Source: Strigamia acuminata
Taxonomy: Eukaryota > Arthropoda > Chilopoda > Geophilomorpha > Linotaeniidae
Assembly: GCA_949358305.1 (NCBI GenBank)
Contig: OX442316.1
Location: 12,834,001 to 12,898,000 of the forward strand
Direction of reading: 5' to 3'
DNA length: 64,000 nt
Part shown: positions 1 to 64,000 of the stretch, piece after piece
Position numbering within the stretch: position 1 is the stretch's first letter
Layout: each line of letters starts with the position of its first letter
Program-made: the position numbers and the translations under genes
Notes under the pieces: generated by a model
Seen by the model: only the letters and a program-made list of their open reading frames with translations
What the model was told of the DNA's origin: nothing
Database searches by the model: none

Positions 1-396
1 GTAAATATCTTGAATATTTTTGCAGGGTTTAGAAAATACGTGGTTTTCTAGCTACAGGCTGCACAAAAATGAGAAAAAACTTTTAACCTTTTTATTATCT
101 AGAAAACCACACATTTTCAAAACCCTTCTAAAACATTAAAGATTACTGAACCTAGAACTGTTTAAAAGCGCGTCAACTTACGCAGTAGCAATGTTTATTG
201 CATAAAAAAACGAGCAATAAATAAAAGACACTTTTTAAAAATAGATTATGCTCATATGAGCACAATGTATACGTAATCTTGCTGTACTGGATATGTACGA
301 ACCAAACTCCTAAAATCTTAACACAAAAACGTGTTTTTTAAAATTTTAATTTATGTGTATATATTTTAATACTTTTACTGTAAAATCAAACTGATT

Positions 397-651
397 CATT
401 AGGCCAGGGGTCGGCAAGTAATTTTAAGTGGGGTTCAGAAAAATTGAAAAATTATATCAAGGTCCAGAAAAAGACAACAAATAAAACACAAAAAACACAA
501 AAAAAAACACCAAAAAAAAACCAAAAAACCCAAAAAACACCAAAAATCACCAAAAAAATATATAATATAAAATATCTGGCTGTCCAAGTTTCGACCTTCC
601 GCGGTCCGTATCCGAACCGCGGTCCGCCAGTTGCCGACCGCTGCATTAGGC
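397..651. mobile_element. Non-autonomous hAT transposon (MITE)
   Basis: The element spans 405-643 (239 bp). Its ends are imperfect inverted repeats: CAGGGGTCGGCAA on the left, and a right end whose complement begins CAGCGGTCGGCAA. It is flanked by a perfect 8-bp direct repeat, cattaggc, at 397-404 and 644-651. CAG ends with an 8-bp TSD are typical of the hAT superfamily. The interior is A-rich low-complexity sequence with no transposase, so movement must have depended on an autonomous relative elsewhere. Confidence 0.88.
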
Positions 652-1079
652 AGTGGATTGATTCAACTTACTGAGTTTCTGTTTTACAAAGCTTTTATTA
701 ATTTTGACATTCACCGTCATCACAAGTAATTTCAAGTGTGTGGGAGCGAGAATAAGAATTTGGCCTAAAAATAGAAAATCGAGATAATTACTGTAGATGT
801 TTTTTAACTCTATCCTTTTGTTTGATACACACTTCCAGCCAGCTAATTGGTTTGCATACGGTGTTTTTTTTTGTTCCATTTGCCTTGGTTCACATATTTA
901 CAACTTTTCCCTGGCGTAAATTAATTCCTAATGTAATATTTTCGTTACATCTAGAATGCAATGTGAATGCGGTAGCCACGACGTGTCCAAACTTTTTTAT
1001 CTTCATTATTTTCTAATGAATATAGCATTAAGCCAGATAGGTGAAATAAATGTCTTTTTAAATTTTAATATTTTATTTT

Positions 1080-3005
1080 AATATTTAATTTGAGACGGAA
1101 TGCTTGGCAAATGCATTTGTACTTTAGGCCTTTAGTTTTCACATCACTTTCGTTAAAAAATTAAAAATACCCTAAAATATTATTAAATTTGAAAAATATC
1201 TTACCAACATGTATGTTGAACATCAAATTGAATTTCCCACCTCTAAATCATTGCATGGCCCAAGATTCATTTCGAAAAATACCGACCAACGATTACTGCA
1301 ACTGTAGGCCGTCACACGTCGTTACCTCAGTCAGACATCACCCTCCTCTTCTTCTTCTTCCCAGTTCCCACAATGCAATCTGTTTCTTAGTTATCGTAGC
1401 TGTGATTGGCTTAGAACCGAGCCATTTACTGCGCATGTGCGATGAAGATATTTAAATTGATACTTATCTTGATATTTAGCTTGCACAAATATACCGAATG
1501 TATGCCGAATGTATACCGAATGTATACCGAATGTACCAATGAAGCCCAAGCCCAACAATACCAATTATTTCATTTCAGCCATTTTTAACAGTCTTAAAAA
1601 TTTAAAAATTTAATATTTAATTTGAGACGGAAGTTTTGGCAAATGCATTTGCACTTTAGGCCTAACTGCCGTGATTGAATTCAGCCAGTTTTCACATCAC
1701 TTTCATTAAAAAATTAAAAATACCCTAAAATATTATTAAATTTGAAAAAATATCTTACCAACATGTATATTGAACATCAGGAATCTTCATTACCGAAAAA
1801 TTGCCTAATAAATGTGGTGGATGGCTGAGGATGAAACTGCTACAAATAGCAACGAGATGTGTTTTCAGCCTGGTCTGCTTGCTTGTAAAAAATAAAAATA
1901 AAAATACCAGAATTCATTAAATTATTCAGATATAAAATAAACAATTTTGGAACATTTATAATCTTAAGTATTGTTTAAAACTGTTGCAAACTGAATTTCC
2001 CACCTTGAAACTATTGGATGGCCCAAGATTCATTTCGAAAAATGTAGGTCATCAGACCAAGGACGACTACTCCAAGTAGTCGTCCTTGATCAGACTCATC
2101 ACCCTCCTCTTCTTCCCAGTTCCCACAATGCAATCTGTTTCTTAGTTATCGTAGCTGTGATTGGCTTAGAACCGAGCCATTTACTGCGCATGTGCGATGA
2201 AGATATTTAAATTGATACTTATCTTGATATTTAGCTTGCTATTATTACACAAATATACCGAATGTGCCAATGAAGCCCAAGCCCAACTATACCAATTATT
2301 TCATTTCAGCCATTTTTAACAGTCTTAAAAATTAAAAATACCGCTGATTCATTAAATCTTTTCTAAAATATTGTTACATTTGAAAAATGTACTTACCAAT
2401 GTATATTTTGAACATGAAGAACATTCATTTCCCATCTGGATGTGGTGCAACTGTTGAGTTGACTGAGGACTAAAATGCTGATAATGGCGTCTGCTTTCTG
2501 TTCAAAATAAAAATAAAAATATTCAGCTGTAAATATCAGTTTTGGAAAATTTATAAGAGTATAAATACTTCAAAATGAGTAAATTGTATTTCCCACCTCG
2601 AAATTATTGGATGGCTGAAGATTAATTCCAAATGTACCGACCAATGGTTGCTGCTGTCGTTGCCCTCACGTCAGGTCACGTCGCACTCTTCTTCTTCCCA
2701 CAATCCAATCTGATTCTTACTTCCTGTCGTACTTCTGGTAGCTGTGATTGGCTCAGACCCGAGCCATTTACTACGCATGTGCGGTGAGGATATTTAACTT
2801 GATACTTAGCTTGATATTTAGCTTGCTATTATTACACAAATATACCGAATGTGCCAATGAAGCCCAAGCCCAACTATTTTATTTATATACCAATTATTTC
2901 ATTTCAGCCATTTTTAACAGTGTTAAAAATTAAAAATACTGCTGATTCATTAAATCTTTTCTAAAATATTGTTACATTTGAAAAATGTACTTACCAATGT
3001 ATATT
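1080..3005. repeat. Three tandem copies of an interspersed repeat family
   Basis: Three degenerate head-to-tail units (about 1080-1610, 1620-2340 and 2341-3005) share the same order of blocks. These are a segment ending in cttaccaatgtata, a block containing cccacctcgaaattattggatgg, a pyrimidine-rich block ending in cttcccacaatg, and a block with gagccatttactgcgcatgtgcg. Related copies lie at 34417-34735 (same strand) and at about 16500-17000, 24720-25020 and 25130-25620 (opposite strand). No coding capacity is visible. The family may be a non-autonomous transposon, but I could not define its termini. Positions 652-1079 hold nothing I can assign. Confidence 0.7.
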
Positions 3006-4043
3006 GGCAAGCGTTAATTCCACAGAAATTCTGTGGAAATAACCACATGTTATTTCCACAGAATTTCTGGGGAATTAACCACGTGTTATTTCCACAGAAT
3101 TTCTGTGGAAATATCTGTGTGTTATATCCACAGAATTTCTGTGTGTTATTTCTACAGAATTTCTGTGGAAATATCTGTGTGTTATTTCCACAGAATTTCT
3201 GTGTATTATTTCCACAGAATTTCTGTGGAAATATCTGTGTGTTATTTCCACAGAAATTCTAGAGAGATTATGTAAAAATTAAAAAATAAAAAAAAAAATT
3301 ATTTAACGAATTTAATAGATAGCACCTACACGATCTGCATACGTGCAGATTTTCTGTGGAATTTACATGGGTATTTCTGTGGAAATATCTGTAATTTCCA
3401 CAAAAAGCCTATGTAAATTCCGAATAAATATAATTACTTTTATCTATTTATTAAGAGTTAAATTTTTAGAAACTTTTATTTTAATTATTTTAAACTGATA
3501 ATCTGCAAAGTACGCTATTATAATTCAATTAGTGGCACTGGTTTCTTGCACCGATATTCACAATACCACATCCCTATTGGATGTTGTGCTCTGCACGTAT
3601 GCAGATCCTTTAGGTGCTACGCAGCCAAAGCTACGGCATTTGTCAATGATATATTTCTTAATGTATTAAATTCATTACAGTGTAAGCTCCGTAGACCGGA
3701 CAGGGAACTGGTCCCAGAAAGTTGTCCGAACTAAAAGGCTGTCCGGATGGGAGAGGGGATTTAGTATTGCTGGGTATAGGTTGGGACCAAATCAGGACCT
3801 CCAAACTGTCCGGTCCACACAGCTATCCGGACGGTGCTATGTCCGGTTTACAGAGCTTACACTGTAAATAAAAGTTTTTTTAATTTTTTCATCATCTCTA
3901 TAGAATTTCTGTGGAAATAACATACAGATACTCGGCATTTACACAGAAATTCTGTGGAAATAACCACGTGTTAATTCCACAGAAATTCTGTGGAAATAAC
4001 ACGTGGTTATTTCCACAGAATTTCTGTGGGTTTAACCACTCCG
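3006..4043. mobile_element. MULE-type MITE, copy 1
   Basis: This is a 1038-bp element with terminal inverted repeats of roughly 100 bp, built largely from the palindrome CCACAGAAATTCTGTGG. A second copy at 33379-34416 lies at a constant offset of 30373 with very few substitutions. Long TIRs and a 9-bp TSD are hallmarks of Mutator-like elements. The 9-bp repeats do not match across this copy: the left flank ends ATGTATATT and the right flank begins TTTATTTTA. Each matches the opposite flank of copy 2 instead (see findings). The element has no transposase. Confidence 0.85.
3678..3864. mobile_element. Nested TA-insertion MITE (pogo/Tigger-like) inside the MULE copy
   Basis: A 187-bp palindromic element runs from CAGTGTAAGCTC to GAGCTTACACTG and is flanked by TA on both sides (3676-3677 and 3865-3866). 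TA target duplication and CAGT-type ends suit the Tc1/mariner/pogo superfamily. The same insertion sits at 34051-34237 in the second MULE copy, so it predates the duplication of the host MITE. Confidence 0.75.
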
Positions 4044-7000
4044 TTTATTTTAAGCCTTCCACGTCTATTTTAGAAGGAGTTCCATTAGAAGATGATGTAG
4101 GCCAAAATTATATTTCAGTTGTGGCTTATGGAGAAGGTATATACGTAATTATATATATTTTTAGTTGCGTTTCTAGTGGTTGAAATTATTTTTTTCGTAT
4201 AAAATTTAATGGCTTTAGTTTACGATTAGCTTAACCTTGTAAAAATCACGTGATAATTTGTTTCATTATTTCCTTGAAACCATAATTGTTTTTGTCGCAG
4301 TAAAGTGACGTTAATTATTTAGTTATTTTAATATTTAATATTATAAAAAAAATAAATGGTTTGTTTAATTCGTTTAGCAAATGACACTGCCAATGATGTC
4401 TTTTTTATCGATGTTTTACCCGCTAATCACGAATCTAAAATTCCCACTCGGTCACTGACGACCGAAGATAATCATCATTGCCAGAGGAGTGACTCCTCGT
4501 GGAGGCTAGTTATTGTAAGTTGTTGTGACTAGCTGAAGTCGCTCAATGATAAACGCGTGGCTTCAGCCATGTTGGATAACATCACAAGTGATTTATTGAG
4601 CACCGTCACGTGGCGCCCTCTACAGGCACAACTCACATCTCCCCTTTTTTACAAGACAAGATATGAATTACAATTTTAAAGCACAGGTTACACTTGAACT
4701 GAATAAACAAACTGGTTATATAAAAAATGCAAAAATGAGTATTACAAATAGAATTATACTGAGTATTATACTGATTAAACGACACACAGAAATATTATAA
4801 AGTTCACATGTCCGTAATTTGCTTCGGCTTCACCACACGGCCACTTCTCGTCACGTATCCTGGAACTGGTTGCCCGACGACCTTGGCTACAGGATCTTTT
4901 GCAGTCTCGGTTCTTGTCGTTGTATTGGCAACTGACCCACTCTGTGATTGATCCGTGCGTGTTGCTTCCGCTGGACTGGTTCGGATGACAGGAATCGGAT
5001 TTGCTGGTAAGTCTGCCTGCGTCTTCCTAATCACCGAACTGTTTCGTCTCAAAACTCTGCCATCTTTCATCTCGACCTCGAATGATCTTGGGTATTTGGT
5101 TTTTTCTTTAATGGTTGCTCCTTCCCACTGGCGATGTCCGGTCCGAACTCGTACCTCCATTCCCGGCTCCAATGGTTCCGCTACTTGTGCGGACTTATCG
5201 GCATACAACTTCTGCTTTCTTCGTTCCTCCTCCAAATTTTTGGAAACGTCCTTGCGTAGTTCTGGCTTCAGTAATGCTGTAGTGTCCAGCAGTAATGACC
5301 TCGTCCTACGGCTAAACAGTCTCTGGGCTGGCGATCCCAACTCTTCGCTCCGCGGCGTATTCCTCCAGTTCAGCAATGCCGCATAAATGTCCGTTCCATC
5401 CTTTTCGCAACGTTTGATCATCGTCTTCGCGGACTGCACCGCGCGTTCAGCCAATCCGTTTGCCCTCGGAAAATGTGGCGACGAAATCTCCTGCGAAAAC
5501 TCCCAGGCGGACGCAAAATTTTTGAATTCACGAGACGTAAATTGCGGTCCCCCATCACTCTCGACAATCTTTGGGCTTCCATGACATGCAAACCAACGTT
5601 TCAACTTCTCAATTACACCTCTGGCGGTGGTATCACGTAACTGGCTCACCTCATAAAATCCCGAATAACTGTCTGTGGCTACGATAAACTGTCGGCCTTT
5701 AATTTCGAATAAGTCTGTTGCAACACGTTGCCACGGCAATTGTGGAACTGGCTTTGACATTATTGGTTCCTTTACATTTGCTCGTTGTGTGCTTTCACAA
5801 ACGGCACACGATTTTACGTACGCTTCAATGTCTGCACTCATTCCTAACCAGAAAACTGCCTCACGAGCCCGGCGAATCGCTGACTGGACCCCCAAATGCC
5901 CCATGTGAATGCACTTCAAATAATGCGCTCGCAGTTGTTCCGGAATGATTGGACGGCTATTTTTGAATACAATCCCGCCATAGATTGACAATTCGTCGCG
6001 AAAATTCCAGTATTTACGGATATGGGCCGGAACACTGTCATTCGTCTCTGGCCAACCCTCCATGACCACTTGACTCAACGCCTGAAATTCCGCATCATCA
6101 CGAACCGCTGCCTTCAATTTGTCGGTTGCAGAGTTTGTCATCGGCAATACGATATGCACCTGCAAATCCTCGGGATCTTCCTTCACTGGTGCTGGTTGAC
6201 AATCTCGACTTAATGTGTCCGCCACTGGAATTTCCGTCCCCTTTTTATACGTGATAATTGGACTGTACGGCATCAACTCAAAGAATATCCGCTGCAACCT
6301 TGGCGGTACCCGATCCAACGGCTTCTTTGCAATCGCCTCCAACGGCTTATGATCCGTTTCCACGACAACTCGTTTCCCATACACGTAATCATGAAACTTT
6401 CGACACCCGAATCGAATCGCAAACGCCTCCTTTTCTATTTGAGGGTAGCGTTGTTGGCATGGCGTCAACGCTTGAGTTGCGTAACAAATTGGTCGGCCAT
6501 CCTGAAACAACGCAGCCCCCACGGCGTGCGAACTTGCGTCTACTGATAAAACGACATCCTTGTTCACGTCATAATACGCGAGAACTGGCGACGTCTTTAG
6601 CGCTGCTTTAATTCGCATCACGGCTGTTTCTTGCACGTTCGTCCATTCCCAGGCTACATCCTTGGGTAATAATGTCCGAATCGGCTCCGTCATTGATGAG
6701 TAGTGCGGTAAAAATTCAGCCAAGTACACAGTCATGCCTAGAAACCGACGCAGCTCCTCTTTGTTCGTAGGAGATTTTATTCTGTCAATAGCTTCTACCT
6801 TCTCCGGATCGGGTTTTACTCCATCTTGGGTCAAAATGTGTCCCAAAAATTTGATCTCCGTCGCCTCGAAGATGCATTTGTCTTTATTCAGACGGAATCC
6901 CTTTTTATACAACCGGCGAAGAATCTGCTTGACTAGCTTCCGCAACTCTGCTAATGTCTCAGCGTACGCAATGATGTCGTCGATTGACACCTCCGTATCC

Positions 7001-10000
7001 GGAATTCCTTTTAATGCAGCTTCCATCATTGCTTGGAACACTTCCGGTGCCGATTTTATCCCAAACGGCAATCTAAGGAACCGATATCGTTCCCACGGCG
7101 TATTTACCACCAAATAGTTTGACGTACGCTTCGTCACACGGCTCTGCCAATACCCAAATCGCAAATCAAATTTGGCGAAATATTTCGCTTTCTTCAACTT
7201 TGGTTTTACTGACTCGAATGTGCGTAATGGGTAATGCCGTCGTTTCACGTACTGGTTTACATCCGTCAAATCAATGCAAAGTCTAATTTTCTTCCCACGC
7301 TGCACTACCACTAACGGACTGACCGCTGGTGTCGGCTCGGTTACTGGCTCGATCACACCCTTCTTCACCATGTCGTCCAGCTCCGCTTTCACCCGGTTTT
7401 GCAATACGTGCGGAATTGTGCGTGGCGGAAAAATTTTAAACGGCGCCTGCTCGTCAATGTCAATATCATACACGAAATCCTTGGCGCAGCCTAACCCTGT
7501 GAAAATGTTTTTCATTATCTCATCATCGGTGACTTCCGGTTCCAAGGCATTAATTCGCTGTATCAACTTCAATTGCGCGCACGTTTTTCGCCCAAATAAT
7601 GCTGGTACGTCTTCCTCCACCACTTGAAATTCTACTGGCGCTTTACCACGACTCAATGCACATTCTAATGTTATTGCACCCACCACCTTCATGTGGTGTC
7701 CCGTGTACGACCGCAACCGACGCGTTGGTGACTCCGTCACCTTTACACCCAGTTTTCGTACTACAGATGCCGGTATTACATTACATCGTGCGCCAGAGTC
7801 CAACTTAATGTTAATTGAAACTTGGTTGTTAAGTTTCACCGTCTCAAACCAGTCGTCGTCATCATCTGTGTGCGACACGGTGATTCGATCAATCAGCAAT
7901 GTTGAATATAAATCCTCGCCTGATTCATCTTCTTCGGTGTCGACCATGTCGATGCCTTGCTTGGGTTTGGGTTTTTTCCATTTCTCCTTGCCCTCGGCCT
8001 GGCTGGCTCTACATACACTGGCAAAATGTCCTTTCTTTTTGCATTTGTTACATGCCTTATCATATGCTGGGCATTTCCCGAATTCGTGTGTACGACCACA
8101 CCGACCGCACGGCTTGGAAAATCCATCCGACGAATTTTTCGTGCTCCGTCCGGGCTTTTTATTCGCTCTGACAAAATCCACTTTTGATTCACCTGAATTT
8201 TTCATAGCTTTCACTTGCTTTTCTGCTGCTTCAGACGACCGTGCAAGCTGTATCGCCTTTTCTAGCGTCAAACCGGCCTCTTCTAATAACCGTTGTCGCA
8301 ATGTTTCACTTCTCACGCCAACCACGATTATGTCCCGCAACATTCCATCTGCTAACGCCTGGAAACCACACTTTGCCATTTTTGTTTGGGCCTCGGTGAC
8401 AAACTCATCTATCGATTGTCCCTCCGCTTGGCGTAGCGTCAAAAATTCATATCTCGCGAAACTCTCGTTCACTGTAGGCGCGAATTTATCCGTGAATTTT
8501 TTCTTCACCAAAGTCAAGTTCTTTTTCTCATCAGCTGTTAACTCAAAAGTTTTAAAAATCTTCCTCGCTTCTGGACCGATGGCACTCATCATTAATCCAA
8601 CTTGTACTGTAGCCGTCTGGGTCTCGGTTTGTGCCGCCACGGCATACCATTCGTAGGAGTCTAGCCATTCCTCCCATACTGCCGCCATATTGTCTGGTTG
8701 TATTAAGGTGCGCGCCATAAGTATAGAATAATCAGTTTTTTTGTAATATTTTTTTTCCCGCTTCATCTGGAATCATACCAATTTTTTTATACATGTATGT
8801 TGTCATTAGAATTCGTTTAGAATTAACACATTTATAATTTTTATGGAAAAATAAATTTGGCAGTAATTTTACACAAAAATGGGGGTGACATAAGTATAGA
8901 ATATTTTAGGTTTGATGCAAAAAAATGGATAAAATTAATATCACATAACATGCCTTTGTCTGATTAGTTAATCAGTGAATATGTCACCAATTTTCTGCCA
9001 TTTTGGAATTGTATTACTTGCTATTTTCTTATTTTGAAGCAATCCCTTGTGCAAAACTTGTAACCATTGTAGAAATCGCTGAAATATGGCAATTAAAGTC
9101 ACTGGGGCTCTCCAAACAGCAGATCCATAGAAGATCAGGAAGAAATTAATCAATTATGTCAAAAGTCCTAACCCAAAGATGAAAATCAAATATGGAAGCA
9201 AGACGGGGAGGACCAAAAGTGACCATGCAGCAAGTTCACAGGAATATTTTGTGCCTGGCACTGACTTTGCTGTTGTCTGCAAATGAAATTTGCACACATG
9301 CAGATGTAATTGTGTCTTTACAAACAATTCAGAGCAGACTAAACAATTGTGATCACCTTTGTTATCAAAAAATAGCTGTACAACTGTGGTTAACTGAACC
9401 CCTTAAATTGAAGTGCTCTGATTAGACTAATACCAAGCTGCCCTGGACCAAATCATGAAACTGAGTGCTTTTTACAGACAAAATACAGTTCAACTTAGAT
9501 GGTCTGGATGGTTAGTGTAATAAGTGGCAAGATTTAAGGAGAGAAGAGAAGTTTTCTCAGTGGGCAGAATCATGTGATGGTTTGGGTGACATTCGGGCAA
9601 AAATTACAGGCAAACATCATAATAATAAAAGGATGGAAAGATTCACAGAAGTATAAGGAAGTGTTGAACATGCATTTATTGCCATTTGGATGGAAAATTA
9701 AGACAATAAATGGGTGTTTCAGCTAGACAATGCTCACTGCATGGTCACTTTTGGTCTTTCCTGTCTGCTTTAACATTTGGATTTCATGTTTTTGTTAGAA
9801 TTTTTGATGCAATTGACTAATTTCTTTCAATTTCTTCCTAATATTCTATCAATTTGTTGTTTGGCAAGCCCCAGTGCCTTTAATCGCTTTACTTCAGCGA
9901 TTTCCACCGTGGTTGCAAGTTTTGTACAAGGGATTGCTTCAAAATAAGAAAATAGCAAGTAATACAATTCAAAAATGGCAGAAAATTGATGACATATTCA

Positions 10001-13000
10001 CTGATTAACTAATCAGACAAAGGCATGTTATGTGATATTAATTTTATCCATTTTTTTGCATCAAACCTAAAATATTCTATACTTATGTCACCCCCATTTT
10101 TGTGTAAAATCACTGCCAAATTTATTTTTCCATAAAAATTATAAATGTGTTAATTTTAAACGAATTCTAATGACTACATACATGTATAAAAAAATGGGTA
10201 TGATTCCAGATGAAGCGGGAAAAAAAATATTACAAAAAAACTGATTATTCTATACTTATGGCGCGCACCTTACTAGAGGCTTTGGTGGGCGCGCACCACT
10301 CGATCCCTTTGGCTGGTTTGCAACTGGATCTGCCATCACACTGTGGTATTGAGTCACTGGACGTGTGTATTTGTCCCTGACACTCTAATAATTCACTCAC
10401 ACTTGAAAGTTCTTTTATCCTGACACCATGTAAGTTGTTGTGACTAGCTGAAGTCGCTCAATGATAAACGCGTGGCTTCAGCCATGTTGGATAACATCAC
10501 AAGTGATTTATTGAGCACCGTCACGTGGCGCCCTCTACAGGCACAACTCACAGTTATTAGCATCGACAGTAACATATCAACGCTGCCCAGTTCAAATCGA
10601 TGTGAATTGATACTGAAAACATCCGAGTATCTAAACGCACCTCAGGTAATTGAATTGTAATTGTAATTGTTGCAAATGTGCTCTCGATTAAAACGTGCGT
10701 TCGATTTCAGGACGAGCTTCAAGTGTTAACACGAAGCGATCGTAATAGTCTGGACGATTCTGCCATTCGAGCCGGACCAGGAAATGCCAAACTACATCAA
10801 ACAGCAAATGCAGTTATCGTATGGAAAATCGCATGCCAAATTTTAACTCCCAGCATAGAAGAAGCGATAACGAAATTGGAATCCGACGCTCGCAACGGTG
10901 CTTTATCGCAGGTTGTCGGAGTGCCCGTAATCGGCTGGCATTTGACCAAGCATTTGCTTACGCAGTCGTTGAGAGTTAAGCGCCAGCTCCGGTCTGATTA
11001 TTCAACTCCTGTGCCGGCTCTTATACCGACAAAGCCAGCTATTCCTCATTTTTGGGACACCGACGACGACAATCGGTTCGAAGAATCATTTGACGAGAGT
11101 GAAGTGCAGCCTCCGATGCGCTCCATTCCCACCATGGCATCGCCGACCTTCCTCGAAGCCAGCACGTATCCGTCTCATCATCCCCAACACCACGAGCAAC
11201 ATCAACGAACCAAAACAAGAGGCCGTCACATGCACGTTCACGACATGACGACTTATCCTCACTCGCGAGGTCACGATAGAAACACTTATTACAGAAAGGA
11301 GAGCCGTTATTATCAGACACCAGTGCCCACACCCGATTTGCACCATACGACAGTCTTTCTGGAACCGAGTCGAGTTTTTCCCGACGAAATTCCGAGCGAA
11401 CCAACCGACTGGAAACCCTTCCACACGTCTACACCGGTTTTACACCAGCCTCTTTTTACTCCAGATTTAGTTCATCCGTCGGTGGAGGAAGGAACGTCGA
11501 CGTTAGAGCCGACCGAGTTCCACAACATGGGTCCGGTTGTTCGCAACCGAATTCAAAAAAGATCTATCGTCGCTGGAAAATACTTTGAATTCCATATTCC
11601 CGAAGACACCTTTTACGACCGCGAACAGAAATACACGCCCAATCTTGAGCTGCGCTTCCTAACTGACGAGGGGAAAGAAATCGCCGACGATTTTTGGATG
11701 CAGTTCGACGCCAAACGACAAATGCTTTATGGTCTGCCGGCTAAAAACTTTATCAATCATTGGGAGTTCCTTTTGGAGGCCGTTGATAAACACGGCGAAA
11801 TTGCTCGGGAGGCGATAGAAATTAACGTGGAACAACACGCCATGGACCTCGCGGTGAATCACGAATTTGTGTTGGAAGTCGAGTACGACAAATCAGCCTT
11901 TCCGATGATTCTGGATCGAAACGTGCAATTGCTGACTCGTTTGCGCAAGGTTTTTGGCGAAGTGGGCAGTCTAAACGAGTCCGCCATGATGGTGCTATCT
12001 TCCAGCATGGGAACATTTTCCTGGACTAACGACACGCTCGTAGAGAGGAGCGGTTGTCCAATCAAGGAGATCGAGCGACTGCGTAATATCCTCGTTAGGA
12101 AGGACAAGGAGCATCAGAGGTCTCGTCTGGAGCAAGCGCTCGGGCCCGATTTCAGAGTTGGAAACGTGCAGCCACTCGTTTCTATCAGGTGGTACAGCCA
12201 TTGCAAGCACCACGTGACCACGACGCCTCCCCACGTTACTCGTATAAACACAGCACCGCGAGTGCCCAATCCCATCGACATGGTCAATGCAACCGAAGGG
12301 CAGTTTTTTCAGTACAAAATTAAGGACGACACGTTCTTCGACGAGGAGCAAGGCGATACCAGATCTTTGCATCTGGAATTGCGAAGGGGCGGATCGGTGA
12401 TATTCACGTGGACCAACACGACCCTCTCGCAGAAAGCGTGCCCCAAACAATCTATTATCGCGTTGCTCTCTTATTTGATGACGGAAGAAGGCCTCGTCGC
12501 GAGCAATTTGACGGAGGCGATGAGGCCGGAGTTCAACGTGACGAAGGCAATTGCCACTCCGTACGGCGTTTGCATGAATTACATCACGCCCACGTCGGGC
12601 GTGCTCATCACCACAACGGAGAAGCCACGGCAAGCGACAAGTGATGACGATATCTACATTTCGACCATAGTTCCTGCCCTGGTGATTGCGGCCATGTTAA
12701 TCGTGGCTGCGATCGTCGCGTGTATTCTGTACAGGAAGAAGCGCAAGGGGAAGATGACGATGGAAGACAGCAGCACTTTTGTGAAGCGAGGCGCGCCGGT
12801 GATTTTCACGCACGAATTGGAAGAGAAACCGGATTCGGCTAAACATCCCATGATTATGAAGAAGGAGAAGCCGCCATTGCCTCCACCCGAATACCCACTC
12901 CGCCCTTACACGGACATGATCACTCGCGCAGTGCCAGGCATTCCAAGTCGCCATACCATCGCTCTCGTCAGACACCAACGCTGGAACAGCAGCAAGCACA

Positions 13001-13124
13001 ACCTCCCGAGAGTTCGCCGCTGTATCAGCCGCCGCCGCCTGTCACTGCCGATCGGGATAATCGTATGCATTGGCCCAAACATGCACTCACTTATCGCATG
13101 CCACCTCCTTATGTGCCTCCGTAA
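4044..13124 (+). CDS. DAG1: Dystroglycan, C-terminal portion (two transposon-broken exons and a frameshifted tail)
   Basis: Dystroglycan is a cell-surface laminin receptor that links matrix to dystrophin. Coding pieces are 4044-4136, 4378-4513 joined to 10553-10645 (one exon split by a retrotransposon), and 10711-13124. They encode the end of the first cadherin-like domain (SILEGVPLEDDVGQNYISV), the GPGNAK/VGWH region, a mucin-like stretch, a second cadherin-like domain (YFEFHIPEDTFYD) and a SEA-like region. A truncated repeat of that module follows, with a GGSVIFTW cleavage-type site. Then come a transmembrane helix (about 12655-12735), the basic RKKRKGK stop, and the FVKRGAPVIF and PPLPPPEYP motifs. 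The dystrophin-binding tail MPPPYVPP-stop (13098-13124) lies in another frame, so about 1 nt is missing between roughly 12890 and 12965. The 5' exons are displaced to 33142-33378. Family identity is certain; whether this copy is functional is doubtful. Confidence 0.92.
4514..4637 (-). repeat. 3' LTR of the gypsy element
   Basis: This 124-bp direct repeat matches 10429-10552. On the plus strand its outer edge reads TGTAAGTTG, which contains a consensus splice donor. Near the inner end it has CCCTCTACAG, a splice-acceptor-like sequence. Confidence 0.93.
4804..8766 (-). CDS. Gag-Pol polyprotein of the gypsy-type retrotransposon
   Basis: One uninterrupted 1320-codon frame. Order: gag capsid-like region; CCHC-type zinc knuckles near residues 218-250; aspartic protease with DSGA near 322; reverse transcriptase about 450-650; RNase H with the TDHKPLE motif near 803; integrase with an HHCC zinc domain near 950-990 and a DD-E core near 1013, 1066 and 1103; and a proline/threonine-rich C-terminus. 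Domain order RT-RNase H-integrase defines the Ty3/gypsy class. The RT active-site motif reads SIDD where family members usually have Y-x-D-D, so polymerase activity may be lost. The first 16 codons (to Met at 8718) lie within the terminal repeat of an inserted Tc1-like element, so the native Gag start was probably Met at 8688 or further upstream. No env gene is present. Confidence 0.96.
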   Translation of the reverse strand: MKREKKYYKKTDYSILMARTLIQPDNMAAVWEEWLDSYEWYAVAAQTETQTATVQVGLMMSAIGPEARKIFKTFELTADEKKNLTLVKKKFTDKFAPTVNESFARYEFLTLRQAEGQSIDEFVTEAQTKMAKCGFQALADGMLRDIIVVGVRSETLRQRLLEEAGLTLEKAIQLARSSEAAEKQVKAMKNSGESKVDFVRANKKPGRSTKNSSDGFSKPCGRCGRTHEFGKCPAYDKACNKCKKKGHFASVCRASQAEGKEKWKKPKPKQGIDMVDTEEDESGEDLYSTLLIDRITVSHTDDDDDWFETVKLNNQVSINIKLDSGARCNVIPASVVRKLGVKVTESPTRRLRSYTGHHMKVVGAITLECALSRGKAPVEFQVVEEDVPALFGRKTCAQLKLIQRINALEPEVTDDEIMKNIFTGLGCAKDFVYDIDIDEQAPFKIFPPRTIPHVLQNRVKAELDDMVKKGVIEPVTEPTPAVSPLVVVQRGKKIRLCIDLTDVNQYVKRRHYPLRTFESVKPKLKKAKYFAKFDLRFGYWQSRVTKRTSNYLVVNTPWERYRFLRLPFGIKSAPEVFQAMMEAALKGIPDTEVSIDDIIAYAETLAELRKLVKQILRRLYKKGFRLNKDKCIFEATEIKFLGHILTQDGVKPDPEKVEAIDRIKSPTNKEELRRFLGMTVYLAEFLPHYSSMTEPIRTLLPKDVAWEWTNVQETAVMRIKAALKTSPVLAYYDVNKDVVLSVDASSHAVGAALFQDGRPICYATQALTPCQQRYPQIEKEAFAIRFGCRKFHDYVYGKRVVVETDHKPLEAIAKKPLDRVPPRLQRIFFELMPYSPIITYKKGTEIPVADTLSRDCQPAPVKEDPEDLQVHIVLPMTNSATDKLKAAVRDDAEFQALSQVVMEGWPETNDSVPAHIRKYWNFRDELSIYGGIVFKNSRPIIPEQLRAHYLKCIHMGHLGVQSAIRRAREAVFWLGMSADIEAYVKSCAVCESTQRANVKEPIMSKPVPQLPWQRVATDLFEIKGRQFIVATDSYSGFYEVSQLRDTTARGVIEKLKRWFACHGSPKIVESDGGPQFTSREFKNFASAWEFSQEISSPHFPRANGLAERAVQSAKTMIKRCEKDGTDIYAALLNWRNTPRSEELGSPAQRLFSRRTRSLLLDTTALLKPELRKDVSKNLEEERRKQKLYADKSAQVAEPLEPGMEVRVRTGHRQWEGATIKEKTKYPRSFEVEMKDGRVLRRNSSVIRKTQADLPANPIPVIRTSPAEATRTDQSQSGSVANTTTRTETAKDPVAKVVGQPVPGYVTRSGRVVKPKQITDM
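8706..10270. mobile_element. Tc1/mariner-like fold-back transposon nested in the retrotransposon leader
   Basis: This 1565-bp insertion is flanked by TA dinucleotides (8704-8705 and 10271-10272). Its outer ends are AGGTGCGCGCCATAAG and the complement. The inverted arms are very long (about 8706-9230 against 9738-10270). The roughly 500-bp centre shows decayed Tc1-type transposase similarity on the plus strand, including a FNLDGLDG-like stretch near 9490 and a FQLDNAHC-like stretch near 9720, interrupted by stops. It separates the retrotransposon 5' LTR and primer site from gag. Confidence 0.8.
10429..10552 (-). repeat. 5' LTR of the gypsy element
   Basis: The second copy of the 124-bp LTR. 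Its plus-strand right end reads CCCTCTACAG then GCACAACTCACA, directly followed by the TSD GTTAT. The reading frame from 10541 onward joins dystroglycan in frame without a stop. Confidence 0.93.
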
Positions 13125-14093
13125 TCGTTGACTGGGCCTTCTTTTCGCGTTTAGTGGCGAGGAGTTGCTTCGCCGCTATCAACATTGACTAATGTTTTAT
13201 TGAAAGTAAAGAAAGGGGGAATACAGTAATACAGTAATACGACACGAATGATTTGAGGTTTTAACACGTTGATACAGTCGATTGACTAACGGAAACTGTT
13301 GAAATTTACATTTCAACTTTTTTTTTCTTCCTTTTACTGATATTTTTTTTTAAATGCGTTTTTATTTAAGAAAAAAGGAAAGTTTGATAGTTTATTATAT
13401 AATAGATTGATTTTATGATTTATTTGCTTTGTATTCCAAGCGTGTTTTTACTAAATATTGAAATATTGAAAATAATATTTAATGATGAAATAATAGAATG
13501 TCATAACGATACGATTGTTTTATTTAATGTATTTTTGTTTTTTTTTAATTTTAATTTGATTTTGTATGTTTTAAATACGGTGCTCTTGAAAAGTTGAGTT
13601 GTTTTTCCGTTTTGTTTTAAATTAATGCCGAAAACATGTCAGCTTTAAATTAAAGATTTATTATGTGGCAAGTTTTTGTTTTGCCATCTGCTCAGTACTG
13701 CAAGTTACCTCGGGCGAATAGACATTTGAAATGTTTACACTCAATGGTTCGTATAATTATAGTTTCTGTAGTTGAAATATTGAACATGGTTTTGCACTGC
13801 AACAAATGCAAACTAGTAGGAGTAGTTCTAGTTTATTTTATAATTTATAATAAGTTACATCCACATATCACTACTTTCATGCAATGTATTTATTTGTTTG
13901 TAAGAATTTATTTAGCTTGATGTATAACCCCGTTTTGATTTGGATGAAGACTAAATCCAATTTTTAAGTAAAAGTTTACAATTTAGCATGAAATAAAGGT
14001 GGTTTTTCAAATTCTCTTTCTTCATTTTGACCCAAAATTAAACAAACTTTGACGTCAAACCAAATTAAAGTTGTTATTTATTTGCTGATAAAG
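13125..14093. other. Convergent 3' intergenic region
   Basis: This AT-rich spacer lies between the dystroglycan stop and the MON1 stop, which converge. An AATAAA at about 13993 could serve dystroglycan, and a TTTATT at about 14076 could serve MON1 on the other strand. I see no coding exon or structured repeat in it. Confidence 0.6.
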
Positions 14094-16242
14094 TTAGAAT
14101 ACGGAAGGAATGAGAATAAATAATTTTTCCTCTTCTTTCTTAATCCACCGCAACAGTTTATTAACTGCAGTGATAGCTACCAATTTGGTCACTAGTGGCT
14201 CGAAAGTGGTGTATAACTCAAAACCTGTTGTCACCTGCGGAAAAATGAGAATTAAAACATGAAATGAAACTATTATAATTTATTATTTACCCATCCTAGC
14301 ATCGTTTCTTTATCACCAACGTGAAATAACATTTTAAGAGGCCTCGACGCACTGTGTATGCGCTGGTGGAGGTAGAGATACAAGCCAAAAAGCCGTTCTT
14401 GTTCTTTCTGCGTCACGTAGGGAGTTTCGAGTTCCGGGCTCGTGTACTGAGCTGTGCTTTTTGACTTGTAAATGAAATGACGCAAATCTGCTATTCCGAC
14501 TTGCCCAATTTCGTATTTGTCGTTGTTCACAGATTCTGTAATTGCTTTAAGGATGTTGGTTTTCTTCAGTTTCTGCAAGAATGTGTGTAAATAAATCAAA
14601 TCTTTTGATAATTCCGTTGAGCAATTACCTCGACAATTTTTGTTTTTGATTCAGATAATTGGAAAAATGCATCCCTATCGACCGACAGCAACAAAAGGCA
14701 AACTTCACATTTGTCATCGATATAAGAAACATGACCGTGAAGAAAACCACTGAAATATTAAGAAAAACGGATTAGATGTAACAAACACAAGAAAAATAAA
14801 AAATGATTTTTACTTTGAGTCAAATTTTGGTAAACAAATAGGCATCCACGATTCGGCTGTTTTGAACGACTCTGAAGCATTAACTAAATTGAAAAGAACG
14901 TGTAGATCGGCTGGATGAATGAAATATTTTTTCATTCTGACTAAAGTTATCAATTGATTTTTCGCCACGAGAAAAGCGAACACCAAATCCTGTAAATAAT
15001 TATTTTACCGAAAATTAAATCATCTTCAATTTCGTGTTTTATAAACAAGATGCGTACTTTATTTTTACTGCAGCTCGATACTATAGTTTGACTAACAACT
15101 TCCCGAATATTGCTCTCCATTGGCAAACAACGCACGGCACCTAACAAAAAGCTCGGTTGGTGCGCCATAAGAAATAGCATATTATCTAGAAACTTTTCAA
15201 CTCCAGACAACAGTCGTCTTAAATCATAATTACGACGATTTTCAAATATGTGACAAGCAGAGAATTTGATTGTATAAATAAGTTAAATGCATCATTAATT
15301 GTGGAATTGATTCATGACCCTGAAGAAAAGAAAATTTATTATTTACTTCAACTGCCAAAAATAAAATTAATTGATTATTATACCTTAGAAACAGCTACGA
15401 GAATTATCGGTCCCCTCTGTAAGAAAACAAATTTATGTTTTCCCGAAATGATACTTCTTAATGTGTCATTATTATTTTGTATATGAGATATCAATGCTTG
15501 AATTACACCCATAAGCGTGACCAACTTGTCTTCTTTCCCGTGGTGTGAATAAATCGGTTTGCCAGCTTCACTTAAGATAAAAATATGCTTTTTCTTATGC
15601 CTCCATTCGCTACTTTGAATATATTCGTAATCATCGTCACTGTTTAACGTTTCGTTGCTCGGTTCGTCGCATTCGGGAAAATTAGACACCACGGACAAAT
15701 CACATAACTGCGATGCAGTTTCTTCTAACTGTGACGGAACATGAATGAGTTATGACTACATAAAAACAATAATTTAAATTAATTAATACTTTTGTTTCTT
15801 CGGAATGATCACCGTCGGCTGAACCGCTTTTCTCGAATTCTTTCGCAGTAGTGCTTCCAGTTGATTGACGTCTTTCACTGTTTTGAGGAGTTTGTTCGGA
15901 TTCCAGTTCTTCCTGAATTTCATCGTAAGAATTTGTTGTCACCAACATACAGTAGGTGCATTCAATAAGTCTAAAACGTATGCAAAACTCGTTTCGTGTT
16001 TGCACGTGACGTACAAACACGAAACGCGTTTTGCATACGTTTTAAACTTTATGAATGCACCTACTGTGTACTTTTACCGGGTTCAAAATCTTGCGGCACA
16101 TCGCCCTCCACTGCAACAGTCTCCGAAACATCACCTAGAATAAGAAGAACACAAAATTAAGATGTCTAATCTGTAAAAATATGCCTTTCTGTGATTTACC
16201 CATTGAGTCACTGCTTTCTTCGCTGGTTATCATATCATACAT
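14094..16242 (-). CDS. MON1: Vacuolar fusion protein MON1 (with apparent lesions)
   Basis: MON1 pairs with CCZ1 as the guanine-exchange factor that activates Rab7 on late endosomes. Exons on the minus strand: 16242-16200 (start ATG), 16134-16078, about 15945-15790, 15728-15384, about 15311-15063, 14989-14814, 14749-14629, 14572-14291 and 14234-14094 (stop). Diagnostic stretches are HKKKHIFILSEAGKPIYSHH, KFVFLQRGPIILVAVS, NYDLRRLLSG, VGIADLRHFIYKSKS and LLRWIKKEEEKLFIL, which cover the family's three longin-like domains. Two oddities: a 119-bp palindrome at 15949-16067 interrupts the acidic N-terminal region where no in-phase acceptor is visible. Near 15240-15262 the frame breaks between YNQILCLSHI and ENRRNYDLRR, with about six family residues missing. 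Identity is certain; integrity is doubtful. Confidence 0.92.
15949..16067. repeat. 119-bp near-perfect palindrome (fold-back MITE) within MON1
   Basis: The sequence opens ACAGTAGGTGCATTCA and closes with its complement. The two arms match almost throughout and meet at a central gtgacgtac. It would form a long hairpin. I could not find a convincing target-site duplication, so the superfamily is unknown. It sits where MON1 coding sequence would otherwise be continuous. Confidence 0.75.
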
Positions 16243-16499
16243 GCCCACTGTCCATCGTTACTCGGTGTCAGTGAAATTTGAAGATCATCGCAAGAGATCT
16301 CTCAGCTGGTGTCAGTATAGATTAAGTATTCTACACAAGTGGGCGCTGACCGGCGCTGTCGGTAAAATAATCAAGGGATTAAATATGACTTGTTTTATTT
16401 ATTTAATTTTTGATATTAATCTGGCTTCATTAAAAATAAATAACTAATGGAAATTGAGGTTCGTAATAATAAATCAAGGAAACAATATCCTAACCTAGC

Positions 16500-17000
16500 C
16501 TCGGAGTAGGTCACGCACATGCGCAGTAAGAATCAGATTGCATTGTGGGAAGAATTAGAGTACAATGTGTTCTGACGCGATGGCTACGACAGCAGCAACC
16601 ATTGGCCTGTATATTTAGAATGAATCTTCAGCCATCCAATCGTTTCGAGGTGGGAATTTGAGTTTGTTTATCTTAAATTATTTTTAAGATTGTAAATGTT
16701 TCAGAATCGTCGAAAAACAGCAGAATAATTTAACGAATTTTGGCATATTTCGTTTTTTTTTTTTGTACAGAAGGCCGACCACGCTGAAATCTAATCGCCA
16801 TTATTAACAACTCAATTCGGAGCCATCCACGCCGCCTTGATGAGAAATAAGATTTTCTGAGCTTCAAATTATGTATTGGTAAGTACATTTTTACAATTTA
16901 ACAATATTCTAGGAAATAATTTAATGAATTTCAGTATTTTTAATTTTTTTTACGAAACTTGCTGAAATTGAACGAGTCACATATACTTGGGTGAATAAAT
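16500..17000 (-). repeat. Interspersed repeat copy upstream of GTF3C2
   Basis: This is a reverse-orientation copy of the family seen at 1080-3005. It shares blocks such as cacatgcgcagtaagaatcagattgcattgtggg, split here by small differences, and the gtattggtaagtacattttt motif. It occupies the region where a 5' exon of GTF3C2 would be expected, so a start codon there could not be fixed. Confidence 0.65.
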
Positions 17001-17076
17001 TTTGCCTCAAATTTCTTGTTTGTAATTAATTTTTAATACTATTTTATTTTACATTAATTTTTTTATTTTGATTTAG

Positions 17077-20000
17077 CCTATATATAAAATTGAATGCGGA
17101 GTCTGCAAACAAAAATTTAATACTCAGCCGCAATTTAATAATCATGCGATGATCACGCACAATGGATTGGTAGGATAACATCGCTTATTTTTAAAGTGTC
17201 GCGTTTAATTTGCGTACGATTTCAGGCTCGAAAAAATGGTGTGGATCAAGCATTTAGCGAAGAGGAGAAAATTCAAGCGTTAAAGAAAACACTGCACGTG
17301 TTGAAGAGACTTCATTGTTTGAGGGAAGGCTGTGGGAAGACTTTTATTTCTTTAGGTGGCTACCAATATCATTTAACAATCTGTGGCCAGGAGGTAACGA
17401 TTTGTTTTAATTATTACATTAAATATTCAATTTTATCAATTTTTTGTTTCAGAGTGTTTCGATCGAATGCAAAGTTTGCGGTAAGAAACTGAAGGAAGCT
17501 AGCGTGAGGACTCACATGAAGACATCGCATCCACCCACTCCGCCGCCGCGGCCACCACCGAAGCAAGAGGCGGATGACGGCACCCAAATAAGATCTGCTG
17601 CTAAAAGGCATAAAAATTTTATTTTTTTTAAAAAAAATAATGAAATATTAAGATTATTTTTTTTATAGGGCTAGAGAAAAAGTTAGTGAAATCGCTAGAA
17701 AATTGTTTAGGGATGACCGGAGCAATGCGGTTGCGAAAAGTGAGTCCAGCGAATCTGAGGACAGTAATTACGAACTTCCAGATTCATATGTACGTATTTG
17801 GATTTTTGTTATTTTGTTAAATTTATTTTATATTGGATTTTTTGATTTTTACAGAAAATGTACACGAAACCTGGTTTACGCATCACGACCCAGAATTATT
17901 CCGATTGGAAAAAACAGCTTGAGAGTAATGGAAAAGCAACTTGTAATAATACCGTAAGACTATGCAGGATTTTTGTTGAGATTTTGGGTAATTAATTTGA
18001 AAAATTCTTTTATAGGAGTGTTTTGAGGAGTTCACTGCGCTGAAGGATATGAAAAGGCATTTTGTTTTCTGCAAGTTTTCTACTTTATCACTCTGCTACG
18101 TATGCAACATATGTAAAAAGAAATGCAGAAGGGAGATTCAAATGCAAGCCCATGTGGATAAAATGGTATTTTTAAGCATTTAAAGTTACAATTTGGTGGT
18201 GATATAATTTTTTTTGTATTTTTAGCATTCCTTTGGCGGTATTGGCGAATCAGATTCTGAAAATGAAGACGGCTCATCAAGTACGGTTTAAATTTAATTT
18301 GAATTGAATTATTTTTTAATTTGTAACATATTTTTAGATCAGGGTCAATCTGGTTACGGGAAATTCAACATGTCAGCATTTCGGGTCGGTCACGATTTTG
18401 AACCATTATCGCAAGCTGCAGACTGGACATACGATTAGTAATTATTGACACTAAAATGATGTTTGTTAAAATTAATTATTTGTAATTTGTTTTTGTTTTA
18501 GTTACAAAAGAAATTATGAAACTTCCTTATTTTATCAATGGCTTCCAGATGTTAGTAATTGGGAAAGGCTTTCCGAGTTGTGAGTCAAATAATTTTGAAA
18601 AATTGAAAAAATTTGAAATTATTTTGAACTTTTATTTGCAGGGATTGCCAACAGTACCTGCCAGAAGAAACTACTTCAATATCTTTTCAAGTTGTAGATG
18701 TAGTTAAAAAAGAAAAACCAGTTTCTACTTGGACTAAATTAGATCGATTTACATGCAAACAACAATCTGGTATTATAAACTATTTTTTTTTCCTTCTATT
18801 TTCTAAACTATTGTTCTAAATAATTAATTTGATTAATTTGTTAGATTCTGCTCAAATCAATCGTAGTACCTTATTTATGGGAGGTCCAGTTTGGGCAATG
18901 GCATGGTGCCCAACACCCGCAAACAAAGTATGCGACCAATACTTGACTTTGTCTAGTCACCGAGCCATGGAAGACAGAGCTCCGGTTTCTTCAACTCTTA
19001 ACAAACCAGGTCTTATTCAGATTTGGCAAGTCGGAGATACACGATCAAAGTATGTTTTTGATAAATTTTAAAGCGAAATTTGTTTATTAATGTTCTTTTA
19101 TTGCAGTTCTTCGTTGGAATCGAAATTTGTTTTGGGTATTGCTCACGATTTTGGTGACGTGTGGAAATTAGAATGGTGTCCAAGCGGTTGCTGGAATGAT
19201 GAAAATGTGAGAATTGTAGCAAAAGATCAAAATATTAATGTTTAGATTATAAATTTTTACTGTTTTTTATTTTTCTAGAATAACAATAAAACGTTGCCAC
19301 GTTTAGGGCTGTTAGCAGCTGCGTGCTCGGATGGAAAAATTTACATTTTTAGGTAATTCTAAGTTTAATATTCACGAGATTGAATTCAAATTATTTTTTT
19401 AACCCATATTTAGCGTACCTTTTCCCGATTCGCTTTCCAAAGCACCTGGTTTACCCATTTGCCGAGTCAAACCGACCATTATTTTGCAAACTGAACCCGT
19501 GCTGCTGCAGGGTAGCGTTAATTTAAAAATTGATGGCCAATGTTTAACTATGTCGTGGGAAAGACATAAAGGACATGCAAGAATTGCTGGCGGATTTACA
19601 AATGGTCTGTATTGTATTGTTTGTTTTTAATTAAAAGTTTACTTATTTTTAATTTTTTAATTTTTTTTTAATTTCAGGATACGTTGCACTTTGGAATATT
19701 TTTGCAGAGTCGCCTTTACTTCATAAACAGTCGTCACCTGAATCTTCCAATTCGGAAATAATTTATAGTCCTTATAAAATTTTTAGAGCACATACTGATT
19801 GCGTTAAAGGTAAGTTTTACTCGTGTTGCGTGATTTATGTGTACAATGCTTAAATATCATCTAAAATTCTGCAGATGTTGTGTGGGCTCCGTTCAGTAAT
19901 GGAAAGTATATAGCCACAGTTGGTTGGGATCGTCAGGTTCATGTTTGGTCAACCGAAGACATAAATTTACCCATTAATTCACAAAAACTCGGTAAATTAC

Positions 20001-21077
20001 TCAGTGTAGCTTGGTCGCCTTATTGGTGCGGCGTGTTTGTAACGCAGGAGGAATGCTATAAGTAGGAAATTGACTAAAATAACATTTAAAGATTAAAAAT
20101 TTAACCAAATATTCATTTTGTTTTAGTTTATGGCGAACGAATCTAAGGTTTGTGGATACGGGCTATTTCGGTAATGGCTCGCGATGTTTAGCTCCATTTG
20201 GGTAATTTTATCATTATTTGTTAAATTATTATTGAAATTTATGTTTACATTTTTTCTTTGTAGCAAGTGTCCGTTAATGATTGGCTAAATTGTACGGCTA
20301 CTTGCGATTCGAATGGTGAAGTTGTGGGCACAGTTTTGACCCAACTTCTACACGGCGTTGGTAATTTGAAAAGGATATCAAGAAAACGATTCGTACGTAA
20401 AATATTTCTAGTTAATATTTATTTAAATTTAATTGTCTTAAAGTTTTATCGATTTTTTTTTCGTTTTTATTCATTTTGTCATGTTTTTGCGCATTCTTAT
20501 ACTGTTTGAACCCGATGCAGCACGATTTTACACGGTTTGAACCCGATTTTAGACGTTTTTACATTATTTATCCGATGTTTACATGAGTTCATACTGTCTT
20601 TACAATATGTTGTTAAAAAAATTTCGGCAAAGTTTTGAAATACCTTTAACAATACATTATCAATTTATTTTAAAGTAAACCTTCGAAAAAAAGTGAAACA
20701 TCGTACATTTACTAATTTGTGATGCAGCGAAGCATCTATTGTAAACTGACAGCTGCCATCTGTCAACGTAAAAAGTTTAAAAACGTGTGTTATTGAGGTT
20801 AAACAGTTGTAAAAACACGAAAAAAAAATTAAAAAATTGATTTTTTGAAAACGTTTATTCACCTACAAGTAAAACTTCCAGCCCGATTAGAATTGCAAAA
20901 ACAATTTGCAATTTTACATGAATAATGGGGGAGAAAAGGAAAAATAAGAAAAATATTAATAAAAATTTATATTTTTCTTTGAAAATTTATTATTTTAAAT
21001 ATTTTTATGTAAATTATGTATTTAATTTGCTTTCCTCTTTATTTCAGTTTAAATATCCAATTATACAGCCGCAATAA
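17077..21077 (+). CDS. GTF3C2: General transcription factor 3C polypeptide 2 (TFIIIC beta-type WD-repeat subunit)
   Basis: GTF3C2 is a subunit of TFIIIC, which binds B-box promoters of tRNA genes for RNA polymerase III. Exons: 17077-17169, 17226-17393, 17453-17607, 17669-17789, 17855-17953, 18016-18165, 18226-18280, 18338-18437, 18502-18579, 18642-18769, 18845-19049, 19107-19206, 19279-19352, 19414-19604, 19678-19809, 19875-20061, 20127-20201 and 20264-20392, with a probable terminal exon at 21048-21077. The N-terminus has C2H2-like fingers (CGVCKQKF..., CKVCGKKL...). The C-terminal half is a WD-type propeller (MGGPVWAMAWCP, GDVWKLEWCPSG, LAAACSDGKIYIF, VGWDRQVHVWS). The exon ending 17607 uses a GC donor. 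Phase is consistent at every junction except 20201/20264, where one nucleotide appears to be missing before VSVNDWLNC. The 5' end is not resolved. Confidence 0.85.
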
Positions 21078-22490
21078 TGACACCACAATTGGCCTTCGTC
21101 GACATCATGTTCGAGTTCGACGAGGAAATTCACAAACATACACTTGTGTAAGTAAATCTTAAAAAATTCATTATTTACAACTTAATCACTTTATAAAACG
21201 AGGTAAATTCCGTCTCAAATTCAATACGAATTAAGACATGCTGGTTGAATATTACAATTTTAAAAGAGATTTATTTGTTCTACAAGCTTATTGTAAAGAT
21301 TTGAGGCACCCCTTCTTTATGTAGTGATCCTGCACAGCGATACTTGCTTGGAAGGACTGTAGAAAGATTTAAAAACGTGTGTTATTGAGGTTTTTAGGAA
21401 ATAATTTAATGAATTTCGGTATTTTTAATTTTTACGAAACTTGCTGAATTCGGACGAGTCTGTTCATGAGCACATATACTTGGGTGAATAAATTTTGCCT
21501 CAAATTAAATGTGAATTAAGATATTACTTATGAATAATAAATTTTCAAAAGAAATTTATTTTTTCCAACTGGTTTAACGTGGTGTCCTTCCGTTTTTAAT
21601 ACGTCTTAAAGTTTTATCGATTTTTTTTTCGTTTTTATTCATTTTGTCATGTTTTTGCGCATTCTTATACTGTTTGAACCCGATGTAGCACGATTTTACA
21701 CGGTTTGAACCCGATTTTAGACATTTTTACATTATTTATCCGATGTTTACATGAGTACATACTGTCTTTACAATATGTTGTTAAAAAAAATTCTGTAAAG
21801 TTTTGAATTACCTTTAACAATAAATTATCAATTTATTTTAAAGTAAACCTTCGAAAAAAAGTGAAACATCGTACATTTACTAATTTGTGATGCAGCGAAG
21901 CATCTATTGTAAACTGACAGCTGCTATCTGTCAACGTAAAAAGTTTAAAAACGTGTGTTATTGAGGTTAAACAGTTGTAAAAACACGAAAAAATTAAAAA
22001 ATTGATTTTTTTGAGAACTTTTATTCACCTACAAGTAAAACTTCCAGCTCGATTAGAATTGCAAGAACAAGTTGGAATTTTACATGAATAATGGGGGAGA
22101 AAAGGAAAAATAAGAAAAATATTAATAAAAATATATATTTTTGTTTGAAAATTTATTATTTTAAATATTTTTGTGTAAATTATGTATTTAATTTGCTTTC
22201 CTCTTTATTTCAGATTAAATATCCAATTATACAGCCGCCGTAATGACACCACAATTGGCCTTCGTCGACATCATGTTCGAGTTCGACAGGAAATGCACAA
22301 ACATACACTTGTGTAAGTAAATCTTAAAAAATTCATTATTTACAACTTATGGTAATCACTTTATAAATCGAGGTAAATTCCGTCTCAAATTCAATACGAA
22401 TTAAGATATGCTGGTTGAATATTAAAATTTTAAAAGAGATTTATTTTTTCTACAAGCTGATTGTAAAGATTTGAGGCGCCCTTTCTTTAG
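20435..22490. repeat. Tandem duplication, about 1.17-kb period, including the last GTF3C2 exon
   Basis: Sequence 20435-21330 recurs at 21603-22490 at an offset of about 1168, with scattered substitutions. Both copies include the segment following the splice acceptor at 21047 or 22213. A third, more diverged copy of the first part lies at about 23590-24150. The duplication carries an alternative terminal exon for GTF3C2 (second copy from 22214), which also reaches a stop codon almost at once. Confidence 0.85.
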
Positions 22491-22744
22491 AGTGGGGGGG
22501 GGGGGCAAAACTAAGTTAACAAACGCATCATGTTGATTCTAACGGCTGTATCTTGGGGAGGCAAAAGTAAGTTAACAAACTCTGTTAACCATCAAAAAAC
22601 CTTACAACAATGTCTGTTAAAGCTTTGTTGGCCATCCTTTAGCTTGTAGTATTGCTTTTAATCATTCAGCCATACTTTCAAGCAATTTCAGTAGCATTGA
22701 CGGAGATATTTTACACCAAATATCAAGAAATGTTAATTTCAACC

Positions 22745-23574
22745 ACGTAGCATTTTTTCTCAATTCTAGAGGAACTTTTGGGTCCGAATCAAGAAATCAT
22801 CTCAAAAATGTTAAATTGGATTAAGATTAAAATAACTGAGAAGACCACTGGAGTTGTCTGATTTTTTTTTTGTGTGTAAAATACTCTCGCGCAAATTTCG
22901 ATGTTTATTTTTGGTTGTGGTCGTGTTGCTACAACCAACTCCAATTTTTTTTTATTCATCAAGATTTCTTTCTAAAATATCTCTGTAAACATAGGGATCC
23001 ATTATTTCTTAGATGGATTGGAGATTCCAGACCTTTCGCATCCTCAAACCAACACTGATGTGGAGCGTTTTACTGTTGGCTGTAGATCGTTGAGCCAAAT
23101 GCTGTTGTGTCTAATCTAAACACCCTTTTCTTTTGTTTGACAAATAGTTAAATCTTGCTTTTGTCACTCCTTGTACCTTTGTACCAAAAATCAATTGATT
23201 TTGTAATGTTAACACATTACAAAACCAATTGAAGTTAGCCAACAGTAAAATACTCTACATCAGTGTTGGTTTGTGGATGCAAAAAGTTGGAAATCTCCAA
23301 TCCATCGAAGAAATAATTGATCCCTATATGTACAGAGACATTTTAGAAAGAAATCTTGATGAATAAAAAAATATGGGGGATGGTTGTAGCAACACGACAA
23401 CAACCAAAAATAAACATCAAAATTTGCGCGAGAGTATTTCACACAAAAAAAAATCAGACAACTCCAGTGGCCATCTCAGTTATTTTAACTTTAATCCAAT
23501 TTAACATTTATGAGATGATTTCTTGATTTGGACCCAAAAGTTCCTCAAGAGTTGAGAAAAAAATGTTCCATGGT
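22745..23574. mobile_element. Head-to-head Tc1-like transposon remnant (large palindrome)
   Basis: Arms 22745-23084 and 23232-23574 are inverted copies of each other with moderate divergence, separated by about 150 bp. The spacer contains its own short hairpin (about 23190-23229). Read on the minus strand from about 22860 towards 22600, decayed Tc1 transposase C-terminal similarity is visible, with a FNLNPI-like stretch and many stops. A G run of about 12 at roughly 22494-22505 lies just outside. Confidence 0.65.
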
Positions 23575-24146
23575 TTATAATGAATTTTTTCGATTTTTTT
23601 CAATAATCATTTTGTCATGTTTTTGAGCATTCTTACACTGTTTGAACCCGATATAGCACGATTTTAAACTGTTTACACTTGGTATAGCACGATTTTATTC
23701 TTTTACATGAGTTTACACGTTTTTATAATAATTTAATAAAAAATTCTTGAAAAGTTTTGAAATACCTTTAACAATAGTTTCTCATTATTTTAAAGTAAAC
23801 TTTTTCAAAGTTAAACCAAAAAAAAATATTAAAAGTAAAAACATCATACCGGTATGCGGTATTTGTTAATTTGTGATGCAGTGAAGCATCTAGTGTTACC
23901 TGACAGCTGTCGTCTGACAACGTAAAACGTGTATTAATAGGGATAAACTCTGTTAAATCGTGTAATAATAGGAATAAACTCTGTTAAATCGTGTAATAAT
24001 AGGGCTCAGTCTATGTAGAATCCGTTTAATACCATGTTTAATCTGCGTAAAAACACGAAAAAATGATTAAAATCGAAAAAATTTTAAAATTTTAAAATTT
24101 TAAATTTTAAAAAAATTTATTCAACCGAAACTCCCCAGCCTGATTA

Positions 24147-24712
24147 GAATTACAAGAAAAATTGTGATTTTTGCGAGAAAATTGTGATTTTTGCGAGAAA
24201 ATTGTGATTTTTGCGAGAAAATTGTGATTTTTGCGAGAAAATTGTGATTTTTACGAGAAAAATAGGGAATTTTACGAGAAAAATAGGGATTTTTACGAGA
24301 AAAATAGGGATTTTTACGAGAAAAATAGGGATTTTTACGAGAAAAATAGGGATTTTTACGAGAAAAATTGTGATTTTTACGAGAAAAATAGGGAATTTTA
24401 CGAGAAAAATAGGGATTTTTACGAGAAAAATAGGGATTTTTACGAGAAAAATAAGGATTTTTACGTGAAAAATAGGGATTTTTAGGAGAAAAATAGGGAT
24501 TTTTACGAGAAAAATAGGGATTTTTACGAGAAAAATAGGGATTTTTACGAGAAAAGTAGGGATTTTTACGAGAAAAGTTGGGATTTTTACGAGAAAAATA
24601 GGGATTTTTACGAGAAAAATAGGGATTTTTACGAGAAAAGTAGGGATTTTTACGAGAAATTTGGGATTTTTACAAGAAAAGTTGGGATTTTTACGAGAAT
24701 AATTTGGGTGGT
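24147..24712. repeat. 21-bp minisatellite
   Basis: About 27 tandem units of the form TTTTACGAGAAAAATAGGGAT, preceded by 20-bp variants (gcgagaaaattgtgattttt). The array grows out of the tail of the third copy of the 20.4-kb duplicated unit, at the point where the other copies read gattagaattgcaa. All frames are long and open by composition; I do not regard them as genes. Confidence 0.92.
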
Positions 24713-24719
24713 ATATTTA

Positions 24720-26010
24720 GTAATATCTTCAGCATTTTGAGGTGGGAAATGCTTATTTGAAACAAAATTTAAGATTGTAAAAGATTCCAAAATTGACTAT
24801 TTACAAGCAGAATAATTTAAGGAATTATAAAATTTTTTTTTTAAACAGAAAGCAGACCACGTTGAAAATAAATCGGGCGCCATTTTTAGAAATTTGATTT
24901 TGAGCCATCCACAACTTCATAATGGGAAATGAAGTCCCTAGATGTTCAAATACACATTGGTTAGTACATTTTCCAAATATAACAATATTTTAGGAAATAA
25001 TTTAATGAATCAGCAATATTTTTATATTTTTGAAAAGCACAGTAATAGATGCCTGAATTCAAACGTGGCAGTTGGGGTTAGTAATAATAATAATAATAAT
25101 AATATCAAGTTCATAATATCCTAGTCTTGATAGGGAAGGTCATGGACGTGCGGAGAAGTGGCTTGGTTCTGAGCCAACCACAGCGACCGCAGGTAAGAAT
25201 CAGATTGCATTGTGGGAAGTAGAACAGTATGTAGTCTGGCAACCATTGGGTGGTATATTTAGAATTAATCTTCAGCCATCTACTCGGTTTGAGGTGGGAA
25301 TTTGAGTTTCTTTATCTAAATTACATTTAAGATTGTAAATGTTCCAGAATTGTTGAAAAACAGCGACATAATTAACCATTTTTGGCATTTTTAGTTTTTT
25401 TTCTAACAGAAGGCGGACTAAGGTGGAATCAAATTTCCCGCCATTATTAACAACTCAATCCTCACCTTAATGAGGAATAAAGTTTCCTGAGCTTCAAAAT
25501 GTCGATTGGTAAGTGCACTTTTCAAATTTATCAATATTTTAGGAAATTCCATAATGAATTTTGGCATTTTTAATTTTTAATTTTCAAGAAACTTAGTAAT
25601 TCAAACAAATGGCGGCTGAGTGTGTTCATCAGCACACACACTTGGGTGAATAAATTTCGCTTCAAATTAAATGTGAAATAAAATAAGATAGGCTTATGAA
25701 TACTAAAATTGCAAAAGAAATTTATTTTTTCTACAGATTTGAGGCGTCTTTTATTTATGTAGAGTTCCTGCACGGCCATACTTGTTTTTAATTTGACATT
25801 AATAAATTATTGGTTTATTTATTTTTATTTTTTTCTCTTTCCAGTGGTATTCCGATTCGTTACCCAGAAGTAACGTAACTACTGGTTGTAAGTCCGATCG
25901 TAATACGGGAAATAAGAACGAGACTGCATTGTAGGAAGAAGAGCAGCGAAACGTGACGGCCTAGAACAGCAGCAACCATTGGCAACCAATTTGGTAAATT
26001 GAGAAAAATT
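24720..26010 (-). repeat. Degenerate copies of the 1-3 kb interspersed repeat family
   Basis: At least two reverse-orientation copies (about 24720-25020 and 25130-25620), plus a fragment at about 25890-26000, carry the cagattgcattgtggg, gcagcaaccattgg and gaggtgggaatttgag blocks. No open frame of interest is seen. Confidence 0.65.
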
Positions 26011-26046
26011 TCGTGAATACGAATTAAGCAATACTTGTTGATTACT

Positions 26047-26740
26047 AAAATTTTAAAAGAAATTTAATTATTTTTTCTACAGGCTCAATGTAATGATGGA
26101 AGGAATGCAGAAATGCTTTCAATTGAATTTTTATATAGATGGTTTGTAGTTGGAGCATGGAATGTTTTCAAGTGCGCGTCACGATTTTGTCTTTTTGCAG
26201 GTTGATGCAATATTTCAGAAGTTTATTTTTCATACTGGCTTAATGTTATATCATGCCTACGTAAAAAAAAACAATTAGGACACGAAATGTTATTTGCATG
26301 GCATTATGTCGGTGTATGTTTTGCCATTAATAAGTTGTTTTTGTTTGTTTGTTATTTTTTTTCTTTTTTCAGGGAAATTAATTGCTGCCGTTTGGAGACC
26401 GATTTGTGTATGTAACGTCTTTGTAAGAATGTCGGCAAAAATATCAAGAATAAAGGTTTTACATGTCTTTGATCGAATTCGTGTCTCCAGGTGACGATCT
26501 GGAAACACGAACTCAATGCGATGATCGAATTGGTGCCTCCAGGTGATGATCTGGAGACACGAATTCGATGCGCAATATGCAAAGAAGCGCATGAATCCAA
26601 TGATCGACCGCTTGCTGCCTGTTCCGTGGATTTTGGCCTTCCTGACGACAGTTGCAGATTTCTAAAAGTAATTTGTTAAATGTTTATTTTTATTTGTTTC
26701 TTTCGACAGCAATGGATGGAACCCACAAATTGCAAGTAAA
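26047..26740 (+). other. Unassigned exon-like stretches, cysteine-containing
   Basis: Several segments have acceptor-like 5' edges (tttctacag, tttgcag, ttttttcag, gtctccag). The most protein-like runs from about 26484 to 26668 and encodes a stretch with RCAICKEAHESNDRPLAAC, ending before a possible donor; a short piece at 26711-26738 could follow. Part of it contains an internal repeat of the ctccaggtgaygatctggaracacgaa block. I do not recognise the family. It could be exons of an unknown gene or a decayed element. Confidence 0.3.
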
Positions 26741-27427
26741 GATGTTTTTTACATTTTGGCATAGAGTCTGGGAGGAAGTTGGTCCTAAGATTAAAGGCGC
26801 TTCCAGGGAAGTTGGTCCTAAAGTAAAAGGCGCTTCCGCTTGCCAAACTTACACGTGTGGCGTGCACGGTCAAGTGATTTTCACGGGTATCAGCAATCGA
26901 ACTCAAACGAGGGACATGCTGTGAATGGAAGTAATGGAAGTAAACCCAAATGGAAGTAATGGAAGTAAATCCAAATGGAAGTAATGGGAAGTAAATCCAA
27001 ATGGAAGTAATGGGAAGTAAACCCAAATGGAAGTAATGGAAGTAAACCCAAATGGAAGTAATGGGAAGTAAATCCAAATGGAAGTAATGGGAAGTAAACC
27101 CAAATGGAAGTAATGGAAGTAAACCCAAATGGAAGTAATGGGAAGTAAATCCAAATGGAAGTAATGGGAAGTAAATCCAAATGGAAGTAATTGGAAGTAA
27201 ACCCAAATGGAAGTAATGGAAGTAAACCCAAATGGAAGTAATGGAAAGTAAACCCAAATGGAAGTAATGGGAAGTAAACCCAAATGGAAGTAATGGGAAG
27301 TAAATCCAAATGGAAGTAATGGGAAGTAAACCCAAATGGAAGTAATGGAAGTAAACCCAAATGGAAGTAATGGAAGTAAACCCAAATGGAAGTAATGGGA
27401 AGTAAACCCAAATGGAAGTAATGGAAG

Positions 27428-27520
27428 TACCATACTGCCTCATTTAAACGCTGAACCCCCGGCGTTTATTCGGGCCCGGCGTTTGAATGAACCCGGGCGT
27501 TTAAATGAGGCAGTACGGTA
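27428..27520. mobile_element. Short palindromic MITE in the minisatellite (copy 1)
   Basis: A GC-rich insert of about 93 bp with inverted ends TACCATACTGCCTCATTTAA and its near-complement interrupts the array. An identical-looking copy lies about 375 bp downstream at 27803-27895, so the insert was amplified together with the array units. The inner part (ggcgtttattcgggcccggcg) is itself partly self-complementary. Confidence 0.75.
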
Positions 27521-27802
27521 AACCCAAATGGAAGTAATGGGAAGTAAACCCAAATGGAAGTAATGGGAAGTAAACCAAAATGGAAGTAATGGGAAGTAAA
27601 TCCAAATGGAAGTAATGGGAAGTAAACCCAAATGGAAGTAATGGGAAGTAAACCCAAATGGAAGTAATGGGAAGTAAATCCAAATGGAAGTAATGGGAAG
27701 TAAATCCAAATGGAAGTGATTGGAAGTAAACCCAAATGGAAGTAATGGAAGTAAACCCAAATGGAAGTAATGGGAAGTAAACCCAAATGGAAGTAATGGA
27801 AG

Positions 27803-27895
27803 TACCATACTGCCTCATTTAAACGCTGAACCCCCGGCGTTTATTCGGGCCCGGCGTTTGAATGAACCCGGGCGTTTAAATGAGGCAGTACGGTA
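27803..27895. mobile_element. Short palindromic MITE in the minisatellite (copy 2)
   Basis: This is the second copy of the insert at 27428-27520. It lies in the same position relative to neighbouring array units, which indicates block duplication rather than independent insertion. Confidence 0.75.
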
Positions 27896-30509
27896 AACCC
27901 AAATGGAAGTAATGGGAAGTAAACCCAAATGGAAGTAATGGGAAGTAAATCCAAATGGAAGTAATGGGAAGTAAATCCAAATGGAAGTAATGGGAAGTAA
28001 ACCCAAATGGAAGTAATGGAAGTAAACCCAAATGGAAGTAATGGGAAGTAAATCCAAATGGAAGTAATGGGAAGTAAATCCAAATGGAAGTGATTGGAAG
28101 TAAACCCAAATGGAAGTAATGGAAGTAAACCCAAATGGAAGTAATGGAAAGTAAACCCAAATGGAAGTAATGGGAAGTAAACCCAAATGGAAGTAATGGG
28201 AAGTAAATCCAAATGGAAGTAATGGGAAGTAAACCCAAATGGAAGTAATGGAAGTAAACCCAAATGGAAGTAATGGAAGTAAACCCAAATGGAAGTAATG
28301 GGAAGTAAACCCAAATGGAAGTAATGGAAGTAAACCCAAATGGAAGTAATGGAAGTAAACCCAAATGGAAGTAATGGGAAGTAAACCCAAATGAAAGTAA
28401 TGGGAAGTAAACCCAAATGGAAGTAATGGGAAGTAAACCCAAATGTAAGTAATGGGAAGTAAACCTAAATGTAAGTAATGGGAAGTAAACCCAAATGGAA
28501 GTAATGGGAAGTAAACCCAAATGGAAGTAATGGGAAGTAAATCCAAATGGAAGTAATGGGAAGTAAACCCAAATGGAAGTAATGGAAAGTAAACCCAAAT
28601 GGAAGTAATGTGAAGTAAACCCAAATGGAAGTAATGGGAAGTAAACCCAAATGGAAGTAATGGGAAGTAAACCCAAATGGAAGTAATGGGAAGTAAACCC
28701 AAATGGAAGTAATGGGAAGTAAACCCAAATGGAAGTAATGGGAAGTAAACCCAAATGGAAGTAATGGGAAGTAAACCCAAATGGAAGTAATGGGAAGTAA
28801 ATCCAAATGGAAATAATGGGAAGTAAACCCAAATAGAAGTAATGGAAGTAAACCCAAATGGAAGTAATGGAAGTAAACCCAAATGGAAGTAATGGAAAGT
28901 AAACCCAAATGGAAGTAATGGGAAGTAAACCCAAATGGAAGTAATGGGAAGTAAATCCAAATGGAAGTAATGGGAAGTAAACCCAAATGGAAGTAATGGA
29001 AGTAAACCCAAATGGAAGTAATGGAAGTAAACCCAAATGGAAGTAATGGGAAGTAAACCCAAATGGAAGTAATGGAAGTAAACCCAAATGGAAGTAATGG
29101 AAGTAAACCCAAATGGAAGTAATGGGAAGTAAACCCAAATGAAAGTAATGGGAAGTAAACCCAAATGGAAGTAATGGGAAGTAAACCCAAATGTAAGTAA
29201 TGGGAAGTAAACCTAAATGTAAGTAATGGGAAGTAAACCCAAATGGAAGTAATGGGAAGTAAACCCAAATGGAAGTAATGGGAAGTAAATCCAAATGGAA
29301 GTAATGGGAAGTAAACCCAAATGGAAGTAATGGAAAGTAAACCCAAATGGAAGTAATGTGAAGTAAACCCAAATGGAAGTAATGGGAAGTAAACCCAAAT
29401 GGAAGTAATGGGAAGTAAACCCAAATGGAAGTAATGGGAAGTAAACCCAAATGGAAGTAATGGGAAGTAAACCCAAATGGAAGTAATGGGAAGTAAACCC
29501 AAATGGAAGTAATGGGAAGTAAACCCAAATGGAAGTAATGGGAAGTAAATCCAAATGGAAATAATGGGAAGTAAACCCAAATAGAAGTAATGGAAGTAAA
29601 CCCAAATGGAAGTAATGGAAGTAAACCCAAATGGAAGTAATGGAAAGTAAACCCAAATGGAAGTAATGGGAAGTAAACCCAAATGGAAGTAATGGGAAGT
29701 AAATCCAAATGGAAGTAATGGGAAGTAAACCCAAATGGAAGTAATGGAAGTAAACCCAAATGGAAGTAATGGAAGTAAACCCAAATGGAAGTAATGGGAA
29801 GTAAACCCAAATGGAAGTAATGGAAGTAAACCCAAATGGAAGTAATGGAAGTAAACCCAAATGGAAGTAATGGGAAGTAAACCCAAATGAAAGTAATGGG
29901 AAGTAAACCCAAATGGAAGTAATGGGAAGTAAACCCAAATGTAAGTAATGGGAAGTAAACCTAAATGTAAGTAATGGGAAGTAAACCCAAATGGAAGTAA
30001 TGGGAAGTAAACCCAAATGGAAGTAATGGGAAGTAAATCCAAATGGAAGTAATGGGAAGTAAACCCAAATGGAAGTAATGGAAAGTAAACCCAAATGGAA
30101 GTAATGTGAAGTAAACCCAAATGGAAGTAATGGGAAGTAAACCCAAATGGAAGTAATGGGAAGTAAACCCAAATGGAAGTAATGGGAAGTAAACCCAAAT
30201 GGAAGTAATGGGAAGTAAACCCAAATGGAAGTAATGGGAAGTAAACCCAAATGGAAGTAATGGGAAGTAAACCCAAATGGAAGTAATGGGAAGTAAACCC
30301 AAATGGAAGTAATGGGAAGTAAACCCAAATGGAAGTAATGGGAAGTAAACCCAAATGGAAGTAATGGGAAGTAAATCCAAATGGAAGTAATGGAAGGAAA
30401 AAGGATTTTACCACTACGCAGATTTCTACAGGTAATTTATTTAAATTAATGTTTTATTGTTGATTATTAATTTAATTTAATTTAATTTAATTTTGTTCTT
30501 GTGGAATTT

Positions 30510-30700
30510 AGGGTCGTCAATGAAGCAGTCAATGAAGCAGTGGATGTCGTCATCAATGAAGCAGTCAATGAAGCAGTGGATGTCGTCATCAATGAAGCAT
30601 CGGATGTCGTCATCAATGAAGCATCGGATGTCGTTATCAATGAAGCATCGGATGTCGTCATCAATGAAGCATCGGATGTCGTCATCAATGAAGCATTTGC
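30510..30700. repeat. 24-bp minisatellite
   Basis: About eight units of gtcgtcatcaatgaagcatcggat, with shorter variants at the left. A period divisible by three keeps frames open on both strands. It follows an acceptor-like tttag at about 30506-30510. No gene is assigned. Downstream, 30730-31600 is A-rich with no recognisable feature. Confidence 0.85.
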
Positions 30701-31639
30701 TGTTTTTTATTTTATTTGTTATATTTTACTTGTTTTGAGATTGTGTAATTTTCGTTTAAAAATTCTAGAGAAAATTGTACCACAGTTTGCAAAAATATGT
30801 GTAAAACAAAAGGATGATGAAAAATAACAAAATAAGAACAAGAAAAATGAATAACAAAATAAAAGCAACAAAAAAGAATAACAAAATAATAGCAACAAAA
30901 AAGAACAACATTAAAATAAAAGTTGGAGTTCTGCAATGGGTAATTTTAGATTAAAGCTAAATTTGGCCAAACCATAGACAAATGGATATTCGATTTAAAA
31001 ATTGATGGTTAATTAAATGTTTTTGAATAAATTGCTGTCATAGAAGTGAAATAAATGTATTTGAATCGGGATCATTGAATCACGAACACAATGTTCGTGG
31101 TTGAATTCATGTTCACAAAACAGAAGAAAAGAGCGGGAGAAGAAGCAAAGAATTTTTTAAAAAGAAGATGGAAATGCTTAAAGAGCTGAATAAAATATAA
31201 ACATAACGAGTTTATTTTGATTTTGCTTTTATTAATTTTGAACAAAAAATATTTCAATGATAATTGAAGAATACACAAACAATTTGTACAAATATTCCGC
31301 AACACACAAGCTGGCGAAACCAAAAATCGAGAGAATAGAGCAAAAATTTAATTTACAAAAAATTTGAATACAGTTAAAATAAAATCTCAAATGAGTTGCT
31401 CCAAATGTTCAAACATCGTTCTAAAAATTGTCCTTAATCTCTCGGCGAGTAAAAACGAAAACATTGTTTTTCGTAAATCGTCTGTGTTTGATGATAAGCA
31501 ATTTTTGGGCGGTATTCAATACGGTATTATTTCGCTCAGTCGTCTCTAGATGGCAGGAGCGAGCAGAGACAGTTTGCGGTTGGAAAACAGTGGCGCCATC
31601 TATGTTTTCAAGTTGCTATTAATTAGGAGTTGAAATTCC

Positions 31640-33166
31640 TCTGACTTGTGAGCTTGTGAGTGGTGATTATGCTTTGGAAAAAACCCGATTTATCGCCCAT
31701 GAAAGCAATGCAATACGGTATTGTTATATCAATGCTCGGTTTCAACAGGTTTTGCACACCTGCTATAAATTGAATATGTTTTTTGGATTTATTGTACAGA
31801 TTGAAGCCAGTTTGGATCATGAGCGATAAATTCGGATACGTTTATTGGATTTGCACAGTATAGTTTCAACAAGTTTTGCACGCTGGGCGATGAATTCGGA
31901 TATGTTTTAGTCGTCTATTTGACTCGCAGTTCAGTAGCACATAGGATGTGTTTTTTAGGTATTCGGAGCAATTTCAACTTGTGTTTGGGCGTGAGCGATA
32001 AATTCGGATTCGGATGCGTTTTTTGGTTTTACTGAGTAGTTTCAGCAAGTTTTGCACGGTGGGCGATAACTTCGTATGTGTTTTGTGATATTGCAGTAAA
32101 GTTTAGCATGGTAGGCGATAAATTCGGATACATTTATTAGTTTTGCTGTTTCGTTTCGGGGTTACTTTAGAATATGGCCCCCTTCGGAATGGGCCCAAAG
32201 TTTGGTTACATACAAAATAAAGCCTACTGAGTCCGAAAATGACACTCAAAAGTGTCGGAAATGAGGATAGGTTAGGTTAGGGATAGGTTAGGTTAAGGAT
32301 AGGTTAGGTTAAGAATAGGTTAGGTTAAGGATAGGTTAGGTTAAGGATAAGTTAGGTTAGATTAAGGATAGGTTAGGTTAGGTTTAGCACAATAGACAAT
32401 AAATTAATTTGTTTTTTGTGATTTTGTAGTGTAGTTTTGCATGGTGTGCGATTAATTCGGATGCTCTTTTGGATTTATTGTACGGATGGAAGCTAGTTTT
32501 CATCGTGTGCGATAAAATCGAATGCGTTTTTAGACTTTGTTGTTTAGTTTCAATCAGTTTTGCACTGCAGGCGATAAATTCGGATGTGTTTTGTGGATTT
32601 GCAGTGAAGTTTTGTACGGTAGGCGATAAAATCGGATGTGTTTTGCGAATTTGCAGTGTAGTTTTGTAAGATAGGCGATAAATTCGGATGTGTTTTGTGG
32701 ATTTGCAGTGAAGTTCCAACAAGTTTAGCACGGTCGGCGATAAATTCGGATGCTTTTTGGATTTATTTTATGAATTGAAGCTTGTTCTGTACCGTATGGC
32801 CGTTAAATTCGGATGCATTTTATAAATTTGCAGTTGAGTTTCAACAAGTTTTGCAACTTGGCTGATAAATTCGGATGCATTTTATGAATTTGCAGTTGAG
32901 TTTCAACAAGTTTTGCACGGTGGGCGATAAATTCGAATGCATTTTATGAATTTGCAGTTGAGTTTCAACAAGTTTTGCACGGTGGGCGATAAATTCGGAT
33001 GCATTTTATGAATTTGCAGTTGAGTTTCAACAAGTTTTGCACGGTGGGCGATAAATTCGGATGCATTTTATGAATTTGCAATTGAGTTTCAACAAGTTTC
33101 GCACGGTGGGCGATAAATGGGGATGCATTTTATGAATTTGCAGTTGAGTTTCAACAAGTTTTGCAC
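31640..33166. repeat. 62-bp satellite running into a dystroglycan exon
   Basis: Degenerate units of roughly 60-70 bp sharpen to an exact 62-bp period in the last five (starts near 32914, 32976, 33038 and 33100). The core is gatgcattttatgaatttgcag followed by ttgagtttcaacaagttttgcac. The final unit merges without a gap into dystroglycan coding sequence at 33167. Every late unit therefore carries a potential splice acceptor (tttgcag) and the same 25-nt exon-like start. Confidence 0.85.
32268..32387. repeat. TTAGG-like interstitial array
   Basis: About seven units of roughly 16 bp (GGATAGGTTAGGTTAA) are embedded in the 62-bp satellite. They contain the arthropod-type telomeric motif TTAGG twice per unit, separated by GATA. 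It is not a perfect telomere array, so it may be ordinary satellite or a degenerate internal telomeric tract. Confidence 0.6.
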
Positions 33167-33378
33167 GATGCCACTGTAGGACAGCTATTTCAGTATCATA
33201 TTCCCAGTGACGCGTTTCGCGGACATGTAATCAAGTATCAGGCGAGTGGAATCATTTTTATTTTTTTAAAAAAAATCAATAAATAAAAAAATAGCGGTGG
33301 TTTATTAAATTTTATATTGTTTTTTTTTACAGGTTGCAACTGCCGGGCACTCGGTTTTACCAACCTGGCTTTATTTTA
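33142..33378 (+). CDS. DAG1: Dystroglycan, 5' coding exons (displaced from the rest of the gene)
   Basis: Two exons encode the start of the first cadherin-like domain of alpha-dystroglycan. One ends at 33241 (coding at least from 33167, possibly from 33142 after tttgcag). The other is 33333-33378. They read DATVGQLFQYHIPSDAFRG, then VATAGHSVLPTWLYF. The intron between them begins GC (CAG then GCGAGT) and ends ACAG. The second exon stops abruptly at the MULE insertion. Its natural continuation (KPSTSILEGVPLEDD) is found not downstream but at 4044, 29 kb upstream. Signal-peptide exons were not found. Confidence 0.85.
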
Positions 33379-34416
33379 GGCAAGCGTTAATTCCACAGAA
33401 ATTCTGTGGAAATAACCACATGTTATTTCCACAGAATTTCTGGGGAATTAACCACGTGTTATTTCCACAGAATTTCTGTGGAAATATCTGTGTGTTATAT
33501 CCACAGAATTTCTGTGTGTTATTTCTACAGAATTTCTGTGGAAATATCTGTGTGTTATTTCCACAGAATTTCTGTGTATTATTTCCACAGAATTTCTGTG
33601 GAAATATCTGTGTGTTATTTCCACAGAAATTCTAGAGAGATTATGTAAAAATTAAAAAATAAAAAAAAAAATTATTTAACGAATTTAATAGATAGCACCT
33701 ACACGATCTGCATACGTGCAGATTTTCTGTGGAATTTACATGGGTATTTCTGTGGAAATATCTGTAATTTCCACAAAAAGCCTATGTAAATTCCGAATAA
33801 ATATAATTACTTTTATCTATTTATTAAGAGTTAAATTTTTAGAAACTTTTATTTTAATTATTTTAAACTGATAATCTGCAAAGTACGCTATTATAATTCA
33901 ATTAGTGGCACTGGTTTCTTGCACCGATATTCACAATACCACATCCCTATTGGATGTTGTGCTCTGCACGTATGCAGATCCTTTAGGTGCTACGCAGCCA
34001 AAGCTACGGCATTTGTCAATGATATATTTCTTAATGTATTAAATTCATTACAGTGTAAGCTCCGTAGACCGGACAGGGGACTGGTCCCAGAAAGTTGTCC
34101 GAACTAAAAGGCTGTCCGGATGGGAGAGGGGATTTAGTATTGCTGGGTATAGGTTGGGACCAAATCAAGACCTCCAAACTGTCCGGTCCACACAGCTATC
34201 CGGACGGTGCTATGTCCGGTTTACAGAGCTTACACTGTAAATAAAAGTTTTTTTAATTTTTTCATCATCTCTATAGAATTTCTGTGGAAATAACATACAG
34301 ATACTCGGCATTTACACAGAAATTCTGTGGAAATAACCACGTGTTAATTCCACAGAAATTCTGTGGAAATAACACGTGGTTATTTCCACAGAATTTCTGT
34401 GGGTTTAACCACTCCG
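33379..34416. mobile_element. MULE-type MITE, copy 2
   Basis: This copy is almost identical to 3006-4043, including the nested TA-flanked MITE (34051-34237). The left flank ends TTTATTTTA within the dystroglycan exon. The right flank begins ATGTATATT within the interspersed repeat family. These are the TSD partners of the opposite flanks of copy 1. Confidence 0.85.
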
Positions 34417-34735
34417 ATGTATATTTTGAACATGAAGAAAATTCATTTCCCATCTGGATGTGGTGTAACTGTTGTGTTGACTGAGGACTAAATTGCTGCT
34501 AATGGCGCCTGCTTTCTGTTCAAAATAAAAATAAAAATAAAAATATTCAGCTGTAAATAACAGTTTTGGAAAATTTATAAGAGTATAAATACTTCAAAAT
34601 GAGTAAATTGTATTTCCCACCTCGAAATTATTGGATGGCTGAAGATTAATTCCAAATGTACCGACCAATGGTTGCTGCTGTCGTTGCCCTCACGTCAGCT
34701 CACGTCGCACTCTTCTTCTTCCCACAATCCAATAG
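34417..34735 (+). repeat. Fragment of the 1-3 kb repeat family, continuing copy 1's left flank
   Basis: The sequence from atgtatattttgaac to cccacaatccaat matches 2397-2713 and is the direct continuation of the sequence that breaks off at 3005. It ends abruptly at about 34733, where similarity to the family stops. Confidence 0.8.
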
Positions 34736-35113
34736 TATATTTTCTAATTTTTGTAAATTGTGTTTCTTAAGTTTCCTAGGTCCTTGTTAAGAACTCTCAT
34801 TATTTGTTATGTACTGCGCACAAACCAATTACAATTACCACCAACAATGGTTACCCTATTGTAAGTTACTAGGCAGTGAGTCGCCTAGCAACACCTTTGC
34901 TTTTTCAATAAATAGTCAGTCGACAACCCGAAATCAACCAGAGCAGTTTGATCACACATTCCACCAGGCCTTTGAGGCCTAGCACGAATGTCCTCATGAC
35001 GATTGCATTCGTGCAATCTGTCCATCTGAGATACACCGGTAATATTATTAAAAACGAATTTTAATTCCCCGACATGTATCAGATTTGAAACAATCTCACA
35101 ACATTACGTTACA
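34736..35113. mobile_element. Possible solo LTR
   Basis: A single-copy stretch with LTR-like composition: TGT start candidates near 34785 or 34805, a TATA-like caataaatag followed by tcagtc (arthropod initiator-like) near 34910, and ACA ends near 35103-35113. I found no flanking duplication, so this remains a guess. Confidence 0.25.
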
Positions 35114-35175
35114 TAAATAAATAAATAAAAACTATATCATATATGAAAATATACATATAAACGCGAAAAATACCA

Positions 35176-36024
35176 CTAATGGTTTACATTTGAATAAATT
35201 ATGAATGTGCTAACACCATTTTCACCATCAGTCGCCGCACAATCATTTGCAAGCACAAACTGAACCCCAGGATCGACACTACTTTTCTTTTGGCGTTTTT
35301 CTTTCACAAAAATCTCTTCATTTTTTAAATTGTAACTAGCCGCTATGTTTATCACGTCACGGCGATTGAGCAAATGAATCCGCTCAATTTGCGAATCCAT
35401 GTTGTTTTTCACATCATCCAATATTTGAGTAATTGAAACATTCTGCGCGAGTTTTTCGGCGATTGATTTCTTTTCATCGGCAGTTATTCGCATTCTTGCC
35501 ACATCCATAGTGTGTCCAGAATGAGTTTTGACATAACTCACTTCGACCGAGCTATTTGTAAACACTTTAGCTTTCATTCGAGCGGGACACGCTGCGTTGA
35601 TTTTATTACTGCCCAGACTTTTGATGTTGCGCTGTCCTTTGCTGTTTGATTTAAATGTTCCACTTCGATTGCAGTAATAAGTGATGAATTTAATCAAATT
35701 TCGTTCGACAGTCATCGTTTTCTTGATGAACACGGCCTTAGATGTTTTTTCTTCATTTTTCTTCCATTCTTCAAATTCTTCTACGTTTTTAAAATGTAGT
35801 GTTTCCTCTTCGATTTGAATATTGTGTGAGCTCTGCAGATGGACCTGTAATTCTTCAAGATTTTTGCCAATGTTGTCCGCGCATAATGGACAGATTTGGG
35901 TATTTGCGTTTTTAAATTCCACTTGTTTTTTGTGTATCTTTTCTAAATGTCTCTTCAAGTGATAGCGCCGTGAGAATGATTTTTCACAAAACTGGCATTT
36001 GTGTTCCTTTTCTTTACTTGCCAT
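35176..36024 (-). CDS. C2H2 zinc-finger protein related to the N-terminal part of MULE transposases
   Basis: A single coding exon of 282 codons. The ATG at 36024 follows a 3' splice site (aatttag at about 36026), and a 5' leader exon ends CAG/GTATGT at about 36090. Two C2H2 fingers lead (CQFCEKSF...HLKRHLEKIH and CPLCADN...HLQSSH). Next is a region with YYCNRSG, GQRNIKSLGS, CPARMKAK, THSGHT and IHLLNRRDVINI, a pattern I associate with the zinc-binding N-terminal half of Mutator-like transposases. No catalytic DDE region follows before the stop. It could be a domesticated, truncated or regulatory derivative of a MULE. The window also holds MULE MITEs. The function is not known. Confidence 0.65.
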   Translation of the reverse strand: MASKEKEHKCQFCEKSFSRRYHLKRHLEKIHKKQVEFKNANTQICPLCADNIGKNLEELQVHLQSSHNIQIEEETLHFKNVEEFEEWKKNEEKTSKAVFIKKTMTVERNLIKFITYYCNRSGTFKSNSKGQRNIKSLGSNKINAACPARMKAKVFTNSSVEVSYVKTHSGHTMDVARMRITADEKKSIAEKLAQNVSITQILDDVKNNMDSQIERIHLLNRRDVINIAASYNLKNEEIFVKEKRQKKSSVDPGVQFVLANDCAATDGENGVSTFIIYSNVNH

Positions 36025-36307
36025 TCTAAATTGAAGAAATAAAAATAAAATTGGATTAATCGGAATGCTTTTAACACCGCAAAACACATACCTGGGATAT
36101 TATTTGCTCGATTACTCACTCCATTCTTTTGTTTTGCTGTAGTTCGCAGTGTGCACATGCGCAAACGCAATACTTCTTGCAGTTTTAATCCTTATTATCG
36201 CATCCAAATGATTATTGAAAATAAAAATAATGGATAAATTAGATATACAATTAATTAAAAATTGTCATTAAAAATAAAATCGATTTAAAATCGATAAAAG
36301 TTTTCTG

Positions 36308-37791
36308 ATGGAATGGCATAACCAGCCGATTAAAAATTATTATCAGTTTAGGGTTCAGGGTTCTGCAATGATTTCTATGGCTCGATTGAAATTGCGACCC
36401 ATCGCACAACGATTACGCAAAGAATTAATCAGAAATACAAGGTATACGTATTTGCTGATTAAAAATAAAATTAAAATTTTTTCTGTTTTTTTTTTTTAGA
36501 TCTAAAATGATGGATTCTCGTGATCATATTACAGTTACGGCTACTCATAACCGCCAAGATGTAGGGTAACTTATTTGAAAATCATGAAAAATTGAATTTT
36601 GATTTAAAAAAAAATTAACATAATCATTTTTTAAAAATTCTTTCTATAGTTAATTTGCCCAGCAGTTGTTACTAACGTCAGTCAATTATCTCAAACAGTT
36701 CGCGGCGTAACCATAAAAGTCGAAAATCCTCAATTTTATTTTAAAGCCGGGCAATGGTAACTTGGAATTTGTAAAACTTTTAAGCGTATATTAACTATTT
36801 AAACACATTTTATTTTCTAGGCTCGATGTTATTATACCCGGTGTTTCGGAAATAGGCGGGTTTTCAATTAGTTCAAGTCCGTGTAAATTAGGGAAATTAA
36901 GAGAAATTGACTTGGCAGTTAAATACGCGAAAAAAGCACCGGCACATTGGTTTCACACTGAAGTAATAGCGCAGTATAATTAAATTTTAAATTTGTTTTT
37001 AAAATTTTTTCTTTTAAATTTCAGTGTCGAGTTGGGAGCACGCTCGACGTTCGTGCTGGTGGAGATTTTTATCTCGAAATTAGTCACAATAAGAGTGATA
37101 ATATTTTATTAATTGGAGGTGGTGTTGGAATTAATCCACTGGCATCTATTTTACAATATTGTGCCGACTTAAACCGTGCTCGAGACCCTATTTCGCCCCA
37201 AAAAGTTCTACTTATGTATAGTGCCTGTAAGGAGGACGAACTACTATTTAGAGTGTGTAGCATAAACGCTTTGATTATACAATTTGTAGCATATTAATTT
37301 TTCAGGATAAATTTATGGCCTTATCGAAAGAATTGCCTGCTGTGCAGTGCAAATATTTCATCACTCGTGAGACGTCTCACGATTCTAACTTATCACCAGA
37401 AAGTATGAAAAAATGAAAATATTATATTGGTAGGCGCATTTACAAAGTAATTTAGACTAAACAGCTTTTTAAAACTGCTTGCATCGATCAATGGCAGTCG
37501 ATTTAGTTTGGTTTTATTATAATTACACGATATTTAAACAACAAAACACGAACTGCGAGTTAAACATGACTTTATGACTGCGCCCCTTGTGTGAAATTAA
37601 TTGTTAATTTATTTTCTAAAACTTTAGATTCACGAATAACAACAAAGCATATTGAAGACGCTTTAACGTGGCTCGGAAAAGACGTGACGTGTTACATATG
37701 TGGACCATTAGCTATGATTAATGATATGGTTTCAATTTTGGAAGGGTTAAATCTTTCCAAGGATAAATTGAAGTATGAAAAATGGTACTAG
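36308..37791 (+). CDS. OXNAD1: Oxidoreductase NAD-binding domain-containing protein 1
   Basis: A member of the ferredoxin-NADP reductase-like flavoprotein superfamily with unknown substrate; mitochondrial in known orthologues. Exons: 36308-36441, 36500-36560, 36650-36756, 36821-36962, 37025-37252, 37306-37402 and 37628-37791. All phases agree when the donor GTAGGG at 36561 is used. The FAD-binding domain contains FKAGQW and GGFSISSSP. The NAD-binding domain has LLIGGGVGINPL, and near the C-terminus CYICGPLAM with a final EKWY, the expected family ending. An in-frame ATG at 36368 is an alternative start. The gene is intact. It is followed by an AATAAA at about 37838. Confidence 0.94.
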
Positions 37792-37920
37792 AATGAAGTC
37801 ACCAATAAATTAAAATGTAGTTGAAATTATAAGACGAAATAAAGAATGAAATAAAAAGTAAAAACGTTATATTTATTTTATGAGGTTTGTTTATTTTTAA
37901 ATTGCCCACTCCATCATAAA

Positions 37921-37950
37921 GTCACGTGAGACTGAATATCGCGAGATTCT
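37921..37950. promoter_or_regulatory. Candidate promoter motifs upstream of MINDY3
   Basis: A palindromic E-box GTCACGTGAG (37921-37930) and a TATCGCGAGATT block (37937-37948) lie about 100-130 bp before the MINDY3 start codon. The second resembles the TCTCGCGAGA element of housekeeping promoters. Position and motif are seen; activity is inferred. Confidence 0.4.
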
Positions 37951-38047
37951 GCGAGATGCATTGAATCCTTTGAATGTTTTGACAATGGCGACCGATAAGT
38001 GTTGACATCAAAGCTTTCAGAATAATTGTCATTCAAATTGTAATAAA

Positions 38048-39978
38048 ATGGCTGAAAAACACGTATACAAAGACGGCCCGATATCACCGAGTTTATTTAA
38101 CGAACTGAATCGACTCGTGTGGGGACCAAATCTAAAGGAAGATGTGTTTCGAAGATGGTCACAAGGTATGCTCACTTTGACCAATTCAATTTTACACGTT
38201 TTTTAATTTAATTTCATTTAGGATTTGTATTCAGTGAAGACGAGCCTACTGCTTTGGTGCAATTCGAAGGCGGACCATGTGCAATTATCGCCCCATTACA
38301 AGGCTTTCTCCTCAAATACGCCATTTTTAAATATGGTGATGTGAATTGGAGATTCGTGTCGAGTAAAAAGCGAAAAATTGACGAATTTCGTGATGGAATT
38401 TTGAATTTGTTTTGTTTTTTCAGCGTACGAAGCGAGTTTGTTTCTCATTCATGCTATGACCGAAATCATACAACAATGTAGCAGTAAATCATATTTCGTG
38501 GCTTACATGCCCAACTCCGCCCCTGATCTGAAACTGACCGACGATGACGAAAGTTCGGGCTCCAGCTACAATAACCAGGACGATATTCCCAAATCGGAAG
38601 AAGAAAATTTTCGATCTAACTTGAGGTTAGCTAGAGTTGAGGGGTTGGAAGAGGTTGATTCGATATATCGTACAACGATGAATGTTTTGGATCAACAGTT
38701 TGGAGTTTTAGCATTTTTGTATTCCGTTTTGTTAACTAAGGGAATTTCTCAAGTTAAAAACGAAATGGAGGATCCCAACGAGCCATTAATTGATGGTACT
38801 TACGGCCATGGCAGGTAAAATTTATTTTAATTTTAATTTTAATTTTGAAATTTTATTTTTATAATTTTTAAAAATTGCAGCCAGTCTTTAATTAATTTAA
38901 TGTTGACCGGTAAAGCTTGTTCTAATGTGTGGGACAACGATAAAGACATTTCAGGCTTAAGTGAGTGTTTTAATATAATTTGCTTTAATTTTTTAATTAT
39001 TATTTGTGTAATATTTATTGATATATATATATTTTTTAGAATTACGAGGCATTTCTACTCAATCTTCGGTCGGTTTTTTAACACTTTTGGAGCATCTCAG
39101 ATATTGTGAAGTAATTTCAGAGATTTAGAACAAAAAAAATATGGAGAAATTGTTTTATTAATTAATTTAATTATTTATTTAATTTTTCTGTAGGTTGGTT
39201 GGTTTTTGAAATGTCCAGAATATCCAATTTGGGTTATTGGAAGTGAAACTCACTTAACAGTATTGTTTACAAAAGTATTAATAAATTAATTGAATAAATT
39301 TAAGATCCACAATGTTAATTTTTATTTAATTTAAATTAGGAACGAGGTCTGTGTAGTCCCGAGACTCCCGAAGCAGCTGCTCGAAGAATTTTCAAGAGTT
39401 ACGATCCAGAAGGTAAAAAAAAAAAATTTAAAAAATTCGAATTTCAGTAATTTTAAATGAAATTAATTTGTATTTTTCGTCACTAGGCAACAACTTCATC
39501 TCGACCATCTTATTAGGTGATGTTTTGTGCGCGTTGGATTTAGTTGCCGATACCGAATAGTCAGTGGAAAATAAACCTAACAAAGAAATTTGATTTGAAA
39601 TTAACGTGTTTTTAATAGCGTGGAAGTAATGAAACAAAAACTGGACAGCGAAGGATTGGGCATCATCCTGTTGAATACATTCATGGAAGAATTCTACCCG
39701 GATGAAGGACGTTCGACCGTGCCCGAGAAATTCATTCTGTATCACTACAACGGATTGAAACGATCATGCCCGAGTGGAAAAGTAATTTTCAAATTGGATA
39801 TTTAATCATCTTGCTCATGTTTTTGTTGCAGGTGAAGTTCGCCGAGGGTAACGCGACAATTTACGAAGAAGATATGAAGTGCGTGGCCGATGCAACACCC
39901 GTTTTGACATGTCTCCAGACAAAATGGCCGTCTATAGAAGTCCATTGGTCGTCCGATGTTGCTCCTTCAATAATTTAG
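38048..39978 (+). CDS. MINDY3: MINDY-3 deubiquitinase (FAM188A type)
   Basis: MINDY enzymes trim K48-linked polyubiquitin. Exons: 38048-38165, 38222-38362, 38424-38814, 38881-38960, 39040-39110, 39194-39274, 39340-39412, 39487-39559, 39619-39781 and 39832-39978. All phases are consistent. The catalytic cysteine lies in QFEGGPCAIIAP. The conserved core includes QQFGVLAFLYSVLLTKGI, EPLIDGTYGHG, QSLINLMLTGKA, and PIWVIGSETHLTVLF with the catalytic histidine. The C-terminal part has EGLGIILLNTFM, VYHYNG-like YHYNGLKRS, and CLQTKWPSIEVHW near the stop. Length and order match animal MINDY3. A poly(A) signal follows at about 40000. The gene is intact. Confidence 0.96.
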
Positions 39979-40514
39979 CATTTTCACTACATTTATTCAA
40001 TAAAATAAAATGAAATATTGTGTAATTACATTCACTAACTTTTCTGATAGAAAGTTTAGGCTTGATTGCAGTTTTGAGATTAATACGAAGGTTACGAAGA
40101 CGTACAGCGAGTCGGATTTATATATTAGTGTTGGAAACTTTTAAAATGACGTTCTAGGCAGCTGAGCAGCTAAGCTAAATCGTTTTCTAGTGCAGCTTTA
40201 TCTATTTGTTCATCCCTTCGTGTATACCATTTGCCTTCATAATTATTTTTGTGACCGTATTCTGTACAAGATTCGTGTGTGTACTGAAAAGTTCTTGAAG
40301 TCCTTAAAAAAATTTGCAATTATTTGCTACTGTTTTAATAGAATAAAACTGCTGACATTCCTAAAGTAATTTTTTGTTGTTTGATTTTATATAATGAGGG
40401 GCGTTCAAATCTAATGCAGCGTAGCGTGGGAATGGGGCAGCTGTTTTCATACTCATTTGCATCAAAAAGCGTAAAATGATTGATATTGTGTTAAAAAAAA
40501 TTTAATAAAATATT

Positions 40515-40855
40515 TTGATTATAATTTTCATGCGAAAACGGAAAATTGTAGCGATTTTTATGAAGAGTTTTGAATTTAAAGTCGATATTATTCCGTTTGA
40601 TCCAAACTGCGCATGCGCGTTGCGCACGAATCAAATTCAGGCGTCGTTATTTGCTGCCGCTTTATTTAAAAAGTTTTGGGATAACGACGAGATTTCTCGG
40701 GATTTCTGTGGTTTGCTTTGGCTCTTCGGCCTTTATTTCCATTTAAAACTGCATGTTATTAATTTCGAATGGGAAAAAGCCCAATTATTGTATAACCTTG
40801 CTGGATTTTCTCGCTGACTCACTCGAAACTCGTCCAAACGTAAAAGACGAACAAA
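40515..40855. promoter_or_regulatory. Shugoshin upstream region with an NRF1-type site
   Basis: TGCGCATGCGCG at 40608-40619 matches the palindromic binding consensus of NRF1 (erect wing in flies), about 240 bp before the shugoshin ATG. A 100-codon frame across this stretch (40515-40817) has no recognisable similarity and is more likely promoter and leader DNA. 39979-40514 shows no feature. Confidence 0.4.
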
Positions 40856-43209
40856 ATGTCGGGTGTCGTGAAAAAACGAGCCGTACACAAGAAGAAATAT
40901 TTTATTACCACAGTCGATAAAACCCTTCATCGAAGTCGTAAGTACATAAATGATATTTAAATAATGAAACATTAGATTTAATTGAACGTTATTTTGCGTA
41001 TTTTATTAGGAAATTCGTCCGTAATGACTAAAAAATCTCTCCAAAGTAATAACCGTGCACTGGCGAAATGTTTGAGCCAACAAAAGCGAGAGAATAGAAA
41101 TCTGACGGCTGAAATAACTCTATACATCGCCGAACGATTCACATTGAATCAGAGAATTAAACGTTTGGAAGATGAGCGGAAAATTTCATTGGTCGGGAAT
41201 TGGAATCCGTCGCAATTGGTAATTCGACAATTAAAAAAAATTATATCGAGAAAAAAAAGAATTAAAATTTGGAAATTTATTTTTGCAGGAAAAAATAAAA
41301 ACATTGAAAACGATTTTAAATGACGTATCCAGCAATGTTCTGGTCACGGCGCAGTTAATCAACTCCGTTGTGGATTTGTTTCAAGATGTGAATATAAATT
41401 CGTGCAGAACCTCCGAAACTGAAAGAATATCATGTACAAGTATGGAGGACAAACAAATCGTCTCGAATCCTTTAAATCAATTATTCATAAATTCAGAAAC
41501 AGCAGCAAATAAGTATATAAACATTTTTCTTATTTCTTATTTATTAATTCCTATATTTAATAAAAATATTCCGATTTCAGGACTCAATCCAACGACGACA
41601 TATTTGATTTAGAGCTGCAGAAACCCGAGACAAATGACGAGCATAAAACTCCAATTAATGGTGATTTAATATATTTTTCAAACCTTCGAAATTTGAACTA
41701 ACATTTTGCTTTCAGGTCCAAAAGCGGTGTTTGATCTTAGCGCGATTTCCGAAGGATCTGAATTTGGTATACACTTTAAATATCTATTAACTCTCACATT
41801 TTTAAATAAATTTTTGTTTTCAGAAAGCAGACGTAGTTCCGCTCAGAGTCGTTTATCAATCATGAATCATCGACAGTCAAAATCAATCGGCAAATTTGAA
41901 ACGGCGAGACTACACCGATCTCGAGGATCAAGTATTGGGAATGAAATCGATCTTTGCATGACTACGCCGCGATCCGTCGAGACGTTAGAAAAAATTCCAC
42001 GCGACATTTTAGAGGATTTGTCTGAAAAAGAAGGTCGACGCAGTTCGCAGAAACAATGCGCAGATGAAATAATCGAAGCAGATCAATTGTCACCATTTGT
42101 TAAAATAATTAGAATCGACGACCCTATAGAAACGCTGAGAAGAGGCACATTTGTTGTGACCAATTCTTTACAAACTGCCGCTTGGCCTCCTGATGATGCG
42201 TTTGTTTCTACAAGAAAATCATCCAAATCATCCGACAAAAAACAATTATCCGGTGGAGAAAACAAATTAACGCCACCAAACCCTGCTCCAAGCACCGAAC
42301 CTCTGAGCGAATCGAACCAACTTACTAATTACGAAGCGAAAGACATGGATTTGACGGAAGTTCTTCACGTTCCCGTGGAAATTGGAGAGAAATTGGACAA
42401 TCCTAAAGCGCTTAAGACGGTTGTTGTGCCAACGAAAGAGAAAAATGTAAGGAGTCGTTCTAAAAATGCGAGACAATCGGCGGTATTGGACGATGAAGTT
42501 CCAGAAAAAGCAAAGAGAGAGAGAAAAAGGACCAATTCATCAAAACAAACAGATTTGGAGCCACTTGTGGTATTAGAGGATGTAAAACGAAGAGCCACGT
42601 CTGGAAGGAGAACCGCGACGAGGAGTTCATTTGTTTTTGATGAGGATCGTTATGACTGCCTCAATGTTTCGCCGGAAGCGATTGATCCTCATGAGAAATT
42701 TAGTTCTTGGCAAAGCAGACGAAGCTCGATAGCCGATGGGAAATTGAGCGGAAGATCAACGCCTATGGAAACAATTGAAGTTTTGAACGTTATTCAGTAA
42801 ATATAAAAATAAAAATAATTTTTTTTTTTTAATTAATTGAAACTAAACTAATTTTTAATTTTTTTTAAATAGGACTCCGAAGAAGAAGCAAGAAGTGAAA
42901 CCGAAGAAGACTCCGAAGAAACGAGAAGTGAAACCGAAGAAGACTCCGAAGAAGACTCCAAGAGTGTCAGAGGAAAAAGAGAATTTCGAGGTTAATGAGC
43001 GGCCGAGACGAGCTAGAAAGAACGTCGATTACAAATTACCATCTCTAACGGCGTAAATATAATAAAGTTTATTAAAAAATAATTTTGGTTACATTAAATA
43101 ATTAATTTTCAGGAAAATTAGACGCGATACAGACGGAAGTGTGATAATTACTGAGAGAGTAAGTGACTTGTTTGGAACGGAAGCTGATTCATTATCGTTT
43201 ACAGATTAA
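40856..43209 (+). CDS. SGO1: Shugoshin-family centromere cohesion protector
   Basis: Shugoshin recruits PP2A to centromeres and protects cohesin. Exons: 40856-40937, 41010-41218, 41289-41512, 41581-41660, 41716-41766, 41824-42796, 42873-43052 and 43113-43209. All phases agree. The N-terminal part is a coiled coil with the family pattern SLQSNNRALAKCLSQQKREN. The middle is long, charged and low in conservation (RRSSAQSRLS, RSKNARQSA). Exon 7 encodes five near-repeats of a PKKTPKK/REVKPKK type. The C-terminal basic SGO motif is PRRARKNVDYKLPSL then AKIRRDTDGS. Such proteins diverge fast, so assignment rests on the two terminal motifs. Confidence 0.85.
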
Positions 43210-43543
43210 GATTTTTGGAAATTTTTGGGATTTTTTTTTTTAATTTTTAAATCTTTCGACGATTAGATTCCGAAATTTGACCGATTAGACGGAGATTTGT
43301 GAGACGGGTTTCATAAATTTTATTTTTTTATTCTTATAAATAACAATGAATTGTGTAATGATGATAATACCAAACATTTATATTTTTTTCTTTTTAAAAA
43401 TGAATACTGTTAATAGTGTGTTAATTGCAGTATTTAACATAACATTAATGACACGAAATAAATTGATAACATCAATGGATCACAAAAAGCGCATATTTTC
43501 ACAAACAATGAATTTTTTTTTCTCAAAAAAATTAATATTTTAT

Positions 43544-46500
43544 TTAATCATGAACACTCGACTTGCTGGTTTCACTGACATTACTTTCCTTCGAGCGAAA
43601 GAGCCCCAGAGAAGTGGCCAATCGTTTAGATAATGAAAATTTAGGACTAGGAATAAAATTCGTTTTCAAACACTCGGTAGAATGAATATCGAAATGATTG
43701 TCCGATTTTTGGTGCTTGTAAATGTCAATCGCTGAATGCGCGCCAATGATTTTTTTGAATTCTTTGATCGACAGGTCCGACATTGACCGAGGTCGTGAGA
43801 TAGTTTGTGTCCGGGTGGGTAAATAGTCGTTGACGTTCATCAATTTGGTCTGGGCGTTGACTAAGTGGGACACGGTTGCACCTGATCTGCCCACGTACAT
43901 GGACCGCGATTGCCGTCGTCGGTGCCGACGGTGTTTTTTCCGGTTTGCTACGTGTTCTAGTTCGACGTCGGAGTCGTAAAATGTGTCTGGTTCGTCGTTT
44001 TCGTTGCTGGCGCGTTTTTGGTCGGTGTTTTCCGCTTTGTTATTGTTGATTTGGGCGTCAGCTGAATTTTTGGTTTCGTTTTCGTCATTGGTTGTGAGTA
44101 GGGGTTTGTTTAGAATTTGCTCTTCTGATATGGTGAGTTTGGCGGGTAGATTTGAGTTGTGTTTTGGACTAGATGTTTTCTCGTTATCGGTAAAGGCAAT
44201 TACGGACGTGTTGGTTGTTTCAAGAGCCGCTAAAACTCCTGAAGAACCGTTACTAAGAGTTCTTGGATGGATCATGGGTCCGTGTAAACTGCCACGTATT
44301 TTATCTGGAAATTATGTAATATGCATTAATACGTTATTTAATAATTATTAATGAATTTCCTCAAGACCGGGTATATTAAAATCGGACCACTAAAGCAGAT
44401 TTTAATGAAAAATTGAAAATTTCAATGAAAATATTGAAAATTTCAATAAAAAAATTGAAAATTTTAATAAAAAAATTGTAAATTTCAATGACAAATTGAA
44501 AATTTCAATGAAAAATTGAAAATTTCAATGAAAAATTGAAAATTTTAATGCAAATTTGAAAATTTCAACGAAAAATTGAAAATTTCAATGAAAAATTGAA
44601 AATTTTAATGCAAATTTGAAAATTTCAATGAAAAATTTGAAAATTTCATTAAAAATTAAAAAAAATATAATCGTGTAAACGAAATTTGAAATGAAATGAG
44701 GGCACGCGAAGTTAATAGCCACTGCACTTGAACTCGCATGCCCGTGCTCGAGGAACCTTCCATATTGAATGCCCGGTCTTGAAGGTCCTCAAGAAATTTT
44801 TTTTCTAATATTCAGCATTTAGAATTCAATTCCACAAGTTTAACGTTAGTAAAACATATGGTTACATAAAACCAATTAGTATATCTCATTTACCACTTCA
44901 GGTATTAGTAATGTTAGTGCGGGTCATTAATTCCAAATCAGAACTCCAAAATTGCTGATTGCGTGCACAAGCATTATCTTGCTTCGTCGCTGGAAAATCT
45001 TCCAGGCTGCTTGAAATAGGCGACGAATTCGTTATGTTGCGAGCTAGCAAATAAGCCATGTTTTCCGGTTTGAATGGAAATGAGTCAAACGACACATTAA
45101 ATTAGATCGACATATAGTGTTAACACAAGAAAACAAGTTGTAGGAATTGAAGTTCTAAACTGGTAGAACACAGAAATATATACGTAACAGAAGTTTCCAA
45201 AAGATTAAAATGGATACCGATAAAGATAAAAAATAAGATATGTCTGTCAAAGTCAGATGTAAATGGAGAAGGAAAGAAAAAGATATATTTTTCCCATGTT
45301 TTTATTTAAAGAAATAAAACATTGATTGATTAGTATTAAAATGTGCAATTAGACGTGTGTGTTGTGAGTAGGAAGAAATTGAGCGTTAAGTACAGCTATA
45401 AAATATGGATTAAAAAATATAAATTAATAAATTAAATTAAATTAAATTAAATTAAATTAAATTAATAAACTTCTAAAGCGTGATGTTTGTTTTTTCGACA
45501 AATTATACGCTTACAATTCGAAGAAGACTTGATAGAACTTCTGAAAGACCACGAGCGTTGACTGGTGCTCCGAAAACTCCCTACAGGTTCATGCACAAAC
45601 AATTTAAAATTAGTGTACCAAAATTTAAACATGCTGTGTTTAATCAAACTTGCAATTGCGTAGTGAAACACGTGCAAAAAAAAACAACACGTGAATGAAT
45701 ATTTAAATTTATTTTTACCTGCATTGAAGTAATTAAACCTTTTCCCACACATGATTTCCTTATAACCTTGCCTGAAAGCGGAACTTCGAATAGCGTATAA
45801 AATCGGGTTCCACGCACAATTGACGTAGATAAACCAGTAAGACTTGAATAAATACATGGAAAAATATTAATAATTTTATTTTTGTTTCTAGCGTAGCTTA
45901 ATTACCACAGGATTCAGGATTCTCGGAATCTGATCTTTACTCGCATCACTATAAAAAGCAGCCGCACAAGAGTATCCCACATACGGCATGAATGAGAACA
46001 TAAAACACGCCATTATGAGAAAAAGTGTGACTGCAATTTTCTTCTGTTGCATCACCGTGTTTCTGTAGTTCATGTTGGACGTGTTTAACATGCGGACCAT
46101 GTGTAACCGAATTTCCTTGAACGTTTTGTAATAGCAGACAGATAAAATCGTGAGAGGTAAAACAAAATTAACTAACGTATTGACGAGAGAATGTGTTTTC
46201 GTAACAATGTCATGGGGATAACTGGGTCCGCATTGCGTAGCACCGGGTTTAAAGATGCTTTTATTCCAGCCTAGAACCGCACTGATTCCGTACACAAACG
46301 ACCAGAGCCAAGTGCAAATGATCATAATAAAAATGCGTCGTTTTGTCATGAATCGACTGAACGGTCTCGTCATGTTTATGTATTTATGTATGCTAATGGC
46401 CATGAGGGTATGGATCGAGGTGATGAGAAATAATGCCATGGTGAAACCATTGAACTGGCACCAGAAACCAGTTTGTTCGCCCAATACCCAATCGCCTTTG

Positions 46501-46766
46501 ATTAGGGTAATCAATGAAATCGGCATATTCGAAAGAGCGGTTAGCATGTCCGATATGGCTAAATTTGTAATTAGCATGTTTGTTCTGGTGCGCATTCTTG
46601 CATGTCTGATAACTGTGAGAATGACCATTCCGTTGCCCGTAAACGCCACAATGATGACGATGCTCAGAATTACTGACATTGGCACAACGGTACTTAGCGG
46701 ATAAGGGCTTTTGATGTCAGTGGCATTACTCTCGCTCAAGTTGCTCATGTTTGTCGTGTAGGCCAT
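43544..46766 (-). CDS. Orphan class A (rhodopsin-like) GPCR, amine-receptor-like
   Basis: Coding exons on the minus strand: 46766-45906, 45842-45719 and 44304-43544, joined in phase. Exon 1 encodes TM1-6, with GNGMVILTV in TM1, NLAISDMLTAL in TM2, SIHKYINMTRPFS after TM3 (HKY instead of the usual DRY) and FMFSFMPYVGYSC in TM6. Exon 2 encodes TM7, with NCAWNPILYAIRS. Exon 3 encodes a 250-residue cytoplasmic tail, basic and serine-rich, with RKKHRRHRRRQSRS and SDLSIKEFKKIIG. An acceptor at about 46787 (tttgcag) implies a non-coding first exon upstream, perhaps near 50278-50570. The ligand is unknown. An amine-type orphan receptor is my best description. Confidence 0.88.
44396..44650. repeat. 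Low-complexity tandem repeat in the GPCR intron
   Basis: About 13-15 degenerate copies of aaaatttcaatgaaaaattg. A separate (ttaaa)n tract occupies about 45424-45466. Both lie in the 1.4-kb intron 44305-45718, where I see no coding sequence. Confidence 0.85.
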
Positions 46767-46786
46767 ACTTGCGACTTCTTAGAAAC

Positions 46787-49700
46787 TGCAAAGAGAAATA
46801 ACGATAATGACGTACAATTTTCATTTGGCTTTATTTATTTAGCGGGCAATTTATCGAAGGAAAACAAATTTTGCAACACGATGGTATGTGCTGAACTCCC
46901 AAAATATTACTTTTTATATTTATTATTGTTACTTTGTCTCTGCTGTACGGTCGATATGTTAAACGAATAGTGTGACTAAGCTGTTAAGCGATGATTGCGT
47001 TGACTTGTTAAGTAACACAATCATCTAATTTGATTCTCGATCGTTTGCAATTCATTTCCTTTGAATTGTAGAATATAGAATGTAATATTTAGTTCCTGCT
47101 GTGGTTGTGAGTAGAAACAACGTGTTGTCTGTGCTTCTTTCTATAAATTCCTGAACATTAATCTAATTAATTTTTTTTAAAGGTTGTTATTATTATTAGT
47201 AGAGTGCAGCTTTATACTGTGTAACATTTCAAAGGTAACAAATACCAAGAGTGTTATGCTTGGTGATCGATAATTTGAGGTAGTCACTCATATTCTCGTT
47301 CCGTTTCTACCGCTTTAATAATTGCACGGAAGATCGGTGATGGGGATTTGCGAGATTAGTGGAATATTGCTTAGGAAGAATTGAAGATTAATTCAATGTA
47401 TAAACTGACAGTATCATTTTTAACTCCTGAGACCCTGAGTGATGGATTGTGATGTATGGTGTATGAGTAAGAATGTGTAACACTTGTTTTCCTTCTTATT
47501 TTCATTTCCATCCGTTTAGGTTTAATGACATTTTTGTTACTATAAGGAAAGACCAAAAAAAGCAAGGGAAGGAAAGGAAATTAAACTTGGATGCAAATTT
47601 TTCTTTGTGACTAAGAACGGAGGTGGAAAATAAATAAACAGATAAGAATAGAACAGCTGGTGTTCACTCGCAGCAACATTCAATTCTGATGAAAAAGTTT
47701 TTTTTTTTTTTTTAAATTATAAAAACCAAAATCGTACGTTCAATACCGGTAAATCAATATTTCCCTCACCATAAAGGACATCAAACTGGGACACAAAAAA
47801 AATTTATTGGGAAATAAAAACAACAAAAAAGTTATTATATTTTAATGATATTTTTTGGGATAATACACGAATCTATTTGATATGTAATAACGAACCAAAC
47901 CTTTGTCAATTTTTTTTTTACTTGATAAAATGACTATTTTCAACTTTCGTATTCATCCTTTTCCAGTTTCCGTCACTCTGCTTGATTGAGCAACAAATTC
48001 TGCACGCAATGCTCTCTACTTGTAGCCCCAGTTGTAACAACTGCACATATCTCTCTTCCAGACTTGGATTTTCCACTTATTTTTTGTTTTTTCTAATATT
48101 CACTCAAATAGCGCCAAAAAATAAAACCAAAGTCGCAATCAACGTTTGTTTTGCAGTTTAGTTCCGTCATGCACTATCAACTCGACAAGTAATTAATTAA
48201 TAACATGACGTGACGTGTATTTTCCTTGTTTTTTTCCATTTATTTCCTAAAAAAAACATTTAGTGGATTTTTCTCGAAGCGAAGACCCATTACTTTTGTA
48301 TAAACTAATACTTTAACCTTTATATTTTCCCAGTAATCTTCGTATATTACACACGCATATCAATTAAGTCACTTTATTATTATTTATTATTTATTATTTT
48401 TAATATATAGCGGATGTGTCTGACTGTCGTATCCAAACTACATTTTTTTTCTAATTACCCGAAGATCGTGGGAGGTCTCGCGATGACTTTTAGACATAAT
48501 GGTGACCGAACTAATTTCCCGCGAAATAATGCATAAAATCAATGCCAATATATTTTACTACTGTTATTTTGGCGAGCCGTCACTAAGTAACCTTTTTATT
48601 GGTCCTCGAATGACACTCACGGGAATATATAAGCAAACGATAACAAAATTGCGAGCATAAAACTAATTTGATATTACCAGCAGGCCTACTTAACCTTTAA
48701 CATACGCACAAATTTAGATGCCCAGCTCAGAGAACGGCTAAACCGAAGTCTTTAGTGACAAAAAAAGGAGAAAATAAGCTTGGAAAAATGTCAGAAAAAC
48801 GTTTTTAATACATTTAGGCGAAAAGTGTTGACAGATAATGGGCAAATTGCAAATTACCCAGTTAGCGTCGTCTTTTATGATGTAATTTATTTGAAGTGTT
48901 AGTGTAATGTAATGATGACTTTTTATGATAAATTTTATAATCTGTGATGAGCTATTTTTATTTAATCAATTTGTTTGGAACCAATTGGAATATAGATCTA
49001 ATTTGACACAGCATGTAGTGCAGTGCAGCATTTTGAGAGGTCAATTTGAAAAATTCCCCTCCAAAAAAAAAAAAAAATCGCCATTTTTCTAATTATGCTG
49101 TTGCGTGTTCACTTTGACTACATGGAGCAGACACATTATGTGCAAATATTTTCCCAACAATTTGTCACTAGGAAAATACTGATGACTTTTTCATTTAAAC
49201 CTTTAGTGTCGAATTGAAATTAGAATTAAAATTGTCATCACATTTACAATTCCATTATGTTAATGCTTGAAAATTACGTATTTTGAGTTCAATGTATAGG
49301 ACTTAAAACGTGTCTTACACAAGATTTCGTCGTAATTGCTTTAATAATATCAAGTCATTTATCTGCGTTTGCAAAAAGGGCAACATGCATTTTTACTCAT
49401 TGCATTACAGTATTCTCAAGTCATTCAAGATTACAGTTCCTATGGCAACAGGTTAGCTTATGGTAATTTGTAAAACTCGCTCGTTTATACGAGAAAATAA
49501 AATCCACTTGTGTCGGTTAAATATAAAGCATCTAAGGAAGGGAGATATAGATTTTCAAGAAATTAGAAGGGAAATTGTGTGATCACTTCCACTCATAAAC
49601 TGAAACGACGTTAAGAATTAAATTTGCCAATTTTCTTCTTAATCCAACAAATAAAATAAATTAAAAAAGAAAAAAAATCGAATGAATTTTCTTTCGAGTT

Positions 49701-51355
49701 AAAATTTGTTTTACAATACAAGGAAACGCGAAAAGCGCGAAGCGCGTCTCTACGCATTCAAATAAAAAATAAAAATATGCGAAAACAATTACAGTAACAT
49801 CACTTTATTTAACAGCTGTTAAATAAACTTGTAGCTCAATGTATCGAAGCAATTTGCTTGTTTGTATTCACCGCATTACATTTTTTTTGAAGTCTGCTAA
49901 TTTACAACAAAAAAACACAAGGTCAAAAAGAAGAAAGTTGACTTACAAATCGAATTATTATTGCTGGAATTCAAACAACAATTAGTACTGTAATTTGCCT
50001 TCTATTATTTAAATATTTGTCAACTTTGCTATTATTTTAGTTGAAAGGCTATCAGTAGTAATACACCATGGGGTAAAGCACACAGTAATACAACCACGCC
50101 CTGCATTTTGCTGATAATAACGTGGGGAACAACGTAATCTCTTAACCTGTTTGATTTTTAAATGCACACAATATAATTCCGTTAATTTTCCAATCGTTGT
50201 TTGATTGTGGGAAAAAAGCTATCAAATTGTTGGCGAAGAGATAAGGAAAAGTTGGAGTAACAATAAATCAAACTTACGTCGCTTCGCCTAGTTTTGATCG
50301 CTAAGAAAGCTTGTGGTCCGTCTGAAATACTTGCGTTCGAATGTTATTGTCCATGCCAACCAAACGCCGACGTCGCAGCTACAACGTGGACATTGGTAAT
50401 AACTCTTGAGCGTAAAATAGCACCCGCGCCCAGTCTCGCGCTGTAATACGCCGACCTTGGGTGAGTTCATTTCGTTTAGGCAGGAAAAGTAAAACTTGAC
50501 GGTAGGTGCGTCGCGTGTGACGGGCAGGTCGTTGGAAATTGGAGTGGAAGTTCCAATTACTACATACATTGAGGAATTAATTGTGTTTCTTGGGAATATA
50601 CGAGGGGTAACAAACTTTTATTTGTTGCCGTGATGGATGACTTAGGGGAAGTGGGATTTGAATTATGGAACAATCTTATATGGCCAATAATATCAAATTT
50701 ACGAAACCGAAACTTTTTGACTTTAAAACTCTTTTTAATAAAGCTTAAGTTCACCGATGTATGTTTATTAGGGAATTATAAAGACTTAATAAATGGAAAA
50801 TGCAATTTAGTTGCTATTATGGACCATATATGGATTTTAATTTTAATTTTCACAGATTTAAACGTGATTTACAAAGGTTTTAATTAAGAGCAGAATCGGC
50901 TACTTCAGCGGGACAATTGCAAAAGTTAGGTGAGAAGTTGTTTATTATTGAATTTAAAATTAATTACGATTTATCGTGGTTTATAACACTTAATTAACAA
51001 TAACTTTAAATTCATTTACTTTAATTTTAGTTAATTTAAATTTTTTTTTTGAAAATTATCACTAATCTCCTAGGATGTAATTGCTTAAATAAATTAATTT
51101 TATATATTTTTTTTACCAATTGAGACAAGACAAACTATTTAAACCAGAATTAAATTAATCTATAATGAGCAGAAGAAAAGAAATGTTTTTCTTCCTTTTA
51201 AGCAGAGCGCTTTAGGAAAATCGCCATTTGCAAGTAGTGGCAGCTTTTTCAACTAATACGAAAAAAGATCGCCGAAACCTACCGCTCGCGTGACTGACAT
51301 ACAAGAGTTTTAGGACTAAATATCTAGATTTAATTTACATATTCCGGCTAAAATA
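46787..51355 (-). other. GPCR 5' region: long intron and possible first exon; otherwise empty
   Basis: A donor-like GAC/GTAAGTTTG on the minus strand at about 50277, with richer GC in 50278-50570, suggests a non-coding first exon spliced over about 3.5 kb to 46787. The intervening AT-rich DNA (46800-50270) and 50571-51355, which leads up to the PSMD13 start, show no convincing exon, RNA gene or repeat array. Confidence 0.35.
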
Positions 51356-53326
51356 ATGCCACGAGACGTTGCCGCTTATTTGGCCGCTCAGCAGGCGAAA
51401 GCTATCGGGCCAGAATGCGCAGAGTTTTGGTCGAAGTTTGAAGAATATTACAACAAGAAGTGAGTTAACGGTGACATGAATCAGCACAAAAAAATATGGA
51501 TTTGACTTTACTTTGTTTTCAGATTATGGCATCAATTGACTTTACTTCTGGGCGATTTTATAATCCGGGATGATATGCTGAAAGAAAAGGATGCACGCTT
51601 AAACGTATATTTGAATTCAGAAAGACTTTAAATTAATTTCACATTAATTTCAAATTAATTTGCAATTTCAGTTGTACGAGAATTTCATTGCCGAATTCGA
51701 AAGTAGAATTAATCCATTTTCGTTGGTAAAAATGATTTCCCGCATTGTTGCAGACATGACAGGTTGTTAATTAATTACTAAAAGACTTAAAAATTATTAA
51801 ATTTACTTAAAAATAATTGTTTTTTTTTTTTTTTTTAGATAATGTACAAGCAGAAGAATTTCTATTAAAAACACAATCGAAAGTCAAGTCGAGTACTGAA
51901 GCTGTAATTATGTGTAAAACACTAATTGGGAATATAAAATTGAACAAACAGAAAAATTTGGAGGAAACGAAGGTTTTATTTAGTCTTTTGCATGAAATTA
52001 TTAATTAATTTTGTATTAATTTGGTGTTTTAATTTTTTTATATAGAAACTTATCGAGGATATTGAGCAGTTGTTGGACAATATTGATGGAGTGTCTACGG
52101 TTCATGCAGAATTTTACGAATTATCCAGTAATTATTATCGACAAGTGGGCAAACATGCTGAATATTACAAGGAAGCACTTCGTTACTTGGGGTGTAAAGA
52201 GCTTTCACAAATTCCAGGTTAGATTGAAGCACCAAACGTTCGGAGCAATCATTTATGTTTGTTTTAATTTATTTTATAAGTTCCGGAACAACAAGAAATT
52301 GCATTTTTTCTCAGTCTTGCGGCACTTCTTGGAGAAGGAGTTTACAATTTCGGGGAATTGGTAATACTTGAAAATACAGGACTTACCTAATTGATTTTAT
52401 TTAATTTTAATTTATTTTTTTTCAGTTGGCACATCCAATTTTGGAAGCTTTGAAATCGTCCCAGAGAGGATGGCTTGTTGATTTGCTGTACATTTTTAAC
52501 AGCGGTAACCTGCAAGCATATGAAGAATTACGCCCTGTTTGGTTCACTCAAGCGGATCTGGCAGCTAATGAGCTTCTTTTGAGGCAGAAGATATCGCTGC
52601 TTTGTTTGATGGAGGTTAGAAATATTTTATTGCAAGGGTCTGGTTGCGACCAGATGGTGCAAGTGTTGTAATGTGATGATTTAACTGTAATCACATGGAA
52701 TTGTGGCATTAGGCGTTGCGTATATCTGGTATTTTTACTCGGGAGAGGATTGTCGGGACCCATAATTTAATTTTGTATTAAAAAAAATGAATTATGGGTA
52801 AAAATTGTGTGTATTGAGGTAAAGATGCGAGAATTAAGTTTATGGAGAGTGAGAAATGAATTTTGAAGGCAATAATTGGTTTATCGAAGTGAAAGATGGA
52901 ATTTTAAAAGAGAAAACTGATTTTTTTCATCCAAACGTAATTTTATTTTTTTTTATTAAAATAGATGACGTTTAAGCGTCAAGCTAACAACCGACAGTTA
53001 ACATTTGCTGATATTGCGGCTGAAGCTCGGTTACCAGAAGAAGAAGTGGAATTACTCGTAATGAAGGCGCTGTCGCTCTCCCTCGTACGAGGCCACATTG
53101 ATCAAGTGAACCGCAAAGTTCACATGACTTGGGTCCAACCGAGAGTATTGGATCGACAACAAGTAAGAAAAAAAGAAATTCATTTCTTGTTCCGAAAATT
53201 AAACGAAAAAATAAAAATCGTTTTATTCAGATCGCGACTATGCAGCAAAGATTGGACCAATGGGGCAAAGATGTCCTCTCTATGGAAATGCTTTTGGAAG
53301 ACAAAGCGCAAGATATTCTCACTTAA
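51356..53326 (+). CDS. PSMD13: 26S proteasome regulatory subunit PSMD13/Rpn9
   Basis: Rpn9 is a PCI-domain scaffold subunit of the proteasome lid. Exons: 51356-51459, 51523-51604, 51672-51762, 51839-51972, 52046-52217, 52281-52360, 52426-52614, 52965-53162 and 53231-53326. All phases agree. Matching stretches run throughout: [83 protein letters not shown]. The PCI domain has [21 protein letters not shown] and [12 protein letters not shown], ending QDILT. The product is about 380 residues, normal for the family. The 350-nt intron before 52965 is the longest. No lesions were seen. Confidence 0.97.
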
Positions 53327-53967
53327 AAAAAAGGAAACATTTTTTTAACGGTTTATATAAGTTAACCGTTTATTTGTTATTTTTTCCCTTTTTCTACTCG
53401 AGGTTTTATTTTTATTTTTCCATTTAGTAATGTCGGAACGTAATTAAAGAAATCGAGAAAAAAATTATTGTCGAAACGAATTTTTATTAACCTGCACCTT
53501 ACTTTTTTTATTTAACTGAATTATGTACAAGTCTGTTAAAAATAATCACTTTTTATCATCAGTTTTCTGAAATCGTACAGGCATTTAAATTATCTTGTCC
53601 GTTCTTTACGTTTAAAAGTAAATTGTAAACTAAATTAGATATGATTTACAGTATACGCAACAACAAAAAAAAAATGGGCCAATTATTAAGGCAAATGTTT
53701 ACGAGATTTTTCCGAATTACGCTTCGTTTTTTTTTATTTATTTTTATTATTAACGTGACTAGTAATTTAAAAATCTACTTAAGACCAATGAATTTAAAAA
53801 CGACAGATAATTACGTTAAGAAAATTTTAATTATTTCCCCCTTTTCATTTTATCTTGGCAAAATAACTCGTTATTTTGAAAATAGTAGTTGTTTTTCGTC
53901 TTTCCGTGCATCAAACTTCCAGTGTTCACAAAACCTATTTACATCTCTGAACAGTTGCACTTGTATC

Positions 53968-56056
53968 TCAACAATTCGATTCATTTCGTGCAAATAGAGG
54001 CGACGAACCCATCAGCATTGGAGGCAATGGTGGTGCTTGTCTCTGAGCTAAAAAAGAAAACCGAGAGAAAAAAAAATTAATATTTATTTGAAATTAATCG
54101 ATTCAATTAAAAAACATTTGTTTATAAACACACAAAACACAGTTTTCCCAATTTAAAAAAATCTCATGCTTCAATACCTGAACGCAGAGGTATTTGTCAC
54201 ATTGGCTTTTGTTGTGCAACTTCAGATTAGTCGAACAAAACAAGAAAAAAACGGTTAGTCAATAAACAACATTGAAAAAATCAACAACAACAAAATAAAT
54301 CGACACAAAAACAATCAAACAAAAATCAAATAATTTACGTACAATTTTTGGGATAATTTTTATAATTCTTGGGACATTTTAAATACGTCTTGGAACAATT
54401 TAAATACGTTTCAGGTGGCGGCAATTCCACCATATTCCTGAATTTATGATAAAACTTGGACTCGAAATCATCTAGAAACAAAAAATCAAATCAAATCAAA
54501 TAAATCTCCAATTAGAATTAAGCATCATTACCACCAGACGCCTTTCTTGATGGAGGACAACTCGAACTTCTCGTGGACGCATGACGCACTGGCGGCGGCG
54601 GCGGCTGGCCCGAAGGAGGCGGCGGTGGTAGCACGCTCAACTTCGACATGACTGCAGGAGCTCTGTGTGGCGGCGGCGGCGGCGCCATCGGATTGTGAGT
54701 CGGCAGAGCAGGCGGCACTGAGGGCGGCGGCGGAGGTAGCGACGTTTGCCCAAATGTAATTGTGACGGGTGCTTTAACAGGCGGCGGCGGGGGTCTGGCC
54801 ACCGGGGGTCTCGGTATGGTACCGACAGTCCTCGCGGGAGGGGGAGGTGCCGCCATTCTGAATGCAGACGGTGGCAGCGGTGCAGTCTGTTTGTGATGCA
54901 GCTGGTTCCTGTTGGTCTGCGTAGGTGAGATTGCACCAATCATCTGCTGGTTGTTAATTGAGCCGTTTAGCTGCGATGTTGATGACGTAAACATGTTCAC
55001 TTTGGCCAGTTGTCCATTACGATAATCGTGTTCACCCATGCTGGCCGGTCTTCGCAGATTTGGTGGATGAGTGGGTAACGAAGGCGCTTTCAGAGGAGGA
55101 GTTGGTCTGGCGCCAACTGGATTGGGCCGCGGACCAATGTTTGGTTTATTTGCTTGCACCGGCGGTTTATTGGGCAATGGAGGACCGAAACGACGAGGTA
55201 ATGTTGCGTTTCCACTTAGTATGGGTTTGTTTGATAATGGTGGCGGTTGGGGCGCGGGGCCGCGGTCGTTGGGCCGCTTCATCGTCCCCGGGTATGTGTT
55301 TTGAGGCACTTGTGTCGGGAAAGCCGCACTGTTCGTTTGTTCGGACCTGGACACAGGTGGATTAGGAGCGATGGATTTTTTGTTCGGGGGTAGCAAAGGT
55401 GTAACTATAAATAACAAAATCGTTTTACTTTTTGGAAAATATTAATTAAATTAAATTGTATACCATTATTCTGTGATTCGAAATTTCGTTGCCCGACGGA
55501 TTTCAATTTAGGCATACCGCCTGCGAATAAACCTGCCAAACCCGCTGGAGCTCCATTTGTGCGTGCGAAATCACCGGTGTTGTTATTATTTTTGTTTGAA
55601 GATCCAACTGTTGAAAATAAAATTAAATAGATTAGAAATATTTGTCACTTCAACATCAAAGTGAATTATCAATGCGGAAAATAAATATAAAGGCTAATAA
55701 AATGTTACCTGTACCAGATAACAGTGTCTGCTCATGGCGCAAGTGTTTAAAAGCAAACAGGTAGTGCCATTTTGTAAACAAGGGGTAGATTTATTTTTAT
55801 TTTTTATTTTCTTAAGTTTGGAATTTTCATTCCAGGTGAGAAATAATCAGTTAAATTAAATTATCAGAAAATTACCATCAACTGCAGGTGCACTTCTATC
55901 ACTTGTGACGGTTTTCTTCAGCTTTGTCCCCTGACGAATGGACGTTAAAAGCATAGACCTAGATTCGGTCTCCTTTTTACCTGCCTGGACAAAATCCCCA
56001 CTCCCCATTGCAGGAGGTGGAGGGGGGCCAGGAGGAGGTGGTGGTGGTGGAGGCAT
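53968..56056 (-). CDS. WIPF: WAS/WASL-interacting protein family member (WIP/verprolin)
   Basis: WIP proteins bind actin through a WH2 motif and stabilise WASP. Exons on the minus strand: 56056-55876, 55607-55464, 55404-54532, 54471-54343 and 54047-53968, all in phase, giving about 468 residues. Order: a polyproline N-terminus (MPPPPPPPPGPPPPP), a WH2 motif (SMLLTSIRQGTKLKKTVT), a second short basic region (AGLFAGGMPKLKSVG), long proline-rich segments with SH3/profilin-type runs, and a C-terminal WASP-binding block (ESKFYHKF...VELPPPETY). A 3' splice site at about 56098 shows a leader exon further right. Spacer 53327-53967 has no feature. Confidence 0.9.
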
Positions 56057-56097
56057 TTTCAGCCTTAAATTCGCGGTTTAACACAACCAAAAGCAAT

Positions 56098-57333
56098 CTA
56101 AAATGAAAAATTAAATACGAAATTAATTAATTAACATACCGGTACAGATAAAAATATTTTTTTTTAAAAATTAAGTAAATAAATAAATAAATAAATAAAA
56201 CTAGGTGTACGATCGATCATAAATGGCTGCACAATGTCAAGGTTGGTGTGTGATAATTTGAGTTTAAATTTTTTTAACGTTCCGTTTAAATTTTTAAAGA
56301 TTGCGATCACACGACGTGAAATTGTGAACTGTCAAGGAAACAAAAAACTGTAACCATGAATTTTAAGCCGTAATAAGATATAAGTATGAATCTCAACGTG
56401 TGGTGTTTACATTACGCGATAGAAAAAGCGATCGTCATTTTTTTTCTTCGGTTAAAGATATTTTTCTTTTACGTGTTGTAACGAACTACGGCGCACAGTA
56501 CACCGGTGATTTTTGCATTAAATAAGACGAAGATATCCTGCTTGTTACGAGTCATAAGACTGCAACAACGGCCGACCTTACGCACCTATTTGTGTGCTAC
56601 GGATTTCTTATTTTCACGCAGATCATCCATAATTCCCAAGACAACTGACCATACGTAAGTTTGTGATTTCAATTCTCTTCATTCATCGATGATTCAACTT
56701 CTTAGTAAGCCATCCTCGATACACCCTGTATGCTTTCGTAAACGCAATATGGCGGTGTGCATTAGTTTGACAAGTTGACACCAGGTGGTAGTTCATATTT
56801 CTCTCTACTCTTTTTTTTTTCTTTTCAAATTTACATTTTTCTTTTCTTTTCGGTAGAGCAGTGTAGAGAAACAGCTGATGGTTTGTGAAGTTTGCTGAAG
56901 ATCTTTGCAATTTTTACAATAGCGATTTAGTTTTATTTTATTTTTTGAATGGCTTTTTTATTATCTTATCAATAAATGTTCCACTGCTTAATAGAAAATC
57001 CAAACATCCGCCTACATGTTTCAAACGTGATGAAATGCAGTGTTTTCATTTATTTTTGGCACCGATTCAAAACGTATAAACTAAAAAAAAAGAAAAAAAG
57101 AAAAAAAAATAGGTTGAAATACCGCAGAGGTACTGTTACGTGTATTAAATGACGTAGTGTGTAAATATCCACCAGAGTATGTAAATTTGAAGTGGATGTC
57201 TTATCCAAAGAGTCAATTTTTTTTATAATTTATTAATTTATTACTTTTAATTTTAAAAAAGAAAAAGATAAGTATAAACTACGGTAAAATAATTTATTTA
57301 TTTATTTATTTTTTTTATTTATTTATACAAAGA
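56098..57333. other. Upstream region of WIPF; no assigned gene
   Basis: AT-rich DNA with a splice donor-like CATAC/GTAAGT on the plus strand at about 56654, which could end a leader exon of the ankyrin gene, and a poly-pyrimidine tract. I see no protein-coding exon that I can support. Confidence 0.3.
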
Positions 57334-57510
57334 ATGTTTTATTTCTTAAAGAAAGCCGAACGGGAAAAAAATCATCCCGGATATCAGGCGTGGGTGGGGA
57401 CGGAATTGAGCAGTTATCATACGGCGAAGTCCGCCATCATTCGTCCGGCGGATGCCATTCCGCGGCGTTAACAAAACTCGGACGTGGATTTCGTCCTCGG
57501 TCGTAATACT
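57334..57510. other. GC-rich island with several open frames, unassigned
   Basis: About 170 bp of markedly higher GC stands alone in AT-rich DNA. The plus frame starting ATG at about 57334 (KAEREKNHPGYQAWVG...) runs 46 codons. A second plus frame is also open after an acceptor-like ttcttaaag. On the minus strand, an acceptor-like tttcttag leads into EYYDRGRNPRPSFVNAAEW and a stop. One of these is probably a real exon of an unseen gene, but I cannot choose. 57511-59572 is otherwise AT-rich. Confidence 0.35.
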
Positions 57511-58849
57511 CTAAGAAACAAAATAAATAAATAAATAAATAAATAAATAAATAGATAAATAAATAAAATTAATTAAAATAAATAAATTAATTTTCTTTAT
57601 TTTATTTTCGTATTTTTCTATTTTCATATTATATTGCGAGAAAATGAAAGCAAAGAAACTTTTTTATTAGTCACGCCTAAAATTCAAAGTTGTTCGTCAC
57701 TAAGTGTGAAAAAAATAATGAGCGGAACACTAACATGATGGCTAATTTTTTATTTCCAGTCGGTCCATTGATTTTTTGTTGCTATGGAATCAATGTTTGC
57801 AAGTATAAGAGGAACTTGGCAAAATTTACCGTGAACACTGCATTCCACGCAAGCCCCCGTTCCAGCCACACAGGTAAGAGACAATAGTCACAGGTGGCAA
57901 TGTCACTTTCAGTTCAGGTTCAAATAACAGTTAAATCGACACGTCATCAAATAATAACTTTCAAATTACATTCTTAATAACTCGTACGTCCTTGAAAAAT
58001 GCATTTTAAATGGGTTAATCAAACGTTTCCAACGCAATTAAATAGCAATTTGAATGTTTATGAGCGCTATTGACATTATATTCATTGTCGGCTTTGTGCA
58101 CTATGAATTGTACTCGTTTAACTGTTACCGTGTAAAATTAAACTGACAATACAAGATTTACGTGTACTTGTCTAATCGTAATGATTTTTCTTCAAGGTTA
58201 GTTTATTATTAGTTTTTCTTTTAAAACATTACAATTTAACCTTGTCATGCAGAAATAATTTGTTTCAGCTATTTTATAATCAATTATCAATGAAAAATCA
58301 TTTTATTTATCAACAGTTGTTGTTTAGATGTTATTGTGTGAAACAAATTGTCACCTTATCGGTATTGTGTGAGATTCACACACGTGCGAAGACAATTGAA
58401 TTACAGCAGGTCAGGAAGTATTTAAAGAATGAATGACTATTGGCATTGCCATACCAACTGAGTTTATTGGGGTCAAAAGGGTAACGCGTGTTTGCGAGTT
58501 AATGACGCAATGCTGGCGCCTCTTTTTTGGGATAATTGATGGGGGTAGGTGGGGACAAAAGCTGGGAGGAATCACGAATAGGACTAATTCCCCTATTAAA
58601 CGTGACCTAATTATGTATTTTTGATCGATTTACTGTAATCAAAACAATTTTTCAGGTGGAGTGAAATTAATACCAAGTAGTGAGCAGTCCTTACCTTAAC
58701 TATATAGTTCTTGGAAAAATATGTAATCAAAACATTAGTCATGAGAAAATCAATATTTGAATTTACTACTGTAGTAACTAATGACAGGGCGTACTAACTA
58801 GGTAATCATTAGGCCCACTGCTATAATGGGGCCCCTTGATGATTTGTGA

Positions 58850-59130
58850 AAAAATTGAGAAAAAACCTGAGAAATTTTAAAAAATTTGAGAATTTTTTTG
58901 GAAAATTCCTTACAATTTGAGAATTTTTGGAAAAATTGAGAAAATTTGAGAATTTTGGAAAAATTGAGAAAATTTGAGAATTTTGGAAAAATTGAGAAAA
59001 ATTGAGAAAATTTGAGAATATTTGAAAAATTGGAGAAAATGTTAAAAAATATGAGAAATTTGAGAGATTTTCGACTAATTCTAAGTAACTTGAGAGATTT
59101 TCGACTAATTCTAAGTAACTTGAGAGAATT
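58850..59130. repeat. Degenerate tandem repeat between GGGGCCCC-type ends
   Basis: Degenerate copies of ttgagaaaatttgagaattttggaaaaa. The array is bounded by ggggccccttgatg (about 58829) and ggggccccttcttgg (about 59189), which may be the edges of a small element. No open frame of interest is seen. Confidence 0.55.
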
Positions 59131-59656
59131 TCCAGAAGTTTTGAAAAATTATTCAAATTTTTACATTAAAAACATTTTTTTTTACTCGGGGCCCCTTCTT
59201 GGCTTGGGCCCCCTGCGCTGCGGGGAGTGTGGGCAGTACGCCACTAACTGACAGTATTAAATAATTTCTTAAACGTTGCAAAGAGTAAAAACCTTATTGG
59301 ACAAACTCCAGATCAATTTCTTCACGGATATATAAAGCTGTTAAAAATAATGACTAACCATAACGCCCCGCCCATTTAAAGTGGACATTCTTCCACAAAA
59401 AAAAAAAACTCATTCAGGGTACTCAAACAAAAAAAGCCTGGTTTCAAGAGGGAATTGATTTTCCAATTATAGAACAACCATTCAAACCAGGAAGATGTAA
59501 AAAAAAAAAAAAAAAAACCAAAATAAGAAAAAGAAAAAATGAATAGTTATTTTATTATATTTACACGGGTTAATGCGCTATGAACGAGTAGAACGACCTT
59601 TTCCTTTCTGTTTTCAGCTAAAGTGCAATACAGAGAAAACCACTCAACCAATAACA

Positions 59657-62600
59657 ATGTCCACTCCAAACACCAGCGATGACAGTATTAAAGTATGGCT
59701 CAAGACGGGTGATATTGACAAGTTAGAAGAAGCTGTGATCAATGGATATGGAGATCAATTACGCAACAAAACGTCGAGGATTCCTAAAATCAACCATTTT
59801 CTCAAACAAGTGCCCCATTTTCAGGTAAACTAAGCAATAGTTATAGTTAAATGTCATCTCTATGGTGACTGTAAAGTGACCACAACGGAAACAGCGTTTT
59901 ATAAATAGCTAAAATATTAATATAACATTAATCGAGCATTTTTTATCTGATGACAGGGTAAAATCGACGCGATCCACGAAGCGGTGGCACAAGGGAAATT
60001 GAGGGAAGTGCAGAGCCTGCTGGACCGTAAGAAGTTGGCAATGTGCCGCATTCAGACCGGTGCGAGTCCTCTTCACACCGCCGTATTGAATAATCAGACC
60101 AACATTGCAAAATACATTCTTGAGAAATTTCCCACGGCAATACAAGCTCGTGATAATGTGAGTAGATGGACGTATTAACCTTCAACAAAACAAAGGAGAT
60201 TTTTACAATAAAATGATTTGAAATTAAAATAAATAACTTGAGAAATTGAAACTTGTCCTTCCACTGACAGTTCATTTCCTCTTCCTCGTAATGTTCAATT
60301 TTGCATTACTTTGATGAATTAATCCGACAATAAAAGCAAGAGGAGAAAATTCGTGGATATTAATACAAATTATTTTGAAATTTTTATATTTTCTCCACTC
60401 GAGAAACTCTGACTAGGAGAAAAAAAATTCTGTTTTTACACGATTTTAGAAAAATTAATTCAATTCCGTCCATACACGATTTCTTTTGATTTAACGCAGT
60501 TGAAAAAATTGCCTTTTAAAAATTTGATTTAAATTTTGGATTTTTTGGATTTATTTGCGGAATTCCCATTGTTTGTCTCTTTTTACACTCTTTTTTCTGG
60601 AAGGAATCTACAGTGTAAAAAGAGAATTGGGTGTATCAAAGTTTGTATTCAACGTTTGCGCATTTTCTAATGACTTGACCATTACTTTTTCCCATAATTA
60701 AGAGAGGTCATTTTTAATCACATATTAATGTTTGTCAATTTCTGCAGCAAGGACGAACTGCTCTTCATTATGCATCGGTTTTGACGGACGAGGGCGAAAT
60801 GTACAGAATATTGCTCGAATACGGCGCCGACAAAAAAGCCACAGACATGGTAATTCTAAAAAAAATCGTCAATTTCATTAAACTAATAATTATGTCAAAT
60901 TTAGAGAGGAAAAATTCCAGAATACTATTTACAAAACCCCGAAGAAATGCCCTTAAAAAGTCTCCGCGATGGCGCAATCAGCAAGGCCGTAAGAAGAAAC
61001 GATAGAAGAAGTGACAGAGGTCGGCCCACTGACACAGCATCAAGTAAGACTGAACAAAAAAAACACAAGTTTCTCATTCATCGTCTAATTACTTTCTCGG
61101 CCTTAACGACATTAAACGATGACTCATTTCAGTATCAGTTCCTTCAAAAATTGAAGTGCGGATGCTCATTCAAAAGGCAGATTTGCACAAATTAGAGGCA
61201 ATTGTCCTTAACGGTTATGGTGATCGGCTCTTGGGCGAGTCTTCAGTTAATAGTCGTGTCAAGGAATTCCTCGATCAAGTGCCGGAGTTTATGGTATAAT
61301 TAAAACACGACAAATAAGGTCGGAGAAATTTACATATTTAAATGAACTGCAGATCAAAGTTGCAAATCTTCATGCGGCAGCTGTGGACGGAAGTCTCCGC
61401 GACGTGCGGAATCTTCTAGACAGACGCACATTGGTCATTGCGAGGGATCCATACGGTGCGAATGTGTTGCACAGATCAGTTGTCCACAACCACCATAATA
61501 TCGTCAAATATTTAGTCCACAACTATCCGGAAACGATCAATACCATTGATTTTGTAAGCAGAACGAGAGAAAATAATTGGGAATCAGTAAAACACATTGA
61601 TTTCTGCTCAACTTAACAAACTTAATGGTTTTTTTCCCCTTCTTTTTTGTTCTCCTCTTCTATATTTAAATATTTATTTTACCAGGATGGGCGAACACCA
61701 CTTCATTATTCAGTAGCAGTCGAAGATGACAGAATTTATAAAACCCTCATTGGTGCCGGGGCTGACGAATCGATTAAAGATAATGTAAACAAGTTGTTTT
61801 GAAAAAAGAAAATTGATTATATATTAACAACTAAGCGAGTACATTAGTTGACAAACGTAGAAGTAAAATTGTTTATTGGATATCGATTGAAAAACAATTT
61901 TATTTTTACATTTCACGTTTTTTTTTGCACTATTTTTATTTCTCGTGAGTTTGTGCATGTGTCGATTTAGGCAGGCAAACGGACGGATTTTTACAAAATG
62001 TATACGTTGGATATCCACCGAGTTGTCAAAAGGGATAAACACTTAGCTTCCAAATCCAACGAAAACCATTCCACTTACTACAAAACGTTGACTCCTAACC
62101 TTCCTTCCTCCAAAAGTACGTCAATTTGGGCTTTTTTGAAACAGCGCATGATTCATCTATGATAAATTAAATCACATTAAATTTTTACTTTTCATAAATG
62201 AATCTGTATCTGTAAATAAATTCCCAAGTCGCCAATATCTAATTCTAAATGATGAAAACAAATCCTTAAAACAAAAATCCGCAGGCGGTAGAAGCCAAAA
62301 TGGGTCCCTGACAGCTTTCAATTTAAGACAATGGGTCCGCAATGGAGACATGAACAAACTGGAGCAATTAGTCCTTGAAGGACACGGCGTGCGACTAATA
62401 AACCAGTCTGCAGTCGACAGTCGAACAAGAACCTTCCTCAAGAAAATACCCGTCTTCCTGGTATAACCAACTTCAAGTGTACAATAATACCTGGATTTGC
62501 GCAATAGTTACTTTCCGTACAACAAATCCGCCCCTTTTACGGCATGCCCCCCCTAAGCGGGGTAATACGCCAAAATGTCAATAGTAAACACCACGCAAAT

Positions 62601-64000
62601 CGAGCGATTATTGTATTACAGGATGAGATAATCGCCATAGTAATACGAGCCCAAACAGGACGTGCCAAAGTTGATTCAACAAACTTTTGTGCTGCGTGGG
62701 TGGAGATTAAGCGATATTTCACCCGCCCACTTGAATAACAGTAATAAAACCCTCGTTCACACAGAGAAAAATCGAATCCCTGCACGAAGCTGTGGTTAGC
62801 GGCAACCTACGTCAAGTCAAGGTGCTTCTAGACCGCAAACAATTAGCCAAAAGTAAACACCAAGAAGGTGGACTGGGTTTACTCCACAAATCCCTTTCGT
62901 ATAACCATCCCCACATAACCAGTTACATCTGCCAAAGGTACCCCGAAGCCCTTCTAGTCAAAGACAACGTAAGATTACTAGTTAGAGCCCTCCTCCCACA
63001 TTTCACTGACCACTAAATCCCAACTCTAGGAAGGTCGCATTCCCTTGCACTATGCAGCTGTTATCAAAGATGACGGCAGTGCTTACCATTTGCTGCGGGA
63101 GGCTGGGGCTGATCCACTAGCTGTAGACAGAGTAAGGTCACAAAAAAGGATAATATAAAAATAAATATAAATAAATAAATAAAGAAAGTGGGCTAATTGG
63201 GCACTAAGTCAAAAAGCGATCTGCCGTGTTGTTTTTCAGAAAGGAAATACGGCCATTCATTATAAAGAACACCCTGAAGAGTTGGATCTGCTCGAGATGC
63301 AAAACCGAATTAATCGCATGAGGTCAAGGATGCAGGCAATTAAAAAGTCGTCCAGTAATCATAGACAACGATATGGAGGTCAGTTTTCCTCTTGTTTTAT
63401 TGCGACTGTCATTCCGAACTGCATTTTTTGCTCCAACGCGTAGGAGGCTTTCGAGTTACAAGGGCAAACATCCGTAAATGGATTCATGCTGAAGATGTGG
63501 AAAAACTCAATCAAGTTGTCTTCGAAGGTCATGGAACCAAGTTGTTGGTCGAGACGTCAAGCAGTGCAAAGGTTAAGGAGTTTCTCAAAACAGTGCCAAA
63601 TCTCATCGTAAGTAATTAATACGTCCATTATTTTTTGCTTCTAAAATTAACATTTATATTTCTGCAATTGAAGGGAACGATTAGGGACGTGAATCAAGCA
63701 GCACAGGAGGGAAATTTAGCACAACTGCAAGAAATAGTTGATAACAAGCAATTGTTTCTAAGCAAAGATATTGCTGGTATTTCGCCCTTGCATCGAGCTG
63801 TTGTAATGGGGCATAGAGATATTAGTAAATATATTGTACAGGAATGTCCAGATTCAGTCAAAGCTATGGACCACGTATGGAATCTTAAAAAATTCAATTT
63901 TTTTCTTTAGTTTTGAGTGAATTTTTGTTCGTAGGAAGGGAAAACGGCACTGCATTACGCAGCTGCGCTTCCAAAAGATGACAATTTCATTTACAATATG
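59657..64000 (+). CDS. Modular ankyrin-repeat protein, 5' part (continues past the window)
   Basis: Fifteen exons in phase: 59657-59824, 59957-60157, 60748-60849, 60905-61043, 61133-61293, 61353-61553, 61686-61784, 61971-62115, 62285-62460, 62765-62968, 63030-63131, 63240-63378, 63444-63607, 63674-63874 and 63935 onward. They encode a module repeated four times. Each has a head segment (for example VWLKTGDIDKLEEAVINGYG ending in a FL-x-VP motif), an ankyrin exon (HEAV...REVQSLLDRK...ASPLH) and a second ankyrin exon (GRTALHYA...LLEYGAD). A variable charged linker exon follows. Exon boundaries recur at the same places in each module. I have seen this architecture in arthropod proteins but cannot give a name or role. 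The start ATG follows an acceptor at about 59620. Confidence 0.85.

Follow-up and report, generated by a model that had tools for sequence, protein, structure and literature searches.

Background

Composite insertions in maize display outer duplications and an internal junction, and some of them are reported, in the portions of the literature compared, to reinsert while the old copy stays in place (PMC4270019, PMC9910405). Ac/Ds elements generate target duplications of 8 bp, as given in one of these accounts (PMC4270019). Within the literature compared here, composite insertions have been described so far from maize Ac alleles.

Cointegrates display a defined duplication pattern, in which the inner ends both carry the donor duplication and the outer ends the target duplication. 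The Shapiro cointegrate of bacterial replicative transposons is depicted, in the account compared, with donor DNA enclosed by two element copies in direct orientation (PMC7780238). An SVA-flanked lcr16a duplication in hominines is described with crossed duplications and a permuted gene segment between direct element copies, the SVA elements being reciprocal chimeras of two older insertions or subfamilies, that is, products of recombination (PMC9132208). Human segmental duplications arising through circular DNA are described with a change of order from A-B to B-A (PMC7450558). Alternative transposition has also been proposed for VANDAL21 of Arabidopsis, a Mutator-type class II element, for which the portions compared present somatic, head-to-head copies and describe no germline composite insertion (PMC12312487).

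Crossed duplications around two E copies

The window, i.e. the whole stretch of 64,000 nucleotides of Strigamia acuminata that was analysed, contains at 3006-34416 what is very probably one composite transposon (macrotransposon or composite insertion), inserted as a unit. It consists of two direct copies of an element, here called E, around a segment of about 30 kb with truncated dystroglycan, MON1 and a repeat-rich block. Both E copies (3006-4043 and 33379-34416, plus strand) measured 1,038 bp and differed by 2 mismatches in a pairwise comparison, their likeness ending sharply at each element end. The left E displayed inverted terminal repeats of roughly 120 bp and a nested insert around E positions 673-859.

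Comparison of the flanks showed the 9-bp duplications to be crossed between the two copies, exactly as the initial annotation had claimed. The outer (target) duplication, ATGTATATT, formed the last bases left of E copy 1 (2997-3005, plus strand) and the first bases right of E copy 2 (34417-34425, plus strand). The inner (donor) duplication, TTTATTTTA, formed the last bases left of E copy 2 (33370-33378, plus strand) and the first bases right of E copy 1 (4044-4052, plus strand), where it lies within a dystroglycan exon. Full matches occurred in 25 of 200,000 random 9-mer pairs drawn from the AT-rich window; three different fully matching pairs were observed around E copies, two in the window and one on another contig (see below).

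The flanks were then joined in the alternative order. Joining the segment left of the right E (C) to that right of the left E (B) restored an uninterrupted exon, and such an exon is present at 10.036 Mb of contig C4, where C and B adjoin and TTTATTTTA occurs once within 200 bp on either side. Joining the two outermost flanks (A and D), with the duplication counted once, restored a paralogous repeat at 2151-2701 of the window, in a single alignment across the join (94% over 568 columns, 2 gap openings). Two proposals of the annotation were borne out: A-D is a real target site, represented in its pre-insertion state by this paralog, and TTTATTTTA records the insertion of E into a copy of dystroglycan.

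Captured host DNA and its source

Segment B (4044-4514, plus strand) comprises the second exon half followed by intron, and matched C4:10.03 Mb at 95.8% (gaps included); segment C (33170-33378, plus strand) comprises the first exon half and ends with TTTATTTTA. B is followed by an LTR-retrotransposon (4515-10551, minus strand), gypsy-like by reading of its open frame, which is absent from the second package described below and is outside the original unit. The next captured segment (10552-16443, plus strand), with the 3' part of dystroglycan and MON1, was collinear with C4:10.03 Mb. An open frame at 10654-13131 (plus strand) encodes dystroglycan domains (DAG1, E-value 1.8e-57; a_DG1_N2, E-value 8.3e-13) and carries a 336-bp deletion. 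MON1 exons were located at 14273-16041 (minus strand), with longin domains 1 and 3; a 20-bp deletion around 15252, not present in the second package, disrupts the frame of one of them.

Dystroglycan DNA, segment C included, was found at three places in the genome: the two packages and the source locus at C4:10.03 Mb, where the gene is uninterrupted, has its upstream first exon and contains no E. The search for a second dystroglycan locus, proposed with the annotation, was thereby positive. The annotation had regarded dystroglycan as circularly permuted, and this holds for the truncated extra copy between the E elements and not for the uninterrupted gene. Permutation of the whole gene was rejected because the package is devoid of exon 1 and an uninterrupted locus exists elsewhere.

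The repeat-rich segment G (16444-33169, plus strand) is one copy of a dispersed family, of which another copy lies beside MON1 at the source locus. It includes a piece 97% identical to C4:12,106,667-12,110,042 (17011-20395, plus strand) and a 26-bp minisatellite (26924-30400). At the internal junction (33169/33170) the repeat array of G passes into dystroglycan, with letters identical in both packages and another neighbour at the source locus. Identity between package and source was about 87% for G versus about 96-99% for the neighbouring gene segment. This argues against the source G as direct parent of the package G; the source locus in its present form was not simply the donor, a point that weighs against the composite-transposon reading.

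Four G loci were fetched on both sides for comparison of their ends. The left part started near window position 16.46-16.51 kb in three of the four (L071, L073 and L074); the fourth, L072, was more complex. The right ends stopped at varying points within the repeat arrays, as in further loci compared, and no common right terminus or duplication was observed. On this comparison G was rejected as a fixed-end transposon that made the circle, and was left unclassified.

A second package at an unrelated site

The same E-[B...C]-E package was also found on a second large contig, C3 (18,087,895-18,119,456, minus strand). TTTATTTTA again formed the inner flanks, whereas the outermost bases of this package formed a different 9-bp duplication, TAACAAATA; the outer duplications matched at 9/9 positions in each case (ATGTATATT on C4, TAACAAATA on C3). 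At both loci a target duplication surrounds an entire package of about 31 kb, with the donor duplication at the inner ends, and the E copies, in direct orientation, present complementary, outward-facing ends at both borders. Over 2 kb on the outer side, the flanks of the packages had nothing in common except a 33-bp repeat. A search for an empty paralog of the C3 target site found none, returning at full length its own two flanks alone, which counts against the composite-transposon reading.

Both packages had the internal junction and the 336-bp deletion, neither of which occurs at the source. The packages differed from each other at 67 of 15,633 compared columns; in a comparison of 6,208 columns they had 8 and 7 private substitutions. 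The C4 package alone had the 6-kb insertion, a 31-bp deletion and the 20-bp deletion. The initial annotation had raised an assembly misjoin through the 1-kb repeat, combined with another in the minisatellite. Nothing was found in favour of this explanation. The two loci have flanks and outer duplications of their own and have mutated independently, which contradicts a misjoin and makes it very unlikely, to the point of being scarcely credible. The structure looks more like a gene-carrying composite transposon than like a disrupted gene or a fault of the assembly.

The claim that an exchange of flanks between two independent insertions is required likewise found no support, since with a second locus bearing its own outer duplication, each locus can be explained by a single insertion of the complete package. 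As this package occurs at two sites whose flanks are unrelated, we infer that it has moved as a unit.

The E family

Mutator-like elements (MULEs) are characterised by target duplications of about 9 bp and long terminal inverted repeats. Among 11 two-ended solo relatives of E, 10 had the same element ends and were flanked by 9-bp repeats in which 8-9 of 9 positions matched; in the remaining one (L057), the flanks matched at 4/9 and there was no 9-bp repeat. The inverted repeats of E, roughly 120 bp long, matched at 2/7 positions over the outermost 7 bp and at 7/14 over the outermost 14. E is short and no coding sequence was seen in its copies. The genome search listed 118 matches to PF10551 (MULE domain), and inspection of the lists placed no listed E end within 10 kb of any of them. 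This distance, the poor match of the outermost 7 bp and the one relative devoid of a 9-bp repeat weigh against the composite-transposon reading. The transposase for E was probably supplied in trans by a Mutator-like element.

The four package E copies displayed 7 events in 8 columns, each private to one copy, including 6 substitutions in 4 x ~1,038 bp. On these counts the age of the E copies would be similar to that of the package split. The two insertions could not be ordered by E variants because all 7 events were private.

The annotation had favoured the integration of a circle into a pre-existing A-E-D site. Extended to both loci, this model requires two separate recombination events of a circle of about 30 kb carrying C-E-B, one with a solo E already present at A-D and one with a solo E at the C3 site. 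Such recombination yields the same crossed duplications, and the hominine SVA/lcr16a case, as far as described in the portions compared, has this layout (PMC9132208). However, it presupposes two additional solo insertions of the nested E form, both consumed without trace, whereas the nested insert was absent from all 15 solo loci examined and no solo E of the nested form was found (40 of 333 candidates scored; end-pattern searches), which lowers this model. In contrast to the reciprocal chimeras of the hominine case, no E variant was common to any two copies, but differences so few are compatible with chimeras. On balance, recombination with a circle appears improbable.

Proposed origin and movement

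TTTATTTTA, present at each inner end of the composite transposon, suggests that both flanking E copies go back to one insertion. E would have inserted once into a dystroglycan copy. This one E may then have undergone replicative or alternative transposition, taking its flanking DNA along; the two flanks would have been joined to each other at 33169/33170, with E being doubled in the process. The E-unit-E would subsequently have been inserted whole by the E transposition machinery, acting on the left end of the left E and the right end of the right E, to give the present copies on C3 and C4. That E was doubled by this re-replication route comes close to an even chance.

Another possible explanation, plausible if somewhat less than probable, is that the starting form was a circle or a tandem dimer carrying a single E in each unit. 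The unit would then have been inserted, without re-replicated chromosomal flanks, either by a pair of E ends lying a unit's length apart (macrotransposition) or by one E acting replicatively (a true cointegrate). The unit is inserted here as in the composite transposon, the difference residing solely in how E was doubled. This accounts equally well for the permutation and the inner duplications, and the internal junction common to both packages is in its favour; against it, no tandem copy or further donor copy was found in the assembly. More tentatively, the packages may represent a natural eukaryotic cointegrate, in which a short MULE-like E on an extrachromosomal circle or re-replicated donor would have inserted its whole carrier replicatively at two sites.

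Comparison with described systems and significance

With maize Ac composite insertions and macrotransposons, in the portions of the reports compared, the package shares element ends at the borders, a target duplication outside, donor flanks and a repaired junction inside, and probable reinsertion as a unit with the old copy kept (PMC4270019, PMC9910405). It departs from what these portions describe by a duplication of 9 bp instead of 8 bp (both packages and 10 of 11 solo relatives), by the same 9-bp repeat at both inner ends, by the shortness and apparent lack of coding capacity of E, and by existing as standing assembly copies instead of new stock alleles. It displays the cointegrate pattern, with TTTATTTTA inside and ATGTATATT or TAACAAATA outside, and resembles the bacterial cointegrate in its donor DNA between direct element copies; unlike the latter, it resides in a eukaryotic genome with introns and is known from assembled sequence, with no donor seen in the assembly. 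The hominine duplication shares the crossed duplications and the permuted segment; the package differs from it by its four nearly uniform E copies and by occurring at a further locus, where a duplication of its own is present. The change of order is that of human duplications through circular DNA, and VANDAL21 shares the proposal of alternative transposition for a Mutator-type element, unlike the package in its somatic, head-to-head copies.

Literature searches returned, among the matches listed, no published report of a composite insertion of a Mutator-like or MITE element. Here the anatomy of a composite insertion is seen in a genome assembly; it is built on a short element other than Ac, TTTATTTTA is retained at each inner end, and the target duplication outside differs between the two loci. 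This constitutes a readable signature, the same element at both ends and an inner duplication unlike the outer one, by which assemblies can be scanned for transposase-made segmental duplications that would otherwise be taken for misassemblies or recombination. If the cointegrate reading is true, a MITE-type element of 1 kb would be able to move 30 kb of host genes, including MON1.

A second copy of the package

The two direct copies of element E (3006-4043 and 33379-34416, 1,038 bp each) differed at two positions, with identity being lost at both ends, and the crossed arrangement of the four 9-bp flanks around them, as described in the initial annotation, was confirmed. The sequence obtained by joining the outer flanks A and D aligned with the neighbouring repeat across the joining point (94% over 568 columns, two gap openings), and joining of the inner flanks, C to B, yielded a dystroglycan exon that is uninterrupted elsewhere in the genome.

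This layout had been attributed either to recombination between independent insertions or to an assembly misjoin. Most of the question was settled by a second locus on C3, another large contig. A search of the whole 237.5-Mb assembly, in which the window occupies C4:12,834,001-12,898,000, returned four full-length E matches (best 40 of 333 candidates scored), two in the window and two on the minus strand of C3, again about 30.5 kb apart. The order on C3 was identical: E, TTTATTTTA with the B half of the exon, the same interior, the C half ending in TTTATTTTA, and a right E of 1,036 bp. This package (C3:18,087,895-18,119,456, minus strand) measured 31,562 bp, versus 31,411 bp for that of C4 (3006-34416). 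Its outermost flanks were unlike those of C4, the left E being preceded by ...TAACAAATA and the right E followed by TAACAAATA..., and a 33-bp repeat was the only sequence common to the 2-kb flanks of both packages. A wider comparison of the 64-kb window with 70 kb of C3 (E-value <= 1e-10) gave four rows with the query outside the C4 package (75-132 bp each, all matching inside the C3 package) and three rows of 46-64 bp with the query inside the C4 package and the subject outside the C3 package.

The packages differed at 67 of 15,633 compared columns (0.43%; eight non-tandem stretches, tandem arrays and gaps excluded). Only that of C4 carried 31-bp and 20-bp deletions, a 112-bp insertion and a 6-kb LTR retrotransposon (4515-10551, minus strand), gypsy-like by our own reading, whose 124-bp terminal repeats are identical and which has a single long open frame. 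A twin with other outer flanks, this divergence and the C4-only indels speak against a misjoin, which would hardly create two such diverged packages.

About 760 bp to the right of the package, an open frame (35176-36096, minus strand) whose matches to C2H2-type zinc fingers fall below Pfam cut-offs gives the impression of being part of a transposon-derived protein. It is followed by a rhodopsin-family receptor gene (45888-46775, minus strand; PF00001, E=7.1e-42) and by several short frames (59543-63910, plus strand), which we take to resemble repeated ankyrin-type exons.

Solo relatives and nature of element E

Genome-wide searches with the end patterns of E (up to two mismatches) located the start of the element at 22 sites and its end at 32. 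As genome DNA searches score the best candidates only, the absence of further full-length E rests also on these patterns. Outside the packages lay 18 of the start sites; 13 of these were fetched, along with two end-only sites. Both ends were present at 11 of these 15 loci and a single end at four. The two-ended loci were 45-796 bp long and 10 of them had 9-bp flanking repeats (8 or 9 of 9 matching), the exception being the 45-bp locus L057, whose flanks match at 4/9; E thus produces 9-bp duplications. Two loci with identical flanks, L060 and L061, may represent a single insertion that was duplicated.

These duplications and inverted repeats of about 120 bp fit a MULE-like element. This identity is unproved, because the outermost bases of the inverted repeats are unmatched and no link was found between E and the 118 MULE-domain matches in the genome. 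A nested insert (approximately E 673-859) was present in all four package copies of E and in none of the 15 solo loci. The nested element, of about 187 bp (3678-3864 and 34051-34237), is apparently TA-flanked and has dozens of relatives in the genome.

Origin of the package interior

Besides the two packages, dystroglycan DNA was found at one further place, C4:10.03 Mb, the source locus. There C and B are contiguous, with one TTTATTTTA at their join and no E. Upstream of C, the source continues into a sequence that both packages lack and that, by our own reading, is a first exon including a start codon and a signal peptide. Across dystroglycan and MON1, the package was collinear with the source up to position 16,443, at about 96-99% identity. 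MON1 sequence (14273-16041, minus strand) was present in both packages besides the source copy. The C3 copy had exon frames as at the source; in that of C4, a 20-bp deletion at about 15252 disrupts one exon frame, and the 112-bp insertion, a palindrome, lies upstream of the probable start codon.

The remaining segment, G (16,444-33,169), belongs to a dispersed, tandem-repeat-rich family with at least 256 matches in one search and at least 74 in another, both among part-scored candidates. A member of this family also follows the collinear stretch downstream at the source, with only about 87% identity to the package G (86-89% in longer pieces) despite neighbours at about 96-99%. Over one 3.4-kb piece, the package G matches C4:12.107-12.110 Mb at 97% identity. 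It also includes minisatellites, a (TTAGG)-like array (32264-32384) and, on the far right, a 62-bp array. Right ends varied within the family; the comparison of borders covered both sides of four loci and, in fragments, the right side of eight more (L046-L053).

The G array gives way to dystroglycan at 33,169/33,170, whereas the upstream neighbour of C at the source is dystroglycan. The identical letters of this junction in both packages, together with a 336-bp dystroglycan deletion common to them, show that both descend from a single rearranged ancestor.

Formation and timing

One insertion of E into a dystroglycan copy accounts for the inner duplications, and insertion of the whole unit, once per locus, for the outer ones. 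In between, the single E would have been doubled, with its two flanks enclosed between the copies in swapped order. In maize, alternative transposition with re-replication is reported to produce an element-flank-junction-flank-element structure with target duplications, which can reinsert later as a macrotransposon, the old copy staying in place (PMC4270019, PMC9910405). The same product is expected from a circle-derived cointegrate, or if two ends are chosen from a dimer, tandem or circular, and the sequence does not separate these three routes.

Recombination with pre-existing solo copies of E, close to the reading of the initial annotation, deserves respect because a crossed layout of this kind is documented in hominines, where the flanking elements are reciprocal chimeras (PMC9132208). 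The package copies of E differ in this respect, chimeras not being in evidence among them, with few differences to judge by. Recombination would moreover require two separate solo E of the nested form, seen nowhere else, at exactly both target sites.

The four package copies of E had seven private events in all and no shared one. In 6,208 columns of the dystroglycan-MON1 segment, eight substitutions were private to C4 and seven to C3, versus 64 common to both packages relative to the source. By these counts, E was probably doubled at about the time when the two packages separated, and both events probably came later than the divergence from the source allele or paralog.
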